Shown in pieces: positions 1 to 64,000 of a stretch of 64,000 nt of DNA. Position 1 is the stretch's first letter. Every line of letters starts with the position of its first letter. The DNA comes from Geodermatophilus sabuli (GTDB lineage: Bacteria > Actinomycetota > Actinomycetes > Mycobacteriales > Geodermatophilaceae): positions 279,305 through 343,304 of the forward strand of contig NZ_OBDO01000003.1 of NCBI RefSeq assembly GCF_900215145.1. The letters are read 5' to 3'. Both the position numbers and the translations under genes were made by a program. The notes beneath the pieces were generated by a model. It saw nothing but the letters and a program-made list of their open reading frames with translations. It did not search any database and had not been told where the DNA came from.

Positions 1-100
1 CCCGGGCAATTCCGCGAGTAGTCAATAGTTGAGCGCAAAGATTCTTGGTTATTAACCAGGGGCCAACACGAGCCCACCGACCGTGAGCGCCGCGCCCACG

Positions 101-689
101 TCAGAGCCCCCGGACGTTCCCTGGATCCGCCAGCGCGCCCGGGCCGGCAGCCACGAGCGCGGTTCGTCGTCCGGCCGGTCCCCACACGCCGGCGACGACG
201 AGAGCGGCCGTGAGCGCCAGCAGCGGGCCGCCGGAACGCCGGTCGCCATGAGCACTCCGCCGGCGATCGCCGGAGGCAGCCAGATCCCTGTGGGGATCAG
301 CCGGGCGGGAGTCCCCGGCGCTGCCGGGCGGCTTCGAACCGAAAGGACACGGCGATCGGTGGGCCGATCTCGGCGAGGAGAGCCAGCCAGTCGACCAGCA
401 CGCGGTGGAACGCCAGGACGCCCAGCACCAGCCCCAGCGTCGTGATGACGGACGTCGCGACTCGACGGCGTGCGCCCCTGGACGTCTGCAACGCCAGCCC
501 GCCGGAGCAGGCTGCGGCGATGGCCGGGGCCAGGACCGCGAAGACGACGAGCAGGTCCCCCACCGGCATCCCACCCAACCGCATGGCGGCGCCCGCGCCG
601 AGGGTTGCATCTCCCCCACTGTCCCCGGACAGGTGCAGCGCGGCGCCGACGAGAACGAGCCCCAGCGCGGGTTCGTCCGGCAGCTCGGA
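101..689 (-). pseudogene. Decayed small membrane protein gene
   Basis: Directly after the stop of the monooxygenase gene the same frame stays open to about 297 and encodes hydrophobic, membrane-like protein (for example LLVVFAVLAPAIAAA and ITTLGLVLGVLAF). Membrane-like sequence then continues in two other frames: GIWLPPAIAGGVLMATG near 225-290 and GPLLALTAALVVAGVWG near 130-235, ending at a stop at 101. This looks like one multi-span protein broken by two frameshifts. No ATG or GTG lies near the open frame's beginning; the first ATG is at 584. The family is not recognised. It could instead be a short intact gene at 297-584. Confidence 0.45.
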
Positions 690-1820
690 TCAGCCGAGCG
701 GCACGGTCCAGGCGTCATACGCGTAGACCCAGTCTGCGTTGCCGGCGGTGCGCAGCCAGTCGTTGCCACGAGAGCCGATCTGCACGTCCGCGGTGCGCGC
801 CTGCCGCGCCCGCTCATAGGTCTGCAGCCCCGCGGCGGCGTCCCCAGGACGGTGCGCGGCCAGCGACCGCGCCAGGACGACGGCGTCCTCTATCGCCATC
901 CCGGCGCCCTGCGCCATGAACGGCATCATCGGGTGGCAGGCGTCGCCCAGCAGCGTCCGGGACCCGATCGACCAGCGCGGCAGCGGGTCGCGGACGTACA
1001 GCGCGGACTTCATGACCGAGCCGCAGGCGTCCAGCAGCGCCCGCGCCTCCGGGTGGAACGTGGCGTAGGCGCGCCGGAGCTCCTCGACGTCCCCCGGCGA
1101 GGTCCACGACTCCTCCCGCCACGACTCCTGCGGGCGGGTGGCGAAGACGAAGACGTCCCTCCCCCGGTTGAGCGGGAACGTGACGATCTGGGTCGCCGAG
1201 TCAGGCCCCCACCACTTGGTGAACGCCCCGAGGTTGGGCACGTCGAGCCGCGCCGCGGGAACGACAGCGCGATAGGCGACGACCCCGGTGAACTCCGGCT
1301 GCTCGGGACCCCACAGAGCCTCCCGCACGAGGGAGTGGATGCCGTCAGCGCCGACGAGCACGTCGACGGTCTCGGAGCTGCCGTCGACGAACTCGAGCAC
1401 GGTGCGGTCGCCGTCTTCACGCAGGGCCGCGAGCTCGCACCCGAGACGGAGGGACCCCGCCGGCAGGGCGCCGACGAGCGCGTCGAGCAGATCGGCGCGG
1501 TGGATGGTGAGCTGCGGCGATCCGTAGCGCTCCTCGGCGGCGGACCCCATCTCCAGGCGCGAGGTCTCCTCGCCGGTGTCCCACGTGCGACTGATCCGGT
1601 GCGAGGGCCGCGCGGCCGTCGCGCGCAGCGCCTCCCCCACCCCCAGCCCGTCGAGCGCGAGCACGGCGTTGGGCGTGAGGTTGATGTCCGCGCCGACCCG
1701 TCCGAGGCGGGCGGCCTGCTCGAAGACGACGACCTCCCGCCCGAGTTGGCGCAGCGCGATGGCCGCACACGTCCCGCCGACTCCTCCCCCGACGATCCCG
1801 ACAACCTGCGGTGCGCTCAT
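690..1820 (-). CDS. FAD-dependent aromatic-type monooxygenase
   Basis: 376 residues, normal length for single-component class A flavoprotein monooxygenases (salicylate or 3-hydroxybenzoate hydroxylase relatives). The N-terminal dinucleotide fold carries GGGVGG at 11-16, the DG motif appears as GADGIHS at 157-163, and the GD motif that contacts the FAD ribityl chain as GDACHP at 292-297. These enzymes use NADPH and oxygen to hydroxylate or epoxidise a small, often aromatic, substrate in the cytoplasm; the substrate cannot be read from sequence. It is divergent from a MarR-family regulator across an AT-rich spacer, an arrangement typical of a substrate-induced catabolic or detoxifying enzyme and its repressor. 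Confidence 0.85.
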   Translation of the reverse strand: MSAPQVVGIVGGGVGGTCAAIALRQLGREVVVFEQAARLGRVGADINLTPNAVLALDGLGVGEALRATAARPSHRISRTWDTGEETSRLEMGSAAEERYGSPQLTIHRADLLDALVGALPAGSLRLGCELAALREDGDRTVLEFVDGSSETVDVLVGADGIHSLVREALWGPEQPEFTGVVAYRAVVPAARLDVPNLGAFTKWWGPDSATQIVTFPLNRGRDVFVFATRPQESWREESWTSPGDVEELRRAYATFHPEARALLDACGSVMKSALYVRDPLPRWSIGSRTLLGDACHPMMPFMAQGAGMAIEDAVVLARSLAAHRPGDAAAGLQTYERARQARTADVQIGSRGNDWLRTAGNADWVYAYDAWTVPLG

Positions 1821-1866
1821 GGAGAACCCCTCGATGCGCTCCGGCGACGTGGCCGCCGGTAGATGT

Positions 1867-1893
1867 GTAAGTTCTTATATTCTTAGCTCTTAC
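1867..1893. promoter_or_regulatory. Candidate MarR operator/promoter in divergent spacer
   Basis: The 118-bp spacer between the monooxygenase and marR genes is strikingly AT-rich for this DNA. It has the inverted arms GTAAG (1867-1871) and CTTAC (1889-1893) and three spaced copies of TCTTA at 1873, 1881 and 1888. MarR dimers bind such imperfect palindromes, usually over their own promoters. Binding is inferred, not shown. Confidence 0.45.
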
Positions 1894-1938
1894 GTACAGT
1901 GGAGGCAAGCTCTCGATGCGAGACCCTGGGGAGGCGAC

Positions 1939-2457
1939 ATGGCCGGCGAGGCCCACCGGGCGGACGAGGTCGACGACGTCGTCGACCGGTGGGCGGCGGT
2001 CCGGCCCGACGTCGACCCGGCCAGCATCGGCGTGTTCGGCCGGATCGCCCGGCTGGACCTGATGCGGCGGGCCGCGGTCCGCCGCCTGCACAACCAGCAC
2101 GGCATCAACTCGGCCGCGTTCGACCTGCTGTCCCAGTTGCGCCGCGCCGATCCCCCGCACCGCCGCACGACCGGGGAGCTCGCCGAGGCCACCCTGCTCA
2201 CGTCAGCCGCCACGACGTTGCGCATCGACCGACTGGAGGCCGACGGCCTGGTGCGCCGGGTCCGGTCGGACGAGGACCGGCGGGTCGTGTACGCCGAGCT
2301 GACGCCAGCCGGTCTGGCGCGGATCGACGCGCTCTACGAGGAGCACGTGGCCCTGGAGAACCGACTGCTCGCCGGACTCGCGGTCGACGAGCGGATGCAG
2401 TTGGCGGATCTGTTGCGCACACTCACCCACTCGGTCGCGGACGCCGGCGACGCCTGA
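1939..2457 (+). CDS. MarR-family transcriptional regulator
   Basis: 172 residues. The centre holds the winged helix-turn-helix: GELAEATLLTSAATTLRIDR as the recognition region, followed by the wing with DGLVRRVRSDEDRR and the conserved ELTPAG. Flanking helices at both ends would make the dimer interface. Start chosen at ATG 1939, with GGGGAGG 5-10 bp upstream; the frame is open further upstream, but that part overlaps the divergent gene and the spacer. Divergent from the flavin monooxygenase, so its likely job is to repress that gene until a phenolic or similar ligand binds. The ligand is unknown. Confidence 0.88.
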   Translation: MAGEAHRADEVDDVVDRWAAVRPDVDPASIGVFGRIARLDLMRRAAVRRLHNQHGINSAAFDLLSQLRRADPPHRRTTGELAEATLLTSAATTLRIDRLEADGLVRRVRSDEDRRVVYAELTPAGLARIDALYEEHVALENRLLAGLAVDERMQLADLLRTLTHSVADAGDA

Positions 2458-2667
2458 GCCGACGCGTGCACTCCTCAGCGACGGATGTGTCACCCGGTGA
2501 CGTCGACAGGGCCGGTGCACTCGTGTGACCACGTGGCCTGGGGATGGGGCCGAACGCCCTCGGCTGGTCCGTAGCGAGGCACGGTCGGCGTGAGTAGCGT
2601 CCGGCTGCGTGCTGGGAAGGGCCGGGCGGCGACCCCGCCGCTGCACCGCGACCGCGGAGGTGCGCTG

Positions 2668-3036
2668 ATGTTCGTCTGCATCTGCCGCGCCGTCAGCAGC
2701 ACTGACGTGCGAGCGGCCATCGCCGAGGGCGCCCGCACGGTCAAGCAGGTGGCCGAGGCATGCGGAGCGAGCCGGGACTGCGGCAAGTGCGTGGTCCACG
2801 TCCGGGCCCTGCTCGACGTCGAGCACGGGCCTCGCGGCAGGGGGAGGCTCCCACAGGAATGCGAGAGCGAGGCGGCAGCACCCACCACGACAGAGGGAAC
2901 GAGCAGCGATGGTCTACCTGGTGTCCATCTTCCCCGTACCGGACTACGACCTGTGGCAGACCGAGTTGGCCCGGGGAACGGAGAGGCGGCGGCGGCACGG
3001 GGTCACCCGCCACTGGGTCTACCGCGGCTCGGATGA
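2668..3036 (+). CDS. BFD-like [2Fe-2S] ferredoxin with abnormal C-terminus
   Basis: The first 45 or so residues are a (2Fe-2S)-binding bacterioferritin-associated-ferredoxin-like domain: MFVCIC, then CGASRDCGKC, giving the CxC plus CxxxxxCxxC pattern. Such proteins reduce bacterioferritin iron or serve as small electron carriers. ATG 2668 follows CGGAGG at 2655-2660. Family members are usually about 60-80 residues, but this frame runs to 123 residues and overlaps the next gene by 128 bp; the tail is low-complexity and unlike the family. A lost stop or a frameshift after the ferredoxin core is the likely explanation, so the 3' end is uncertain. Confidence 0.6.
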   Translation: MFVCICRAVSSTDVRAAIAEGARTVKQVAEACGASRDCGKCVVHVRALLDVEHGPRGRGRLPQECESEAAAPTTTEGTSSDGLPGVHLPRTGLRPVADRVGPGNGEAAAARGHPPLGLPRLG

Positions 3037-3229
3037 TCCCAACGAGGTCATGATGGTGATGGAGTTGGCCAGCCTCGAGGACGCGAAGGCCTTCCTGGCG
3101 TCGCCGGAGGCGGGTACCCGAGCGTGGATGGACCGGATCGGGATGGAGATCTACCCGACGTTCTTCGTGGGTGAGCGGATCGAAGAAGCCGACTACGAGG
3201 ACACCCATGATCCCGCGCAGCGAGCCTGA
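2909..3229 (+). CDS. Small protein, possible dimeric alpha/beta-barrel fold
   Basis: 106 residues. The pattern of short beta strands and helices (MVYLVSIFPV, VMMVMELASLEDAKAFL) and the final EIYPTFFVGE resemble small ferredoxin-fold proteins of the antibiotic-biosynthesis-monooxygenase or stress-responsive barrel type, but no definite family could be assigned. It starts inside the 3' end of the preceding ferredoxin frame, whose tail is suspect. No catalytic residues can be named. Coding character is good: an acidic/hydrophobic pattern and no low-complexity runs. Confidence 0.6.
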   Translation: MVYLVSIFPVPDYDLWQTELARGTERRRRHGVTRHWVYRGSDDPNEVMMVMELASLEDAKAFLASPEAGTRAWMDRIGMEIYPTFFVGERIEEADYEDTHDPAQRA

Positions 3230-3470
3230 CTCCTCGTCGGCGGCACCCCGAGGACAGGCTCCGCCGCGTCCCTGTACGACCAGCAAGGCCTGCTGGCCTC
3301 GATCCACGACCGCCGGGGCGGGGCCGAAGCGTGAAGCGCAGACGCAGTCTCCAGTCGTCCTTCAGTGAAGTCGGCACCTGCGGGCCGCCGCGAAGGCGAT
3401 CGCCGCGGGGCACAGGTCACGGCCGCCGGCCGCACGTGGCTCCGAGTCGCCGATCCGGTCGGCTACCGGG

Positions 3471-3698
3471 TCAGGCAGGTGGCGGCGGACCTCCTCGACC
3501 CGCCTGGTCGCCGAGCGCCGGTTGATCGGACCGCTGCGTGACGTCGGGTTGCCGTCGGCGGCGGGCCTCCGGCCGCCTGCTCTCCCGCCAGTACATGAAC
3601 CCGAGAACCAGGAGCAGGCTTGCTAGCACCACCACGAAGGCAAGCGTCAGCAGGCTCACTCTCACCACCACCTTCCGACCGAGCGACAGTTGTTCCAT
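3471..3698 (-). CDS. Small single-span membrane protein
   Basis: 75 residues: a short basic N-terminus (SLGRKVVVR), one strong transmembrane helix (SLLTLAFVVVLASLLLVLG), then an Arg-rich cytoplasmic-type tail ending in prolines. No family recognised. It lies just downstream of the broken DUF418-type gene on the same strand, one base after that frame ends, and could be cotranscribed with it. The overlapping longer antisense-like frames have no such structure. Confidence 0.5.
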   Translation of the reverse strand: MEQLSLGRKVVVRVSLLTLAFVVVLASLLLVLGFMYWRESRRPEARRRRQPDVTQRSDQPALGDQAGRGGPPPPA

Positions 3699-4931
3699 TC
3701 ACGTCTTCGGACGCGCTGGACACCGTGCATCCCCTTGCACGTTGGCGAACTCAACCGACTCGCGGGGCAGCTCAGGGGCTGTGTGGGCTGGGCTCCGTCC
3801 GCGTCGTTCCGGAGACCCCCTACCGCTGGCTGCTTGCAGGGAACTCCACGTCACCAGGCGTTCCAGGGGGCCCCGGCCGAGGAACAGCCGCCACAGTGTG
3901 GCGGCGGCGGTGGTGATCAGGACGTAGACCAGCCAGGGCCGGTTGGTGTCGTAGTCGAGGGTGCCGGTGACCCACATGGCGACGATGCCGCCGACGTAGG
4001 CGGTGAGGGCCATCGACCCGACCGCTGCGAAGGGCGCGGTTGCACGCGGCAGGCAGTCGGCCAGCACCAGGCACGCCGCGATGACGACCAGGGCGACGCC
4101 GACCGAGCCGACGATCTCGAACGGGGTGCCGCTGTGCGGGGTGGCACCGATGAGCCAGACCGGGTCCCACTGATCGGGGCGCGAGGAGAAACCCTCCGGC
4201 CCCTCGATCGGTTGCCCTGCGGCCCACCACTGGGTGGTGAGCCAGCCGCCGCCATAGCCGAGGGCGGCCAGGCCCGCGCCGGCGGCCGCCATTCTCAACC
4301 GCATCCGGGCGGCGGTGAGGTCGCAGCGGCCCACGGCGAGCCCGACGAGGATGAACGTCCATCAGATCAGCGCCGGGTAGGAACCGGTCACCGCCAGCCA
4401 GACGAACGGGGCCTCGTAGGCGTCGTTGGCCTCGGAGAACTGGGCCAGCAGGAGGTCGATCGGAGGGGTGACCAGCGCGAGAGCACCGGCCAGCAGGAGG
4501 AGCCGGCCGGGCGGCCATCGGAGGAACGGCAGGGCGAGCACGAACAGGAGGGCGTACACGCCGAGGATGACGTCGATGTCGGTGCCCAGCGCCTCGAGGA
4601 CGCCGCCGATGGCGAACAGCCAAGCCGCCCGGACGAGGATCCGGATCCGGGCACGGACCAGGTCGTCGCCGGTGATCGGCACGGTGCGTCCGGACAGCAG
4701 GGCCACCGAGATGCCGGCGAGGACGGCGAACAGGATCGACGACCGACCGTTGACCACGCCCGCCCAACTCGAGGGCGTTCTCCCGACGTCGGTGGTGACA
4801 ACGCCGACGTGTGCGCCGAACATGCCGAAGACCGCCAGGGCGCGGGCGACATCGAGGCCGACGATCCGGCCGGACTCATGGGCCGAGCGACCCGGACTCC
4901 GTGACGGCGCGATGGCGAGGGCGGAGCTCAT
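3699..4931 (-). pseudogene. DUF418-type membrane protein, interrupted by TGA
   Basis: Encodes a multi-span membrane protein closely related to the intact paralogue at 7406-8590 (shared RIVGLDVARALAVFGMFGAH-type N-terminus, LGTDIDVILGVYALLF, SGTPFEIVGSVGVALVVIA). The frame is open from ATG 4931 to 3699 except for one TGA at 4362-4364. At that point the paralogue reads ALIWWTFILVG and this gene reads ALI-stop-WTFILVG, so the stop is a TGG-to-TGA change at a conserved Trp. Family members (DUF1624/DUF418, related to sugar acetyltransferases) have about 10 membrane helices and no settled role. Translation could restart at 4334, but half the membrane domain would be missing. A sequencing error is possible. 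Confidence 0.85.
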
Positions 4932-4980
4932 GGCCGGGCACGGTAAGCAGAGTCCGAACAGGGCAATGCCAGTCGCCCGA

Positions 4981-5019
4981 CGCTTTGCCAACTTCTTGCT
5001 CCGCTTTACCAACTTCTTA
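4981..5019 (-). promoter_or_regulatory. 21-bp tandem repeat upstream of first DUF418-type gene
   Basis: Two copies of cgctttRccaacttcttR, at 4981-4998 and 5002-5019, spaced exactly 21 bp (two helical turns), 50-90 bp upstream of the gene on the minus strand. The same half-sites, gccRaSttcttg, recur upstream of the second DUF418-type gene. The spacing and position suggest a regulator binding two sites on one DNA face, in the manner of OmpR/PhoB-type response regulators. This is an inference. Confidence 0.55.
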
Positions 5020-5160
5020 CCCACGGCTGAGCGGCGGCGATTCCGGGGCGACGATCTGCCTGACATGTACTGCACCGGAATGGGGTGACAGCGTTGCCGG
5101 GGCACCTCATCCTGGCTCGCGGGGGAGCCGCACCCCTTCCGCGGCCGCTGAACGGAGCCG

Positions 5161-6513
5161 GTGTTCGTGCGCACTCGGATCATCGCCCTGGCCGTGCTGG
5201 CCTCCGTCGTGGCCACGGTCCTGTTCGCCGTGCCGCTGGGGATCGCGGTGTTCCGGCACCTGGTCGGGCAGGAGCGCGGGCACCTGCTGCGGGTGGCCAA
5301 CGACGTCGCGATCACCGTGGCCGACGACGTGGAGGCCGGCGCGGCCGTCGACCCCGACGACCTGACCGATGTCGGGGACGACGGTGAGGACATCACCGCC
5401 GCCGTGTTCGACGAGGACGGGGACCGGCTGGCCGGGACCGCACCCGTTCGAGACGAGGACGTCCTGGCCGGTGCGCTGGACGGCGACATCAAGGCCGGCG
5501 CCGACGACGACCTCCTGTTCGCCGCCGCGCCGGTCACGCATGGCGAGGACATCATCGGTGCCGTCCTCGTGTCCGAGTCCCGCGCGGACGTGTACGGCGA
5601 GCTGGCCGTCACCTGGACCGGGATGGCCGGGCTCGCCACGGTGGCGGTGACCGTCGCGTGGCTGGTGGGGCGGCGACAGGCCCGCCGGCTGGCGCAGCCC
5701 CTGGAGGACCTGGAGGAGAGCGCCCGACGGCTCGGGGACGGCGACTTCAGCGTGCGCAGCCGCCCGGGGGGCATTCCCGAGATCGACTCCGTCGGCGTCG
5801 CCCTGGACAGCACCGCCGCCCGCCTCGACGACCTGATCACCCGTGAGCGCGCGTTCTCCGCCGACGCCTCCCACCAGCTGCGCACACCGCTGGCCGGTCT
5901 GCGGCTGCGCCTGGAGGCCGCGCTGGAGCAGGCCGACGCGGACCCCCGGCCGGCGATCGCCGCGAGCCTCGCCGACGCCGACCGCCTGGAGGCGATCATC
6001 GACGAGCTGCTGCTGCTCGCCCGGGCCGGGCAGGCCGGTCACGCTAGCCGGATCGACCTGGGCGCCCTGCTCGGGGAGCTCGCCCCCGAGTGGGAGGCGC
6101 GGCTGGCGCTGACCGGCCGCGACCTCGTGCTGCGGGTGGACCAGGGGACGCCCGACCCGCTCGCCTCGCCCGCCGCGGTCCGGCAGGTGCTCGCCGTGCT
6201 CGTCGACAACGCGACGGCGCACGGCGCCGGCACGGTCACCGTGGCCGCACGGGAGGGCAGCGGCGCGGTGGCCGTGGACGTCTGCGACGAGGGGCCGGGG
6301 TTGTCCGAACCGGCCGGGATGGTGTTCGCCCGGCGGGCCGACCGCCGCGACGGGCACGGCATCGGCCTCGCCCTGGCCCGCCGCCTCGCCGAGGCCGAGC
6401 ACGGTCGGCTCCACCTGACGCATGTGTCCCCACCGGTGTTCACCCTGCTCCTGCCCGCGGCCGCCGATTCACCGGACGAGCCGGCGGGCTCCGCCGAGAT
6501 CCTGCAGGGGTAG
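5161..6513 (+). CDS. Sensor histidine kinase without adjacent response regulator
   Basis: 450 residues. Membrane helix 1 at about 6-30, an extracytoplasmic acidic sensor domain at about 35-145 (many Asp/Glu), membrane helix 2 at about 150-170, a HAMP linker, then HisKA with phosphoacceptor His238 in SHQLRTPL, and a HATPase domain with N350 (LVDNATAHG), DEGPGL at 376-381 and GHGIGLAL at 398-405. It therefore looks catalytically complete. A GTG start at 5161 or 5167 is possible. The cognate response regulator, normally overlapping the kinase, is absent on both sides: a DUF418-type gene lies divergently upstream and a transporter relic downstream. The acidic sensor domain could bind a cation, but the ligand is unknown. 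Confidence 0.85.
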   Translation: MFVRTRIIALAVLASVVATVLFAVPLGIAVFRHLVGQERGHLLRVANDVAITVADDVEAGAAVDPDDLTDVGDDGEDITAAVFDEDGDRLAGTAPVRDEDVLAGALDGDIKAGADDDLLFAAAPVTHGEDIIGAVLVSESRADVYGELAVTWTGMAGLATVAVTVAWLVGRRQARRLAQPLEDLEESARRLGDGDFSVRSRPGGIPEIDSVGVALDSTAARLDDLITRERAFSADASHQLRTPLAGLRLRLEAALEQADADPRPAIAASLADADRLEAIIDELLLLARAGQAGHASRIDLGALLGELAPEWEARLALTGRDLVLRVDQGTPDPLASPAAVRQVLAVLVDNATAHGAGTVTVAAREGSGAVAVDVCDEGPGLSEPAGMVFARRADRRDGHGIGLALARRLAEAEHGRLHLTHVSPPVFTLLLPAAADSPDEPAGSAEILQG

Positions 6514-6529
6514 GTCCGAGGTGTGAAGG

Positions 6530-6959
6530 TCCGGCGGACGACTGCTCGGGAGTCAGCGCGTCTGTGCTCGTCGGCGCCGGCGGGGTCGCGGCCGGGTTCC
6601 CGCTGGCCGACCCGGTCGTGGGTCTGGTGATCACGGTGGCGATCCTGGCGGTGCTCCGCACTGCCGGCCGTGACGTGTACCGCCGGCTGATGGACGCCGT
6701 CGATCCGGAGTTGATCGACCGCGCCGAGCGGTCACTGTTGGACACGCCGGGAGTGACCGGCATCCGCGGGGTGCGGATGCGGTGGATCGGGCACGTCCTG
6801 CACGCCGAGGCCGATCTCGAGATCGACGGCGCGGTGAGCATCGCCGACGCGCACACCCTGGCCCATGACGCCGAGCACCGGTTGACGCATGCCGTTCCGA
6901 AGCTCAGCTCCGCGACAATCCACGCCTACCCGGCCACCCGGCACGCAGCGGCCCCCTGA
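6530..6959 (+). pseudogene. 5'-truncated cation diffusion facilitator (metal efflux) gene
   Basis: The surviving product matches the last third of CDF metal/proton antiporters: the final two membrane spans (VGAGGVAAGFPLADPVVGL, ITVAILAVLRTAG), the RRLMDAVDPELIDRAE linker and the C-terminal cytoplasmic metal-binding ferredoxin-like domain (HVLHAEADLEIDG to the end). Full-length members have about 300 residues and six spans; here the first four spans and their metal-site Asp/His pairs are missing. The reading frame upstream is the out-of-frame shadow of the kinase gene. It is therefore a 3' relic, not a working transporter. Confidence 0.8.
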
Positions 6960-7066
6960 CGCCGAGGCCGACGCGCGGTGCGGGTGGGCGTGGAGCTCCG
7001 CGGCGGCCGAGCGCATGCTGACGAGCACACGTCGCCGCCCCTGCCGTCGCCCGCTCGGAGAACGCC

Positions 7067-7297
7067 GTGACCGAGTTCGTCACCCTCGTCGCCCTCGGGG
7101 TCGTCGTCGTCGGCGTCGGCGTCCTGGTCGCCGCGTACCTGCTGACCGCGGTCGTGTGGCTGGTGGCCCGCGGAGTCCGGCGCCGCGGGCAGGTCGGGCC
7201 CAGCCCGCGAGATCACGAGCGTCCACCGCGCGGCGAGGGATCGCACGCCACTCGTTTCGACGGAGTGGGCGGGGCAGGCAGTCGGCCCGACAGCTGA
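7067..7297 (+). CDS. Small single-span membrane protein
   Basis: 76 residues: short N-terminus MTEF, a long hydrophobic stretch (LVALGVVVVGVGVLVAAYLL followed by TAVVWLVARGV), then a basic and polar tail. No family recognised. It stands alone between the CDF relic and the convergent DUF418-type gene. The coding call rests on the clean membrane profile. Confidence 0.5.
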   Translation: MTEFVTLVALGVVVVGVGVLVAAYLLTAVVWLVARGVRRRGQVGPSPRDHERPPRGEGSHATRFDGVGGAGSRPDS

Positions 7298-7405
7298 ACG
7301 CGGCAACGGCCGTCAGCGTTCGGACGCCGCGTCACCGGAGGCGTCCTTCCGACCGGTGGATGGGCGAGCCGTCTGCCCCTGTGTCCGTCCGCGGCGACGC
7401 TCTGG

Positions 7406-8590
7406 TCAGGACGACGGCTGCGGCCGGGACGCCCGGTGCCGGACGGCCAACGCTGCCGCCCTGTGGGAGCTGCTGGAGAGCAGCTTCTCCAGCGGGCCCT
7501 GGCCGACGACCAGGTGCCAACCGGTGGCGAGCACGACGATCACCCCGATGAACGCCATCCAGGTCGCAACGCCCTCGACGTCCCAGTCGAGCACGGCAGG
7601 CGCGAAGACGTGGCTGGTGTAGGTCGTCAGCGCCATCGCGCCGACCGACACCAACGGGAAGGTCGTCGTCGGCAGCCGCTCGGCGACGACGAGGCACACC
7701 GCGATGACGACCAGTGCGACACCGGCCGATCCCACGATCTCGCAGGTCGTGCCGCTGTGTGGCGCAGCCCCGGTCAGCCAGGTGAGGCTCCAGCTGCGGG
7801 AGTCGATCTCGCCGTCGACCCAGTCCTGCGTCGATGCCGCCTGCCCCCACCACCCGGACGTCATCCAGCCGGTGGTGTAACCGAGTACGGCCAGCGTCGC
7901 GCCGGCGGACAGCAGCCGTGCCCGCAGCCGCGGTGAGCTCAGGTCGGAGCGGCCAACGGCCATGCCGACCAGGATGAAGGTCCACCAGATCAAGGCCGGG
8001 TAGGGGCCGTTGAGCATCAGCAGCACGAAGGGGGACTCCTCGAGCCCGGTGGCTTGCGCCCACACCGTCAGGAGCAGCGCCAGTGGGGGCGTCAGGACCG
8101 CCAGCACGGCCGCCGCGAGCAGCAGTCGGCGCGGCGACCAGCGCAGGAACGGCAGCACCAGGAGGAACAGGATCGCGTAGACGCCCAGGATCACGTCGAT
8201 GTCGGTGCCGAGCGCCTCCAGCGTCGCACCGATGCCGAACGCCCACGCCGCCCGAACCAGCAGCCGGATCCGGGCGCGGACCAGGTCCTCACCGGCCGGC
8301 GCGGCAGTCCGGCCGGTCAGCAGCGCCACCGACACCCCGGCGAGCACCGCGAAGAGGATGGAGGACCGGCCGTGGACGATCCCCAGCCAGCTCGACGGCG
8401 AGACACCCACATCGGCGGGCACCGCACCGAAGTGCGCGCCCACCATGCCGAACACCGCCAGGGCCCGGGCCATGTCGAGCCCGACCACCCGGCCGGGCCG
8501 CCGGAGCTGTCGTTGCCCCTCGGGAGTTCGGCGGGCCACCGGGCCGGAGGGTGTGGCGGTCACGCCGTCGGGTCGGGTGAGCAGAGGCAT
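7406..8590 (-). CDS. DUF418-type integral membrane protein (intact paralogue)
   Basis: 394 residues with about ten predicted membrane helices. The N-terminal motif GRVVGLDMARALAVFGMVGA, the DIDVILGVYAILFLL segment, YPALIWWTFILVGMAVGR and the C-terminal GSAGVALVVIAVCLVVAE block identify it as the same family as the interrupted gene at 3699-4931. The N-terminal half resembles heparan-alpha-glucosaminide acetyltransferase-like (DUF1624) proteins and the C-terminal half DUF418. The function of the bacterial members is unsettled; acyl or sugar modification at the membrane is a family-based guess. The shared upstream tandem repeat suggests both copies were regulated together. Confidence 0.8.
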   Translation of the reverse strand: MPLLTRPDGVTATPSGPVARRTPEGQRQLRRPGRVVGLDMARALAVFGMVGAHFGAVPADVGVSPSSWLGIVHGRSSILFAVLAGVSVALLTGRTAAPAGEDLVRARIRLLVRAAWAFGIGATLEALGTDIDVILGVYAILFLLVLPFLRWSPRRLLLAAAVLAVLTPPLALLLTVWAQATGLEESPFVLLMLNGPYPALIWWTFILVGMAVGRSDLSSPRLRARLLSAGATLAVLGYTTGWMTSGWWGQAASTQDWVDGEIDSRSWSLTWLTGAAPHSGTTCEIVGSAGVALVVIAVCLVVAERLPTTTFPLVSVGAMALTTYTSHVFAPAVLDWDVEGVATWMAFIGVIVVLATGWHLVVGQGPLEKLLSSSSHRAAALAVRHRASRPQPSS

Positions 8591-9210
8591 TGAGTGGTCC
8601 TCGGGTCAGGTCGGAGCAAGCGGGGAAGGGCGGGGCGAGTCCTCCATGCGCGACGGCGACCGTCGCCCTCTTCCTGGACAGGGAGAGGTCGGACACGAAT
8701 CCGGACGTCGTTTGCCGAGTTCTTGCTCTTCCCTGGCCGACTTCTTGCCTCTCCTCGTGGGTCGACCTGTCTCGGACACAGGACGACGGGCCTTCACCTC
8801 GCGTGCTCGACCAGGCCGGTCGACAACTGCGGGAGTCGTCCCGACCGTGATGCCGGCGCCCTGAACAGCAGCATCACGCCCGGTGGCAGAGGTGACGTGC
8901 ACGTCCCGGCCGCCCGGTCACGCATGTCGACGGAGGTCGTCCACAGGAGTCCTCGCCTGCCGTGGCACCTCGCTCCGTTCCTGAACGCGGTCGTCCCGGC
9001 GCGTTCGAAGGCCCAGACCGCCGTGTGGGAGAAGGTCCAGATGCAGGCCCGACCGCCGCTCCTGCGCCGCGGCGCCACCGTCCTCGTCGCGCTGCGGTGT
9101 CAACGCTCCAGGCAAGCGCGGGACCCCAGCACGCGCCGGACCTGCGGTACGCGGAGGAGCACCCGAATGAGAACCTGCACCTGACGGACGAACACAGGAG
9201 GACGTACGCC
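8591..9210. other. 620-bp non-coding stretch
   Basis: No convincing gene. It contains the tandem half-sites at 8709-8747 ahead of the DUF418-type gene and AGGAGG just before the VOC gene at 9211. Reading frames here are Arg/Pro-rich and lack recognisable domains; some may be decayed coding sequence. Confidence 0.5.
8709..8747 (-). promoter_or_regulatory. 22-bp tandem repeat upstream of second DUF418-type gene
   Basis: Half-sites gccgagttcttg (8714-8725) and gccgacttcttg (8736-8747) lie 22 bp apart, 120-160 bp upstream of the gene on the minus strand. They match the repeat at 4981-5019, including the flanking cgtttgcc. Conservation of this element between two otherwise different spacers argues for a regulatory role. 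Confidence 0.5.
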
Positions 9211-9651
9211 ATGTCGCCCATCCGGCGCTTCGACCACGTGGGCATCACCGTCAGGGATCTCGACACGGTGACGGACTTCTTCGTCGAACTGGGCTTCGAG
9301 ACCGAGGGCCGGACGGTTCTGGAAGGCGACTTCCTGGACACCGTCGTCGGCATCCCGCACTGCCGTACCGAGGTCGTCGTGCTGCGGCCGCCCGGCGGAG
9401 GAACCGGGCTGGAACTGTCGCGCTTCCTCCACCCCGACCACGAACCCGGTTCGCCCGACCCCATGCCGAACGAACTGGGGTTGCGCAACGTGACCTTCGA
9501 GGTGGACGACCTCCAGGCGATCCTCGACCGGCTCACCGCGGACGGCTACCACCTGGTCGGTGGTGTCGGTCAGTACGAAGGCATCTGGCGCATGGCGTCT
9601 GTGCGAGGACCCGAGGGGTTCATCGTGAACTTGGCCCAGCGAATCGACTGA
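9211..9651 (+). CDS. VOC family (glyoxalase/dioxygenase fold) protein
   Basis: 146 residues, one vicinal-oxygen-chelate domain built of two beta-alpha-beta-beta-beta units. The first begins RRFDHVGITVRDLD with likely metal ligand His9; the second begins NVTFEVDDLQAILDRL and ends in VRGPEGFIVNLAQ, the usual PxG.xxEL-type terminal strand. Members isomerise, cleave or modify small substrates on a divalent metal, or bind drugs without catalysis; the substrate cannot be told. ATG 9211 follows a good AGGAGG. It stands alone. Confidence 0.85.
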   Translation: MSPIRRFDHVGITVRDLDTVTDFFVELGFETEGRTVLEGDFLDTVVGIPHCRTEVVVLRPPGGGTGLELSRFLHPDHEPGSPDPMPNELGLRNVTFEVDDLQAILDRLTADGYHLVGGVGQYEGIWRMASVRGPEGFIVNLAQRID

Positions 9652-9955
9652 TCGGCGGTCAGGCGGTCACGCGCGGCGGGACGGGGTGCCTGCGCAGCGA
9701 GTAGGTCCGCGGCCCGTCGAGCAGGAAGTGCGGCTCCACCGGTACCGCCCAGGGCACTGCTCGGCTCGACCGGGCGAGCCGACACGGGTGCAGCCCAGTC
9801 GCGCCAGGCGTCCCACCAGCGAAGACGACTGATCTCGGTGCCGCCTCGCGCCTGGCACAGCGCTCCCGGCTGTCTCCACGGACCGCCGCGGACTGCGCTG
9901 GACGCCAGCGTCTGAGGCCGACCTGCACCACGACTCGCGCCGCGTGCCTACCGAG
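9652..9955. other. 304-bp gap, possible decayed 3' gene end
   Basis: No intact gene. On the minus strand the end of one frame (PVEPHFLLDGPRTYSLRRHP and onward to a stop at 9659) has coding-like composition, and RWWDAWRDWAAPV is read upstream in another frame, which hints at a frameshifted remnant. No family could be named. Confidence 0.3.
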
Positions 9956-10594
9956 TCACTGCTCGAATGCGTGGAGCACGTCCTCGGTGCTGCATCGGTA
10001 GCTGAGCAGGCTGTAGTCCAGGCTGGCGATCGACCGTTGAGCCGCCTCGGCGTCCACGACGCCGCAGGCCTCCTCGACCACCACGGGTAGGAACCCGAGG
10101 TCCGCGGCGTGCCGCGCGGTCGGTTCGATCCCGATCTCCAGAACGGCGCCGACCAGCACCACCGTCGTCACCCCGCGATCACGCAGCACTGCCTCGACCG
10201 GGGTGCCGACGAGTGCCGACATCCCAAGCTTGTCGAACACCGGCTCACCGGCCGACGGGGCCAACTCCTCGACGATCTGCGTCTGCGGGGCGTCCGGCGG
10301 GAAGGCCTGTGTGACCTCGTCCGGCCGGCTCTTCCGTTGCCAGGCCATGGCGGTCCGCAGCGCGGCCACACCCATGTGCGAGAGCGGCAGTGACACGTGC
10401 CGGACGTACAGCACGGCGACGCCGGCAGCTCGAGCGGCCTGCAGGACCGCGCCGATCTGCTGTACGAGCCGGTCGCGGTCACGGACGTGAGCGAGGATGC
10501 CGGCCTGTGCGTCGTAGACCAGGACCGCGGTGGTCCGAGGGCGGCACATCTCCGCGACCGTGTCCGGGACCGCCATGCCTGACGCCTGATGCAT
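9956..10594 (-). CDS. Isochorismatase-fold hydrolase with Gly at the Cys position
   Basis: 212 residues with the cysteine-hydrolase/isochorismatase Rossmann-like fold: Asp28 in LVYDAQ, Lys122 in FDKLGMSAL and the conserved GIEPTARHAADLGF. The position that carries the nucleophilic Cys in amidase members (NVCVEATAR) is Gly155 here (EIGIEPTAR). Isochorismatases such as EntB also lack that Cys and keep only the Asp and Lys, so hydrolysis of a vinyl ether is more plausible than an amidase; a non-catalytic protein is also possible. Start at ATG 10594 or 10576. Divergent from the chromate operon. Confidence 0.75.
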   Translation of the reverse strand: MHQASGMAVPDTVAEMCRPRTTAVLVYDAQAGILAHVRDRDRLVQQIGAVLQAARAAGVAVLYVRHVSLPLSHMGVAALRTAMAWQRKSRPDEVTQAFPPDAPQTQIVEELAPSAGEPVFDKLGMSALVGTPVEAVLRDRGVTTVVLVGAVLEIGIEPTARHAADLGFLPVVVEEACGVVDAEAAQRSIASLDYSLLSYRCSTEDVLHAFEQ

Positions 10595-10759
10595 GCCGGA
10601 AGCGTGTCAGTCGGCAGAGGCTGCGGCTACGGCTGTGGACCGCCGTGTGTACCCGCCCGTGCAGGTGATGGCACTGGCCTGCTCTCAGCGCCTCGGGTCC
10701 TCGACGTCGGCACTCGGCGGGGCGGCGCGATCGCGCGGCGCTCGTCTGGACGTACTGCT

Positions 10760-10773
10760 GCAACCATGGTTGC
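10760..10773. promoter_or_regulatory. Perfect 14-bp palindrome ahead of chrB
   Basis: GCAACCATGGTTGC is a perfect palindrome ending nine bases before the proposed GTG start of chrB at 10782. ChrB is known in other bacteria as a chromate-responsive regulator of its own operon, so this may be its operator. The link is inference. Confidence 0.4.
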
Positions 10774-10781
10774 GTTTCCGC

Positions 10782-11300
10782 GTGTCCACGTCGCCACCCC
10801 GCCGAGCCGAGACCGGCGAGTGGGTGCTGCTCTCGTACCGGCTGCCGCGCGAGCCGTCGGGGCCGCGGACGACCCTGTGGCGGCGGCTGAAGCGACTCGG
10901 CGTCGCCCAACTGTCCGACGGCCTCGTGGCCCTGCCGGCCGACTCCCGCACGCGTGAGGCGCTCGAGTGGCTGGCCGACGACGTCCTCGCCGCCGACGGG
11001 ACGGCGGGGCTGTGGGTCGCCCGGCCGGCCACGGTGGCGCAGGAGCGTGAGCTGGCCACGGGGATGGCCGCCGCCCGTGCGGCGGAGTACCGGGACCTCG
11101 CCGGCGCCTGCCGAGCTGCCGCCGGCACGGACCCGACCGACCGGACCAGGACGCTGCGCCGCCTGCGGGGCGAGTGGCGGGCGATCAACCGCCGCGACTT
11201 CTTCCCCCCGCCGGAGCGGGAGGTCGCCGCGGCCGCGCTGCGCCAGCTGGCCGCCGTCGCCGCAGTGGAGACCGTGGCGGTGTCGGAGGTCGCGCCGTGA
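10782..11300 (+). CDS. chrB: Chromate resistance protein ChrB, N-terminal domain protein
   Basis: 172 residues from GTG 10782. It has the ChrB N-terminal domain signature EWVLLSYRLPREPSGPRTTL followed by WRRLKRLGVAQLSDGLVALP, with charged helices to the end (RREL-type GEWRAINRRDFFPPPE). In proteobacteria this domain is fused to the ChrB C-terminal domain and acts as a chromate-sensing regulator of chrA. Here the two halves are separate genes, the second starting with a GTGA overlap at 11297-11300. An upstream in-frame ATG at 10665 would add unrelated residues and is less likely. Confidence 0.8.
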   Translation: MSTSPPRRAETGEWVLLSYRLPREPSGPRTTLWRRLKRLGVAQLSDGLVALPADSRTREALEWLADDVLAADGTAGLWVARPATVAQERELATGMAAARAAEYRDLAGACRAAAGTDPTDRTRTLRRLRGEWRAINRRDFFPPPEREVAAAALRQLAAVAAVETVAVSEVAP

Positions 11301-11728
11301 GGTGGGCGACCCGGGCGGGGGTGCACATCGACCGCGCCGCCTGCGCCTGGCTGATCCGCCGCTTCCTCGACCCGGACGCCGAGTTCGTGTTCGTCACCGA
11401 CCGCAACGAGGTCCCGGCCGACGCCACCCCGTTCGACATGCGCGGTGTCGAGCTGGGCCACCACGGCGGGGACTGCTCGTTCGAGACGATCCTGCGCCGG
11501 TACGAGCTCACCGACCCGGTGCTGTGGCGGCTCGCGGAGATCGTGCACGAGGCCGACCTCGACGACGCGCGTTTCGACGCCCCGGAGGCGCCGGGCCTGG
11601 ACGTGGTGCTGCGCGGGCTGTCGATGACCGGCGACGACGCCCACACCCTGGCCGTCTCGGGGCCGGTCTTCGACGGGCTCTACGAGTTCCACCGCCGCCG
11701 CCTGCTCCTCGGCCGCGAGCCGGCCTGA
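11297..11728 (+). CDS. ChrB C-terminal domain protein (chromate resistance)
   Basis: 143 residues from GTG 11297, overlapping the chrB stop by 4 bp. It has the ChrB_C signature: RAGVHIDRAACAWLIRRFLD, DAEFVFVTD, then TPFDMRGVELGHHGGDCSFE and IVHEADLDDARF. His, Cys and Asp/Glu clusters could bind metal. In fused ChrB this part follows the regulatory domain. Gene position, between chrB and chrA, supports a role in chromate resistance; its exact activity is unknown. The short overlap indicates translational coupling with chrB. Confidence 0.8.
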   Translation: MRWATRAGVHIDRAACAWLIRRFLDPDAEFVFVTDRNEVPADATPFDMRGVELGHHGGDCSFETILRRYELTDPVLWRLAEIVHEADLDDARFDAPEAPGLDVVLRGLSMTGDDAHTLAVSGPVFDGLYEFHRRRLLLGREPA

Positions 11729-11747
11729 CCCACCGCGGAGGACCCCC

Positions 11748-12005
11748 ATGCGCAGCACCGCCGACCACGGCTTCTCCATCACCCTGCACGTGCACCGCAG
11801 CCGGATGCGCGCCTACGTCCAGCTCGTCGGCGGCGTCGTCCTCGGCATCGGCCTGGCCGCCGCGGTCGGCCTCGACCCCGGCCCGGTCTTCGCCGGCTAC
11901 ACCCTCGGCCTCGGCGCGCTGCTGCTGTGTCTCGGGCTGCTGCTGCCCGAGGACCCCGACGCGGCCACCGACCGGGACGAAGGCTCCTGTCCGCCCTCCC
12001 GTTGA
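11748..12005 (+). CDS. Small two-span membrane protein in the chr operon
   Basis: 85 residues with two predicted membrane helices (VQLVGGVVLGIGLAAAVGL and VFAGYTLGLGALLLCLGLLL) joined by a tight loop, a His/Arg-rich N-terminus and an acidic tail. ATG 11748 follows GGAGGA. It lies 19 bp after the chrB C-terminal gene and 82 bp before chrA on the same strand, so it is probably in the operon. No family is recognised; it may be an accessory subunit for ChrA. Confidence 0.65.
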   Translation: MRSTADHGFSITLHVHRSRMRAYVQLVGGVVLGIGLAAAVGLDPGPVFAGYTLGLGALLLCLGLLLPEDPDAATDRDEGSCPPSR

Positions 12006-12087
12006 GCACCCGCCCCACCGGTCCAGCTCGTCCCACCCCGCGCGCCCCGCTGCGCTGCGTGCCCGCATCCGACCGACGAGGACGTCC

Positions 12088-13533
12088 ATGACCCGCGAGT
12101 CCCCCCAGCCGCAGGACACCGCGCCGCCCGCCCCGACGCAGGGGCCGGCTGCCGTACCGGAGCCAGCCCGGCCGCAGGAGCAGGCCGTCATCCCCTTCCG
12201 CACCGCGGTGCGGACCTGGTTCCTCATCTCGCTGCAGACCTTCGGCGGCCCGGCCGGCCAGATCGCGGTCATGCAGCGCGCCCTGGTCGACGAGAAGCGG
12301 TGGATCGGCCAGCGCCGGTTCCTGCACGCCCTGAACTACTGCACCCTGCTGCCCGGCCCGGAGGCGCAGCAGCTGGCCACCTACGTCGGCTGGCTGCTGC
12401 ACGGCACCCGCGGCGGGCTCGTCGCCGGCGGCCTGTTCGTCCTGCCCGGCGTGGTGGCGCTGCTGGTGCTGTCGGCGATCTACGTCGCCTACGGCACGAC
12501 GACCGCGGTCACCGCGGTCTTCGCCGGGCTGGCCGCGGCCGTGCTCGCGATCGTCGTGCAGGCCGTGATCCGCGTGGCCAAGAAGGCGTTGGACAGCCGC
12601 GCCCTCGTCGTCCTCGCGGTGGCCTCGTTCCTCGCGCTGGCGCTGTTCGGCGTGCCGTTCCCCGTCGTCGTCGCCCTCGCCGGCGTCGCCGGCTGGGCGC
12701 TCGGCCGGTGGCGGCCGTCCGCGCTGCCCCGCAAGAAGGCCGCCGAGGGGCCCGACGCCGGCCCGTCGCCGGTGATCTCCGACGACGTCCTGCACCACGA
12801 GTCCCCCACCGCACGCCGGACCCTCACGGTGCTGCTCGTCGGCCTGCTCGTCTGGGGTCTGCCGATCGTGGCGGTCGCCCTGCTGACCGGCGCGGGCAGC
12901 GTCTTCACCCAGCAGGGCCTCTTCTTCTCCGGCGCGGCCGTGGTCACCTTCGGCGGCGCCTACGCGGTGCTGGCCTACGTCGCCCAGCAGGCCGTCGAGG
13001 TCTACGGCTGGCTGGGACCGCGCGAGATGGTCCGCGGCCTGGCGCTGGCCGAGACCACGCCCGGCCCGCTGATCATGGTGGTGCAGTTCGTCGCGTTCCT
13101 CGGCGCCTACCGCAACCCCGGCGACCTCGACCCGTGGGTCGCCGCCGCCCTCGCCTCACTGCTGGTCACCTGGGTGACGTTCGTGCCCAGCTTCCTGTTC
13201 GTGCTGCTCGGAGCGCCGTTCATGGAGCGGCTGCGCGGCAACCGGTCGCTGTCGGCGGCGCTGAGCGGGATCACCGCGGCGGTGGTCGGCGTCATCGCCA
13301 ACCTCGGCGTCTACTTCGCCGTCCACACGCTCTTCTCCGACACGGTCGCCGTCGACCGCGGCCCGCTGGCGTTCGAGCTGCCCGACCTCACCACGCTGCG
13401 GCTCGTGCCCCTGGTCATCGCGCTGGTGGCCGCGGTCCTGCTGTTCCGGGTCAAGTGGTCGGTGCTGCGCACCCTCGGCGCGTGCGCGCTGCTCGGCCTC
13501 GCCGCCGGCCTGGCCGGCCTGCCCCTCACCTGA
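12088..13533 (+). CDS. chrA: Chromate transporter ChrA (two CHR domains)
   Basis: 481 residues, the length of long-chain CHR family transporters, with two homologous CHR halves. The N-half carries FGGPAGQIAVMQRALVDEKR and CTLLPGPEAQQLATYVGWLLHG; the C-half carries VTFGGAYAVLAYVAQQAVE and LAETTPGPLIMVVQFVAFLG. Both have the conserved FGG and PGP motifs. The protein exports chromate from the cytoplasm using ion gradients. The first 35 residues are Pro/Gln-rich and cytoplasmic. It is the last gene of the chrB-chrB(C)-membrane protein-chrA operon. Confidence 0.93.
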   Translation: MTRESPQPQDTAPPAPTQGPAAVPEPARPQEQAVIPFRTAVRTWFLISLQTFGGPAGQIAVMQRALVDEKRWIGQRRFLHALNYCTLLPGPEAQQLATYVGWLLHGTRGGLVAGGLFVLPGVVALLVLSAIYVAYGTTTAVTAVFAGLAAAVLAIVVQAVIRVAKKALDSRALVVLAVASFLALALFGVPFPVVVALAGVAGWALGRWRPSALPRKKAAEGPDAGPSPVISDDVLHHESPTARRTLTVLLVGLLVWGLPIVAVALLTGAGSVFTQQGLFFSGAAVVTFGGAYAVLAYVAQQAVEVYGWLGPREMVRGLALAETTPGPLIMVVQFVAFLGAYRNPGDLDPWVAAALASLLVTWVTFVPSFLFVLLGAPFMERLRGNRSLSAALSGITAAVVGVIANLGVYFAVHTLFSDTVAVDRGPLAFELPDLTTLRLVPLVIALVAAVLLFRVKWSVLRTLGACALLGLAAGLAGLPLT

Positions 13534-13574
13534 CCCCGATCAACCCTCGCGGCCCTGGTCGCCGACTGCACCAC

Positions 13575-13660
13575 CGTGCCCGCTCCCGTGTGCGGCGCAG
13601 CCCCGGTCGGCCAGGCGAGGCTCCAGCTGCAGGAGTCGATCTCGCCCTCTACCCAGGCCG
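13575..13660 (-). pseudogene. Fragment of a third DUF418-type gene
   Basis: About 70 bp closely match the intact gene near 7757-7824; on the minus strand EIDSCSWSLAWPTGAAPH is read here, against EIDSRSWSLTWLTGAAPH in the intact protein. Nothing else of the gene is present, so this is an isolated scrap left by a deletion or carried by a rearrangement. The rest of the 235-bp spacer between chrA and the permease shows no gene. Confidence 0.75.
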
Positions 13661-13767
13661 GGTGTCGTTCGGGCGGCACCTGTGGGCCGCCGCGAGGGTG
13701 TCGCGGACGATCGGGCAGGACAGCCGGTGCGTTCGGTACTCCAGCCGCGCCGCGGCCGGCCGCCGAC

Positions 13768-15111
13768 CTAGGCGATGAGCGCCACCGCCATGACCATCGG
13801 CAGCGAGACCACCGAGGCGACGGAGGTGACCATCGTCAGGGTCTTGAAGGTGCCCTGCGTCGACAGCCCCAGCAGCGACTTGTACATCCAGAAGAAGTTG
13901 CTGTTGACCTGGAGCGCGAACATCGCGCCCGAGGCGATGGCGAGGCCGATGACGATCGGCGAGACGTCGATCGACCCGAGCACCGGGCCGATGATCCCGG
14001 CGGCGGTGATGGCCGCCACCGACACCGACCCGATCGCCAGGTGCAGCACCGCCGCGATGACCCAGGCGAGCACGATGCTGAGGATGACCGGTGCCCCGGC
14101 GTCGGCCGTGAAGAGGTCGGCCAGGATCGTGTCGAGCCCGGTCTCCCCGATCACGGCACCCAGGGACCCGCCGATGCCGGTGATGAGCAGGATGCCGCCG
14201 GTGGTGTGGAAGCCCTCGCTCATCGCCGTGTCCGTGCCCTCCGAGCCCAGTGTGCGCCGGCACAGCACGTAGGCACCGACCAAACCGACGAAGAGCGCGA
14301 AGTTGGCGTCGCCGATGAAGGCGATGACGTCGTTGGAGAACCCCAGCAGCTGGGCGAAGGCACCGAACGCGATCATCACCAGCGGCACCAGGATGGGGAG
14401 CAGGCAGACGAACAGCGGGGGCGTCGCGCTGTCGTCCTTGACCAGCTCCGTGGTCTCCTGTTCGACCATGGCCTCGTCGACGTGCTCGTCCCGGGCCACG
14501 TTCCAGTACCGGCCGCGCAGGAACAAGCGGAAGATCAACGTCGTCACGATCGCGGTCAGCGGCCCCAGCACGAGGCCGTAGAGCAGCCAGGTACCGAGTG
14601 GGATCTCGAGCAGGCCCGCGATGGAGACCGCGGCCAGTCCCGGGATCACGAAGACGTAGCCGGCGAAGATCCCGGTCCCGAGCGCACCGGACATGTGCGG
14701 CAAGCCGGTCCGGCCGATGAACGGCGCGGTCGAACGCGCCACCGGAGAGGCCAGCACGATCTGCACGTCCACGTAGATCGACGGGAAGATCATCGACATG
14801 GCAGCGGTCATCGCGTACGGGAGCCGGTGCGCGCCGACACGGTTCACCAGCGTCGTCACCATCTTCCGGAAGGCGCCTATCGCATGGAGCATCGCCCCGA
14901 TGAGGACGCCGAAGCCGATGAGCAGGCCGACCTCGCCCATGATCTCGCCGAAACCGGTGGCGATCGCCGTCAGCGTCGCCGCGAAGCCGACACCGGTCGC
15001 GAGGCCGAGGTAGAGCGACCCGATGATCAGCGAGATCACCGGGTCGACCTTGACCTTGATGATGAGCAGAACGATGACGGCGATGGCGATCGCGGTGTGG
15101 ATCACGACCAT
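13768..15111 (-). CDS. GntP-family organic acid permease
   Basis: 447 residues, about twelve membrane helices, typical of the gluconate:H+ symporter (GntP) superfamily. Characteristic stretches are IIGSLYLGLATGVGF near the start, a glycine-rich segment GLLIGFGVLIGAMLHAIGAF, FIFPS-type MIFPSIYVDVQIVLASPVAR and the C-terminal block with SSNFFWMYKSLLGLS-like NSNFFWMYKSLLGL. Members import gluconate or related hydroxy acids by proton symport. The next gene upstream is malic enzyme on the same strand, so a dicarboxylate or hydroxy-acid substrate feeding malate metabolism is a reasonable inference. Confidence 0.85.
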   Translation of the reverse strand: MVVIHTAIAIAVIVLLIIKVKVDPVISLIIGSLYLGLATGVGFAATLTAIATGFGEIMGEVGLLIGFGVLIGAMLHAIGAFRKMVTTLVNRVGAHRLPYAMTAAMSMIFPSIYVDVQIVLASPVARSTAPFIGRTGLPHMSGALGTGIFAGYVFVIPGLAAVSIAGLLEIPLGTWLLYGLVLGPLTAIVTTLIFRLFLRGRYWNVARDEHVDEAMVEQETTELVKDDSATPPLFVCLLPILVPLVMIAFGAFAQLLGFSNDVIAFIGDANFALFVGLVGAYVLCRRTLGSEGTDTAMSEGFHTTGGILLITGIGGSLGAVIGETGLDTILADLFTADAGAPVILSIVLAWVIAAVLHLAIGSVSVAAITAAGIIGPVLGSIDVSPIVIGLAIASGAMFALQVNSNFFWMYKSLLGLSTQGTFKTLTMVTSVASVVSLPMVMAVALIA

Positions 15112-15356
15112 GACGGGCCCCTCCCGATACGAGGAGTGGCGAGGTCACCGGCACCGTCGCCACGTCGATCCCACACCTTGGCACTGATCGGGCGCCGCAG
15201 TCGGTCTGGCGCAGGTCGGCCTGACATCCACGCGCACCCGACGCCGTCGGAGACCGTGGGGCTGGGGATGGCCACGGAGGCGTTCGACGGCACCCTCACC
15301 GACCTGGACCTGCCGACGTGAGCGACGTAGCCCGGGGATCCCGCCACCGGCAGCGC

Positions 15357-17069
15357 TCAGACGGCCTCGATCCTCGGGTAGGTCGGCTGCCACATGGCCT
15401 GGTGCACCTGCTGCACCGGGGCGTCCACCTCCACCTGCGCCAGGCCCTCAGCGGCCGCGGCGACGGCCACGGCGACGCCGACGGTGGCCGAGACGTGCCG
15501 CAGGTCGGAGACGGCGGGGAGGAGAGGGGCCCCGGGCAGGCTGACGTCAGCGAGGCCGGCGACGGCGTCCGCGCAGGCCTGGATCATGCCCTGGCTGATC
15601 CGCCGGGCCCGGGCCACCGTGACGCCCAGGCCCAGGCCGGGGAAGACCAGCGCGTTGTTCGCCTGCGCGACGTGGTGGGTCACCCCGTCGTGGACCACCG
15701 GCGGGAACGGGCTGCCGGTCGCCACGAGCGCCCGCCCCTCGGTCCAGGCCAGGAGGTCGGCCGGCACGGCCTCGATCCTGGGCGTGGGGTTGGAGAGCGG
15801 GAAGATGATGGGCCGATCGACGTGCCGGGCCATCTCCCGCACCATCGCCTCGTCGAACGCACCCGCCTGTGTCGACGTCCCGATGAGCATCGTGGGGTGC
15901 ACCCGCGCGACCGTGGCGGCCAGATCCACCGAGCGGCCCGGCGAGGCCCACGACGCCACCTCGCCGGCCGGGCGGGCGTAGGGCAGCTGGAAGTCCCGCA
16001 GCTCGGCGCCCATGTCGTCGGTGAGCAGTCCGTCGCGCCCCACCAGCCAGATGCGCCGGGCGGCCTCCTGCGGGTCGAGCCCGTCGCGGACCATGGCCTC
16101 CCGGAGGAAGTCCGCGATCCCCACCCCCGCCGTGCCCGGCCCCAGGACGACGACGCGCTGGTCACGCATCGACGAACCGGCGGCCCGGACACCGGCCACC
16201 GCCGCGGCCAGCGCCACGGCCGCCGTGCCCTGCATGTCGTCGTTGAAGGTGCACACCGCGTCCGCGTACCGGTCGAGGATGCGCCGGGCGTTGTCGACCC
16301 CGAAGTCCTCCCAGTGCAGCAGCGCGTCGGGGAACATGCGGTGCGCCGTCTCCACGTAGGCGTCGATGAACTCGTCGTACTGCTTGCCGCGCACGCGGGC
16401 GTGTCGGTTGCCCAGGTACATGGGGTCGGTGAGCAGGGCCTGGTTGTCCGTGCCGACGTCGAGCACGACCGGGATGACCCGACGCGGATGGATCCCCGCT
16501 GCGGCGATGTACACGGTCAGCTTGCCGATCGCGATCTCGATCCCGCCGACGCCCTGGTCCCCGATGCCGAGGATCCCCTCGGAGTCGGTCGCGACGATGA
16601 GGTCCACCTCGTCGGCGGTGCGACCGAAGTTCGCCAGCGACTGCTCGATCTGGTCCTGGTGGTCGATGGACAGGAAGACGCCGCGAGGACGGCGGTACTC
16701 GTGGCTGTAGCGCTCGATCGCCTGACCGATCGTGGGGGTGTAGATGATCGGCAGCATCTCGTCGACGTGCTCGCTGAGCAGCCGGTAGAACAGCACCTCG
16801 TTGCGGTCCCTCAGCGAGGTCAGGTACACGTTCTTGGCCAGGTCGTCCGGTGCACGCAGGTATTGCGCGTAGACGCGCTTGGTCTGCGCGTCGATCGTCG
16901 ACACGCCGTGGGGCAGCAGGCCGACGAGACCCAACGCGGCGCGCTCCTCGTGGGTGAACGCCGTTCCGCGGAAGATGTGCGGCTCACGCATCACCTGCGT
17001 GCCCCGCGCCCGGACCTGGCACACGGGCCCGGTGTCGGTCTCGACGATCTGGTACGGGCGCTCCATCAT
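15357..17069 (-). CDS. maeA: NAD-type malic enzyme (malate dehydrogenase, decarboxylating)
   Basis: 570 residues, the length of the large (SfcA/MaeA-like) malic enzymes. The N-terminal malic domain shows LFYRLLSEHVDEMLPIIYTP with the catalytic Tyr of YTPTIG, and the metal-binding EDFGVDNA followed by FNDDMQGTAAV. The NAD-binding domain has VVLGPGTAGVGIADFL and PLSNPTPRIEA. It oxidatively decarboxylates malate to pyruvate in the cytoplasm. ATG 17069, or 17066. It is followed on the same strand, 245 bp downstream, by a GntP permease; both may serve growth on C4 or hydroxy acids. Confidence 0.92.
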   Translation of the reverse strand: MMERPYQIVETDTGPVCQVRARGTQVMREPHIFRGTAFTHEERAALGLVGLLPHGVSTIDAQTKRVYAQYLRAPDDLAKNVYLTSLRDRNEVLFYRLLSEHVDEMLPIIYTPTIGQAIERYSHEYRRPRGVFLSIDHQDQIEQSLANFGRTADEVDLIVATDSEGILGIGDQGVGGIEIAIGKLTVYIAAAGIHPRRVIPVVLDVGTDNQALLTDPMYLGNRHARVRGKQYDEFIDAYVETAHRMFPDALLHWEDFGVDNARRILDRYADAVCTFNDDMQGTAAVALAAAVAGVRAAGSSMRDQRVVVLGPGTAGVGIADFLREAMVRDGLDPQEAARRIWLVGRDGLLTDDMGAELRDFQLPYARPAGEVASWASPGRSVDLAATVARVHPTMLIGTSTQAGAFDEAMVREMARHVDRPIIFPLSNPTPRIEAVPADLLAWTEGRALVATGSPFPPVVHDGVTHHVAQANNALVFPGLGLGVTVARARRISQGMIQACADAVAGLADVSLPGAPLLPAVSDLRHVSATVGVAVAVAAAAEGLAQVEVDAPVQQVHQAMWQPTYPRIEAV

Positions 17070-17182
17070 GCACTCTCCGTGGACCTCGCCGACGGGGTGG
17101 TGCTGCGCGCCGAACCCTAGTGGGTGGGGCCTGGTGGGGCCTGGGATCGCACGTCCGACGCCTCGGCCACGTGTCCTCCCTC

Positions 17183-17349
17183 TCAGCTCTCGATGAGCCC
17201 GGTCCGCAGCGCGTAGCGAGTCAGCTCGGTGCGGTCGCGCATCTCCAGCTTCTGGAGGATGTTGGCCCGGTGCCGCTCGACGGTCTTGATGCTGATCACC
17301 AGCAGCGCGGCGATCTCCTTCGATGACCGGCCCTCGGCGATCGCCTGGC
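17183..17349 (-). pseudogene. Relic of a NarL/LuxR-type response regulator (HTH only)
   Basis: The minus strand encodes AEGRSSKEIAALLVISIKTV followed by ERHRANILQKLEMRDRTELT and RYALRTGLIES, ending in TGA at 17183-17185. This is the last 50 residues of a LuxR-type helix-turn-helix. The frame is closed by TAG at 17350-17352; the receiver domain and even the LTxREREVL start of the HTH are missing. It is a 3' relic of a response regulator gene. Confidence 0.8.
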
Positions 17350-17528
17350 CCTACGTCGTCCTCCGGTACTTCGCCTTCGGCTGAGCCTGGGGATCACCCG
17401 GGCTCACTCGCCGAGCGCTCCCGGCAGCGACCGAGGTCCGGGGTGTGGCACGTCACGTCCGCGTGGCGGCGGCGGCCCACGCCCGGTCCGGTGCCGTCCA
17501 CCGCCGGTCCCGGCCAGGATGCCCGGCC

Positions 17529-17801
17529 ATGAAGCACGTGATGACCTACCGCGCGGTCGAGGACTTCCTGCCGCTGGCCCGCCAGCACGGCCCGGCGCAC
17601 GTCGCGCGACTGCACGAGTTCCACGACCGCGGCCTGCTGCTCATGGTCGGCACCTTCGACGAGCCGATGAACGGCGATGCGATGGGGGTGTTCACCACCC
17701 GGGAGGCGGCCGAGGAGTTCATCGCCGGGGACCCGTTCGTGCGCCACGGGGTGGTCGCCGAGTGGACGGTGCGTCCCTGGAACGAGGTGCTCGTGCCCTG
17801 A
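17529..17801 (+). CDS. YciI family protein
   Basis: 90 residues, the usual length of YciI-like ferredoxin-fold proteins. Seen are the N-terminal strand KHVMTYR, the conserved HxxHVARLHEFHDRGLLLMVG region, FTTREAAEEFIAGDPFVRHG with the conserved Asp-Pro-Phe, and the C-terminal strand WTVRPWNEVL. The family contains small dimeric enzymes and domains of mostly unknown activity. It stands alone, and ATG 17529 is the only sensible start. Confidence 0.85.
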   Translation: MKHVMTYRAVEDFLPLARQHGPAHVARLHEFHDRGLLLMVGTFDEPMNGDAMGVFTTREAAEEFIAGDPFVRHGVVAEWTVRPWNEVLVP

Positions 17802-17907
17802 CCCTCACCCCGCGGGGTGATCCGACGCCGTCCAGGGGACGTGCCACCTCCGCCCAGGTACCCGATCTGCCGTTGAGGCGGTGATCGGTCCACGACGGAG
17901 GTGCACG

Positions 17908-18300
17908 GTGCGGGTCTCGTTCTCGGTGTACGGCGTGCTCTACGTCGTCGTCGAGATCGTCGGCGCCCAGCTGGAGTCGATCGGCTGGCCGCAGCTCACG
18001 CCGCTCGACGTCGCCACCGCGGTGACCGACGCCTGCCTCACCGTCGCCGTCGGCATCGCCGTCCTCGTGGGGCTCGACCTCGGCGGCCGGAGGTGGCGCC
18101 GCGCGTTGCTGGCCCGGCGGGCCGAGGTGGCACGGTTGGCCGAGCAGTACCGCGAGGAGCAGCCGCCGATCGGCGTCCCCTCCTGGCGGGCGGAGCCGCT
18201 GGCCCTGACGGCAGGCCCCTCCCCCGCGCGCGGACCGGACTACTCCGGCGCGCCGTCGAGCGGCCGGGCCTTCCCCGAGGAGCCGGGCCGCCTGCTCTGA
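17908..18300 (+). CDS. Small membrane protein, unknown
   Basis: 130 residues from GTG 17908, which follows CGGAGGT eight bases upstream. Two hydrophobic stretches (FSVYGVLYVVVEIVGA and ACLTVAVGIAVLVGLDLGG), then an Arg/Glu-rich helix (RRWRRALLARRAEVARLAEQ) and a Pro-rich tail. No family recognised; the arrangement resembles many short actinobacterial membrane proteins with a coiled cytoplasmic region. An in-frame GTG at 17881 is less well supported. Confidence 0.6.
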   Translation: MRVSFSVYGVLYVVVEIVGAQLESIGWPQLTPLDVATAVTDACLTVAVGIAVLVGLDLGGRRWRRALLARRAEVARLAEQYREEQPPIGVPSWRAEPLALTAGPSPARGPDYSGAPSSGRAFPEEPGRLL

Positions 18301-18344
18301 GGCCGGCCGCCCGGCGCACCCTGCAGACGCCGGCCTCCCCGTGC

Positions 18345-18647
18345 TCAGCCGGCGGCCAGCATCGCCGCCTTCAAGCCCAGTCCGTGCGCGGCCGTGGCGG
18401 CCGGCCCGTTCCGTCGGATCGCCCAGGCCAGCTCGACGGCGTCGGCCGACCCTGGCCGCGCGTCCTGGCCGGCGTTGATCCGGCCCACCTCGTCGCCGGC
18501 CGTGCCCGCCCCGTCGGCACGCAGCCACAGCCAGCCGGCGTCCTCCAGGCGCTGGGCGAGGTCGGCGTCCAGGTCGCTCTCGGCGAGGTCCTCGACGTCG
18601 CGCAGGACGAGCGGGGCGGTGGGCTGGGGGGCGCCGGCGGTGGTCAT
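18345..18647 (-). CDS. Hypothetical acidic protein
   Basis: 100 residues, ATG 18647. Charged and soluble, with helix-like ALRDVEDLAESDLDADLAQR-type content and GWLWLRAD. No family or motif is recognised. Codon pattern and amino-acid make-up are reasonable, and no better frame exists here. It lies convergent to the membrane protein gene at 17908-18300. Confidence 0.45.
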   Translation of the reverse strand: MTTAGAPQPTAPLVLRDVEDLAESDLDADLAQRLEDAGWLWLRADGAGTAGDEVGRINAGQDARPGSADAVELAWAIRRNGPAATAAHGLGLKAAMLAAG

Positions 18648-18891
18648 GGCAGGAATCCGTTCCTCGGGTCAGCCGGGTCCGTCCCGGCACCGAGGACTCT
18701 CCGGCCGCTCCCGCAGGCGCTCGACGAGGGAGCCGCAGGATCTCCGCAAGACCCGTTCGACCACGACGCGCCCGCCGGACCAGGAGAGTCCCGGGCCCCC
18801 GCGGGTGCCCATCAACGTCTAGGGTGGTCACGTCGGGAAGGCCCTGCGCTATGGCAGGACCCCGATGCACCACCTCAGCTAGGAGCGAGCA

Positions 18892-19095
18892 ATGCCCGAA
18901 GGAACTGTCAAGTGGTTCAACGCGGAGAAGGGGTTCGGCTTCGCCACCCCTGACGGTGGCGGACCGGATGTGTTCGTCCACTACTCGGCCATCCAGACCA
19001 GCGGGTACCGCTCGCTCGACGAAGGCCAGCGGATCTCGTTCGACATCGAGCAGGGCCAGAAGGGCCCGCAGGCTGCGAACGTCAACCCGCTCTGA
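18892..19095 (+). CDS. Cold shock protein (CspA family)
   Basis: 67 residues, a single OB-fold cold shock domain. RNP1 is seen as KGFGFATP and RNP2 as VFVHYSAI, after the invariant start [15 protein letters not shown]. These proteins bind single-stranded RNA and DNA and act as RNA chaperones. ATG 18892 follows AGGAGCG. The 240-bp spacer before it, without another gene, is typical of csp genes with long untranslated leaders. A strong hairpin follows at 19130. Confidence 0.96.
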
Positions 19096-19129
19096 TCTCA
19101 CGATCAGCCGCCGATCCCGCATCGGCACC

Positions 19130-19163
19130 AGCGCCCCCGTCCGGTTCTCCGGGCGGGGGCGCT
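19130..19163. terminator. Hairpin terminator after cold shock gene
   Basis: A 15-bp stem, AGCGCCCCCGTCCGG with CCGGGCGGGGGCGCT (one T-G wobble), around the loop TTCT. It lies 35 bp past the csp stop and 13 bp before the end of the convergent gene at 19176-19640, so it can serve both. There is no U-tract, as is common in high-GC actinobacteria. Confidence 0.75.
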
Positions 19164-19175
19164 GTCGTTCGCGGG

Positions 19176-19640
19176 TCACCGCACGCGGGGCACGTACCCG
19201 CCGATGAGCGCCGACATGAGCAGCGCGCCGGCGTCCGGCCCGACGGCGGTGGCCGCGTCGGCGAGCGCCCGCCACCGCTCCCGCTCGACGTCGGTCGGCG
19301 CCCTCTCCGCCCGGGCCGTCACCTGCTCCAGCAGCCGCTCCCACTCCCCCTGCGGGGTCGGCCAGAGCCCGGCCAGCCGGCGGGCCTCTGGCGAGATGCC
19401 GGTGAACCGGACGATGTCCCCCGCGTGGTTCGTCAGCGCCTCGGCGTAGCCGGCCGAGACCAGCGCCCGCGCCGCGTTGACCACCTCGGCCTTGGGCAGG
19501 CCGCTCGCGGGCACCACCTGGCCCAGCAGGTAGGGCGAACCCCCGTGCGCTCCCTCGTCCACCAGCCGGGCGATGGCCCGGAGCACCGGCAGGTCGCGGG
19601 TGAACCAGACGTCGGGCAGCGGGGTGTCGGGCGCGGTCAC
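19176..19640 (-). CDS. Hypothetical protein, possible winged-helix fold
   Basis: 154 residues. The first half (PVLRAIARLVDEGAHGGSPY through VNAARALVSAGYAEALTN) looks like a winged-helix DNA-binding fold, with a helix pair then a turn, but no family was recognised. The second half is helical (EWERLLEQVTARAERAP, ERERWRALADAATAVG). Found alone, convergent with the cold shock gene. Coding character is good. Confidence 0.6.
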   Translation of the reverse strand: MTAPDTPLPDVWFTRDLPVLRAIARLVDEGAHGGSPYLLGQVVPASGLPKAEVVNAARALVSAGYAEALTNHAGDIVRFTGISPEARRLAGLWPTPQGEWERLLEQVTARAERAPTDVERERWRALADAATAVGPDAGALLMSALIGGYVPRVR

Positions 19641-19758
19641 CGGTCCAGTCTCCGCCGGGCACGGCGACGCCCCGCCACCCGGGTCAGGGGGTGGCGGGGC
19701 GGCCCCGTCCCGGGTCCCACCCTGAGCTCGCGGAGGGTGGGGAGGATGGAGTGTCTCC

Positions 19759-20409
19759 TCAGTCGCGGGCCCCGGTCAGCTCCGGCCGCAGGGCCAGCAG
19801 GACACCGAGCGCGGCGTAGCCGAGCAGCAGGTGACCGGCGGCGACGTACGGCGACAGGGTGGGCAGGGCCTGCGCGATCGGGATGTTGACCGGCGCCCAG
19901 CTCTCGGCGCCCAACGGCCACCACCGGGCGGCACCGGTCCAGCGGCCGGCGATGGCGATCCGGATGCCGATGGCGAACATGCCGACCATGGACAGCGGCC
20001 AGAAGGCGTCGAGCGCCAGGAACCAGGCCTCCTCCCGGTACTCGGGCAGGACCGCGTAGAGCAGCGTCGAGACCATCGCCAGCCCGAGCAGCACGTGCTC
20101 GGCGTGCAGGGAGGACCGGGCCAGCTTCCCGGTGCCGGTGGCCCCGGTGCGCAGCTGCACGGTCACCAGCGCGACCAGGCCGAGCTGGAACGCCAGCGAG
20201 GACAGGTTGTAGACCGTCCCCTGCCAGCCGTCGACCGGGTCCAGCCCGAAGGCGAGGATGCCGCCGGCCCAGGCGGCGGACCCGGCGGCGACGGCCGCGC
20301 CGGCCCGACGGACCGACCGGGTGGACACCGCCGGGCGGACGGGAGCGGTTCGGGGACCGGCCGGCGCGGCGTCGGTGCGGGCCTGGGCGGGGGTGGTGCT
20401 GAGGGACAT
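19759..20409 (-). CDS. Multi-span membrane protein of unknown function
   Basis: 216 residues from ATG 20409 with about six membrane helices (for example SLAFQLGLVALVTVQL, HVLLGLAMVSTLLYAVLP, ALDAFWPLSMVGMFAIGI, GHLLLGYAALGVLLAL). The polar Ala/Pro-rich first 30 residues are likely cytoplasmic. No family recognised. It is divergent from the two-component pair that starts at 20586 and may be under its control; the frame is open beyond 20409, but that part overlaps the promoter region of the kinase. Confidence 0.65.
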   Translation of the reverse strand: MSLSTTPAQARTDAAPAGPRTAPVRPAVSTRSVRRAGAAVAAGSAAWAGGILAFGLDPVDGWQGTVYNLSSLAFQLGLVALVTVQLRTGATGTGKLARSSLHAEHVLLGLAMVSTLLYAVLPEYREEAWFLALDAFWPLSMVGMFAIGIRIAIAGRWTGAARWWPLGAESWAPVNIPIAQALPTLSPYVAAGHLLLGYAALGVLLALRPELTGARD

Positions 20410-20585
20410 CTCGTCTCCCGGGTCGAAGTGGCGGTGCCCTGCGCACCGACTGGGAGAACCGTCTCGGGGCGGCGTCCCGGGCAGCCAGGGCGCGGCGCCC
20501 TCGATCCGGTCCCCGTCGCCGTCCCGGGCGACACGGGACAGCTGCCTCGTGACGCACGGGACGGCGGCAGGCCAGGATCGCCCGC

Positions 20586-22733
20586 GTGCAGGCAGCAACC
20601 CCGGTCGCCGAACCGACCTCCGCGGTGCCGGGGGGACCCCCGACGCCGTCGCCCGGGCGCCCCGGCGACCCCGACGGCGCGCACCCTGCCGTGCGCGCCG
20701 CGGCCCGGGCGCTGGTCGTCGTCACGGTCGGGTCGGCCGTCGCGGCCGCTGTCCTGGACGTCGTCACCCCGGCGGCGGCCCGGGAGGCGGCCCACGCCAC
20801 GCCGGGCTGGGTCTTCGGCCTCCCCGGGATCGGGCTGGCCCTCCCGGCCGCCCTGCTGCTGCGGCGGGAACCGCGCAACGCCGTGTCCTGGGTGGTGGGC
20901 GGCACCGCCCTGCTGTGGGCCGTCGACGGGCTCGCGCAGTCGTGGCTGACCTCAGCGCTGCAGCACGACCCGCCGCTGCCGGGCGGCACCCTGGCGTTCT
21001 GGCTCGTGCAGCGCTTCGGTGCCTGGCTGCTGCTCGGCCTGCCCCTGCTGCTCCTGCTCTACCCCCACGGGCGGCTCCCGACCGCGTGGTGGCGGCCCGT
21101 GGCGCTGATCAGCCTGGCGTGCACGGCACTGCTCCCGACGCTGCTGATGGTCGTGCCGTCGGAGATCGCCGACGCCCGCGCCGGCTCCGAGACGCCGGAG
21201 ATCTACCGCTCCCTCGACCTGGACCCGACCAGCCTGCCGCTGCCGGAGGCGGTGGTCCTGCCGCTGCTGCGGTTCGCCTTCCCGGCCGCCGTCCTCGGGG
21301 TGCTGGTGCCGGTCGCCGTCGTGCTCGCCCGGTACCGGGCGGCGGCCGGCGAGGACCGCCGGCGGATGCGCTGGCTGCTGTGGGCCGCCGTCACCGACGG
21401 GCTGGTCATGGTGGGCACGCTCGTCGCGCCCGGCGACATCAGCTCCGTCACGCTCTCCCTGGCCGTGACGCTGACCGGGGCGGCGGTCGCGGTCGGCATC
21501 CTGCGCCCGCAGGCGGTCGACATCGACCGGCTGCTCGGCGGCACGCTGGTCTACGGCGGGCTCGCGGTGGCCGTCGTCCTGCTGGACCTGGCGGTGATCG
21601 CCGCCGCCGGCGCGCTGCTCGGGGACCGGCTCGGCGACCGGGACGCCACCCTGCTGGCGCTGCTCGTGGTCACCGGCCTCTACGTGCCGCTGCGCGCCCA
21701 GGCCTGGCGCCTGGTCCGCCGGTGGGTGTTCGGCGAGCGGGAGGACCCCTACCGCGTGGTCTCCGGGCTGGCCGAACGCCTGGAACGCTCCGACGGCGCC
21801 GAGGAGCAGCTCATGGCCGTCGCCGCCGGCATCGCCGAGGCGTTCCGCTCCCCCTACGTGGGCGTGGAGGTCGACCAGCCCGGCGGGCAGCACCTGCTCG
21901 CCGAGTCCGGCCACCGTCCGGCCGCCGTGCAGTCCCTGCCGATCGCCTACCGCGGCGAGCAGGTCGGCCGGCTGCTGCTCCCCCGGGACGGCGTCCGCGC
22001 GCACCTGGTCACCCGCGACGAGGGGCTGCTCGCCGACGTCGTCCGCCAGGCCGCCGCGGCCGCCCGCGCCGGCTCGCTCGCCGCCGAGCTGCAGGCCAGC
22101 CGGGAGCAGCTGGTCGCCGCCCGCGAGGAGGAACGCCGGCGGCTGCGCCGCGACCTGCACGACGGGCTGGGCCCCTCGCTGGGCGCCGTCGTCCTGCGCA
22201 TCGACACCGCCCGCAACCTCGCCGTGAGCCGCCCCGAGGAGGCCGACCGGCTGCTCCGCCAGGCCCGCGACGACGTCTCCGCCGCGCTGGCCGACGTCCG
22301 CCGGCTGGTGCACGACCTGCGGCCACCCGCGCTCGACGACCTCGGCCTGGCCGGGGCGGTGCGCCAGCAGGCCGAGCGGCTGCTCGCGCCGCGGGTCGGG
22401 GTGACGGTGGACCCCGGCGAGCTCGCCGAGTTGCCCGCCGCGGTCGAGGTCGCCGCCTACCGGATCGCCTCGGAGGCGCTGGCCAACGTCGCCAAGCACG
22501 CCTCGGCGACCAGGGTGCGGGTGTCCCTCGCCTGCGACGGGGACGGCGACCTGGTGGTGGAGGTCGCCGACGACGGCGTCGGGATCGCGCCCGGGGCGCC
22601 GGCGGGTGTGGGGCTGGTGTCGCTGCGCGAGCGCGCCGCGGAGCTGGGCGGGCGCTGCTCGGTGGAGTGCCCGGCGTCCGGGGGCACGGTGGTGCGGGCG
22701 GTCCTGCCCGCGGACGGGAGGGGGTCGGCGTGA
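20586..22733 (+). CDS. NarL-type sensor histidine kinase
   Basis: 715 residues. Seven or so membrane helices in the first 360 residues (7TM-like sensor), a GAF-like region at about 400-490 (VAAGIAEAFRSPYVGVEVDQ), then HisKA_3 with phosphoacceptor His525 in RRDLHDGLGPSLG and a HATPase domain with VADDGVGIAPGAPAG and GVGLVSLRERAAELGG. It autophosphorylates and passes phosphate to the downstream regulator. GTG 20586 is the likely start. The response regulator begins within or just after the end of this gene, so they form one transcription unit. The signal is unknown. Confidence 0.9.
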   Translation: MQAATPVAEPTSAVPGGPPTPSPGRPGDPDGAHPAVRAAARALVVVTVGSAVAAAVLDVVTPAAAREAAHATPGWVFGLPGIGLALPAALLLRREPRNAVSWVVGGTALLWAVDGLAQSWLTSALQHDPPLPGGTLAFWLVQRFGAWLLLGLPLLLLLYPHGRLPTAWWRPVALISLACTALLPTLLMVVPSEIADARAGSETPEIYRSLDLDPTSLPLPEAVVLPLLRFAFPAAVLGVLVPVAVVLARYRAAAGEDRRRMRWLLWAAVTDGLVMVGTLVAPGDISSVTLSLAVTLTGAAVAVGILRPQAVDIDRLLGGTLVYGGLAVAVVLLDLAVIAAAGALLGDRLGDRDATLLALLVVTGLYVPLRAQAWRLVRRWVFGEREDPYRVVSGLAERLERSDGAEEQLMAVAAGIAEAFRSPYVGVEVDQPGGQHLLAESGHRPAAVQSLPIAYRGEQVGRLLLPRDGVRAHLVTRDEGLLADVVRQAAAAARAGSLAAELQASREQLVAAREEERRRLRRDLHDGLGPSLGAVVLRIDTARNLAVSRPEEADRLLRQARDDVSAALADVRRLVHDLRPPALDDLGLAGAVRQQAERLLAPRVGVTVDPGELAELPAAVEVAAYRIASEALANVAKHASATRVRVSLACDGDGDLVVEVADDGVGIAPGAPAGVGLVSLRERAAELGGRCSVECPASGGTVVRAVLPADGRGSA

Positions 22734-22810
22734 GCGGACAGGGCCGGAAGCCCGCCAGCGAGGAACGAGCGAGGAGCGGAGCGGCCCGCGGAAGCGAACA
22801 GGAGAGCATC

Positions 22811-23467
22811 GTGGCTGAGCCGGAGGAACCCCTGCGGGTGGCCGTGGTGGACGACCACCCCGTCTACCGGGACGGGCTGGCGGTGCTGCTCGGCTCGGTG
22901 TCCGGGCTGGTGGTCGTGGGCACCGCCGCCGACGGGGCCGAGGCGGTGGCGCTGGCTCGCGAGGAGCAGCCCGACGTCGTCGTCATGGACGTGCAGATGC
23001 CGGTGCTCGACGGCATCGAGGCGACGCGGCGGATCACCGCCGAGTCGCCGTCGATCGGGGTCGTGGTGCTCACCATGAGCGAGGACGACGGCACCGTGTT
23101 CGCCGCCGTCCGGGCCGGCGCCCGCGGCTACCTGCTCAAGGGCGCCGACCAGGAGGAGGTGATCCGGGCGATCACCACCGTCGCCGGCGGCGGGGCGGTG
23201 TTCGGGGCCGCCCTGGCCCGCCGGATCGGGGAGTTCTTCGCGGCCGGGCCGACCGGGCCGGAGACGGCGTTCCCGCAGCTGACCACCCGGGAGCGCGAGG
23301 TGCTCGAGCTGGTCGCCGCGGGCCGGTCGAACGCGCAGATCGCGGCGGCGCTGTACCTGTCACCGAAGACGGTCCGCAACAACGTCTCGAACGTGCTCAC
23401 CAAGCTGCAGGTCACCGACCGGGCGCAGGCGATCGTGCGGGCACGGGAGGCGGGCCTGGGCCGCTGA
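22811..23467 (+). CDS. NarL/FixJ-family response regulator
   Basis: 218 residues from GTG 22811, preceded by AGGAGAG. The receiver domain shows [12 protein letters not shown], phosphoacceptor Asp60 in VVMDVQMP and Lys110 in YLLKGA; the LuxR-type helix-turn-helix at about 155-200 reads [20 protein letters not shown], then [14 protein letters not shown]. It is a DNA-binding partner of the kinase just upstream. An in-frame GTG at 22730, overlapping the kinase stop by 4 bp, would add 27 Arg/Ser-rich residues from a repeat-like leader; I prefer 22811. Confidence 0.93.
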
Positions 23468-23522
23468 CGGAGGGCAGGCATCGGCCGAGGTCAGCGCGTT
23501 CCGGCGTCGTACCGTGGAACGC

Positions 23523-23945
23523 ATGACGACGTCCGCGCAGAACCAGCCGAAGGTGACCAAGAGCGACGAGGAGTGGCGGGCGCAGCTGTCCCCGGAGGAG
23601 TACGCCGTCCTCCGCCAGGCCGGCACCGAGCGGCCCTGGACCGGTGAGTACGTCGACACGAAGACGACCGGCGTCTACACCTGCCGGGCGTGCGGGGCGG
23701 AGCTGTTCCGCTCCGAGACCAAGTTCGACTCGCACTGCGGCTGGCCGTCGTTCTACGAGCCGACGTCGGCGGACAACGTGGTGCTCCGCGAGGACCGCAA
23801 CCACGGCATGGTCCGCACCGAGGTGCTGTGCGGCACCTGCCACAGCCACCTCGGACACGTCTTCGAGGACGCCCCGCAGACCCCGACCGGCGACCGCTAC
23901 TGCATCAACAGCGTGTCGATCCGGCTGGAGCCCGCCCAGGGCTGA
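23523..23945 (+). CDS. msrB: Peptide-methionine (R)-S-oxide reductase
   Basis: 140 residues. Zinc ligands Cys54/Cys57 (CRAC) and Cys103/Cys106 (CGTC), the GWPSF motif and catalytic Cys127 in RYCINS are all present. MsrB reduces the R-epimer of methionine sulfoxide in damaged proteins using thioredoxin. ATG 23523. It is a single gene convergent with hemQ and separated from it by a long hairpin. Confidence 0.97.
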
Positions 23946-23949
23946 CCCG

Positions 23950-24017
23950 CGATCATGGAGTCCGGGAAGCGACGCGCGGCCGTCCGCCGTTGTGTCGCTC
24001 CCCGGACTCCATGATCG
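23950..24017. terminator. Long hairpin between msrB and hemQ
   Basis: Arms of 24 nt at 23950-23973 and 23994-24017 pair with one mismatch; the left arm begins CGATCATGGAGTCCGG. The loop is 20 nt. It starts five bases after the msrB stop and ends 13 bases before the end of hemQ, so it can terminate both convergent genes. Confidence 0.7.
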
Positions 24018-24030
24018 TCGCGGGGTGTGG

Positions 24031-24747
24031 TCACGGCAGGTCGCGGACGAGCTCGGCCACGGGCTTGCGGACGCCGGTGTAGAACGGCACCTCCTCGCGG
24101 ACGTGCCGCCGAGCCGCCGACGCCCGCAGCTCCCGCATGAGGTCCACGATGCGGTGCAGCTCGTCGGCCTCGAAGGCGAGCATCCACTCGTAGTCGCCGA
24201 GGGCGAACGACGCCACGGTGTTGGCCCGGACGTCGGCGTACCCGCGGGCCATCTGCCCGTGCTCGGAGAGCATCGCCCGCCGCTCCTCGTCGGGCAGCAG
24301 GTACCACTCGTAGGACCGCACGAACGGGTACACGCAGACGTAGTGGCGCGGCTCCTCGTCGGCGAGGAACGCCGGGATGTGGCTGCGGTTGAACTCCGCC
24401 GGCCGGTGCAGGGCCATCTGCGACCACACCGGCTCCAGGTGGCGGCCGAGCGTCGTGCGGCGCAGCCGGGTGTAGGCCTCCTGCAGCGCCTCCGGCGTCG
24501 CGGCGTGCCACCAGACCATGACGTCGGCGTCGGCCCGCAGCCCGGCGACGTCGTAGACGCCGCGGACGACGACGTCCTTGCCCGCCAGCTCGTCGAGCAG
24601 CGCCTGCACCTCGTCGGCGGCCGCCGAGCGCGCCTCGTCGCCCAGCGGACGGGCCAGCCGGAACACCGACCACATCGTGTAGCGGATGGTGGCGTTGAGG
24701 TCGTTGGCCCGCTTGCCGATGCTGCGCTGGTCGCTCTGGTCGCTCAT
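24031..24747 (-). CDS. hemQ: Coproheme decarboxylase HemQ (ChdC)
   Basis: 238 residues of the chlorite dismutase-like fold. It catalyses the last step of the coproporphyrin-dependent haem pathway: hydrogen-peroxide-driven decarboxylation of coproheme III to haem b. The conserved segment [15 protein letters not shown] holds the catalytic Tyr, and His163 in [16 protein letters not shown] is the likely proximal haem ligand; [14 protein letters not shown] follows. It lies downstream of hemE and hemY on the same strand. Together they make this a Gram-positive-type haem route. Confidence 0.94.
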
Positions 24748-24818
24748 GGGCCCATTGTCGCGCGCGGCGCGGGACGCCCGCGTCCGCGGGGTCGGGCCGC
24801 CGCGCGACCGGGCGGGGG

Positions 24819-24989
24819 TCAGGCCGCCGTGCCGGTGGGCTGCTCCGGCTCCTCCGGTTCGCGCCTGACGACGGCGGTGTGCGCGTCGCGGCAGTCGTCG
24901 CAGGCGGCCATCCAGACGTGGTGGCGCAGGCAGCGGGGAGATCGGGAACCGGGTCGGAAGGGGTCGTTCGGGTGGTGCGGTGTCCTCAC
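24819..24989 (-). CDS. Small CxxC protein between hemY and hemQ
   Basis: 56 residues from GTG 24989, ending at a stop at 24819. It contains [18 protein letters not shown]: a Cys-x-x-His-His and a CxxC, resembling a small zinc- or iron-binding knuckle, with an acidic Pro-rich tail. No family recognised. It lies 62 bp after hemY and 71 bp before hemQ on the same strand. Cysteine and histidine are very rare in chance frames of such GC-rich DNA, which supports coding. Confidence 0.5.
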
Positions 24990-25051
24990 CCCATCCTCAA
25001 CAACCGCGGCGCTCCGGGGATGCCCGGGACCGCGGTGGCCCGGACCACGGC

Positions 25052-26443
25052 TCAGGACAGCGCGTCCAGCGCGTGGTACGCGTCGCGGATGCAGGCCGGC
25101 ACGCCCACCCCGCGGAACGCGGCACCGGCGATGGCCAGGCCCGGCACCGCGCTGACCGCCGTCCGGACCGCGTCGATCCGCGCCTGGTGCCCCACCAGGT
25201 ACTGCGGCAGCCCGCCGCCCCAGCGCACCACGCGGGTCGCCACGGGCTCCGGCCGGGACAGGCCCAGCAGGTCGGCGACGTCCGCGACCACGGCCGCGGC
25301 GAGGTCGCCGTCGGTCCGCTGCAGCTGGGACTCGTCGCGGAACCGGCCCACGGACGAGCGCACCAGCAGGTGGGGGGCGGCGGGGCTGGGAGCGAGGTGC
25401 GGCCACTTGGCCGACGACACGGTGACGCCCTTGACCAGCCGGCCGGTGACGGGGGGCACGAGCAGACCGGAGCCGGCATCGACGTCCTGCGCGGGGAACG
25501 CCATCGCGACGACGGCCATCGACGCGTACGGGATGCCCTCCAGCGGCTCGACGGCGCCCGGCGCGACCTCGGACAGCAGCCGCGCGGCCTTGGGCGCCGG
25601 CGTGGTGACCAGGACGGCGTCGGCGGTCAGCGTCTCCGGGGCCGCGGCCGGGCCGATCGACAGCGCGAAGCCGGTGGCCGTCCGGGTCAGCCCGTGCGCC
25701 GGGGTGCCCAGCCGCACGTCGGCCCGGGACGCCGCGACCAGCGCCGCGGGCAGCGAGCCGATCCCCTCGTCGACGGTGACGAACACCGGCGCGTCGGCGT
25801 CGAACCGGCTGCGCGCCCCGGCGTCGCGGGCGGCGGCCGCCGCACCGAGCACGGACCGGGCGGCCGGCAGGTGCGCGGTCAGCGCCGGCATGGTCGCGCT
25901 CAACGACAGCTCGTCGGCCCGGCCGGCGTAGACGCCGCCGAGGAGCGGCTCCACCAGCCGGTCGACCACCTCGTCGCCGAGCCGTTCCCGCAGCAAGGTG
26001 CCGACGGCGACGTCCACGGTGCGGTCGCCGTCCAGGGCGAGCGGCGGCAGGTCGGCCTCGGCGGCCACCCGGGCCACGCCGGCGGGCGTGAGGATGCCGT
26101 CCAGCCCGTCGGCGGAGGCGGGGACGCCGAGCACCGTGCCGGCCGGCAGCCGGTGCCGCCCGTCGGGCAGCACGACCGACGCCTGCGTGGTGGCCGGGCG
26201 GACCAGCCGGTCGGCCAGCCCCAGGCGCTCGACCAGCTGCACCGCCTCGGGGACCCGGGCGAGCACGGCCTCGGGTCCGGTGTCGTACCAGTGCCCGGCC
26301 AGCTCGACCCGGCCCAGCTTCCCGCCGACCCGGTTCCCGGCCTCCAGGACCACGATCTCGTCGTCCGGCCGCCGCCGGCGCCACTCGAACGCGGCGGCCA
26401 GGCCGGTGATCCCGGCCCCGACGACGACCAGCCGGCGGGTCAT
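25052..26443 (-). CDS. hemY: Coproporphyrinogen III oxidase (HemY/CgoX type)
   Basis: 463 residues, FAD enzyme of the PPO family. The N-terminal fold has [18 protein letters not shown] with GAGITG at 9-14 and the FAD ribose Glu in [14 protein letters not shown]; the C-terminus has [18 protein letters not shown], the second FAD contact. In actinobacteria this enzyme oxidises coproporphyrinogen III to coproporphyrin III. The ATG overlaps the hemE stop by 4 bp (ATGA at 26440-26443), which shows translational coupling. Confidence 0.93.
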
Positions 26444-27513
26444 CGGCCCGACAGCTCGTGGACCAGCTCGACGACGTGGGACAGCACACCGGGGTCGGTG
26501 TCGGGGAGGACGCCGTGCCCCAGGTTGAAGACGTGCCCGCGGGCGGCGCGGCCCTGCTCGACGACCCGGCGCACCTCGCGGTCGACCGTCGCCCGGTCGG
26601 CGAGCAGGACGGCGGGGTCGAGGTTGCCCTGCAGCGAGCGCTGCGGCCCGACCCGGCGCGCCGCCTCGTCCAGGGGCACCCGCCAGTCGACGCCCACGAC
26701 GTCGGCGCCGGCGTCCCCGATGAGTGCGAGCAGCTCCCCGGTGCCGACGCCGAAGTGGATGCGGGGGACGTCCCGGTCCCCCAGCCCGTCGAACACCGCG
26801 CGGGAGTGCGGCAGCACCCGCTCGGCGTAGTCGGCGGCCGACAGCACGCCCGCCCAGGAGTCGAAGAGCTGGACCACCGAGGCCCCGGCGTCGACCTGGG
26901 CGCGGAGGAAGGTGGCCGCGGAGACGGCCAGCCGGTCCAGCAGCCGGGTCCACGCCTGGGGCTCGGCGTACATGAACGCCTTGGTGCGGGCGTGCTCCTT
27001 GGAGGGGCCGCCCTCGATCAGGTAGGTCGCGAGGGTGAACGGGGCGCCGGCGAAGCCGATCAGCGGGGTCGGGCCGAGCTCGGCGACCAGCCGGCGCACC
27101 GCCGTCTCCAGGAACGCCAGCCGCTGGGGCTCCAGCGGCGGCAGCGCGTCGACGTCGGCGACGGTCCGCACCGGCTGGGCCACGACCGGGCCGATGCCGG
27201 GCTTGATCTCGATGTCCACGCCGGAGACGACCAGCGGCAGCACGATGTCCGAGAAGAGGATCGCGGCGTCCACCCCGTGCCGGCGGACCGGCTGCAGGGT
27301 GATCTCGGTGACCAGGTCGGGGTCCTGGCAGGCCTCGAGCATCGCCGTGCCGGCGCGCAGCGCGCGGTACTCCGGCAGCGAGCGGCCGGCCTGCCGCATG
27401 AACCACACCGGGGTCCGGCTCACCGGGAGGCCGCGCGCGGCCCGCACGAGATCGGAGTGGGCCGGGCCGGTGGGGGTGGAGGAGCCGGGATCGGTCGCGC
27501 CAACAGGGGTCAC
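26440..27513 (-). CDS. hemE: Uroporphyrinogen decarboxylase
   Basis: About 357 residues from GTG 27513 (a longer start at 27555 would add 14 residues). The signature [19 protein letters not shown] and [17 protein letters not shown] are present, as is the C-terminal [16 protein letters not shown]. It removes four acetate carboxyls from uroporphyrinogen III to give coproporphyrinogen III in the cytoplasm. First gene of the hemE-hemY-CxxC-hemQ run and divergent from the DUF3000 gene. Confidence 0.95.
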
Positions 27514-27584
27514 GACCGCCGATCCTCCCAGAACCGTGCGGCGCGTCGGGCGCACGGTGCCGGTCCGCGCCCTACCCTGCGAGC

Positions 27585-28223
27585 GTGGAGCCTTCCAGCC
27601 TGGCCGGTGCCGGGCACGGCGCCGGCGACCGGACCGGCGACGTCCCCCCGGAGTTCCGGGCTGCTCTGGAGGCGATGGCCCGCGTGACCGCCCGGCCGGA
27701 GATCACCCTCGAACAGATCCCCGCCCCGCAGCGGCTGGCGCCCCACGCGTACGCGATCGGCGCGCTGGTCACCGAGCCCGACGGCGACGAGGAGGTCGAG
27801 GTCGCCAGCGGCCGGTTCATCGTGCTGCACGACCCGGCCGGGCACGAGGCGTGGGCCGGCACCACCCGCTGCGTCGGCTACCTCTCGGCGGCCACCGACG
27901 AGCACATGGTCGACGACGCGATGTTCTCCGAGGTCGCGTGGAGCTGGCTCACCGACGCCCTCGCCGAGGCCGGCGCCACCCACCACGCCGTCGGCGGCAC
28001 GGTCACCCGCACCGCCTCGACCCGCTTCGGCGAGCTGGCCGGGCCCGAGCACTCCGTGGACGTCGAGATCCGCGCCTCCTGGACGGCGGAGGACGGCGCC
28101 CTGGACCGGCACCTGCTGGCCTGGCTCGAGGTCCTGGGCACCGCGGCGGGGCTGCCGCCGCCCGGCGTCCGGCTGCTGGGCCCTTCTGGTCCCTCCGACC
28201 CCTCCGGCGGCGGGACTCTCTAA
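27585..28223 (+). CDS. DUF3000 family protein
   Basis: 212 residues from GTG 27585. The conserved actinobacterial DUF3000 core is seen as [36 protein letters not shown] and [16 protein letters not shown], followed by [14 protein letters not shown]. Its function is unknown. It is nearly always found divergent from hemE and upstream of RNase D in actinobacteria (Rv2680 in M. tuberculosis), as here. The C-terminus is Pro/Ser-rich. Confidence 0.88.
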
Positions 28224-28354
28224 CATCGGTGTCCCGAGGGGCGTCCGACGTCCCCTCGCCGGCTGCCCTCCCCGGCCCCTGCGGTCCCGTTCCGCGGAGC
28301 TGCGCGCTGCCGGTCTGCACACGCTGACGACACGGGCGAGAAGGTGGACGAGCG

Positions 28355-29596
28355 CTGAGCACCGAGCCCAACCCGACCCCGGACGAGGAGCAGACCGCTC
28401 CCCCGGCGGTCCCGCTGCTCGCTCCGCGCGACGGCCTGCCCCCGGTCATCGAGACCTCCACCGCGCTGGTGGACTACGCCGACGCCCTGCGGGCCGGCAC
28501 CGGGCCGGTGGCCGTGGACGCCGAGCGCGCTTCCGGCTACCGCTACGGCCAGCGGGCCTACCTGGTCCAGCTGCGCCGCGCGGGCGCCGGCACCGGTCTC
28601 GTCGACCCGGTCCCCCTGCCCGACCTGTCGGTGGTCCAGGAGGCGATCGCCGACGCCGAGTGGGTGCTGCACGCCGCCAACCAGGACCTCCCCTGCCTGG
28701 CCGAGATCGGCCTGGTGCCGAGGCGGGTCTTCGACACCGAGCTGGCCGCGCGGCTGGCCGGCCTGCCGCGGGTGGGCCTGGGCGCCGTCGTGGAGTCGCT
28801 GCTCGGGTTCTCGCTGCAGAAGGGGCACTCCGCCGCCGACTGGAGCACCCGGCCGCTGCCCGAGGAGTGGCTGGTCTACGCCGCCCTCGACGTCGAGGTG
28901 CTGGTGGACCTCCGTGACGCGCTGGCCAGGATCCTCGAGGAGCAGGGCAAGACCGAGTGGGCGCGGCAGGAGTTCGAGGCGATCCTCGCTGCTGGCCCGC
29001 CGGCGCCCAAGGCAGACCCGTGGCGGCGCACGTCCGGCGTCCACGGTCTGCGCAACCGGCGGCAACTGGGCATGCTGCGCTCGCTGTGGCAGGCCCGCGA
29101 CGACCTGGCCCGCCGCCGCGACGTCGCCCCGGGGCGGGTGCTGCCCGACGCCGCGATGGTCTCCGCCGTCCAGGCCGACCCACGGTCGGAGGCGGCGCTG
29201 CTGGAGCTCCCGGTGTTCCGCGGTCGCGCCAACCGCAAGCTGGTCGGCACCTGGTTCGGTGCGCTGGTCCGCGGGCGGGAGCTGCCGGACGCCGAGCTCC
29301 CGCTGCACAGCAAGCCGGGCGACGGGCCGCCGCCGGTGAGCCGCTGGGCTGACCGCGACCCGGCGGCCGCCACCCGCCTGCAGGTCGCCCGCGCCGGGCT
29401 GTCCGAGCTCTCGGAGAAGCACAGCGTGCCGGTGGAGAACCTGCTCTCCCCCGACCTCGTCCGGCGGCTCACGTGGACCCCTCCGGAGCTCCGGGACGCC
29501 GAGTCGGTCGCCGCCGTCCTGCGCGCCGGCGGTGCCCGCGAGTGGCAGGTCGAGCTCACCCGCGACCTGCTCACCGACGCCGTCACCCGCGCCTGA
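28355..29596 (+). CDS. rnd: Ribonuclease D-like 3'-5' exonuclease with HRDC domain
   Basis: 413 residues if translation begins at CTG 28355 (LSTEPNPTPDEE), which sits 7 bases after AAGGTGG; no ATG or GTG occurs earlier in the open frame, and GTG 28469 would cut off 38 residues. The DEDD exonuclease domain shows VAVDAERASGYRYGQRAYLV and LHAANQDLPCLAEIG, with VYAALDVEVLVDLRDAL completing the metal-binding set. The HRDC domain follows (RRQLGMLRSLWQARDDLARR and PVFRGRANRKLV). It trims RNA 3' ends, including tRNA precursors. Confidence 0.9.
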   Translation: MSTEPNPTPDEEQTAPPAVPLLAPRDGLPPVIETSTALVDYADALRAGTGPVAVDAERASGYRYGQRAYLVQLRRAGAGTGLVDPVPLPDLSVVQEAIADAEWVLHAANQDLPCLAEIGLVPRRVFDTELAARLAGLPRVGLGAVVESLLGFSLQKGHSAADWSTRPLPEEWLVYAALDVEVLVDLRDALARILEEQGKTEWARQEFEAILAAGPPAPKADPWRRTSGVHGLRNRRQLGMLRSLWQARDDLARRRDVAPGRVLPDAAMVSAVQADPRSEAALLELPVFRGRANRKLVGTWFGALVRGRELPDAELPLHSKPGDGPPPVSRWADRDPAAATRLQVARAGLSELSEKHSVPVENLLSPDLVRRLTWTPPELRDAESVAAVLRAGGAREWQVELTRDLLTDAVTRA

Positions 29597-29620
29597 CCGA
29601 GGCGCCCGCCGTCCGCGGTA

Positions 29621-29636
29621 TGGGAAGCGATTCCCA
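29621..29636. repeat. Short inverted repeat after rnd
   Basis: TGGGAAGCGATTCCCA, 6-bp arms around GCGA, 24 bp after the rnd stop. It could be a weak terminator or an operator of the fadA-fadB promoter region. Nothing decides between these. Confidence 0.35.
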
Positions 29637-29701
29637 CGTCCGGGGCCACCCGACGGGGGGATCGCTCCCTGAACCTCACGGGGCGGCGCTCGCCCGCGGC
29701 T

Positions 29702-29717
29702 GTTACCGACCGGTAAC
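29702..29717. promoter_or_regulatory. Candidate operator of fadA-fadB
   Basis: GTTACCG-AC-CGGTAAC is a perfect 7-bp inverted repeat, 54 bp upstream of the thiolase GTG. TetR-type repressors of fatty acid degradation bind palindromes of this shape in actinobacteria, typically over fad promoters. The assignment is by position and symmetry only. Confidence 0.5.
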
Positions 29718-29770
29718 TTGTTCGGTGCCGCGCCCCGACCGGGCCGGTTCCGAACTGCTGCGGAGGTCCT

Positions 29771-31009
29771 GTGTCATCTCGAGAGCGGCGGCCACGCTCG
29801 CTGCGTGAGGTCGTCTTCGTCGACGGCGTCCGCACCCCCTTCGGCAAGGCCGGCCCGAAGGGCGTCTACGCCGAGACGCGCGCCGACGACCTGGTCGTGC
29901 GCTGCATCCGCGAGCTGCTGCGGCGCAACCCGTCGCTGCCGCCGGAGCGGGTCGACGAGGTCGCCATCGCCGCCACCACCCAGAACGGCGACCAGGGGCT
30001 GACGATCGGCCGCACCGCCGCGCTGCTGGCCGGGCTGCCGACGAGCGTCCCCGGATACGCCGTCGACCGCATGTGCGCCGGCGCGATGACCGCGGTGACC
30101 ACCACCGCGAGCGGCATCGCCTTCGGCGCCTACGACGTCGCCATCGCCGGCGGGGTGGAGCACATGGGTCACCACCCGATGGGCGAGGGCGCCGACCCCA
30201 ACCCGCGGTTCTCCAGCGAGAAGCTCGTCGACGGCTCCGCCCTCGTCATGGGGTCGACCGCCGAGAACCTGCACGACCGCTTCCCGCACCTGACCAAGGA
30301 GCGCGCCGACGTGTTCGCCCTGGCCAGCCAGCAGAAGTACGCCAAGGCGGTCGCCAACGGTCAGATCGGCCCGGAGCTGGTCCCGGTCGCCATCCGCTCG
30401 GCCGAGGCCGGCTGGGGGCTGGCCACCGTCGACGAGCCGCCGCGACCGAACACCACCCTCGACGGCCTGGCGACGCTCAAGACGCCGTTCCGCCCGCACG
30501 GCCACGTGACGGCCGGCAACGCGGCGGGCCTCAACGATGGCGCCACCGGCTGCCTGCTGGCCGCCGAGGAGGTGGCCGAGGAACTCGGGCTCCCCGTCGG
30601 CATGCGGCTGGTCGGCTACGGCTTCGCCGGCGTCGAGCCCGAGGTGATGGGCGTCGGCCCGGTGCCGTCGACGGTGAAGGCGCTGGAGCGCACCGGCCTG
30701 TCGATCGACGACATCGGCCTGTTCGAGCTCAACGAGGCCTTCGCCGTCCAGGTCCTGGCGTTCCTGGACCACTTCGGCATCGCCGACGACGACGAGCGGG
30801 TCAACCCGTGGGGCGGCGCGATCGCCGTCGGCCACCCGCTGGCCTCCTCCGGCGTGCGGCTGATGACCCAGCTGACCCGCCAGTTCGCCGAGCGGCCCGA
30901 CGTCCGCTACGGCCTCACCGCCATGTGCATCGGTCTGGGCATGGGCGGCACCGTGATCTGGGAGAACCCGAACTGGTCGGGGGCACGCACCGAGGAGGCA
31001 TCGGCATGA
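29771..31009 (+). CDS. fadA: Acetyl-CoA acyltransferase (beta-oxidation thiolase)
   Basis: 412 residues from GTG 29771 (CGGAGGT upstream). Catalytic residues are Cys102 in DRMCAGAMTAV, His355 in AIAVGHPLASSG and Cys386 in AMCIGLGMGG. It cleaves 3-ketoacyl-CoA to acetyl-CoA and a shortened acyl-CoA. It overlaps the fadB start by ATGA, the usual arrangement of the two soluble subunits of the trifunctional beta-oxidation complex. RNase D upstream and this pair follow the Streptomyces gene order. Confidence 0.94.
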   Translation: MSSRERRPRSLREVVFVDGVRTPFGKAGPKGVYAETRADDLVVRCIRELLRRNPSLPPERVDEVAIAATTQNGDQGLTIGRTAALLAGLPTSVPGYAVDRMCAGAMTAVTTTASGIAFGAYDVAIAGGVEHMGHHPMGEGADPNPRFSSEKLVDGSALVMGSTAENLHDRFPHLTKERADVFALASQQKYAKAVANGQIGPELVPVAIRSAEAGWGLATVDEPPRPNTTLDGLATLKTPFRPHGHVTAGNAAGLNDGATGCLLAAEEVAEELGLPVGMRLVGYGFAGVEPEVMGVGPVPSTVKALERTGLSIDDIGLFELNEAFAVQVLAFLDHFGIADDDERVNPWGGAIAVGHPLASSGVRLMTQLTRQFAERPDVRYGLTAMCIGLGMGGTVIWENPNWSGARTEEASA

Positions 31010-33090
31010 GCGCCGGATTCGAGGACGAGGTCGTCACCCGGGCGCTGGTCCGGTACCTCACGGTGCCCGGCATCGCGGGCGAGTTCGCGCTGATCACGCT
31101 GGACAACGGGCACGACCACACCCGCCCGTCCACGTTCGGCCCCGCGGGGTTGGCGTCCCTGGACACCGCCCTGGACGAGATCGCGGCCCGCTCCCCCGCG
31201 CCGGCGGCGATCGCCGTCACCGGCAAGCCGTTCGTGTTCGCCGTCGGCGCCGACCTGTCCGGCGTCCCGTCGATCACCTCCGCGACCGACGCGCGGCAGA
31301 TCGCCGAGACGGGGCACCGGGTGTTCCGCCGGCTCAAGGACTCCCCGGTCCCGACGTTCGCCTTCGTCAACGGCGTCGCGCTCGGCGGCGGCCTGGAGCT
31401 GGCGCTGCACTGCCACCACCGGACCATCGCCACCACGGCCGCGGTCGCCTTCCCCGAGGTCTTCCTCGGCCTGGTGCCCGGCTGGGGCGGCACGCAGCTG
31501 CTGCCGAACCTGGTGGGCATCGACGCGGCCGTCACGGTGATCGTCGAGAACGCCCTGGCGCAGAACAAGGTGACCTCCGCGTCCCGGGCGGCGAGGACGG
31601 GCATCGCCGACGCCCTGTTCGAGCCGGCCGACTTCCTCGAGCGCTCGCTGGAGTGGGCGGCCGGGGTCCTCACCGGGGACGTCGCCGTGACCCGCCCCGA
31701 GGTCGACCGCGGCGCGTGGGACGACGCCATCGCCCGGGCCCGCGCCGTCGTCGCCGGCCGCACCCGCAACGCCTCCCCCGGCGCGCTGCGCGCTGTGGAG
31801 CTGCTCGACCTCGCCCGGAACGGGGTCGGCGAGGAGGCGTTCTCCGCCGGCACCGCCGCGGAGGACGACGCCCTGACCGACCTGCTGATGAGCGACGAGC
31901 TGCGGGCGAGCCTCTACTCCTTCGACCTGGTCAACAAGCGGGCCAAGCGGCCGGCCGGCGCCCCGGACCGGAAGCTGGCCCGGAAGGTCACCAAGGTCGG
32001 CGTCGTGGGCGCGGGGCTCATGGCCTCGCAGCTCGCGCTGCTGCTCGTCCGTCGGCTGGAGGTGCCCGTCGTCCTCACCGACGTCGACCAGGCCCGCGTC
32101 GACAAGGGCGTCGGCTACGTCCACGGTGAGCTGGACGAGCTGGCCGCCCGCGGCCGGCTCTCCCCCGACGCGCTCAACCGGCTGCGCGGGCTGGTGACCG
32201 GATCGCTGTCCACGGACGTCTTCGTCGACGCCGACCTCGTCATCGAGGCGGTGTTCGAGGAGCTCTCGGTCAAGCAGCAGGTCTTCGCCGAGGTCGAGGC
32301 CGTCGTCTCGGCGGAGTGCGTGCTGGCCACCAACACCTCGGCGCTCTCGGTCACCGCGATGGCCGCGAAGCTCGAGCACCCGGAGCGGGTCGTCGGGCTG
32401 CACTTCTTCAACCCGGTGGCGGTGCTGCCGCTGCTGGAGGTGGTGCGCGCCGAACAGACCGACGACGCCACGCTGGCCACCGCCTTCGCCGTCGGCACGG
32501 CGCTGCGGAAGTCCTGCGTGCTCGTCGCGGACGCCCCGGCGTTCGTCGTCAACCGGCTGTTGACCCGATTCCTCGGCGTGGTCACCGCGGCCGTGGACGC
32601 CGGTACCCCGGTCGCGGTCGCCGAGCGGGCGCTGGAGCCGCTGGGCCTCCCCATGACGCCGTTCGAGCTGCTCTCGCTGGTCGGTCCGCCGGTCGCCCTG
32701 CACGTTGCCGAGCGGATGCACGAGGCGTTCCCCGACCGCTTCGTCGTCGGTGAGGGTCTGCGGCGGATGGTCGAGCTGGGCAAGGCGTCGGTGTTCTCCG
32801 AACCCGGCGTGGTCGACTCCGACCTCGCCGGCATCGACGCCGGGGACTCGCCGCTGACCGAGGAGCAACTGCGGGCCGACGCCGAGCAGGCCCTGGCCGA
32901 GGAGATCGGGCTGATGCTCGACGAGGGGGTCGTCCAGGCGGTGCAGGACATCGACCTGTGCATGGTCCTGGGCGCCGGGTGGCCGTTCTGGCTGGGCGGG
33001 ATCTCCGCGTACCTCGACCGCGCCGGCGTCTCCGAGGCGGTCACCGGGAGGCGGTTCCTGCCCCGCGGGGTGGCCTCCCTCCCCGCCTGA
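31006..33090 (+). CDS. fadB: Enoyl-CoA hydratase/3-hydroxyacyl-CoA dehydrogenase
   Basis: 694 residues. Crotonase domain at about 30-260 with VNGVALGGGLELALHCHH and FPEVFLGLVPGWGGTQLL (catalytic Glu region); NAD-binding dehydrogenase domain from about 325 with VGVVGAGLMASQLALLLV; then dehydrogenase C-terminal domains containing VVGLHFFNPV and PAFVVNRLLTRFL. It hydrates and oxidises enoyl-CoA for the thiolase encoded just upstream. The NAD-binding turn is GAGLMAS instead of the usual GAGxMGx, a mild deviation. The ATG overlaps the fadA stop. Confidence 0.93.
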   Translation: MSAGFEDEVVTRALVRYLTVPGIAGEFALITLDNGHDHTRPSTFGPAGLASLDTALDEIAARSPAPAAIAVTGKPFVFAVGADLSGVPSITSATDARQIAETGHRVFRRLKDSPVPTFAFVNGVALGGGLELALHCHHRTIATTAAVAFPEVFLGLVPGWGGTQLLPNLVGIDAAVTVIVENALAQNKVTSASRAARTGIADALFEPADFLERSLEWAAGVLTGDVAVTRPEVDRGAWDDAIARARAVVAGRTRNASPGALRAVELLDLARNGVGEEAFSAGTAAEDDALTDLLMSDELRASLYSFDLVNKRAKRPAGAPDRKLARKVTKVGVVGAGLMASQLALLLVRRLEVPVVLTDVDQARVDKGVGYVHGELDELAARGRLSPDALNRLRGLVTGSLSTDVFVDADLVIEAVFEELSVKQQVFAEVEAVVSAECVLATNTSALSVTAMAAKLEHPERVVGLHFFNPVAVLPLLEVVRAEQTDDATLATAFAVGTALRKSCVLVADAPAFVVNRLLTRFLGVVTAAVDAGTPVAVAERALEPLGLPMTPFELLSLVGPPVALHVAERMHEAFPDRFVVGEGLRRMVELGKASVFSEPGVVDSDLAGIDAGDSPLTEEQLRADAEQALAEEIGLMLDEGVVQAVQDIDLCMVLGAGWPFWLGGISAYLDRAGVSEAVTGRRFLPRGVASLPA

Positions 33091-33147
33091 CGTCGGATTC
33101 CGTGGAAACCGACGCCCAGTGACCGTCGGTTTCCACGGAAAACGACG
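33091..33147. terminator. 24-bp-arm hairpin after fadB
   Basis: Arms at 33091-33114 and 33124-33147 pair with two mismatches around a 9-nt loop; the inner part is TTCCGTGGAAACCGAC against GTCGGTTTCCACGGAA. It begins at the base after the fadB stop codon. Arm length equals that of the msrB/hemQ hairpin, and it is immediately followed by a second hairpin. Confidence 0.75.
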
Positions 33148-33148
33148 G

Positions 33149-33204
33149 TGAGACGGCGAGAGCGCCGCTCCCTCCTGCGAGGGGGCGGCGCTCTCGCCGT
33201 CTCA
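33149..33204. terminator. 26-bp-arm hairpin, second of a tandem pair
   Basis: Arms at 33149-33174 and 33179-33204 pair with one mismatch around CTGC. The stem core is GACGGCGAGAGCGCCGC. It sits between fadB and the damaged DUF77 gene on the opposite strand and probably terminates both. Confidence 0.8.
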
Positions 33205-33224
33205 ACGGAGCTCGGGTCCGGGGA

Positions 33225-33505
33225 TCACCGGAACTCGTGGGTCAGGCTGTCCATGGTGCGGTTCACCGAGGCGACCTTGATGTGGGACAGCCCGCCGGTC
33301 GCGCCGGCCGCCAGCATCGCCTCGTGCGCGGCGCGCAGCGTGGCCCACACCTCGTCGGCCTCGCCCTCCAGCGTCGCCCCGAGGGCGCCGACCTCGTACC
33401 GCAGCCCCGAGGCCTGGATGACGGCCCCGTCCCGAGGCTCGCGCCGAGCGTGCGAGGCGTGGGGAGGACGGGGTCCTTCTACTGGATCTCGGCGATCACG
33501 CTCAC
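33225..33505 (-). pseudogene. DUF77 (thiamine-binding/MTH1187-like) gene broken by a repeat
   Basis: GTG 33505 overlaps the dxs stop by 4 bp and encodes MSVIAEIQ, the family N-terminus, then TAG at 33479-33481. From about 33430 to 33225 the opposite end of the same family is intact in one frame: AVIQASGLRYEVGALGATLE, EADEVWATLRAAHEAMLAAG, then LSHIKVASVN and MDSLTHEFR. Between them is a copy (33423-33481) of the hairpin repeat found at four other places here. About 20 codons have been replaced. Family members (YqgV-like) are about 95 residues and bind thiamine or its relatives. Confidence 0.8.
33423..33481 (-). repeat. Hairpin repeat, copy B (inside DUF77 gene)
   Basis: On the minus strand it begins TAGAAGGACCCCGTCC, contains CTCGCACGCTCG and ends GGGACGGGGCC. 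GCCCCGTCC and GGACGGGG form the outer stem. The same elements, AAGGAC-CC, CGCTCGCACGCTCG and a GC stem, recur in copies A, C and D; copy E has only the outer stem. Confidence 0.65.
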
Positions 33506-35415
33506 GGCGTCTCCTCGACGACCTCCGTCACACGCCCCTCGGCGCGCTCGGCGACCACCGCGGTCCACTCGGCGATCCGTCGGGCGACGTCCTGCTCGGT
33601 GAGGCCGACGTCGGCCAGCACCTGGCCACGGCTGCCGTGCTCCAGGAACTCCTGCGGCAACCCGAGGGTCCGCACCGGTACGTCGCAGGCGCGGTCCTGC
33701 AGCGCCTGGGTCAGCGTGGTGCCGACACCGCCGGCGCGGCCGCCGTCCTCGACGGTGACCACCAGCCGGTGCCCGGCCGCGAGCTCCACCAGCTCCGGCG
33801 CGACCGGCAGCACCCAGCGCGGGTCGACGACGGTGACCTCGATGCCGTGGTCGGCGGCGCGCTCGGCGGCGGACAGGCACATCGGCACCACCGACCCGAC
33901 GGCGACGAGCAGCACCTCCGCCCGGACCCCGCGGCGCAGCACGTCGACCGGGCCGCGCCGCTCCAGCGCCGGGATGTCGACCGGCGGCGCGCCCTTCGGG
34001 AAGCGGACGACGGTCGGCCCGTCGATCACCGCGACCGCCTCGCGCAGCGCCTCGCGCAGGGTCGGCTCGTCGCGCGGCGCCGCCAGCCGCAGGCCGGGGA
34101 CGACCGACAGGATCGACATGTCCCACATGCCGTTGTGCGAGGCGCCGTCGGTGCCGGTCACCCCGGCACGGTCCAGGACGACGGTCACCGGCTGACGGTG
34201 CAGCGCGACGTCCATCAGCAGTTGGTCGAAGGCGCGGTTGAGGAAGGTCGAGTAGACGGCGACCACCGGGTGCAGGCCGCCCATCGCCAGGCCCGCCGCC
34301 GAGGTGAGCGCGTGCTGCTCGGCGATCCCCACGTCGAAGGTCCGCTCCGGGAACCGCTCGGCGAACGCGGCCAGCCCGGTCGGGTGCAGCATGGCCGCGG
34401 TGATCGCGACGACGTCGGAGCGCTCGGCGCCGATGCGCACCAGCTCGTCGGAGAACGCGGCGGTCCAGTCGCGGGCCACCGCGGCGCTGGCCCCGCTGTC
34501 GGGGTCGAACACGCCGGTGGCGTGCCAGGCGTCGATCTGGTCGGTCTCGGCCGGCGGGTAGCCGAAGCCCTTGGTGGTGACGGCGTGCACGATCACCGGG
34601 CCACCGAAGGAGCGGGCGCGGCGCAGCGCGGACTCCATCACCTCGGTGTCGTGGCCGTCGACCGGGCCGATGTACTTGAGCCCGAGGTCCTCGAACATCC
34701 CCTGCGGCGACAGGACGTCCTTGAGCCCCTTCTTGATCGCGTGCAGCGCGTCGTAGAGCGCCGACCCGAGGACCGGCGCCCGGTGCAGCGCCTGGCGGAC
34801 CTGCAGCAGCGCCTGCTCGTACCCCGGCCGCAACCGCAGGGTGGCCAGCGCGTCGGCGACGCCGCCGATGGTCGGCGAGTATGAGCGGCCGTTGTCGTTG
34901 ACCACGATGACCACCGGCCGGTCGTGGGCGGTGGCGATGTTGTTCAGCGCCTCCCAGGCCATGCCGCCGGTCAGCGCGCCGTCACCGATGACGGCGACGA
35001 CCGGCCGCTTCTCCCCGCGGACGGCGAAGGCCTTGGCCAGCCCGTCGGCGTAGGACAGCGAGGTGGAGGCGTGGCTGTTCTCGACCCAGTCGTGCTCGCT
35101 CTCCGCACGGCTGGGGTAGCCGGACAGGCCGCCGCGCTGGCGCAGCCGCTCGAAGCCCTCCACCCGACCGGTGAGCATCTTGTGCACGTAGCTCTGGTGT
35201 CCGGTGTCGAAGAGGATCGGCTCGTGCGGGGAGTCGAAGACCCGGTGCAGGGCGATGGTGAGCTCGACGGCCCCCAGGTTGGGGCCCAGGTGACCGCCGG
35301 TGCGGGCCACGCTGGTGACGAGGGCGTCGCGGATCTCGGCAGCGAGGGCCGGGAGCTGATCGGCGGGCAGCGCCCTCAGGTCGGCGGGGCTGCGGAGCGA
35401 TCGCAGGAGCGACAC
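33502..35415 (-). CDS. dxs: 1-deoxy-D-xylulose-5-phosphate synthase
   Basis: 637 residues, normal for the family. Thiamine diphosphate-binding motif [20 protein letters not shown] through [27 protein letters not shown] with the catalytic His near the N-terminus; the pyrimidine domain has [21 protein letters not shown] and transketolase C-terminal [12 protein letters not shown]. It condenses pyruvate and glyceraldehyde 3-phosphate, the first step of the MEP isoprenoid pathway. ATG 35415. Followed with a 4-bp overlap by the damaged thiamine-binding-type gene. Confidence 0.97.
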
Positions 35416-35611
35416 GAGTCGGAGGTGTCCTCTCTGACGGCGGCAGGTGCACGGCTCGGCAGCGGCCGCCGATCAACTGTAACCGCGTCCGTCCGGGTCT
35501 TCCGGTCGAGCGCTGGGTTTCACAGTTGGCCCCGGCCCGCTCCCCCGCGCGCCGGGCCGGTCCGTGACAGCGCCCCCACGAGCGCCCCGGTCGGCTCCTG
35601 CGGGGGCCCGC

Positions 35612-35980
35612 TCACAGCCGGGGGACCCAGCGCTCGCCGCGCAGCGCACCACCGACCACCTCGACGCCGCGCGCCGCGGCCGCCAGGCGGGCACCCTCGC
35701 GCTCGTATGCGGTGATCGCCGCCGTCATCGCGTCGGCGGGCAGCTCGTCGGCCAGCTCGACCCGCACCGTCCGCCACCCCGCCCGCGCGGCCTCGAGGCC
35801 GGCCCGCACGTGGTCACGGGCGAAGCGGGCGAGCAGCACCGGGTATCGACGCAGCACCTCGTGGGCGCGGTAGTCCGGCGGGACGAGGTCGAACAGCCAC
35901 GCGACGGCGCTCTGCTCCCAGTCCGGGGAACCGGGCGGGGGCACCGCGTCCGGCCAGCCCGGGGGCAGCGTCGCGTCCAC
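35612..35980 (-). CDS. Uncharacterised 122-residue protein behind a LexA box
   Basis: 122 residues from GTG 35980. Conserved-looking segment WEQSAVAWLFDLVPPDYRAH, then RRYPVLLARFARDHVRAGLE and a mixed alpha/beta end with GVEVVGGALRGERWVPRL. No family recognised, although related actinobacterial hypotheticals share the PPDYR and RRYPVLLARFA pattern in my recollection. A consensus SOS box lies 24-38 bp upstream, so it may be DNA-damage-induced. Soluble, no membrane segment. Confidence 0.7.
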   Translation of the reverse strand: MDATLPPGWPDAVPPPGSPDWEQSAVAWLFDLVPPDYRAHEVLRRYPVLLARFARDHVRAGLEAARAGWRTVRVELADELPADAMTAAITAYEREGARLAAAARGVEVVGGALRGERWVPRL

Positions 35981-36002
35981 CCCACCAGTCTGCCGCACCC
36001 GC

Positions 36003-36017
36003 CGAACACACGTTCGA
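36003..36017. promoter_or_regulatory. Consensus actinobacterial LexA (SOS) box
   Basis: CGAACACACGTTCGA matches the Gram-positive/actinobacterial LexA site GAAC-N4-GTTC with the flanking CG..CG. It ends 37 bp and begins 23 bp upstream of GTG 35980 on the minus strand, exactly where a promoter would be. No other such site was noticed in the window. Confidence 0.65.
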
Positions 36018-36051
36018 CGGCGCGCCCTGGTCGTCGCGCGGGAGGGCGCCC

Positions 36052-36291
36052 TCAGCCCGACGTCGGCCGCTTGAGCCAGAACTGCTCGAACCCCCAGGTG
36101 CCCGCGCCGCTGGAGTGGTAGCTGACCAGCTCCCACCCCTCGGCTCCGAGCCGGTTGAGCACCGAGCTGGTGTCCCCGCTCTGCCGCTCCAGCGAGCCGC
36201 CGGGGAGCTTCACGCTCACCCCTGCCCGCTGTGACTCGGCGTCGTTGGCCGTGATGACCGAGGCGTACTCCCAGGTGGTCACGGGGAGCAC
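36052..36291 (-). CDS. DUF4177-like small protein
   Basis: 79 residues. The N-terminal TTWEYASVITAND and the LNRLGAEGWELVSYHS motif are those of DUF4177, a family of short, soluble proteins of unknown role. The C-terminal strand is WGFEQFWLKRP. ATG 36291; GTG at 36279 is another option. It lies divergent from the secreted protein gene. Confidence 0.8.
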   Translation of the reverse strand: MLPVTTWEYASVITANDAESQRAGVSVKLPGGSLERQSGDTSSVLNRLGAEGWELVSYHSSGAGTWGFEQFWLKRPTSG

Positions 36292-36388
36292 GGTAACCGA
36301 CCCCCCGGTGCGGCCCCGGAGAGCGCTGGAGTGATCTGGATCCGGACCCTTCCGTCACCCACCCCGTTCGGGCTAACGTGACGCACAG

Positions 36389-36444
36389 CGCTGGATCAAC
36401 TCCATTCGGTGTTGGGAGTCCAGCGGCCGGGTCGGCTCGACCCG
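36389..36444 (+). other. Structured leader of the secreted protein gene
   Basis: Two stem-loops upstream of ATG 36486: CGCTGGA/TCCAGCG enclosing CAAC/GTTG (36389-36425) and CGGGTCG-GCT-CGACCCG (36428-36444). They could form a structured 5' untranslated region. No known riboswitch consensus was matched by eye. Confidence 0.4.
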
Positions 36445-36485
36445 CAGCCAGCTGTCGACCACCCGCCGAGGGGATCCCTGTCCGC

Positions 36486-37436
36486 ATGCCCGCCTTCCGC
36501 CGGGGCCCGTCTGACCTGACTCGCTCATACGGCGCGATGGGACGTCCACGCACCGCCACGATCATCGGGGCCCTGGCGATCGTCGGCGTCGTCGCCGGCA
36601 GCGGAGCCCTCGTGCTCGACGACCCCGCGGACGGCGCGGCGCGGACCCCGGAGGTCAGCGCCACGGCGAGCCCGCTCCCGACCAACGACCGCGGCATCGG
36701 TCACGCCTCGCGGGCGGCCGTGCCGCACTCCTCGGCGCTGGTGACGCCCACTCCCGCGCCGCAGACCACCCCCGCGACGCCGTCAGAGACGCCCGCGCCC
36801 ACCACGAGGGCCACCACCGCGGCCCCGAGCACCCCGGCGCCGGTCCCGGCTCCGGCTCCGGCTCCGGCTCCGAATCCGAAGCCGACACCCTCGACGACCC
36901 GGTCCACCCCGGCGCCGGCCCCCGCGCCCGCTCCGGAGCCGGCCCCTGCCCCGGCGCCGCCGGGCACCGGGGAGCGCGAGATCCAGGCCTACATGACCGG
37001 CTACTCGTACTTCGACAACGCCCCGGCCGGCAGCCCGAGCACCTCCCACCCGATCGTCCACCGGCAGGCCGGCGGCACCGGCACGTACGAGGACCCGATC
37101 ACCGTCGCGGTCGGGCACTCGGAGGCCGGCGGCCAGGACACCCTCGACTGGGCTGCGGGCACCCGCTTCTACGTCCCGGCGATGAGCCGTTACCTGATCG
37201 TCGAGGACACCTGCGGTGACGGCGCCGCGCCGCAGAACGGCGCCTGCCACACCGGCTACCCCTCCTCGGCGTCGACATGGCTGCACGTGTGGGTCGACGG
37301 CCGGGACGCCGGCTCGTCGTCCACCGACTCCTGCCTGGGCCGCCTCACCGGCGTGCGCACGGTGATCGTCAACGCCGGTCCCGGCCACCCGGTCGACGCC
37401 GGCCCGATCGCCTCCGGCGGCGGCTGCGCCCTCTGA
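36486..37436 (+). CDS. Secreted Pro/Ala-rich protein with barrel-like C-terminal domain
   Basis: 316 residues. A membrane or signal segment at about 22-42 (TATIIGALAIVGVVAGSGAL), a Thr/Pro/Ala-rich spacer at about 80-160 made of PAPA repeats, then a compact domain starting EIQAYMTGYSYFDNAPAGS. In that domain, RFYVPAMSRYLIVEDTCGDG with CHTGY, TWLHVWVDGRD and a final CLGRLTG resemble double-psi beta-barrel wall or expansin/RlpA-like proteins. Four Cys probably form disulfides. It is likely anchored in or released through the membrane and acts in the wall; activity unknown. ATG 36486 is the best start. Confidence 0.8.
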   Translation: MPAFRRGPSDLTRSYGAMGRPRTATIIGALAIVGVVAGSGALVLDDPADGAARTPEVSATASPLPTNDRGIGHASRAAVPHSSALVTPTPAPQTTPATPSETPAPTTRATTAAPSTPAPVPAPAPAPAPNPKPTPSTTRSTPAPAPAPAPEPAPAPAPPGTGEREIQAYMTGYSYFDNAPAGSPSTSHPIVHRQAGGTGTYEDPITVAVGHSEAGGQDTLDWAAGTRFYVPAMSRYLIVEDTCGDGAAPQNGACHTGYPSSASTWLHVWVDGRDAGSSSTDSCLGRLTGVRTVIVNAGPGHPVDAGPIASGGGCAL

Positions 37437-37581
37437 GCCGTCGCCCCGAGGCACTCGCCCGACGCAGCCGGGCTGCGGACCGCCGAGCAGTCCGGCGAGA
37501 TCGAGGCCGTCGTGCGCCTTCGCCACGCGGCCGGTGGTCAGCGCCCAGCCGGCACTCGCGACCACGCTGCCCGTCACGGGG

Positions 37582-38922
37582 TCACCGCGCGGCGCTCCCG
37601 TACGGCTGTCTCCCTGCCGTGTCCTGGACGAGCAGGGCCACGCACTCCACGTGCGCGGTCATGGGGAAGGCGTCGAACCCGCGGACGGCCTCCAGCCGGT
37701 ACCCCGCCGTCCCGAGGACGGCGACGTCACGGGCGAGGGACGCCGGGTCGCAGGCGACGTAGACCACCGCACGCGGGCCGGCGCCGGCCAGCACGCGGCT
37801 CACCGCCGGGCCGGCACCGGCCCGCGGCGGGTCCAGGACGACGACGTCCGGAGGCGTGCCGAGCTCGTCGATCAGGTCGGCCAGCCCCTCGGCGTCCACC
37901 TCGCCCTGCCAGACCTCCGCCTGCGGCAGGTCGGCCAGGTTGGCCTCGGCCGCGGCGCACGCCGCCGGGTCGGCCTCGACACACACGACCCGGCCACCCG
38001 TTCCGACGCCGGGGGCGAGCGCGCCACCGAACAGCCCCGCGCCGGCGTAGAGGTCGAGCACCGTCTCCCCCGGACCGACGGCGGCGAACCCCTCGACGGC
38101 GGACACGAGGGCGTCGGCCGCCGCGGGGTGCACCTGCCAGAAGCCGGTGCCCTCGACCTCCCAGTCGCGGCCGGCGGCCGTCCGGGCGGCCCGGCCGTCC
38201 GGTTGGGCGGGCCCGTCCTCCCCGGGGCGCAGCACGCGGGTCGTCTGCGGCCGGCCCTGCCGGTCCAGGCGGGTGGTGGTCACGGTGCCGTTCGAGTCGA
38301 CGGCGACGTCCACCGCCCCGGCGCCCGGCCACCGGCGCCCCAGCACCGCACGGGCCGCGGGCTCGACGGTGATCGGGCAGTCGTCCAGCAGCACCACGTC
38401 GTGGGAGCGGTGCCGGCGCAGCCCGGGCGCCCCGGACCGGTCGACGGCGAAGCGGGCCCGGGAACGCCAGCGCAGCGGGCCGCCGGGGAGCTCCTCGACC
38501 ACCACGTCGACGTCCAGGCCGGCCAGCCGGAGGAGCTGCTCCCGGACCACGGCCGCCTTCAGCCGGTGCTGCTCGGCCGGCGTCGCGTGCTGCCAGTCGC
38601 AGCCGCCGCACCGGCCCGGCCCGCTGTACGGGCAGGGCCGCTCGACCCGCTCCGGCGACGGGGTCAGCACCTCGATCGCGTCGGCGCGGCAGAAGCCGGG
38701 GTGGCGGTCCTCGGTGACCCGGACGACGACGCGCTCGCCGGGCAGCGTGTGCCGCACGAAGACCACCCGTCCCTCGTGCCGGGCCACACAGTGCCCGCCG
38801 TGCGCGACCGGCCCGACGGTCACCTCGAACTCCAGGCCGGTCCACCCACCCCCGCGGTCCGGGCGTCCGGGGCGGGCGGTGCGACCCGGTCGCCCGCCGC
38901 CGCGTCGTCCGCGCTCAGCCAC
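37582..38922 (-). CDS. TrmA/RlmCD-type class I SAM-dependent RNA methyltransferase
   Basis: 446 residues from GTG 38922, which follows AGGAGG. N-terminal TRAM domain (FEVTVGPVAHGGHCVARH and FVRHTLPGERVVVRV), Fe-S cysteines CPYSGPGRCGGCDWQH, SAM motif VLDLYAGAGLFGGALA and the catalytic Cys in YVACDPASLARD, followed by the family end FPMTAHVECVALL. It methylates C5 of a uridine in tRNA or rRNA. Overlapping order with the permease gene matches Rv2689c-Rv2690c. The exact target is not predictable. Confidence 0.92.
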   Translation of the reverse strand: MAERGRRGGGRPGRTARPGRPDRGGGWTGLEFEVTVGPVAHGGHCVARHEGRVVFVRHTLPGERVVVRVTEDRHPGFCRADAIEVLTPSPERVERPCPYSGPGRCGGCDWQHATPAEQHRLKAAVVREQLLRLAGLDVDVVVEELPGGPLRWRSRARFAVDRSGAPGLRRHRSHDVVLLDDCPITVEPAARAVLGRRWPGAGAVDVAVDSNGTVTTTRLDRQGRPQTTRVLRPGEDGPAQPDGRAARTAAGRDWEVEGTGFWQVHPAAADALVSAVEGFAAVGPGETVLDLYAGAGLFGGALAPGVGTGGRVVCVEADPAACAAAEANLADLPQAEVWQGEVDAEGLADLIDELGTPPDVVVLDPPRAGAGPAVSRVLAGAGPRAVVYVACDPASLARDVAVLGTAGYRLEAVRGFDAFPMTAHVECVALLVQDTAGRQPYGSAAR

Positions 38923-38957
38923 AGCGGTCCTCCTGCCGGCCACGTCGTCGGGCTCCC

Positions 38958-40997
38958 TCAGCCATACGGGGTCGCCTCCGCCTCGTCGGTGGTCAGTCCG
39001 CGCCGCAGGTCCCCGGGCGCCGGCCCCCCGCCGCGGCCGTCGTCGTCCCGCCCCACCGAGCTCTCCAGCTGCCAGGGCACGGTGGTGATCATGACCCCGG
39101 GCTGGAACTGCAGCCGGGCGCGCAGCCGCAGCGCGCTCTGGTTGTGCAGCACGTTCTCCCACCAGCGGCCGACGACGTACTGCGGCACGAAGACCACGAC
39201 CAGCTCCCGCGGGCTGTCCCGGCGGATCCCCTTGACGAAGTCGAGCACCGGCCGGGTGATCTCCCGGTAGGGCGACTCCAGCACGGTCAGCGGAACGGGG
39301 ATGTCGTACTTCTCCCACTGCGCCTGCAGTGCCCGCGTCTCGGCGTCGTCGACGTTGACGGTGAGCGCGGTGAGCACGTCGGGGCGGGTGGCCCGGGCGA
39401 AGGCCAGCGCCCGCAGCGTCGGCTTGTGGACCTTGGAGACCAGCACGATCGCGTGCACCTTGCTGGGCAGCGTCCGGGAGTCGGTGTCGGGCACCAACTG
39501 CTCCGCGACGTGGGAGTAGTGCCGGTTGATGGCCTTCATCAGCAGGAAGAGCACCGGCATCACCAGCAGGACCAGCCAGGCGCCCCGGGTGAACTTGGTG
39601 ACCACGATGATCACCAGGACGACGCTGGTGAGCGAACCGCCGACGGTGTTGATCGCCTGCGAGCGGCGGATCCGCCGTCGTGCGTCCGCGTCCTCCGTCG
39701 TCTGCAGCTGGCGGTTCCAGTGCCGCACCATGCCCCACTGGCCGATGGAGAAGCTGGTGAAGACGCCGACGATGTACATCTGGATGAGCCGGTTGACGTC
39801 CGCGTCGAACGCGAACAGCAGCAGCGCAGCGAAGCCCGCCAGCAGCAGGATGCCGTTGCTGTAGACGAGCTTGTCACCGCGGGTGTGCAGCTGACGCGGC
39901 ATGAACCGGTCCTGCGCCAGCACCGAGCCCAGCAGCGGGAAGCCGTTGAACGCGGTGTTCGCGGCGAGGACCAGGACCAGCGCGGTCGCCGCCTGGATGG
40001 CGAAGAACAGCGGCGAGGTGTCACCGCCGAACGTGGCTGCGGCCAGCTGCGCGATGACGGTCCGCTGCGGCTCGGTGTCGCAGTCGGCGAAGCCCTGGAG
40101 GTCGCAGGCGTCCTCCACGTACTTGACGTCGGCGGCCAGTGCAAGCGCGGTAACACCGGAGAACAGGACCGCGGCGATCCCGCCCATGAGCGCCAGCGTG
40201 GTGGCGGCGTTGCGGCTCTTCGGCGGCTTGAACGCCGGGACGCCGTTGGCGATCGCCTCCACCCCGGTCAGCGCCGTGCAGCCGGAGGCGAAGGCGCGCA
40301 GCGCGAAGAAGAGCAGTGCCAGCCCGCCGAGCTGCTCGAAGCCGGGCTCCGGCGTGACGGTGTAGCCGGCCGTCTCGGCGACCACCGGGGAGTCGGTGAA
40401 CAGGTCCCGCACGAGGCCGGTGACGATCATCACCAGGATGCCGGTGATGAACAGGTAGGTCGGCAGGGCGAAGGTGCGGCCGGACTCCCGCAGCCCGCGC
40501 AGGTTGGCCGCGGCCAGCAGCGCGACGAGACCCACCGCGATGAGCACCCGGTGCTGGTTGAGCCCGGGGAACGCGGAGATGATGTTGTCGGTGCCGGCCG
40601 CGACCGACACCGCGACGGTCAGCACGTAGTCCACGAGCAGCGCGCTGGCCACGGTCAGGCCGGCGAACTGGCCGTGGTTCTTGAACGCCACCTCGTAGTC
40701 CCCGCCGCCGGACGGGTAGGCGCGGACCACCTGCCGGTACGAGAGCACCACGGTCGCCAGCAGCAGCACGACGGCGATGGCCAGCCACGGCGCCAGGAAG
40801 AGGAAGGCGGTGCCGGCCAGCGTCAGCACGATGAGGATCTCCTGGGTGGCGTAGGCCACGGAGGAGAGCGGGTCGCTGGCGAAGATCGGGAGGGCGAGCC
40901 GCTTGGGCAGCAGCGACTCACCGGCGCGGTCGCTGCGGACGGCACGGCCGAGGAGCAGCCGTTTCGGGAGTTGTCCGAGGTCGGACAGGGTCGGCAC
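38958..40997 (-). CDS. APC-superfamily amino acid/cation permease
   Basis: 679 residues from GTG 40997. About 12 membrane helices in the first 480 residues, starting LPIFASDPLSSVAYATQEIL (the conserved first helix of this DUF-like APC group), then a 190-residue cytoplasmic C-terminal domain (AIVLVSKVHKPTLRALAFAR to the end) that resembles a universal-stress/ligand-binding fold. The equivalent Rv2690c sits next to ceoB and ceoC; here too it is divergent from ceoB with a 162-bp spacer. Potassium or amino-acid transport under CeoB/CeoC control is plausible. Confidence 0.88.
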   Translation of the reverse strand: MPTLSDLGQLPKRLLLGRAVRSDRAGESLLPKRLALPIFASDPLSSVAYATQEILIVLTLAGTAFLFLAPWLAIAVVLLLATVVLSYRQVVRAYPSGGGDYEVAFKNHGQFAGLTVASALLVDYVLTVAVSVAAGTDNIISAFPGLNQHRVLIAVGLVALLAAANLRGLRESGRTFALPTYLFITGILVMIVTGLVRDLFTDSPVVAETAGYTVTPEPGFEQLGGLALLFFALRAFASGCTALTGVEAIANGVPAFKPPKSRNAATTLALMGGIAAVLFSGVTALALAADVKYVEDACDLQGFADCDTEPQRTVIAQLAAATFGGDTSPLFFAIQAATALVLVLAANTAFNGFPLLGSVLAQDRFMPRQLHTRGDKLVYSNGILLLAGFAALLLFAFDADVNRLIQMYIVGVFTSFSIGQWGMVRHWNRQLQTTEDADARRRIRRSQAINTVGGSLTSVVLVIIVVTKFTRGAWLVLLVMPVLFLLMKAINRHYSHVAEQLVPDTDSRTLPSKVHAIVLVSKVHKPTLRALAFARATRPDVLTALTVNVDDAETRALQAQWEKYDIPVPLTVLESPYREITRPVLDFVKGIRRDSPRELVVVFVPQYVVGRWWENVLHNQSALRLRARLQFQPGVMITTVPWQLESSVGRDDDGRGGGPAPGDLRRGLTTDEAEATPYG

Positions 40998-41159
40998 GGC
41001 GGCGATCGTACGGACGCCGGGACGGCCCACGCCCCCGCCGGGAGGGTGAGTTGCAGCGCGTGGACGGCGTCGAGCGGCACCCCCGGGTGTAGCTTCGCGG
41101 CCGGGCAGCGCGGGCGGTCGGCGCCGGCGCACCGGGACCATCGAGCGGAGAGTCCACCA

Positions 41160-41828
41160 GTGCACGTGGTCGTGATGGGCTGCGGCCGCGTCGGTTCGGC
41201 CATCGCCCGCCGGCTCGAGGAGATCGGCCACAGCGTCGCGGTCATCGACCAGGACCCCGAGGCCTTCCGCCGGCTGGGGCCGGACTTCGGCGGCCGCCAG
41301 GTGACCGGGCTGGGCTTCGACCGCCAGACCCTGCTCGACGCCGGCATCGACTCCGCGGGCGCCTTCGCCGCGGTGAGCAGCGGCGACAACTCCAACATCA
41401 TCAGCGCGCGGGTGGCCCGCGAGACGTTCGGCGTCCAGCACGTCGTCGCCCGCATCTACGACTCCAAGCGCGCCGAGGTCTACGAGCGGATGGGCATCCC
41501 GAGCGTGGCCACCGTCCCGTGGACGGTGAACCGGCTGCTGCGCGAACTGCTGTCGGTCAAGGTCAGCGAGTTGTGGCGCGAGCCCACCGGCCAGGTGCTG
41601 CTCATCCGGGTCACCGTGACGGAGGGCTGGGTCGGCCGGAAGCTGTCGGACCTGGAGGCCCAGTCCGGGGCGCGGGCCGCCTGGCTGGTCCGCTTCGGCG
41701 AGGCCCAGCTGCCGACGGCGACGACGGTCATGCAGGACGGCGACCAGCTCGTCGTGGCCGCGACCGACGCGATCACCACGCGGGTGCACGAGGTCGTCGA
41801 GCGCGGTCCCCAGGGAGGGGAGTCCTGA
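41160..41828 (+). CDS. ceoB: Trk potassium-uptake regulatory protein, CeoB-type
   Basis: 222 residues from GTG 41160. RCK_N NAD(H)-binding domain: VVVMGCGRVGSAIARRLEEI with GCGRVG at 7-12, and the acidic ribose contact in VIDQDPEAF; AVSSGDNSNIISARVARETF follows. A C-terminal RCK_C domain (VTEGWVGRKLSDLEAQSG to GDQLVVAATD) binds a regulatory ligand. It gates a potassium transporter from the cytoplasmic side. The stop overlaps the next start (TGATG). Confidence 0.92.
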   Translation: MHVVVMGCGRVGSAIARRLEEIGHSVAVIDQDPEAFRRLGPDFGGRQVTGLGFDRQTLLDAGIDSAGAFAAVSSGDNSNIISARVARETFGVQHVVARIYDSKRAEVYERMGIPSVATVPWTVNRLLRELLSVKVSELWREPTGQVLLIRVTVTEGWVGRKLSDLEAQSGARAAWLVRFGEAQLPTATTVMQDGDQLVVAATDAITTRVHEVVERGPQGGES

Positions 41829-42496
41829 TGCGGGTGGCGATCGTGGGGGCCGGCGCCGTCGGCCGGTCCATCGCCGGCGAGCTGCTCAACAACGGCCACG
41901 CCGTGATGCTCATCGAGAAGGACGGCCGCAAGGTCCGCACCCGGTCGGTGCCCGGGGCGGAGTGGGTGCAGGCCGACGCCTGCGAGGTCTCCTCCCTCGA
42001 GGAGGCCCAGCTGGCCACCTGCGACGTGGTGGTGGCCGCCACCGGCGACGACAAGGCCAACCTCGTCGTGTCGCTGCTGGCCAAGACCGAGTTCGCCGTC
42101 AACCGCGTCGTGGCCCGGGTCAAGGACCCCCGCAACGAGTGGCTCTACACCGAGGCCTGGGGCGTGGACGTCGCCGTCTCCACGCCGCGGGTGCTGGCGG
42201 CGCTGGTGGAGGAGGCGGTGACTGTAGGCGACGTCGTCCGGCTGATGAGCTTCCGCAAGGGCGCCGCCAACCTGGTCGAGATCACCCTCGCCGAGGACAC
42301 CCCGTGGGTGGGCCGCCCGCTGCGGGAGGTGCCGCTGCCCCGGGAGACCGTGCTCACCGTGGTGCTGCGCGGCGACCGGGTGATCACCCCCAGCCCCGAC
42401 GAGCCGCTCGAGGCGGGGGACGAGCTGCTGTTCGTCACCCACGCCGACGTGGAGGAGCAGCTGCAGGAGGTGCTCTCCCCCGCACACGCCGGCTGA
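41828..42496 (+). CDS. ceoC: Trk potassium-uptake regulatory protein, CeoC-type
   Basis: 222 residues from ATG 41828, which shares a base with the ceoB stop. RCK_N with VAIVGAGAVGRSIAGELLNN (GAGAVG at 7-12), AATGDDKANLVVSLLAKTEF and a C-terminal RCK_C domain (LAEDTPWVGRPLREVPLPRE, EAGDELLFVTHADVE). With CeoB it makes the two-subunit regulator of a Trk/Ktr-type or APC potassium transporter. Convergent with the DUF3159 gene. Confidence 0.92.
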   Translation: MRVAIVGAGAVGRSIAGELLNNGHAVMLIEKDGRKVRTRSVPGAEWVQADACEVSSLEEAQLATCDVVVAATGDDKANLVVSLLAKTEFAVNRVVARVKDPRNEWLYTEAWGVDVAVSTPRVLAALVEEAVTVGDVVRLMSFRKGAANLVEITLAEDTPWVGRPLREVPLPRETVLTVVLRGDRVITPSPDEPLEAGDELLFVTHADVEEQLQEVLSPAHAG

Positions 42497-42532
42497 CGCC
42501 CACGCCCGCAGGGACCGGGTCGGGGTCCTCCC

Positions 42533-43402
42533 TCAGGCGGCGGGGCGCTCCGGCTCGCCGGGTCCGCTCTCCCGGTCGGCGGGCACGGCGCGGTGCCGGT
42601 GCAGTCGCGCGACCACCCACAGCGTCACGACGATCTCCACGGCGGTGACCGGCAGGCCCAGCACGAGGGACGCGGTGCCCAGCAGCTCCACCTCGTCCGC
42701 CCGGTACAGCACGTACTGGACGACGGCGCGGACCAGGAACGTCGCCCCCCAGAGCAACGTCAGCCAGGCGTAGGCGCGCACCATCCGGGAGTCGTCCCGC
42801 CAGTGCCGCTCGGGCTCCGGGTCGGCCGGTCGGACGCCGGTCTCCGGGTCCGGCGGTGCGCGGTGGTGCAGAGAGGCGCTGACCCGGTCGATCCTGCGGC
42901 GCAGCCCGGGCAGGGAGTGCGACGCCATCGCCCCCAGGTGGCTGGGCGCCAGGAACTCCGCGAGGACGCCGACCAGCGGCCAGCGCACGACGATCGAGCC
43001 GACCAGCACCACGCCGAGGGCGACGTTGCGGATCAGCCCCGGGACGAAGAAGTCCCGCGCCTGACCGGAGGCGGCGGCGATGCCGACGGCGATGGCCACC
43101 CCGAACAGGCCGCTCACGGCCTGCTGCACGCTCTCCCGGCGCACCAGGCGCAGCGTGAAGACGAGGACGGCGGCACCGACGGCCGACCAGATGCCGGCGC
43201 GCAGCTCCCCCAGGGAGTTGCCCACGATGAACGCGATCGTGGGCAGCGACGCGTCGACCATGCCGCGCCAGCCACCCAGCTGATCCAGCACCAGGTGCCG
43301 GTCGAACGTGACCGCGCCCGACCCTCCTGGCTCGCCCCCCGCCGGCCGGCCGGCGGGCTGCCCCGGCGCGGGCCGGCCCTCCCCCTCGGGCGCAGCCGTC
43401 AC
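42533..43402 (-). CDS. DUF3159 membrane protein
   Basis: 289 residues. Six or so membrane helices with the DUF3159 hallmark WRGMVDASLPTIAFIVGNSL near the N-terminus, AIAVGIAAASGQARDFFVPG and RMVRAYAWLTLLWGATFLVR; the first 30 and last 20 residues are disordered and Pro-rich. Orthologue of Rv2693c. Function unknown; a role in transport or the envelope is guessed. Its ATG overlaps the OB-fold gene stop by 4 bp. Confidence 0.85.
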   Translation of the reverse strand: MTAAPEGEGRPAPGQPAGRPAGGEPGGSGAVTFDRHLVLDQLGGWRGMVDASLPTIAFIVGNSLGELRAGIWSAVGAAVLVFTLRLVRRESVQQAVSGLFGVAIAVGIAAASGQARDFFVPGLIRNVALGVVLVGSIVVRWPLVGVLAEFLAPSHLGAMASHSLPGLRRRIDRVSASLHHRAPPDPETGVRPADPEPERHWRDDSRMVRAYAWLTLLWGATFLVRAVVQYVLYRADEVELLGTASLVLGLPVTAVEIVVTLWVVARLHRHRAVPADRESGPGEPERPAA

Positions 43403-43776
43403 CCGGCGCTCAGCTCGTACCGGGGGTTGTAGATGACCTGGCGGCCGTCGAACGAGGCGAACCGGCCGGTGGCGGTCATCGTGCGCCCGGGCTCGATGCC
43501 CGGGATGCGCCGGCGGCCGAGCCAGACGAGGGTGACCGACCCGGAGCCGTCGAAGAGCTCGGCCTCCAGGGTCGGCACGGTCTCGCGCGGGGTGTAGACC
43601 ACCGACTTCAGCCGTCCGGTCACGGTGACCACCGCCCCCTTGCGGCAGGCGCTGACCGCCTCACAGCCGGCGCTCACCGCGCCCTCGCGCAGGCGTTCGG
43701 CGTCGATGGTCTGGTCGTCGGCCGTCAGCCGCTGCAGGGTGCGCGCCAGCCAACCGCCCGAACGGGTCTCCGTCAC
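43399..43776 (-). CDS. OB-fold nucleic-acid-binding protein
   Basis: 125 residues from GTG 43776. An OB-fold: VVTVTGRLKSVVYTP, LEAELFDGSGSVTLVWLGRR, RTMTATGRFASFDGRQVIYN. A helical N-terminal part carries three Cys (EAVSACRKG and GCEAVSAC). Resembles the Rv2694c family. Probably binds single-stranded nucleic acid. Overlaps the neighbours on both sides by 4 bp, so it is translationally coupled in the dut-DUF3159 run. Confidence 0.8.
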   Translation of the reverse strand: MTETRSGGWLARTLQRLTADDQTIDAERLREGAVSAGCEAVSACRKGAVVTVTGRLKSVVYTPRETVPTLEAELFDGSGSVTLVWLGRRRIPGIEPGRTMTATGRFASFDGRQVIYNPRYELSAG

Positions 43777-44582
43777 GGATCCAGGGTAGATCCGTCGCGC
43801 GCCGCAGCGGCGCGCTCCCGCAGCCACTCGCGGACCAGCGCCCACGGCGCGCCGTCGGGGTCGATGAGCGCCATGTGGTCCGCGTCCACCCACCGCACCT
43901 CCACCGGCACCCCGGCCGCGGCGGCGGCCGCCGCGTAGCGGGCGCTCTGCCCCCGCGGGACGTCGTCGTCGGCGGTGCCGTGCACGCACAGCAGGTCCAC
44001 GCCGGCCGGTACCAGCCGCACCGGGTCGGCGACGGCGTACCGGTCGGGGGCCTCCCCGGGCTCCGCGCCGAGCAGATCCTGCACCGCGCCGTCGCCCATC
44101 CGCTGGGCGGCCGCGAGCTCCAGGTCGAGGACGCCCGCCTGCAGCACCGCGGCGGTGACCCGCACCCGCGGCCGCGCTCCGGGCGCCCCCTCGGGCAGCC
44201 GCTGCCGCCCGGCCAGCCAGGCCGCGAGCTGACCGCCGGCGGAGTGGCCGACGACCGCGAGGAAACCCAGATCCAGCCGGTCGGCAGCGTCCCCGCCGGT
44301 TCGCCCGAGGTCCGGCAGCGCGTCGACCGCGGCCGCGACGTCCTCGAGGGTGACCGGCCACCCCCCACCGGCACCCACCCGGCGGTACTCGACCGCGACC
44401 GCGGCGAAGCCCGCGGCGGCGAGGTCGGCGGCGAGGGGCCGGGCCAGCTCGATGCCGTACGGGGCACGCCAGAAGCCGCCGTGCACCACCACGACCACGG
44501 GGGCGCGCCCGATGCCGGCCGGGAGGGTCAGCTCGACGAACTGGTCGGGGTGCGGACCGTAGGGGGCCTGCGTGGTGCTCAC
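43773..44582 (-). CDS. Alpha/beta hydrolase (esterase/lipase fold)
   Basis: 269 residues from GTG 44582. Oxyanion-hole motif VVVHGGFWRAP, nucleophile elbow GHSAGG with the Ser, an Asp in LLCVHGTADDDVP and a His in DADHMALIDPDG complete a catalytic triad of the BD-FAE/acetyl-esterase type. Substrate unknown. Coupled to the upstream DUF3710 gene by a GTGA overlap and to the OB-fold gene by another. It occupies the Rv2695 position; not all relatives carry a hydrolase there. Confidence 0.85.
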   Translation of the reverse strand: MSTTQAPYGPHPDQFVELTLPAGIGRAPVVVVVHGGFWRAPYGIELARPLAADLAAAGFAAVAVEYRRVGAGGGWPVTLEDVAAAVDALPDLGRTGGDAADRLDLGFLAVVGHSAGGQLAAWLAGRQRLPEGAPGARPRVRVTAAVLQAGVLDLELAAAQRMGDGAVQDLLGAEPGEAPDRYAVADPVRLVPAGVDLLCVHGTADDDVPRGQSARYAAAAAAAGVPVEVRWVDADHMALIDPDGAPWALVREWLRERAAAARDGSTLDP

Positions 44583-45295
44583 GCGCCCGGCGCCGGCGGG
44601 GTGGCGCCGCCCGCCTGCCGCCGGGCCGCCTGCTGGGCGGCCACCTGCGCCGCGGCCTGCGGGGGCAGGGTCAGCGGCAGCTGCTCGCGGACCGGCATCG
44701 GCTCGTTGCCGCGGACGACGACGATCCGCCGGAACGCCTCCTCCAGCTGCGCGGCCGCCTCGGGCCCCTCCGCGGCCGGCCCGCTGAGCATCCCGCGGAG
44801 GAACCAGCGTGGGCCGTCGACGCCCAGGAACCGGGCCGCCCGGCGCACCGGCTGCGGCGCCGGCTGTCCCTGTTGCGCGGGCTGGGCCACCAGGACCGTG
44901 CCGGTGAGCTCGTGGCCGAAGGGGCCCTCGACCTCCCGCAGCGACCCGCCCTGACCGGACGCGCTGCGGGCGAGGTCGGCCCGGACGTCGTCCCAGATGC
45001 CCGCGGCCCGCGGCGCGGCGAACGCCGACACCTGGAGCGTGGACTCCCCCGAGCGCAGCGTCGCGCCGATCACCTTCTGCTGGGCGTTGACGTCGACCCG
45101 CAGCTCCATGCCCGGCACCGCGGGCAGCCGCAGGGAGCCCAGGTCGATGCGGGCCACGCCGTCCTCGGGGGCGTCGGCTGCGTCCCAGGGTCCCGTCGTC
45201 TCCTCGACCTCCCGGGGCCGGTGCTGGGGTTCGGGGGGCACCCCGCGCTCACGCAGGCTGCGGTCGATGCGGTTGCGTCGCCGTCCGAACGGCAT
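44579..45295 (-). CDS. DUF3710 family protein
   Basis: 238 residues from ATG 45295. The DUF3710 region is seen as ARIDLGSLRLPAVPGMELRV, SGESTLQVSAFAAPRAAGIW, PRWFLRGMLSGPAA and AFRRIVVVRGNEPMPVREQL. The C-terminal tail is Ala/Gln-rich. The function is unknown; it is a marker of the actinobacterial dut region (Rv2696c). It begins one base after the dut stop (dut ends at 45297). Confidence 0.88.
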   Translation of the reverse strand: MPFGRRRNRIDRSLRERGVPPEPQHRPREVEETTGPWDAADAPEDGVARIDLGSLRLPAVPGMELRVDVNAQQKVIGATLRSGESTLQVSAFAAPRAAGIWDDVRADLARSASGQGGSLREVEGPFGHELTGTVLVAQPAQQGQPAPQPVRRAARFLGVDGPRWFLRGMLSGPAAEGPEAAAQLEEAFRRIVVVRGNEPMPVREQLPLTLPPQAAAQVAAQQAARRQAGGATPPAPGA

Positions 45296-45296
45296 G

Positions 45297-45797
45297 TCAG
45301 GTGGGTCCCTTCGACTGTGCGCTGCCGTGGCCGCCGGTGGAGCCGTGCCCGCCCGCGCCACGGGCGCTCTCCGGCAGTTGCTCGACCGGGACGAACCGGG
45401 CCTGGACGACCGGCTGCACGACCAGCTGCGCGACGCGGTCGCCGCGGCGGAGCGTGAGCGGCGTGGTGGGGTCCAGGTTGACCAGGTTGACCTTGATCTC
45501 GCCCCGGTAGCCCGCGTCGATCGTGCCCGGCGCGTTGACCAGGCTCAGACCCAGCCGGTGCGCCAGGCCCGACCGGGGGTGCACGAAGCCGGCGTAGCCC
45601 TCGGGGATCGCCACGGCCACGCCGGTGCCGACCAGCGCCCGCTGGAACGGGGCCAGCTCGAGGTCCTCGGCGATGGCGAGGTCCGCGCCGGCGTCGCCAG
45701 GGAGGGCGTAGGTGGGGACGGCGTCCTCCGGCGAGGTCAGCCGGACCGGGACCTCGACCGCCGGGGTGGCCGGTTCGGGCACGGGCAGGTCGGGCAC
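45297..45797 (-). CDS. dut: dUTP diphosphatase
   Basis: 166 residues from GTG 45797 (a longer frame runs into the hairpin repeat C). The five dUTPase motifs are present: [43 protein letters not shown] and the glycine-rich C-terminal GGHGSTG. It hydrolyses dUTP to dUMP, keeping uracil out of DNA, as a trimer. First gene of the dut-DUF3710-hydrolase-OB-DUF3159 run. Confidence 0.95.
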
Positions 45798-45810
45798 GTC
45801 GGCGACCCTA

Positions 45811-45872
45811 TAAGGACCCTCTTGCCCCCCACCGCTCACGAGCTCGCGGCGGGCCCCTGCGAGGGGGTCAGG
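45811..45872 (+). repeat. Hairpin repeat, copy C
   Basis: Begins TAAGGACCCTCTTGCCCC, contains CACCGCTCACGAGCTCGC and ends GCCCCTGCGAGGGG. It lies between the start of dut and the stop of the 300-residue gene upstream. Same design as copies A, B and D. Confidence 0.6.
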
Positions 45873-45882
45873 GGTTCTCACG

Positions 45883-46785
45883 TCACGGTCGGGGCCCTCT
45901 CAGGCCGGCGAGCACCCGGCGGGCGAGGTCCTCGGTGGCCCTGCGGTTGCCCCGCCCCCCGAGCGCCGCGCCGACGAGCAACGGCGCCGCCGCCGGGACG
46001 CTGCGGGCCAGGCGTCGGGTCATGCGGTGGCGGATCGCGCTCAGGCTCGCCCCACCGAGCAGCACGGCGATCCCCGGTGTGACCGCGTCGTCGACCGGCC
46101 GCTGCGCCGACCAGCTCGCCAGGTAGGCCGCCGCACGCGCCCGCGCGTCACCGGGGGCGGGCCGGCCGTACAGCTCGTGCAACTCGCCGATCATGACCAC
46201 CTCCACCGCGGCGGTGAGCACCGTCTCGGCACCCAGCCCCAGCGGCAGCGTCAGCAGGGACGGCGGGGCGAACCAGGTGGCGGCGGAGATGCCGCCGGTC
46301 GCCGCGCCGATGCCGGAGGTGAGACGTGCCGCACGGGCGACGAGGGCGTCGGCGATCTCGTCGTCGGTCGCCCCCGGGTGCGCCGCGCGCAGCCGGGCGG
46401 CGTCCCGGATGGGCAGCAGCGGCACGGCGGCGCCGAGCAGGTCACCGAGGGGCGCGCCGGGCCCCCGGTCGGCCGCCGGGTCGGGTTCCGGCGTCCCGCC
46501 GGGGGCGGCGCTGCGCCCAGCGCGGGAGCCGGCCGCCGCGACGGCGGAGACGACGTCGCGCAGGGTCGACGCGGCCGACCGCCGCCCGTCAGCGGCATCC
46601 GCGGCCCCCTCGGCGGAGCCGGTGGCCCCGCCGAGGAGCCCGGAGACGGCGTCGGCCAGGACGCGGCCGGCGCGGGCCAGGGGACCCTCCTCCGCCGACG
46701 GCGCCGCGGCGCTGCCGCCACCCGCGACGGGACGCGGCGGCGGCACGTCGCGCACCGCGCCGGTGCGCTGCTGGTTCTCTGTCAC
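45883..46785 (-). CDS. Uncharacterised protein in the DUF3093 position
   Basis: 300 residues from GTG 46785 (GGAGGAG upstream). The first 120 residues are Pro/Ala-rich and disordered; the rest has helix-rich segments including [40 protein letters not shown] and [20 protein letters not shown] followed by ELYG, and ends Arg-rich. There is some resemblance to EcsC-type proteins (the LPLGLGAE and ELHELYG pattern), but I cannot confirm the family. In M. tuberculosis the slot between dut and the DUF4193 gene is held by a DUF3093 protein, which this is not. Confidence 0.7.
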
Positions 46786-46816
46786 TGGCTCTCCTCCCGA
46801 CGGTGCCCCACCCCGG

Positions 46817-46835
46817 CCCCACCTCGAGGGTGGGG
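46817..46835. terminator. Short GC hairpin next to copy D
   Basis: CCCCACC-TCGA-GGGTGGGG: a 7-bp stem around TCGA. It lies between the start of the 300-residue gene and the stop of the DUF4193 gene, next to repeat copy D. Probable terminator for the DUF4193 gene. Confidence 0.5.
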
Positions 46836-46846
46836 AGGCCGGACGG

Positions 46847-46894
46847 CGCCCCTCCCGCCGCGAGCGTCGAGCGGTGGGGGCAGGGTGTCCTTCT
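46847..46894 (-). repeat. Hairpin repeat, copy D
   Basis: On the minus strand it follows the DUF4193 stop directly: AGAAGGACACCCTGCCCC, then CACCGCTCGACGCTCGC and GGCGGGAGGGGCGC. Same elements as copies A and C. Confidence 0.6.
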
Positions 46895-47197
46895 TCAGGC
46901 CGCGCAGTCGCGGCAGAACAGCTGGTCGCCACGGGTGGCGGCCAGCCGGCTGCGGTGCTGCACGAGGAAGCAGCGGGAGCAGGTGAACTCGTCCTCCTGC
47001 TTGGGGAGGACGCGGACGGTGAGCTCCTCGTTCGACAGGTCCGCGCCGGGGAGCTCGAGGTTCTCGTTGAAGTCGGTCTCGTCGACGTCGACCGACGAGG
47101 ACTGCGCCTCGGCTCGCCGCGCCTTGAGCTCCTCCAGCGAGTCCTCGCCGAGCTCGTCGGCCTCGTTGCGGCGCGGGGCGTCGTAGTCGGTGGCCAT
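46895..47197 (-). CDS. DUF4193 family protein
   Basis: 100 residues from ATG 47197. N-terminal MATDYDAPRRNEADELGEDS is the DUF4193 signature, then a long acidic part with ESLEELKARR, and a zinc-ribbon-like C-terminus with CSRC and LFCRDC. Orthologue of Rv2699c. Function unknown; it is probably a nucleic-acid or RNA-polymerase-associated small protein. Confidence 0.9.
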   Translation of the reverse strand: MATDYDAPRRNEADELGEDSLEELKARRAEAQSSSVDVDETDFNENLELPGADLSNEELTVRVLPKQEDEFTCSRCFLVQHRSRLAATRGDQLFCRDCAA

Positions 47198-47510
47198 GGG
47201 GTGTGCCCCTCCTCCGGGGTTCTCGCGGGCATCGGCGCCCGCATCGTCTGACAGCGGCACCAGGGGCGTCGCCGTCCTGGCCGGTCGCCAGGGCGACCGG
47301 TGGTCTGCAGACCGGCGCCCGCTGCTCGGGCACCGGCCGGGTGCTGCGGTCCGCGCCTCCCCTCCGCCGGACGGCGGGGGCGGTGACGCTCCGCCAGCGG
47401 ACCCCCCAACGTCGCGCGGTCCCCGTTTGTGCCCGACTCGCGACGGGACGAACACATCGGCGCCGGATCGGTCGGGCGGCGTGCGGAGCGCCAGAGGTTA
47501 CCCTGCGGCC

Positions 47511-48557
47511 GTGTCGACTCCTGTGGGTGCTGACCCAGCCGTCGTCGGGCCCTATCTGGCCTCGGTCCTCGGTGACGACCGCTGGCGATCGGTGCGCATC
47601 GACCTCATCGCCGCCGGCATGTCCAACCTCACCTACGTGGTGACCCCGGACGGCGGCGCCGCCGGGGAACCGGTGATCCTCCGGCGCCCGCCGACCGGCG
47701 CCGTGCTCGCCACCGCACACGACATGGCCCGCGAGCACCGGGTCATCACCGCCCTGGGCCCCACGCCCGTCCCCGTTCCGCGGACGCTGCACCTGTGCAC
47801 CGACACTGAGGTGCTCGGCGCCCCCTTCTACGTCATGGAGCGCGTGGTCGGGCTGCACGTCGTCGACGAGATCCCGGCCGGCTACGCCGACGAGCCCGAG
47901 CAGCGCCGGCGGATCGGCGAGGGGCTGGTCGACGTCCTCGCCGACCTGCACTCGGTGGACTACCAGGCGGTGGGTCTCGGCGACTTCGGCCGCCCCGAGG
48001 GGTTCCTCGCGCGGCAGGTGCGCCGGTGGACCATGCAGTGGGAGGCGACCCGCGACCAGGACCGCCCCGATCTCGACGCCCTCGCCGCCCGGCTGGCGGA
48101 GACGGTGCCCACCACGCAGCGGGACGGCGTCGTCCACGGCGACTTCCGGCTGGACAACTGCCTGCTCGACCCCGACCGCCCCGGCGGGATCCGCGCGGTC
48201 CTCGACTGGGAGATGTCGACCCTCGGTGACCCGCTGGCCGACGTCGGCATGCTGTTCGTCTACTGGCCGCAGGCCGGTGAGGAGAGCGTCGCCGGCCAGA
48301 GCAGCGTGACGGCGCTGCCGGGCTTCCCCACCCGCGCGCAGGTCGCCGAGCGGTACGCGTCCCGCACCGGCCTGGATCTCGCCGACCTCAACTGGTACGT
48401 CGGCTTCGCCTACTTCAAGTTCGCCGCGATCGTCGCCGGCATCGTCGCCCGGTCGAAGGCGGGGGCGATGGCCGGCAAGGACACCTCCGGCTACGCCGAG
48501 CGCATCGGGCCGTGCGTCGAACGGGGACGCGCCGCGCTGGACGACGGTGCGATCTAG
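47511..48557 (+). CDS. Phosphotransferase (aminoglycoside phosphotransferase fold)
   Basis: 348 residues from GTG 47511. Kinase-like fold: the N-lobe has IAAGMSNLTYVV, the hinge FYVMERVVGLHV; the catalytic loop is VVHGDFRLDNCLLD and the metal loop VLDWEMSTLGDPLADVGML. This is the acyl-CoA dehydrogenase-10/APH-like family that is common in actinobacteria and often encoded near acyl-CoA genes. The substrate is unknown; no antibiotic resistance is implied. Divergent from the DUF4193 gene. Confidence 0.88.
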   Translation: MSTPVGADPAVVGPYLASVLGDDRWRSVRIDLIAAGMSNLTYVVTPDGGAAGEPVILRRPPTGAVLATAHDMAREHRVITALGPTPVPVPRTLHLCTDTEVLGAPFYVMERVVGLHVVDEIPAGYADEPEQRRRIGEGLVDVLADLHSVDYQAVGLGDFGRPEGFLARQVRRWTMQWEATRDQDRPDLDALAARLAETVPTTQRDGVVHGDFRLDNCLLDPDRPGGIRAVLDWEMSTLGDPLADVGMLFVYWPQAGEESVAGQSSVTALPGFPTRAQVAERYASRTGLDLADLNWYVGFAYFKFAAIVAGIVARSKAGAMAGKDTSGYAERIGPCVERGRAALDDGAI

Positions 48558-48609
48558 GGCCTCCGCCCGGCCCTAGACTCCCGCCGACCACCAGCACCGA
48601 GGGGGACAC

Positions 48610-48690
48610 GTGAGCGAGCCGGCGAGCTCACGCGGCCGCACAGCAGCGCCGCGGACGCGGCCGACGAGCGCCGGCGAGGAGAGCCAGTGA
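48610..48690 (+). other. Possible leader peptide reading into cei
   Basis: GTG 48610 after GAGGGGG opens a 26-residue frame, MSEPASSRGRTAAPRTRPTS then AGEESQ, whose TGA overlaps the GTG of cei at 48687. It may be a translated leader or a repeat-like insertion rather than a true peptide. The GTGAGC start and AGGAGAGCC end resemble the leader at 22730-22810. Confidence 0.35.
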
Positions 48691-49235
48691 GCGCGCCGCC
48701 GACCGACCGTCCCGCGGTGCGTCCCCGTAGCGGCCGGCGACCGATCCCGCCGCTGATCTTCCTGCTGGTCCTGGCCCTCGCCGCGCTGGCGGTGTGGTGG
48801 AACGTCCTGCAGGACGAGCAGGACCGCGACGCGGCCCAGGCGGCGGCGTGCACGACGGCGTCGGCCGCTCCTCCCTCGCTGGACCCCACGACGCTGACCC
48901 TCCGCGTGTTCAACGCGACCGACACCGCGGGCCTGGCCCAGTCGGTGGCCGCGGACCTGCAGGGGCGTGGCTTCGTCGTCGAGGAGGTCGCCAACGACCC
49001 CAGCGACCGCGAGGTGACCGGCGTCGGCGAGATCCGGCACGGTCCCCGGGGCACCGACGCGGCGGCCTACGTCGGGCTCGTCCTGCGGGGTGCCGGTGAC
49101 CACCTCGACACCCGCGCCACCGCGCAGGTCGACCTCGTGATCGGCCCGGAGTTCGTCTTCCCCGACAGCCTGGCCACACCCCAGCAGGTGTCGGCCGCGC
49201 TGAGCACCGCCCAGAGCGCCGCGGCCGCCTGCTGA
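48687..49235 (+). CDS. cei: Envelope integrity protein Cei (LytR_C domain)
   Basis: 182 residues from GTG 48687. A membrane helix at about 20-40 (PPLIFLLVLALAALAVWWNV) and an extracytoplasmic LytR_C-type domain with LRVFNATDTAGLAQSVAADL, VVEEVANDPSDREVTGVGEI and DLVIGPEFVFPD. The conserved N-terminal pair of Cys (AAC) and C-terminal Cys could form a disulfide. Rv2700 (Cei) is required for envelope integrity in mycobacteria and has this same place next to suhB. Confidence 0.88.
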   Translation: MSAPPTDRPAVRPRSGRRPIPPLIFLLVLALAALAVWWNVLQDEQDRDAAQAAACTTASAAPPSLDPTTLTLRVFNATDTAGLAQSVAADLQGRGFVVEEVANDPSDREVTGVGEIRHGPRGTDAAAYVGLVLRGAGDHLDTRATAQVDLVIGPEFVFPDSLATPQQVSAALSTAQSAAAAC

Positions 49236-49254
49236 GCGGACGCACCGGCCCGGC

Positions 49255-50070
49255 TCAGCGGGGGTGCAGGCGGTCGAGCAGGGCGATGAACTCGTCGGCG
49301 ACCGACGGCGCCGCGGCGATGCCGAGGGGCTCGGCGAACGCGCGGCCGGGCAGGCCGGTGACCACGACCCCGGCCTCGGCGGCGACGAGGGCCCCCGCGG
49401 CGAAGTCCCACCGGTTGAGGTGCAGCTCGTAGTAGGCGTCGACCCGCCCGGCGGCCACGGTGCACAGGTCGAGGGCGGCGGAGCCGTGCCGCCGGATGTC
49501 CCGGATGTACGGCAGGAGCTCGGCGACGACCGCACCCTGGGCCCGGCGCTGCTCTGCGCGGTAGCCGAACCCGGTCGCGACCAGCGTCTGCTCGAGGGAC
49601 GCCGGCCGGCTGCCGCCCAGCCGGACGGGGTCGGCGCCCGGCAGCGTCAGGTGCGCGCCTCCACCGGCCGTCGCCGAGTACAGCTCGCCGGTGGCGACGT
49701 TGAGCACCACCCCGGCCCGAGCCTGCCCGTCCACCTCGGCGGCGATCGACACCGCGTACGCCGGCAGCCCGTAGACGAAGTTGGTGGTGCCGTCGATCGG
49801 GTCGACGACCCACCGCACGCCACTGGTACCGGTCCGGGCGGCCCCCTCCTCGCCCAGCAGCCCGTCGTCCGGCCGCGCGGACAGCAGGCGGGTCACGACC
49901 AGCTCCTCGCAGGCCTTGTCCACCGCGGTGACCATGTCGACGGGGCTGGACTTCACGTCCACCTGCCCGGCGGCGGCCGAGGCGCGGCCGCGGGTCACCA
50001 GGTCGGCGGCCTCGCGGGCGGTGGTGACGGCGAGGTCGAGCAGGGCGGCGGCGTCAGGCGCGGGGGTCAC
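49255..50070 (-). CDS. suhB: Inositol monophosphatase family protein
   Basis: 271 residues. The metal-dependent phosphatase motifs are LLGEEGAA with Glu and VDPIDGTTNF with the two Asp, followed by the C-terminal WDFAAGALVAAEAGGVV-like region (LNRWDFAAGALVAAEAG). It hydrolyses inositol-1-phosphate or related phosphates with Mg. Named for its position between cei and ppgK, as Rv2701c; the substrate may differ. Confidence 0.9.
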   Translation of the reverse strand: MTPAPDAAALLDLAVTTAREAADLVTRGRASAAAGQVDVKSSPVDMVTAVDKACEELVVTRLLSARPDDGLLGEEGAARTGTSGVRWVVDPIDGTTNFVYGLPAYAVSIAAEVDGQARAGVVLNVATGELYSATAGGGAHLTLPGADPVRLGGSRPASLEQTLVATGFGYRAEQRRAQGAVVAELLPYIRDIRRHGSAALDLCTVAAGRVDAYYELHLNRWDFAAGALVAAEAGVVVTGLPGRAFAEPLGIAAAPSVADEFIALLDRLHPR

Positions 50071-50129
50071 GGCGCCGATCCTGCCCGAGCGGGCCTGCCC
50101 CCTGCGGCGCCGGTCACTACCCTGACCGC

Positions 50130-50873
50130 GTGCTGGGCTTCGGGGTGGACATCGGTGGTAGCGGGATCAAGGGGTGCCTGGTCGACCTGGACCGGGGCGA
50201 ACTGGAGGGCGAGCGGCTGCGGATCGAGACGCCGCAGCCGTCCCATCCGGAGCCGGTCTACGACGTCGTCGCGCGCATCGTGGGTCACTTCGACTGGCAG
50301 GGGCGGATCGGGGTCACCTTCCCCGGGGTGCTCAAGCACGGGGTGGCCCGCACGGCGGCCAACGTCGACAAGAGCTGGCTGGGCACGCACCTGGCCGAGG
50401 GGCTGGCCGCCGTCGTGCCCGGCGGGGTGCAGACGCTCAACGACGCCGACGCCGCGGGGCTGGCCGAGATGCGCTACGGCGCCGGCCGGGACAAGAAGGG
50501 CGTCGTCCTCATGCTGACCTTCGGCACCGGGATCGGCAGCGCCCTGTTCACCGACGGCGTCCTGGTGCCCAACACGGAGTTCGGCCACATCGAGGTCGAC
50601 GGCGAGGACGGCGAGCGGCGGGCGTCGGCGGCGGCCCGCGAGCGGGAGCACCTCGGTTACCCCGAGTGGGCCCGCCGGGTGGACCGCTACCTCGACGTCC
50701 TGGAGGCGAGTGTCTGGCCGGACCTCATCATCGTCGGTGGTGGCGTGAGCAAGAAAGCGCACAAGTGGGTGCCGCTGCTGTCCACCCGCACCCCGGTCGT
50801 CCCCGCCGAGCTGCTCAACGACGCGGGCATCGTCGGCGCCGCCCTGGCCGCCGAGGAGCGCATCGGGCAGTGA
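50130..50873 (+). CDS. ppgK: Polyphosphate glucokinase
   Basis: 247 residues from GTG 50130. ROK-type sugar kinase: LGFGVDIGGSGIKGCLVD at the N-terminus is the phosphate loop, then VKHG-like GVTFPGVLKHGVARTAANVD, DADAAGLAEMRYGAG and LTFGTGIGSALFTDG. The absence of the zinc-binding CxCGxxGC motif and the position next to sigA fit the polyphosphate-using actinobacterial glucokinase (Rv2702). It makes glucose 6-phosphate from glucose using polyphosphate or ATP. Confidence 0.92.
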   Translation: MLGFGVDIGGSGIKGCLVDLDRGELEGERLRIETPQPSHPEPVYDVVARIVGHFDWQGRIGVTFPGVLKHGVARTAANVDKSWLGTHLAEGLAAVVPGGVQTLNDADAAGLAEMRYGAGRDKKGVVLMLTFGTGIGSALFTDGVLVPNTEFGHIEVDGEDGERRASAAAREREHLGYPEWARRVDRYLDVLEASVWPDLIIVGGGVSKKAHKWVPLLSTRTPVVPAELLNDAGIVGAALAAEERIGQ

Positions 50874-51178
50874 GCAGGGCCCGGTCGGTCCTCGCGGCCG
50901 GGACGCCACGGAGGGTGCGGACGCTCCTGACCTCGGCGTCGCACCCCCGTGCGAGCGATCCCGCCAGGTCCGCAACGGTGGTTTCGTCCAGGACCGTCGT
51001 TACAATGGAAGAGCCTCGCCCCGTCGCTCCCCAGCCGAGAGCCATCCCCCGCCCCCGCACCGGTCAAACCCGGGCCGGGTCTGCTGGGACCTCTCCCGCT
51101 CCGGACGCCGGCCGAGGCCGCTGCCCGGGGACCAGACGGCCCCCCGGGGAACGCACCCAGCACGGGAAGGAACCCTGA
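50874..51178 (+). promoter_or_regulatory. sigA upstream region with candidate promoter
   Basis: 305 bp without a gene. TACAAT at 51001-51006 is a near-consensus -10 hexamer in otherwise GC-rich DNA, with GGTTTC about 17 bp upstream as a weak -35. GTG 51179 would then follow a leader of about 170 nt. The rest shows nothing further. Confidence 0.45.
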
Positions 51179-52537
<1,359 letters not shown>

Positions 52538-52540
52538 CAG

Positions 52541-52590
52541 CGGACCCCCTGCCCCACCGCTCGCACGCTCGCGGCGGGGCTCTGCAGGGG
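52541..52590 (+). repeat. Hairpin repeat, copy A
   Basis: Begins CGGACCCCCTGCCCC three bases after the sigA stop, contains CACCGCTCGCACGCTCGC and ends GGGGCTCTGCAGGGG. Best-preserved copy of the family; its arms are CCCC-CCGC against GCGG-GGGG. Confidence 0.65.
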
Positions 52591-52592
52591 AG

Positions 52593-52634
52593 GACGGAGG
52601 CCCCCTGAGCGTCTCCGCTCAGGGGGCCTCCGTC
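52593..52634. terminator. Perfect 19-bp hairpin between sigA and acyl-CoA dehydrogenase
   Basis: Arms at 52593-52611 and 52616-52634 (GACGGAGGCCCCCTGAGCG and its complement) form a perfect 19-bp stem with loop TCTC. It lies 55 bp past the sigA stop and 17 bp from the end of the convergent gene, so it probably terminates both. Confidence 0.85.
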
Positions 52635-52651
52635 GTCCCGGCCCCGCCCGC

Positions 52652-54073
52652 CTACGCGACGGGGTGGGTGGCCGTGGGCACGCTCGCGTCCTGCGCCCTG
52701 CGCGGCGCGGGGGTCGTCGGCAGCTTCCCCGCATCGACTCGCTGGATGGTGTCGATGGTCTCCATGCCCTTGGTGAACTCGACGTTCTCGTTGTCCATCA
52801 ACGCGCGGGGGTTGAAGTCGGGGCTCGCCAGGACGCCGTGGACCCGGCGTCGCTGCATCCCGAAGTTGCCGCCGTCGTAGATCGGGAAGATCGCCGCTTC
52901 CCTCAGGTACTTCTCGAACGGGTGCTTCTTGTCCGCGCTGTTGACGCCGACCACCTGCATGCACTTGTAGACGCTGTCGAGGAGCGTCTCCGTGCAGTAG
53001 GTCTTGTTCAGCGCACCGATCAGCTCGCCGTGGTAGTCGTGCTCGTCGATGTAGTGCGCCGCCTTCCAGCAGAAGTAGCGGCAGGCCTCGATCCGCGCGG
53101 CGACGTCGCCCAGCACGTACCCCACGTTCTGGAACTCGATCATCGGGTGCGGGCTGCCGGCGGTGTAGGTCTTGGCCCACGTCAACGCGGCCTCGTAGGC
53201 GGCGCGGGCGACGCCGACCGCGGCGATCCCGGCGACCGGCCCGGACCAGGCGAAGTTGCGGTTGATGAGCAGGTCGCCGTTCCCGAGCGTCCCCTGCACC
53301 AGGTTGTCGGCCGGTACCCGCGCGTCCTCGAAGACGATCTCCGCGTTCGGCGTGAGGCGGTGCCCGAACGTGTCGATGAGGGAGTAGGTCACCCCGGGGG
53401 TCCCGCGCTCGACCAGGATCGCGGACAGGCCCTCCGTGCCGCCCTTGTCCGGGTCCGTGCGCACGACGACGAGGTTGACGTTCGCGCCCGCGCCGTCCCA
53501 CCCCGCCACGTTGCAGGGCCAGTACTTGCGCCCGTTGAGCACGAAGGAGTCGCCGTCCCGCCGGGCGGTCACCCCGATGCCCACGGGATGGGCCATTGGC
53601 GTGTCGAAGTTCGCGGTGCCGCCGGGTGTCCCCGGGGGCTCGCTGGCGGCGTACCCGGCAATGAACTCACCCGAGGGATCCGACGTGGCCGCACCGATGA
53701 CCCGCCGCTTCTGCTCCTCGGTCCCCCAGTACCAGACCGGCATCAGGGCCAGACCGTTGACCAGCACCGTGCAGGCGAACCCCGGGTCGACGGCGCACAG
53801 CTCCTCCGCGGCCAGGATCAGCTCGACGTTGGTCAGCCCTCCCCCGCCGTACTCCTCCGGCAGCATCCCGAACGCGATGCCACGCTTGTAGGCCTCGACG
53901 TAGGCCGGCTTGGTCATCTGGAACGCCTTCAACGGGTCCGGCTCCCGGTCCGCGTCACGGACGACGGGCGCCAGCACGTTCTCCGCGAAGTCGCGAGCCG
54001 CGAGCTGGACCTTCTTCTGCTGCCCGCTGAGCGTGAAGTTGATGCCGCTCGACGGTGCGAAGTCGATGGACAT
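52652..54073 (-). CDS. Acyl-CoA dehydrogenase family protein
   Basis: 473 residues from ATG 54073, slightly long for the family. N-terminal domain with the hydrophobic PEEYGGGGLTNVELILAAEE, middle domain with AGYAASEPPGTPG (flavin/substrate contacts) and a C-terminal helical domain. The catalytic Glu is expected near IYDGGNFGMQRRRVHG, where this family's usual IYEGTxxIQ becomes IYDGGNFGMQ. It oxidises acyl-CoA to enoyl-CoA by FAD. It stands alone at the end of the sigA block. Confidence 0.85.
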   Translation of the reverse strand: MSIDFAPSSGINFTLSGQQKKVQLAARDFAENVLAPVVRDADREPDPLKAFQMTKPAYVEAYKRGIAFGMLPEEYGGGGLTNVELILAAEELCAVDPGFACTVLVNGLALMPVWYWGTEEQKRRVIGAATSDPSGEFIAGYAASEPPGTPGGTANFDTPMAHPVGIGVTARRDGDSFVLNGRKYWPCNVAGWDGAGANVNLVVVRTDPDKGGTEGLSAILVERGTPGVTYSLIDTFGHRLTPNAEIVFEDARVPADNLVQGTLGNGDLLINRNFAWSGPVAGIAAVGVARAAYEAALTWAKTYTAGSPHPMIEFQNVGYVLGDVAARIEACRYFCWKAAHYIDEHDYHGELIGALNKTYCTETLLDSVYKCMQVVGVNSADKKHPFEKYLREAAIFPIYDGGNFGMQRRRVHGVLASPDFNPRALMDNENVEFTKGMETIDTIQRVDAGKLPTTPAPRRAQDASVPTATHPVA

Positions 54074-54639
54074 ACGGGGGGCTCTCCTCACGAGACGGAA
54101 CTCCCGGCCGACCGCGACGGCGACCGGTGGCACGGGGCCGAGGTGCGACCCGGAGGACCCTGTGCCGTTCATCACCCTCGTGCGCCCGATCTCCACGTCG
54201 GAAGGGACCAACGTCTCCTCCCGCGCCGTGGCCTCGCCGGGACAGCCGGGGCCGTCGTTCCAGGCGCGTTGCGGCCGACGACTGCTCCGTGACGGTCGCG
54301 TCTCGGGATGGTCACGATCTCACCCCGATGAGCCGGTGGGGCGGTGTGAGCCGTCACCGTCCGGGTAAGCGGCGTAGCGTGGGGGACGTCAAGACAGCAG
54401 CGGACCCACCAAGCCGGACCACGACCGGCGCACGGAACTGACGACGACGAGCACCACGACCACAGACCTGCACGACCCAGTGACGTCCCTGCTGACCCGC
54501 CCCACCCGACTCAACGGCCCCGGACACACCGTCTACGGCGAGTCCACCGTTCGATCGGCAGGATCGGGAACAGAGGGGTTCATCCTGGCGCTGTGCAGGA
54601 GGCCGATCCGCAGCCGCGGGTCCGTGCGGTAGAGAGCGA
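54074..54639. other. 566-bp region without a certain gene
   Basis: No clear gene. On the plus strand a frame with no ATG/GTG start before 54478 reads DPVTSLLTRPTRLNGPGHTV, YGESTVRSAGSGTEGFILAL and on to a stop at about 54631; it has coding-like composition. It may be a short gene starting at a CTG near 54440 or GTG 54480, or a remnant. Confidence 0.35.
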
Positions 54640-54867
54640 GTGATGACCCAGATGACCCAGACGCTGACGACGACCCCGCCCGCCGACGACCTGGTCGTCC
54701 CCTTCCACTGTGACCGCTGTGGTGCGCTGGCCAAGGTGCGGGTCGTCCTCGCCAGCGGCAGTGACCTCGTGTTCTGCGGGCACCACGCCCGTGAGTACGA
54801 GGGCAAGCTGCGCGACATCGCCGTCGACATCATCGACACCGATGGCGAGCAGCGCATCACCTCCTGA
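54640..54867 (+). CDS. DUF7455 small zinc-ribbon protein
   Basis: 75 residues from GTG 54640 or ATG 54643. A short Thr-rich N-terminus, then the zinc-ribbon VPFHCDRCGALAKVRVVLAS with CDRC, and FCGHHAREYEGKLRD with a second Cys/His pair. Conserved in actinobacteria near sigma factor genes. Its function is unknown; it is probably an accessory nucleic-acid- or RNA-polymerase-binding protein. Confidence 0.85.
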   Translation: MMTQMTQTLTTTPPADDLVVPFHCDRCGALAKVRVVLASGSDLVFCGHHAREYEGKLRDIAVDIIDTDGEQRITS

Positions 54868-55011
54868 CCGAGGGGGTTATCGTCGCTGACAGCGATGAAG
54901 CCCTCACCCGACGCCGCCGCCGGCGTTCCGGATCCGCCTGAGGCGGACGGGACGCCGGCGGCTCCGTCGTTCCCGGGATCCCCCGGTCGACGGCGACCCG
55001 GAGATCCCCCG

Positions 55012-57291
55012 ATGCCCCAGTCCCCCACCCCGCAGGACGAGACCGCCCGGATCGAACCCGAGGTCTTCTCCGACGACACCCGTCCGGTGCCGCGCGACCG
55101 CGGTCCCGTGGGACCGGAGACCGCCCACCCTCCGGCGGCCGCACCCGCGGCCACCCCCGAGGCCCCCGCCGCCGCGGCCGAGCCGGCGCCTCCCGCCGCC
55201 CCCGTCGAGGACGGCGAGACCCAGGACATCCGCTTCGCCCCGGGCGAGGCACCCGGGCAGGCCCGGCCGCCGGCCGCCGGCCCGGCGGACACGGCCGCGG
55301 CGAGCGCCACCTCCGCGAGCGCCACCTCGGCGACCGGCGTCCCCCCGACGGGGGCGGCGGAGCCAGGAACGGGTCCCGCCGCGGAGCGGGACGGCACCGC
55401 CCCGTCCGGCGACGGCTCCGGCACGCCTCCGGGCGTCGGCCCGGCCGACGGCCCCGGCAACGGCGCCGGAGGGGAACCACCGGCCGCGGACGCGCCACCG
55501 CGCCGCCCCTGGTGGCGCCGTCCGGCCCTCGTCACCCCCGTCGCGGCCGTCGGCGTGCTGGCGGCCGCGTACGGCATCGACCTGCTCACCTCCAGCGGCG
55601 ACGTGCCCCGGAACACCGTCGTGGCCGGCGTCGACATCGGGGGGCTCTCCACCGCTGCCGCGAGCGAGCGGCTGCAGACCGAGCTCGCCCCGCGGGTCAC
55701 CGCCGACCACGTGGTCGTGGCCGACGACGTGGAGGCGACCCTCTCCCCCGCCACCGCCGGCATCACCCTCGATGTCGACGGCACGGTGGACGCCGCGGAC
55801 GACCAGCCGCTGAACCCGTGGAGCCGGCTCGCGACGCTGTTCGGCGAGCGCGAGGTGGCCCCGGTGATCACCGGCGAGGAGACCGCGCTGGCCGCGCAGA
55901 TCGACGCGATCGCCGAGCAGGTCGACCGGGCACCGGTCGACGCCTCGATCGCCGTCGAGGGCGCCGAGGCGCGCATCGTCGAGCCGGAGGACGGCCGCAC
56001 GCTGGACCGCGCCGGCGCCGCCGACGCGGTCACCGCCGCGCTGGCCTCCGGCGGGGACCCGTCCACACCGATCGAGCTGCCGGTCGACGTCACCGAGGTG
56101 GTGGTCGACGCCGCGGAGGCCCAGCGGGTCCTCGACACCACGGTGACCCCGGGCCTGGCCGCGCCGGTCACCGTGTCCAGCGAGGACGGCGCGACGTCGG
56201 TCGAGATCCCGCCGACCGCGATCGCCGCCTCGCTCACCTTCACGCCGCAGGAGAGCGGCGATCTCTCCGTCGCCGTCGACCCCGCCCGGCTGCAGGAGGC
56301 CATGGGCGACGACTTCGCCGAGTTCGGGACCCCCGCCCAGGACGCCCGGTTCGAGCTGTCCGGGAGCGCGGTCAGCATCGTCCCCTCGGTGGACGGCACG
56401 GGGGTCGACCCGGCCGCGCTCGCCGGTCAGCTGCTCGAGGTGCTCCCGCAGCCCGCGCCGCGCACGGTGACCGCGCAGCTGGGCGCGGTCGAGGCCGAGT
56501 TCAGCACCGCCGACGCGGAGGCGCTGGGCATCCGCGAGCAGATCAGCACCTTCACCACGAACTTCACCAGCGCCGCCAGCGGCACCAACATCCGGGTGGG
56601 CGCCGCGGAGATCGACGGCGCGATCGTCCGGCCCGGCGAGACGTTCAGCCTGAACGGCCACACCGGCCCGCGCGGCACGGCCCAGGGCTACGTCGAGGCC
56701 GGCGTCATCAACAACGGCCAGTTCACGACCGCCGTCGGCGGCGGCATGAGCCAGGTCGCCACGACGCTGTTCAACGCCGTCTTCTTCGCCGGGCTCGAGG
56801 ACGTCTACCACAAGCCGCACAGCTACTACATCAGCCGCTACCCGGCCGGTCGCGAGGCGACGGTCTACTACGACTCGATCGACCTGGAGTTCCGCAACGA
56901 CAGCAGCACCGGCGTCTACATCGACACCCAGTGGACGCCGAGCTCCCTGACGGTCAGCTTCTACGGGACCAAGCGGTACGACATCGAGTCGATCAGCAGC
57001 AACCGGTACAACCAGCGCCAGCCGGTGGTCCAGGAGAAGCCGGATGACGGCAGCTGCAGCCCGCAGGGCGGCTCGACCGGGTTCGACATCACCGTCACCC
57101 GCGTGTTCAAGGACCCGCAGAGCGGGGCGGAGATCCGTCGCGAGGACTTCCGGACGCGGTACGCCGCCGAGCCGGTCATCCGCTGCGTCCCCGTGGCACC
57201 GGCGCCTCCCGCGCCCGGCCCGGAGGGCACCGTGCCGGCCCCGGCGCCGGCACCGGGTGGCCGCCGGCCGTCCCGGCGGACGGCGGCCTGA
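55012..57291 (+). CDS. VanW family protein with peptidoglycan-binding-4 repeats
   Basis: About 759 residues from ATG 55012 (GGAG 8 bp upstream); an in-frame ATG at 54895 would add 39 residues. A long Pro/Ala-rich cytoplasmic part (to about 160), a membrane helix (PALVTPVAAVGVLAAAYGID), three or so PG_binding_4-like repeats (VVAGVDIGGLSTAAASERL starts the first), then VanW: FSLNGHTGPRGTAQGYVEAG with GGGMSQVATTLFNAVFFAG and a Cys-containing end. It is an extracytoplasmic wall protein; VanW itself has no proven activity. Confidence 0.88.
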   Translation: MPQSPTPQDETARIEPEVFSDDTRPVPRDRGPVGPETAHPPAAAPAATPEAPAAAAEPAPPAAPVEDGETQDIRFAPGEAPGQARPPAAGPADTAAASATSASATSATGVPPTGAAEPGTGPAAERDGTAPSGDGSGTPPGVGPADGPGNGAGGEPPAADAPPRRPWWRRPALVTPVAAVGVLAAAYGIDLLTSSGDVPRNTVVAGVDIGGLSTAAASERLQTELAPRVTADHVVVADDVEATLSPATAGITLDVDGTVDAADDQPLNPWSRLATLFGEREVAPVITGEETALAAQIDAIAEQVDRAPVDASIAVEGAEARIVEPEDGRTLDRAGAADAVTAALASGGDPSTPIELPVDVTEVVVDAAEAQRVLDTTVTPGLAAPVTVSSEDGATSVEIPPTAIAASLTFTPQESGDLSVAVDPARLQEAMGDDFAEFGTPAQDARFELSGSAVSIVPSVDGTGVDPAALAGQLLEVLPQPAPRTVTAQLGAVEAEFSTADAEALGIREQISTFTTNFTSAASGTNIRVGAAEIDGAIVRPGETFSLNGHTGPRGTAQGYVEAGVINNGQFTTAVGGGMSQVATTLFNAVFFAGLEDVYHKPHSYYISRYPAGREATVYYDSIDLEFRNDSSTGVYIDTQWTPSSLTVSFYGTKRYDIESISSNRYNQRQPVVQEKPDDGSCSPQGGSTGFDITVTRVFKDPQSGAEIRREDFRTRYAAEPVIRCVPVAPAPPAPGPEGTVPAPAPAPGGRRPSRRTAA

Positions 57292-57371
57292 CCGCTCGCC
57301 CGATCGGGGGAGGTCTGGCCGGGTGACCCCGTCCGGACCCCTCCCGCGCCGCTGACGTGCACACTGGGCCG

Positions 57372-58433
57372 GTGAGCACCGTCCTGCCCGGGGGGTCACC
57401 GGCCCCCGCGGAGAGCGGCCCGGACGGTGCCGACGACGACTTCGCGACCGCCGCGGCGCTCCCGGCTCAGGCGCCCCCGCGGGGACGGCTGCACCGGTGG
57501 CCCGCGCCGGTGCGGGTGCCGCTGCAGGTCCTCGGCCGCACCCTCGCCAAGGCCTGGCAGGACCGCATCCTCGGGCTGTCGGCGGAGGCGGCGTTCTGGC
57601 AGATCCTGTCGGTGCCGCCGCTGCTGATCGGGTTGCTCGGCTCCCTCGGCTACCTGGGCAGTTTCATCGGCGGTGCATCCGTGGCCCGGATCGAGGACCA
57701 GCTGCTCACCGCCTCCGCCGAGGCGCTCACGCCCGACGTCGTCGACTCCCTCGTCCGGCCCACCCTCGCCGACATCCTCGGCTCCGGCCGGCTCGATCTG
57801 ATGAGCGTCGGCTTCGTGCTGTCGCTGTGGGCCGGCTCCTCGGCGACCGCGACGTTCATGAACACGATCGTGATCGCCTACGACCAGCGCGACGTCCGAG
57901 GGCCGATCCGCACCCGCCTCAAGGCGCTGTGGCTGTTCGTCATCGGCCTGGTGATGGCGGTGATCACACTGCCGCTGCTCGTGCTGGGCCGCGAGGTGAT
58001 CGTCTCGCTGCTGCCCGTGGTCTGGCGGGGAACGGCGACCGTCCTGGTCGACGCCGTCTACTGGCCGGTGGTGCTCGTCGGCCTGGTCCTGGCGCTGACG
58101 AGCTTCTACCACGTCGTCCTGCCGCGCCGGCTGCCGTGGCGACGACACCTGCCGGGGACCGGGCTCGCGGTGGCGTTCTTCCTGGTGGCCGCACTGCTGC
58201 TGCGCGCCTACGTGTCCGACATCCTCACCGCGACGCTGCCCTACGGTGCGCTGGCCACCCCGATCGCGGCCCTGCTGTTCTGCTTCTTCTTCGGCATGGC
58301 GGTGCTGCTGGGCGCCGAGCTCAACGCCACCATCCAGGCCCGCTGGCCCGCGCCGCTGCGCCGCCACCAGCGGCGGCGGCAGGAGCGCCGGGCCGCCAAG
58401 CTCGAGCGCGCCCGGCGCCTGGACCTGCTCTAG
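57372..58433 (+). CDS. YihY/BrkB-type membrane protein
   Basis: 353 residues from GTG 57372. Six membrane helices of the YihY/UPF0761 family: LSAEAAFWQILSVPPLLIGL, MSVGFVLSLWAGSSATATFM, FVIGLVMAVITLPLLVLGRE, PVVLVGLVLALTSFYHVVLP, GTGLAVAFFLVAALLLRAYV and the final AALLFCFFFGMAVLLGAELN. N-terminus disordered, C-terminus very basic. Role unknown; the old label ribonuclease BN is wrong for this family. Confidence 0.9.
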   Translation: MSTVLPGGSPAPAESGPDGADDDFATAAALPAQAPPRGRLHRWPAPVRVPLQVLGRTLAKAWQDRILGLSAEAAFWQILSVPPLLIGLLGSLGYLGSFIGGASVARIEDQLLTASAEALTPDVVDSLVRPTLADILGSGRLDLMSVGFVLSLWAGSSATATFMNTIVIAYDQRDVRGPIRTRLKALWLFVIGLVMAVITLPLLVLGREVIVSLLPVVWRGTATVLVDAVYWPVVLVGLVLALTSFYHVVLPRRLPWRRHLPGTGLAVAFFLVAALLLRAYVSDILTATLPYGALATPIAALLFCFFFGMAVLLGAELNATIQARWPAPLRRHQRRRQERRAAKLERARRLDLL

Positions 58434-58437
58434 TCGT

Positions 58438-58668
58438 TCACTCCTTGCGGAGCTGCTCGTAGACCTCCTTGCACGCCGGGCACACCGGGCTGCCGGGCTT
58501 GGGGGTCTTGGTCACCGGGAAGACCTCGCCGCAGAGGGCCTCGACCATGGTGCCCATGACCGCGCTCTCGGCGATCTTGTTCTTCCGGACGTAGTGGAAG
58601 ACCTCGTTGGCGTTGCCGGTGTCGCCCTCGCGGACGTCGGGCTTCTCGAGCAGGTCGGTGTTGCTCAC
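58438..58668 (-). CDS. DUF3039 family protein
   Basis: 76 residues, ATG 58668. The DUF3039 core is GNANEVFHYVRKNKIAESAV and MVEALCGEVFPVTKTPKPGS, ending CPACKEVYEQLRKE: a Cys, then CPxC, which may bind zinc. Function unknown; conserved in actinobacteria. Convergent with the YihY gene, 4 bp apart, and divergent from psuG. Confidence 0.9.
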   Translation of the reverse strand: MSNTDLLEKPDVREGDTGNANEVFHYVRKNKIAESAVMGTMVEALCGEVFPVTKTPKPGSPVCPACKEVYEQLRKE

Positions 58669-58763
58669 GCGGTGCTCCCTCAGGTCACGGGACGGCTGAC
58701 CGGGGCGTTCCCGGCCACCGGGGCGGAGCCGGGCACGACCACCCCGCCCACCATGATGTCAGG

Positions 58764-59711
58764 GTGTCCGCCGCCGCCCCGCTGCCCGCCGTCCCCACGT
58801 CCCCCGGGATGTCCATCTCCCCGGAGGTGTGCGAGGCGCTCGCCGCCGGCCGTCCGGTCGTGGCGCTCGAGAGCACCCTGCTGGCGCACGGGCTGCCCCG
58901 GCCGGACAACCGGGCCGCCGCCGACGAGGTGGAGGCCGCCGTCCGGGTCGGGGGCGCGGTGCCCGCGACGATCGCCGTCCTGGACGGCGTCCCGCACGTC
59001 GGGCTGACCGCCGACGAGGTGGACCGGGTGTGCGCCGACCCGGATCTCGCCAAGCTCGGCGTCCGCGACCTGCCGGTGGCCGCGGCGCTCGGCCTCAGCG
59101 GCGCGACCACCGTGTCCAGCACCGCGCTGCTCGCCGCCCGCGCCGGCATCGGGGTCTTCGCCACGGGCGGCCTCGGCGGGGTGCACCGGCAGTCCGCGGA
59201 CACCTTCGACGAGTCCGCCGACCTGGTCGCGCTGGCCCGCACCTCCCTGGTCGTCGTCTGCGCCGGGGTGAAGTCGATCCTCGACGTCCCGGCCACCCTG
59301 GAGCGGCTGGAGAGCCTGTCGGTGACCGTGGTCGGCTACCGGACGACGACCTTCCCCGGCTTCTACGTCGCCGACTCCGGCTCGACGGTGGACTGGTCGG
59401 TGGACGACGCGGCGCAGGCGGCCGCGGTGTTCGCCGCCCGCCGCGACCTCGTGCCGGGCGCGGTGGTCGTGGCCAACCCGCTGCCGACCGGCGAGCAGTT
59501 GGACCCCGCCCTGCACGACCGGGTGATCGCGGGCGCGCTCGCCGCGGCGGAGGACGCCGGGGTGCGCGGCAAGGCGGTCACCCCCTTCGTCCTCGACCAC
59601 CTGCACCGGGCCAGCGAGGGCGCCACCCTGGCGGTCAACGTGCGGCTGGTGCTGCGCAATGCCGAGCTGGCCGGGCAGATCGCGGCCGCGCTGGCCGCGC
59701 TCCCCCGCTGA
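58764..59711 (+). CDS. psuG: Pseudouridine-5'-phosphate glycosidase
   Basis: 315 residues from GTG 58764. The indigoidine-synthase-A-like fold shows VALESTLLAHGLPRPDN with the Glu, GGVHRQSADTFDESADL, VVCAGVKSILDVPATLERLE with the catalytic Lys, and GYRTTTFPGFYVADSGS. It splits pseudouridine 5'-phosphate into uracil and ribose 5-phosphate. A PfkB-type kinase follows 8 bp later, which fits the phosphorylation step before it. Confidence 0.93.
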   Translation: MSAAAPLPAVPTSPGMSISPEVCEALAAGRPVVALESTLLAHGLPRPDNRAAADEVEAAVRVGGAVPATIAVLDGVPHVGLTADEVDRVCADPDLAKLGVRDLPVAAALGLSGATTVSSTALLAARAGIGVFATGGLGGVHRQSADTFDESADLVALARTSLVVVCAGVKSILDVPATLERLESLSVTVVGYRTTTFPGFYVADSGSTVDWSVDDAAQAAAVFAARRDLVPGAVVVANPLPTGEQLDPALHDRVIAGALAAAEDAGVRGKAVTPFVLDHLHRASEGATLAVNVRLVLRNAELAGQIAAALAALPR

Positions 59712-59719
59712 GCCGCGCG

Positions 59720-60595
59720 GTGCGACCGGTCGTCGTCGTCGGGGACCTCGCCACCGACGTCGTGGTGGTGCTCGCCGGCGAACCGGCGCCCGGATCGGAC
59801 CGGCCGGCCCGGATCACCACCCGTGGCGGCGGCGCCGGGGCCAACGTCGCCGTCCACCTGGCCGCCCTCGGGGCGCCGGTGGTGTTCGCCGGTTGCACGG
59901 GGGACGACGCCGCCGGTGCCGGGCTGGTCGCCGAGCTCGTGGCCGCGGGGGTGACGCCGGCCGTGCGGGCGGTGCCCGGGGCCGCGACCGGCACGATCGT
60001 CAGCCTGGTCGAGCCGGACGGGCAGCGCAGCATGCTGGCCGACCGGGGCGCGAACCTGGCGCTGCTGCCTGCCGACGTCCCGCCCCTGCGGGCCGGTGGG
60101 CACCTGCACCTGTCCGGGTACACGCTGCTGGACCCGCGGCCACGCGACGCCGGCCTGGCCGCGTTGGCCGCCGCGGCCGAGGCCGGCTGCACCGTGTCGG
60201 TGGATCCCGCCTCGACCGGTCCCCTCGCCCGCTACGGCGTGCAGCGGTGGCTGGCCGACACGGCGGCGGCCACGCTCGTGCTGCCGAACGCGGAGGAGGC
60301 GCGGCTGCTCACCGGCTGCTCCGATCCGGCGACCGCGGCCCGCGCGCTCGCCGTCCGGCACCCGGTCGCGGTGGTGACCCTGGGCGCCGACGGCGCGCTG
60401 TGGGCCGCCGGCGACACGCTCGTGCACCGACCGGCCCACCCCGCGCCGGTCGTGGACACCACCGGCGCCGGGGACGCCTTCGCCGCGGGGCTGCTCTCGG
60501 TCTGGCTGGCCGATCCCGCCGGGGACCCGGCGCGGGCGCTGGATGCGGGCGTGGCCCGGGCCGCGGCCGTCGTCGCCCGCCCGGGGGCGCGCTGA
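59720..60595 (+). CDS. PfkB-family carbohydrate kinase, probable pseudouridine kinase
   Basis: 291 residues from GTG 59720. Ribokinase fold: GDLATDVVVVLAGEPAPGS and TTRGGGAGANVAVHLAALGA at the N-terminus (PfkB motif 1), and VVDTTGAGDAFAAGLLSVWL (motif 2, with the catalytic Asp of GAGDAF). It phosphorylates a sugar or nucleoside at its 5' hydroxyl. Its position after psuG suggests it makes pseudouridine 5'-phosphate for the glycosidase (psuK role), an inference from neighbours. Confidence 0.88.
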   Translation: MRPVVVVGDLATDVVVVLAGEPAPGSDRPARITTRGGGAGANVAVHLAALGAPVVFAGCTGDDAAGAGLVAELVAAGVTPAVRAVPGAATGTIVSLVEPDGQRSMLADRGANLALLPADVPPLRAGGHLHLSGYTLLDPRPRDAGLAALAAAAEAGCTVSVDPASTGPLARYGVQRWLADTAAATLVLPNAEEARLLTGCSDPATAARALAVRHPVAVVTLGADGALWAAGDTLVHRPAHPAPVVDTTGAGDAFAAGLLSVWLADPAGDPARALDAGVARAAAVVARPGAR

Positions 60596-60623
60596 GGCCC
60601 CCTACAGGGGCAGGGGGTCCTTC
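60596..60623 (-). repeat. Hairpin repeat, copy E (short form)
   Basis: On the minus strand the DUF3099 stop is followed by GAAGGACCCCCTGCCCC and then TGTAGGGGGCC. It has the outer part of the family but lacks the CGCTCGCACGCTCG core. CCCCCT/AGGGGG pairs around 8 nt, so it can terminate the two convergent genes. Confidence 0.6.
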
Positions 60624-60965
60624 CTAGTGTTCGATGACCCGGCCGGGGCGGGCGGGGTTCTCGAGGATCCGGTCGGGGCGGGGGGCCGAGTAGCGGTTGA
60701 CGTCGAGCTTCTTCTTCGGCGGCTCGTCGTTGGCCATCATGACCGCGATCCACGGCAGGACGGTGCCCAGCGCCGCGAAGATCAACGCCAACCAGAGCGT
60801 CTGGTAGAAGACGGCGGCCAGCACGAGGCTGACCGCGCGGACGGTCATGGTGAGCACGTAGCGCTTCTTCCGCGCCGCATGCAGCTCGGCACGGCTCGGC
60901 TGGGCCTCGGTGATGAGGACCGGCTGCTGCCGGTGGGGACGCGCAGGCTGCTGGCTCGAGGCCAC
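60624..60965 (-). CDS. DUF3099 membrane protein
   Basis: 113 residues from GTG 60965. DUF3099 is seen as PVLITEAQPSRAELHAARKK, then RYVLTMTVRAVSLVLAAVFY and TLWLALIFAALGTVLPWIAV: two membrane helices. The tail DRILENPARPGRVIEH is typical. Function unknown. Convergent with the PfkB gene across repeat copy E. Confidence 0.88.
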   Translation of the reverse strand: MASSQQPARPHRQQPVLITEAQPSRAELHAARKKRYVLTMTVRAVSLVLAAVFYQTLWLALIFAALGTVLPWIAVMMANDEPPKKKLDVNRYSAPRPDRILENPARPGRVIEH

Positions 60966-61128
60966 GGATGTCCTTCCCTCTGCCGACCGGTCGAACCGGC
61001 ACTCGGCAGATCCTCTCCCGGCTGCGGCGCCCGGCGTCCCGACGGCGACGGGTCCCGGCACAGCCCGGGTGCGCCGCCCATCGTGCCACCGGATCCGGGT
61101 GGGTGCAGGCACCGCTGCGCGGCGGTCC

Positions 61129-61713
61129 TCAGGAGCCGGCGGCGGCCTTGGCGGCCTGCTTCGCCGCCTGCTTGAACTGCCGCACCTCGGCCAGGGACCC
61201 GGGTCCGGTGATGTCGGCGACCGAGCGGCGGGAGCCCTCCTCCCCGTACTCCCCCGCGGCCTCCCGCCAGCCCGGCGGGGTGACGCCGTACTGCTTCCCG
61301 AGCAGGGCGACGAAGATCTTCGCCTTCTGCGCACCGAACCCGGGGAGCTGGCCGACCCGCTTCAGCAGCGTCGCGCCGTCCGGGGCGTCGGTCCACAGCG
61401 CCTCCGCCCGGCCGTCGTAGCGCTCGACCAGCAGCCGGCACACCGCCTGGGCGCGCGCGGCCATCGACCCCGGGTAGCGGTGGATCGCCGGAGGACCCTG
61501 GAACCAGGCGGTCAGCTGCTCGGGATCGGCCTCGGCGACGTCGGCCGCGGTGAGGGTGTCGACCCCCATGCGGTCGGCCAGCAGGCGCGGCCCGGAGAAC
61601 GCGCGCTCCATCGGGAACTGCTGGTCGAACAGCATGCCCAGCAGCAGGGCCAGCGGGTCGCGGCCGAGCAGCTCGTCGGCGGCGTCGTCCTGGGTGAGGC
61701 GAAGGGTCGGCAC
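61129..61713 (-). CDS. HhH-GPD-type base excision repair protein
   Basis: 194 residues from GTG 61713. Family pattern: MPTLRLTQDDAADELLGRDP, LALLLGMLFDQQFPMERAFS, a helix-hairpin-helix-like turn LPGFGAQKAKIFVALLGKQ and the C-terminal Lys/Ala helix. It belongs to an actinobacterial HhH-GPD set annotated as base excision DNA repair, without a clear 4Fe-4S Cys loop. Substrate lesion unknown. A broken copy of its 5' end lies at 63442-63555. Confidence 0.85.
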   Translation of the reverse strand: MPTLRLTQDDAADELLGRDPLALLLGMLFDQQFPMERAFSGPRLLADRMGVDTLTAADVAEADPEQLTAWFQGPPAIHRYPGSMAARAQAVCRLLVERYDGRAEALWTDAPDGATLLKRVGQLPGFGAQKAKIFVALLGKQYGVTPPGWREAAGEYGEEGSRRSVADITGPGSLAEVRQFKQAAKQAAKAAAGS

Positions 61714-61897
61714 ACCGGAGATGGTGCCGTAGATCCATCCTGCCGCAATCACCCCCCGAGCCGGGCTGCTCCTCGACGGGCGCCGCCCGCCACCGCGCGT
61801 GGCCAACCGGGGCCGGACCCGCGAAGCAGGACCCGACAGTCCACTCGCCCACGGCCGGTGGGTCATGTCTCATCGGGTGAACGTGCCGCCAAGAGGG

Positions 61898-63178
61898 TCA
61901 AGTGTCGCCGCCGGTCTCTGCCGAAGGAACTACGCCCGGCTGCCGGTCCAGGCGTGTCATGACCGGACCCGCTGTCAGTCCATGAAGGAGCACCGATCCG
62001 ATGACGACGAGCGCAACCACGCCGTAGAGGCGGCCTGGATCGGCGAACTCGACGGAGTTCAGGGCGTACGCCAGGTAGTACACCGAGCCGATTCCGCGCA
62101 CGCCGAAGAACCCGACGGCGGCCCGCTCCGCGCGCGTGCCGGCTCCACCGACGAGCGCCACGGCGGCTGCCGCTGGACGCAGCACGAGCAGGATCGCGGC
62201 CGCCACTGCGACCTCCCGCCAGCCGACGTCGGCCAGCAGTCCGTCGGCCACCGCCGCACCGAGAAGGAGCAGCACGAGCACCGTGAGCAGTCGTTCCACC
62301 TGCTCGACGAAGTGGTGCAGCACCCGGTGGTAGCCGTGGAACCGCTCGGAAGACCGGATGGTCACCGCCGCCACGAAGACGGCCACGAACCCGTAGCCCT
62401 GGGCCAGTTCGGTCGCCCCGTAGGCGAGGAACGTGGCGGCGAGCGCGACGAATCCCTCGCGGTGTTCCGCCAGCCGCAGTGAGTGGTGCCGGGTCGAGAA
62501 GAACAGCCGTCCGAGCAGCCAGCCCACCGCCAGCCCGCCGAGCGCGCCCACCACGAGCCGGTACACCACGTCGACGGCAAGCCACCGGGCGAACCAGTCC
62601 TGCACCTGCGTGCCCTGCTCGGCCATCGTGATGGCGAAGTACACGAACGGGAAGGCGAGCGCATCGTTGAGGCCGGCCTCGCTCGTCAGACTGAACCGGA
62701 CCTCGTCCTCGGCGACGTCAGGATCGACCGGCTCACTGGCCGGCTCTCCGACCTGCACTTCGCCGGCCAGCACAGGATCGGTTGGGGCTAGGACCGCTCC
62801 CAGCAGTGCCGCCGCGGCCGGTGCCAGTCCGAGAGCCCACCACCCCAGCAGGGCAACGGCCACGATGGTCAGCGGCATCGCCACGGCCAGCAGACGCCAG
62901 GTGTTGCGCCAGCGGCGCCACCCGATCATGCGGTCGAGGCCGAGCCCGGCCCCCATGATCGCGATGATGATCACGACCTCGGTGAAATGCTCCAGGAAGG
63001 TCGTGTGCCCGGCTGGGCCGGCATCCACCGGCAGGAGCGGCAGGGTGCCGAGCAGAACGCCGAGAGCCAGGAACACGATCGGCAGCGAGAAGGGTCGCCC
63101 CTCCAGGACCCGCGGCAGCAGGGAGGCCAGCAGGGCGCCGACCCCCACGACGGCGAACATCAGGTCGGGGAGGTCCAC
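61898..63178 (-). CDS. Cation:proton antiporter (CPA1/NhaP type)
   Basis: 426 residues from GTG 63178, about 12 membrane helices. The CPA signature regions are GAVLAPTDPVLAGEVQVGEP (with the ion-binding TDP and the acidic following loop), SEAGLNDALAFPFVYFAITM (the conserved Asp-Ala-Leu-Ala pair) and GVRGIGSVYYLAYALNSVEF. It exchanges Na+ or K+ for H+. It stands between the HhH-GPD gene and its relic. Confidence 0.9.
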   Translation of the reverse strand: MDLPDLMFAVVGVGALLASLLPRVLEGRPFSLPIVFLALGVLLGTLPLLPVDAGPAGHTTFLEHFTEVVIIIAIMGAGLGLDRMIGWRRWRNTWRLLAVAMPLTIVAVALLGWWALGLAPAAAALLGAVLAPTDPVLAGEVQVGEPASEPVDPDVAEDEVRFSLTSEAGLNDALAFPFVYFAITMAEQGTQVQDWFARWLAVDVVYRLVVGALGGLAVGWLLGRLFFSTRHHSLRLAEHREGFVALAATFLAYGATELAQGYGFVAVFVAAVTIRSSERFHGYHRVLHHFVEQVERLLTVLVLLLLGAAVADGLLADVGWREVAVAAAILLVLRPAAAAVALVGGAGTRAERAAVGFFGVRGIGSVYYLAYALNSVEFADPGRLYGVVALVVIGSVLLHGLTAGPVMTRLDRQPGVVPSAETGGDT

Positions 63179-63441
63179 CCCACGGGTATGGCCACCGTCG
63201 AGCTGATCAACCCTTCCGCGGACCGGTGAAGTTCAAACGCCCGACAATGGTTGCCGGCACGACCATCAGGCCCTGGACGAGGTTGCCTCATCCAGGCGTC
63301 CAGCCGGGGCACCACATCTCCCTGCACGATCGGGGGGCGTTGGGTTCGCCGACCGCGCGGACCCGTTCCCCGGGGTCGCGCCCGTTCCGCCACCCGATCC
63401 CTGGGCGATCGCCCCCGGGGCGATACCTCCCCTGCGAGTGT
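63179..63441. other. Spacer before the antiporter gene
   Basis: No gene seen. Frames are Arg/Pro-rich without domains. A promoter for the antiporter is expected here but no clear hexamers stand out. Confidence 0.4.
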
Positions 63442-63555
63442 TCAGCTGCTTCGTTGACGCATGTGCTGGTCGAGCACCATCCCGATCAGCAGCGCGAGCG
63501 GGTGCCGAGCAGCTCGTCGGCCGGCGGCGTCCTGGGTGATGCGGATTTCAGGCAC
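63442..63555 (-). pseudogene. Relic of a second HhH-GPD-type gene
   Basis: GTG 63555 opens MPEIRITQDAAGRRAARHPL, continues ALLIGMVLDQHM and stops at 63442. The intact protein at 61129-61713 begins MPTLRLTQDDAADELLGRDP and LALLLGMLFDQQF. Within ADELLGR the relic runs in another frame (GACGAGCTGCTCGG is still readable), so it has two small indels and then an early stop. Only the first 35 codons remain. Confidence 0.75.
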
Positions 63556-63636
63556 GGCGAAGATCGTGCCTCATCCCCGTCCGTGGTCAGTCACCGGAGA
63601 CCCCGAGGGGAGACGATGCGCGGAAGGCGACAGCGT

Positions 63637-64000
63637 TCACGTCGGTTCCTCGACCGTGACCGTCCCCGCGGCACCGTCGACGATGATCAGCTGTCCGGTT
63701 CTGATGCGCTCGGTGGCGCCCGGGACGCAGATCACCGCTGGGATGCCGTACTCCCGTGCCACGGTCGGCCCGTGCGCCATCACTGCGCCGGTCTCGGTGA
63801 CGAGCCCGCCGGCGGTGAGGAACAGCGGTGTCCAGCCCGGGTCGGTCGTGGGCGCGACGAGGATCTCGCCCGGCTCGATGGTCGCGCTCGACGGGTCGCG
63901 GACGATGCGGGCGCGGCCACGAACCCGGCCGGATGCCGCTCCCCTGCCGGTGAGCGTGCGGTCGTCCGACGCTCGGGCCGGCAGCAGCGTCTCCACGTCG
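63637..64000 (-). CDS. PEP-utilising enzyme mobile domain protein (5' end outside window)
   Basis: At least 120 residues, continuing beyond the window. The phosphohistidine (swivelling) domain of PEP synthase/pyruvate phosphate dikinase-like proteins is clear: GRARIVRDPSSATIEPGEIL, TDPGWTPLFLTAGGLVTETG and the active-site stretch GAVMAHGPTVAREYGIPAVI with the phospho-acceptor His; the end IRTGQLIIVDGAAGTVTV is the family's C-terminus. Which member (PpsA, rifampin phosphotransferase-like or other) cannot be told from this part. Confidence 0.85.
   Translation of the reverse strand, partial: DVETLLPARASDDRTLTGRGAASGRVRGRARIVRDPSSATIEPGEILVAPTTDPGWTPLFLTAGGLVTETGAVMAHGPTVAREYGIPAVICVPGATERIRTGQLIIVDGAAGTVTVEEPT

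Follow-up and report, generated by a model that had tools for sequence, protein, structure and literature searches.

Short REP-like DNA hairpins, probably mobile and nearly confined to the Geodermatophilaceae

INTRODUCTION

Geodermatophilus sabuli belongs to the Geodermatophilaceae, a family of soil bacteria. In a 64,000-nucleotide stretch of its genome (the window), similar GC-rich hairpin sequences recur at unrelated genes, which raises the question of what these sequences are and how they came to be there. A preliminary description of the window counted five copies, likened them to REP or MITE elements that may double as terminators, and held that no element of this kind had been described in these bacteria. 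The last statement agrees with our own search, as no such element was found in the accessible text of the open-access literature, and no Rfam family matched the 64-kb window at its gathering score. From the comparisons below, the copies are probably mobile DNA hairpins, short and non-autonomous, that form one family found almost exclusively in the Geodermatophilaceae.

RESULTS

A covariance model was built from 31 copies, including the one at 33423 and none of the other five in the window, and was run on the window without filters. Family members were found at all five places listed in the preliminary description (30.7–75.9 bits), and a sixth, which it had missed, lies at 19701–19760 on the minus strand (52.9 bits); the next best match scored 16.4 bits. 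This sixth copy is a diverged subtype B hairpin at the 3′ end of the gene 19759–20409(−), as delimited by a simple gene caller. The highest score belongs to a subtype B hairpin at 33423–33478 (minus strand, 75.9 bits), which lies inside a thiamine-binding-protein gene and leaves, on translation, a left piece of eight codons followed by TAG (33479–33505, minus strand) and a right piece with a 65-codon open frame (33225–33422, minus strand); an intact relative (L208) matches PF01910. A subtype A hairpin at 45812–45869 (plus strand, 59.6 bits) is antisense and just upstream of the dUTPase gene, and a degenerate subtype A copy, damaged on its 3′ side, is found 2 nt behind the stop codon of the DUF4193 gene (46845–46892, minus strand, 32.3 bits). 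Just behind the sigA stop (TGA, 52535–52537) is another subtype A hairpin, at 52539–52591 (plus strand, 48.5 bits over 52546–52590), and a loop-less remnant (60596–60622, minus strand, 30.7 bits) lies between convergent genes assigned by Pfam to the pfkB family and DUF3099. That one copy lies inside a gene is thus true for 33423, while the copy at 45812 overlaps merely a mechanically over-extended dUTPase open reading frame, because the sequence conserved among relatives ahead of the gene begins after the element.

In the repeat unit, an imperfect hairpin of 56 nt, which occurs in the two subtypes A and B, is preceded by a loose tag (G-N-N-G) and an unpaired AA dinucleotide. The basal stem, GG(A)CCCC.../...GGGGCC, has a bulged A, the upper stem frequently has A opposite C, and the loop is close to TCGCANGCTC. 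Both the bulged A and the GNNG-AA 5′ tag are conserved among copies. G occupies positions −4 and −1 in 22 of the 42 copies classed as "other" (5.7 expected) and in 12 of the 20 nested copies (1.9 expected), while at stop-adjacent copies the tag overlaps the TGA itself and is therefore not independent evidence; GTAG or GTGG serves as the tag in 5/42, 3/20 and 3/78 copies.

The copies form one covarying hairpin. Both sides had changed in 7 of 17 pairs among 31 copies and in 11 of 17 among 105 distinct copies, a score reached by none of 500 shuffles, with an alignment that had been fitted to the model. It is this covariation across copies that carries the argument for a hairpin, since folding of single copies adds little: in eight foldings, the window copies barely did better than their own shuffles (z from 0.05 to −2.04). 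Departures from pairing, read on the sense strand, were of the A.C type in 49 cases and of the G.T type in 13, which leans toward pairing at the DNA level, with the reservation that 18 of the 49 come from one single pair and that the sense strand may mutate unevenly.

A genome-wide search with the covariance model gave, instead of less than a handful of hits, at least 149 matches in G. sabuli among the best 150 of 15978 candidates scored, and the density of matches leads to an estimate of about 300 copies. The genome holds 25 matches to the 5′ motif of subtype A, 15 of them exact and 10 with a single mismatch, and 61 to that of subtype B (up to two mismatches), against two for the reversed-pattern control in each case. 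Matches were present in 48 of 57 Geodermatophilaceae genomes, with the best 99 candidates scored per genome. In an order-level sample of 248 genomes, with 22 candidates scored in each, they were present in 46 genomes of the Geodermatophilaceae and two of other families, and 180 of the genomes with no match may include Geodermatophilaceae. The family is thus nearly confined to the Geodermatophilaceae. Copy number, for which the per-genome counts are lower bounds, ranges within one genus from 1 to at least 150, and some genomes of the family hold many near-equal top-scoring copies. The small advantage of single copies over their shuffles in folding would suit a chance likeness among GC-rich terminator hairpins, an explanation that the preliminary description had itself raised; the pattern and model controls, the covariation (7/17 and 11/17 pairs) and the near-confinement to one family refute it, and we consider it virtually impossible.

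The positions of the copies relative to genes were evaluated in two sets, using genes called by a simple in-house program based on codon usage. The named-locus set comprised the best 109 of 137 matches (the edge match L158 and 27 weaker ones were left out), and the own-genome set comprised 37 copies (L001–L085, placed at the match by regular expression, with duplicates merged and L022 left out). Sense copies began 0–3 nt after a stop codon in 44/109 and 20/37 cases, respectively, compared with 1.0% for random intergenic positions. Copies overlapping stops (11/109 and 3/37) were counted separately, as coding positions are left out of the null, and only 6 of all 146 copies were inside a called gene. 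Both orientations occur, as the preliminary description had it, but this wording hides an order, since 77 of 101 copies have the orientation of the upstream gene (eight edge cases of the 109 set aside). Neighbouring copies within 200 nt formed 12 same-orientation and 3 inverted pairs, so that 12 of 15 were head-to-tail. There were 17 strict cases of copies nested within copies (two of them, at locus L191, have their outermost copy in common), and in 16 the break was 18–30 nt from the outer 5′ end, in a search that by construction sees only insertions between the basal arms. Flank complementarity, evaluated for 108 of the 109 copies, was noticed for the 36 that are neither stop-adjacent nor nested (mean −22.3 kcal/mol versus −20.1 permuted, sd 0.61; six fell under the 5% level of the permutations). 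Since the 56 stop-adjacent and 16 nested copies lack it, it was rejected as a rule for target choice in general, and with the signal limited to the remaining copies a general taste for hairpin loops is weakly supported.

Comparison of orthologous sites in the genus pointed to mobility. Among 26 genomes compared by eye at the thiamine-binding-protein gene, four carry the element, 17 are uninterrupted over the stretch shown and five lack the gene or have it degraded; two of the uninterrupted genes were confirmed as full open reading frames. As read from these alignments, the hairpin at 33423 is shown to have replaced about 60 nt of coding sequence, and from this replacement, set against uninterrupted relatives, we infer that the family is or was mobile. 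The four interrupted genes may represent one shared event. By eye, the element was present in 10 of 24 alignable loci at the dUTPase site, and the element or a remnant of it in 22 of 25 at the DUF4193 gene end (L282 and L287 doubtful) and in 11 of 25 at sigA (G069, with a paralogue only, left out). Presence and absence at these three sites could be explained by loss, and the persistence of several orthologous copies across species could mean function.

At the DUF4193 gene end, 16 of 25 genomes pass an arm test requiring at least 7 of the 9 arm positions to be paired, and they do so with 12 different arms. The arms paired at 8.38 of 9 positions within a genome versus 5.70 across genomes and 5.85 when shuffled, the best partner in L272 and L273 probably being an inner arm. 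That most genomes of the genus keep the pairing here while the arms change is what would be expected of a structured 3′-UTR RNA element (ribosome-stalling, mRNA-protecting or transcript-end) selected at gene ends and rarely copied. The sense orientation and the seat 0–3 nt behind stop codons fit it as well, as does the reduced translation reported, in the accessible part of the source, for REPs up to 15 nt from a stop (PMC12306157). Nevertheless, the same gene lacks the element in other species, the element breaks the thiamine-binding-protein gene and nests in itself, G.U states are scarce, and one species has a single copy while a congener has at least 150. Therefore, we regard such an RNA element as rather unlikely to be the explanation.

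A role in termination found no support as far as intrinsic terminators are concerned. None of 109 copies was followed by a T-run, defined as at least four T within 9 nt downstream of the sense 3′ end; on the opposite strand, 9 of 109 had one. At sigA, an inverted repeat that resembles a terminator and is distinct from the element was seen by eye behind it or in genomes without it. The element is not a classical intrinsic terminator, though it may have some effect on termination.

The preliminary description had proposed looking for a REP-associated transposase. The profile for Y1/RAYT transposases (PF01797) matched in none of the 57 genomes of the family and in 5 of 14 controls. The tag, the unpaired dinucleotide, the bulged hairpin and the seat at gene 3′ ends resemble GTAG REPs as far as these are set out in the accessible text of PMC3733652, and would suit a true GTAG REP whose RAYT has since been lost or falls outside PF01797. 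This is quite improbable, as the profile is missing from 57/57 genomes, some with many near-equal top copies, and pairs are head-to-tail rather than inverted. Reverse transcriptase (PF00078), present in 28 of the 57 genomes including the low-copy G039, was absent from G000, G004, G015, G030, G041, G046 and G051, each with at least 98 matches; it was rejected as the mover, as it showed no link with copy number over the 57 genomes.

A MITE derives from an insertion sequence by internal deletion, keeps terminal inverted repeats and is moved by a DDE transposase; such an origin would account for short, non-coding, numerous copies with partly inverted ends. However, complementarity spans most of the unit and covaries, and in the one clear comparison of filled and empty sites, at the thiamine-binding-protein gene, the target was lost, not duplicated. 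One own-genome tandem has a repeated 36-nt flank. An arm-pair search over the collected loci, judged by eye, gave only nested copies and chance pairings and no persuasive candidate for a longer parent element whose arms are separated. We hold a MITE to be about as doubtful as a true GTAG REP.

DISCUSSION

The likeness to REP or MITE elements drawn in the preliminary description is supported in kind: the repeats are hairpins in high copy number, nearly all intergenic, and mobile. We call the element a new REP-like variant, built like a GTAG-tagged REP. For a mobile DNA hairpin of this kind, a folded single strand would be recognised through its bulge, mismatch and tag by a putative recombinase, and insertion would join after a G with a small loss of target DNA. 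Most surviving insertions would be those behind stop codons or within older copies, and either DNA arm correction or selection, or the two together, would keep the stems paired; arm correction of stems has been proposed for template switching in the accessible text of PMC8794818. We suggest, tentatively and as a possibility well short of even, that the family spreads without a dedicated transposase, either when replication switches template from one folded hairpin to another or by means of an enzyme, of host or mobile origin, that is new to short hairpin repeats. Template switching during replication would also explain the nesting in the upper part, the loss of target DNA and the constant re-pairing of the stems.

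The question of what moves transposase-less REPs can now be tested by comparing low- and high-copy species of one genus. The stop-adjacent seat offers hundreds of natural insertions with which to probe termination, ribosome release and operon coupling, and the 12 arm sequences found behind a single gene, DUF4193, form a natural experiment that can set RNA selection against DNA arm correction as the source of paired stem changes.

Among known systems, intrinsic terminators share the GC-rich hairpin after a stop codon, but the present element differs in having no T-run, in its homologous sequence at unrelated genes and in the separate repeat at sigA. The mycobacterial MIRUs are short actinobacterial repeats at overlaps of TGA stops and starts, with tandem units and TGA duplications; we know of no hairpin in them of the kind found here. 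The CGTC-tagged REPs are, in the accessible text of PMC3733652, likewise hairpin repeats reported without a dedicated transposase, but with their own tag, stems of 8–9 bp, inverted dimers and a distribution mostly in alpha-Proteobacteria. Most reports of GTAG and CGTC REPs, according to the same source, concern gamma- and alpha-Proteobacteria, and the GTAG type is linked to RAYT transposases. As far as the available descriptions go (PMC2817692, PMC3116915, PMC3733652), the GTAG REPs and REPINs with RAYT share with our element a broadly similar tag, the unpaired dinucleotide, the imperfect hairpin, the high copy number, the seat at gene 3′ ends with a tag that lends stop codons, and some intragenic copies. 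They are 20–40 nt long, compared with 56 nt here, and REPINs and BIMEs form inverted pairs, whereas our copies are head-to-tail and nested. The element also differs in its loose GNNG tag, with GTAG or GTGG in few copies, in the target DNA lost at one site and in the absence of a Y1 transposase from 57 genomes, so that this family-wide, high-copy and evidently mobile relative presents the hairpin parted from its known mover.

Family membership and hairpin structure

The five places that the preliminary description had assigned to a single repeat family do belong together. A covariance model derived from 31 copies recovered all of them and gave six matches in the window at 30.7–75.9 bits (next best, 16.4 bits), the sixth being a previously unlisted copy at 19701–19760. 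Two main subtypes, A (AAGGACCCCCTGCCCC...GCAGGGGGCC) and B (AAGGACCCCGTCCTCCCC...GGACGGGGCC), have common ends and unlike stems, and their motifs matched the window's own genome 25 and 61 times, respectively, against 2 in each control. The genome-wide model search that had been proposed for the family returned at least 149 matches at E 0.01, a floor because the best 150 of 15978 candidates were scored. Contig C14 of this genome has 22 model matches within 400 kb and, if it is typical, about 300 copies are extrapolated for the whole genome.

Some repeats are arranged in rows: five copies spaced by ~67 nt lie at C14:253073–253397, and at C13:61345–61492 (loci L033/L034) a 36-nt flank plus element occurs twice in tandem, with a further flank repeat. 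The window also contains a 71-nt direct repeat (7756–7826 and 13589–13659, 90% identical) that has no relation to the hairpin family, and a short GGCTCC-type tandem repeat at 36808–36959.

In the 31 copies, 94.5% of 524 alignment cells were paired, with change on both sides in 7 of 17 pairs; in 105 distinct copies from named genomes, the values were 94.9% of 1759 cells and 11 of 17 pairs. The covariation score of the latter, in an alignment fitted to the model, was reached by none of 500 shuffles, while copies taken singly folded barely better than their own shuffles. A bulged A is kept (GGAC at positions 3–6 in 96 of the 105 copies), and in the upper stem an A faces a C in 21 of the 31. On the sense strand, deviations from pairing were of the G.T type in 13 cases and of the A.C type in 49, 18 of the latter supplied by one pair. 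A sense RNA that tolerated G-U would be expected to show the opposite bias, so the evidence leans weakly towards a structure acting at the DNA level. By eye, three loci (L118:1–95, L139:3140–3240 and L153) have the element inside an unrelated inverted repeat, in its loop.

Distribution among relatives

An exact-pattern scan of named genomes matched at least 118 stretches. Of those listed, 107 are from Geodermatophilus, Blastococcus, Modestobacter or Geodermatophilaceae, one (L107) is from a 'Frankiales bacterium' MAG, and 10 are unrelated (L102, L122, L140, L145, L150, L162, L171, L181, L197 and L198); in a model search covering the first 80 stretches, none of the six unrelated ones among them gave a match. 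Model matches were present in 48 of 57 whole Geodermatophilaceae genomes, the other nine being fragmented assemblies of genera g5, g8 and g10. Among 248 genomes of the order, matches occurred in 46 Geodermatophilaceae and two genomes of other families; 200 had none, and the 20 of these that were listed all belong to other families. Genomes G121 (two matches) and G130 (one) gave strong matches outside Geodermatophilaceae (E about 3e-11), for which transfer or contamination is possible.

Copy number varies inside one genus, from 1 (G019) to at least 150 (G011), and likewise from 5 (G039) to 110 (G049) in a second intra-genus contrast; further values are 5 (G003), 13 (G036) and more than 150 (G041 and G015). 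Many copies in G041, of the window's genus, are near-equal in top score (84–85 bits), suggesting a recent burst.

Placement, 5' tag and nesting

Many copies are seated at stop codons. Of 109 named copies, 44 lie 0–3 nt past a same-strand stop and a further 11 overlap it; for copies in the window's own genome the figures are 20 and 3 of 37, while 1.0% of 3594 random intergenic positions fell at 0–3 nt. Orientation is that of the upstream gene in 77 of the 101 copies with both neighbours called, and divergent gaps hold only 5 of the 101, though they make up 23% of the counted intergenic bases. This seat probably reflects survival bias and not true targeting. Some of the copies at L264–L288 (DUF4193 site), L235, L243–L245 (sigA site) and L070 have a 16-nt GTTCCAGNACGTCACC-like tail behind the hairpin, sometimes with right-half-only repeats after it; by class, it was found in 9/80 stop-adjacent, 0/21 nested and 0/43 other copies.

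Directly 5' of AAGG is a G-N-N-G tag. Among 78 stop-adjacent copies, 39 have G at both -4 and -1 (10.2 expected from base composition); among 20 nested copies the number is 12 (1.9 expected), and among 42 others it is 22 (5.7 expected). In an offset scan, every remaining offset of the 'other' class was ≤7; offsets 4 and 8 of the stop-adjacent class were likewise high (22 and 20) and coding-sequence-like, and TGA usually supplies the G at -4 there. The hairpin would join after a G.

Copies also lie within copies, in 17 strict cases whose outer arms still pair at ≥8 of 9 positions. The break is 18–30 nt from the outer 5' end in 16 of them, and in 15 the outer parts sum to 42–54 nt, a few to 14 short of 56. 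By eye, the inner copy of L183 is antisense. Copies less than 200 nt apart have the same orientation in 12 instances versus 3 opposite.

Evidence for mobility from orthologous sites

The gene for a thiamine-binding protein (PF01910), behind DXP synthase, is uninterrupted over the stretch seen in 17 of 26 genomes of the genus (verified as full ORFs in L207 and L208), and absent or degraded in 5. In the remaining four (L204, L205, L206 and L215, own genome included), a hairpin takes the place of ~60 nt of coding sequence. In the window, the left piece runs for 8 codons to its stop and the right piece remains an open frame. Loss of the element cannot explain this pattern: the hairpin stands where coding sequence was, and its deletion would leave the gene incomplete. 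One event may account for all four loci.

At the other sites, judged by eye, an element or remnant was found at 11 of 25 sigA 3' ends (none recognisable at 14) and at 22 of 25 DUF4193 3' ends (missing in L276, L279 and L285), and upstream of dUTPase an antisense element abutting the shared TAGGGTCGC-like sequence was present in 10 of 24 alignable loci (L288 was not located). These three patterns could be losses.

Among the 16 of 25 loci that passed the arm test at the end of the DUF4193 gene, 12 distinct 5' arms are represented; for L272 and L273 the partner identified is probably an inner arm. Within one genome the arms paired at 8.38 of 9 positions, compared with 5.70 across genomes (≥8 in 15/230) and 5.85 with shuffled downstream sequence. 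Such stem turnover may come from compensatory change, replacement by new copies, or correction of the arms in DNA, which PMC8794818 proposes for template switching.

Mover and comparison with known REPs

A REP-associated transposase, whose presence the preliminary description had left to be checked, was not found: PF01797 (Y1, covering RAYT and IS200/IS605) was detected in none of the 57 Geodermatophilaceae genomes, and in 5 of 14 controls, including E. coli. Reverse transcriptase (PF00078) was absent from the own genome and from six further genomes of the genus, each with at least 98 hairpin matches; it occurs in the low-copy G039. These two enzyme families, which the search covered, gave no candidate; a putative mover would recognise the folded strand.

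No published description of the family was found in the open-access literature, including the accessible parts of PMC3035280, PMC9686282 and PMC12306157. As described in PMC3733652 and PMC2817692, GTAG REPs have a tag, an unpaired dinucleotide, a bulged hairpin, a place at gene 3' ends and a tag-supplied stop codon, all of which the Geodermatophilaceae hairpin has; it departs from them in its length and tag, in having no RAYT and in the loss of target DNA. REPINs are inverted pairs (PMC3116915), whereas these hairpins are mostly head-to-tail and nested. By analogy, the family is taken to work like a REP but is not classed as a GTAG/RAYT REP. CGTC REPs likewise have no dedicated transposase, so REPs that lack a RAYT have a precedent.
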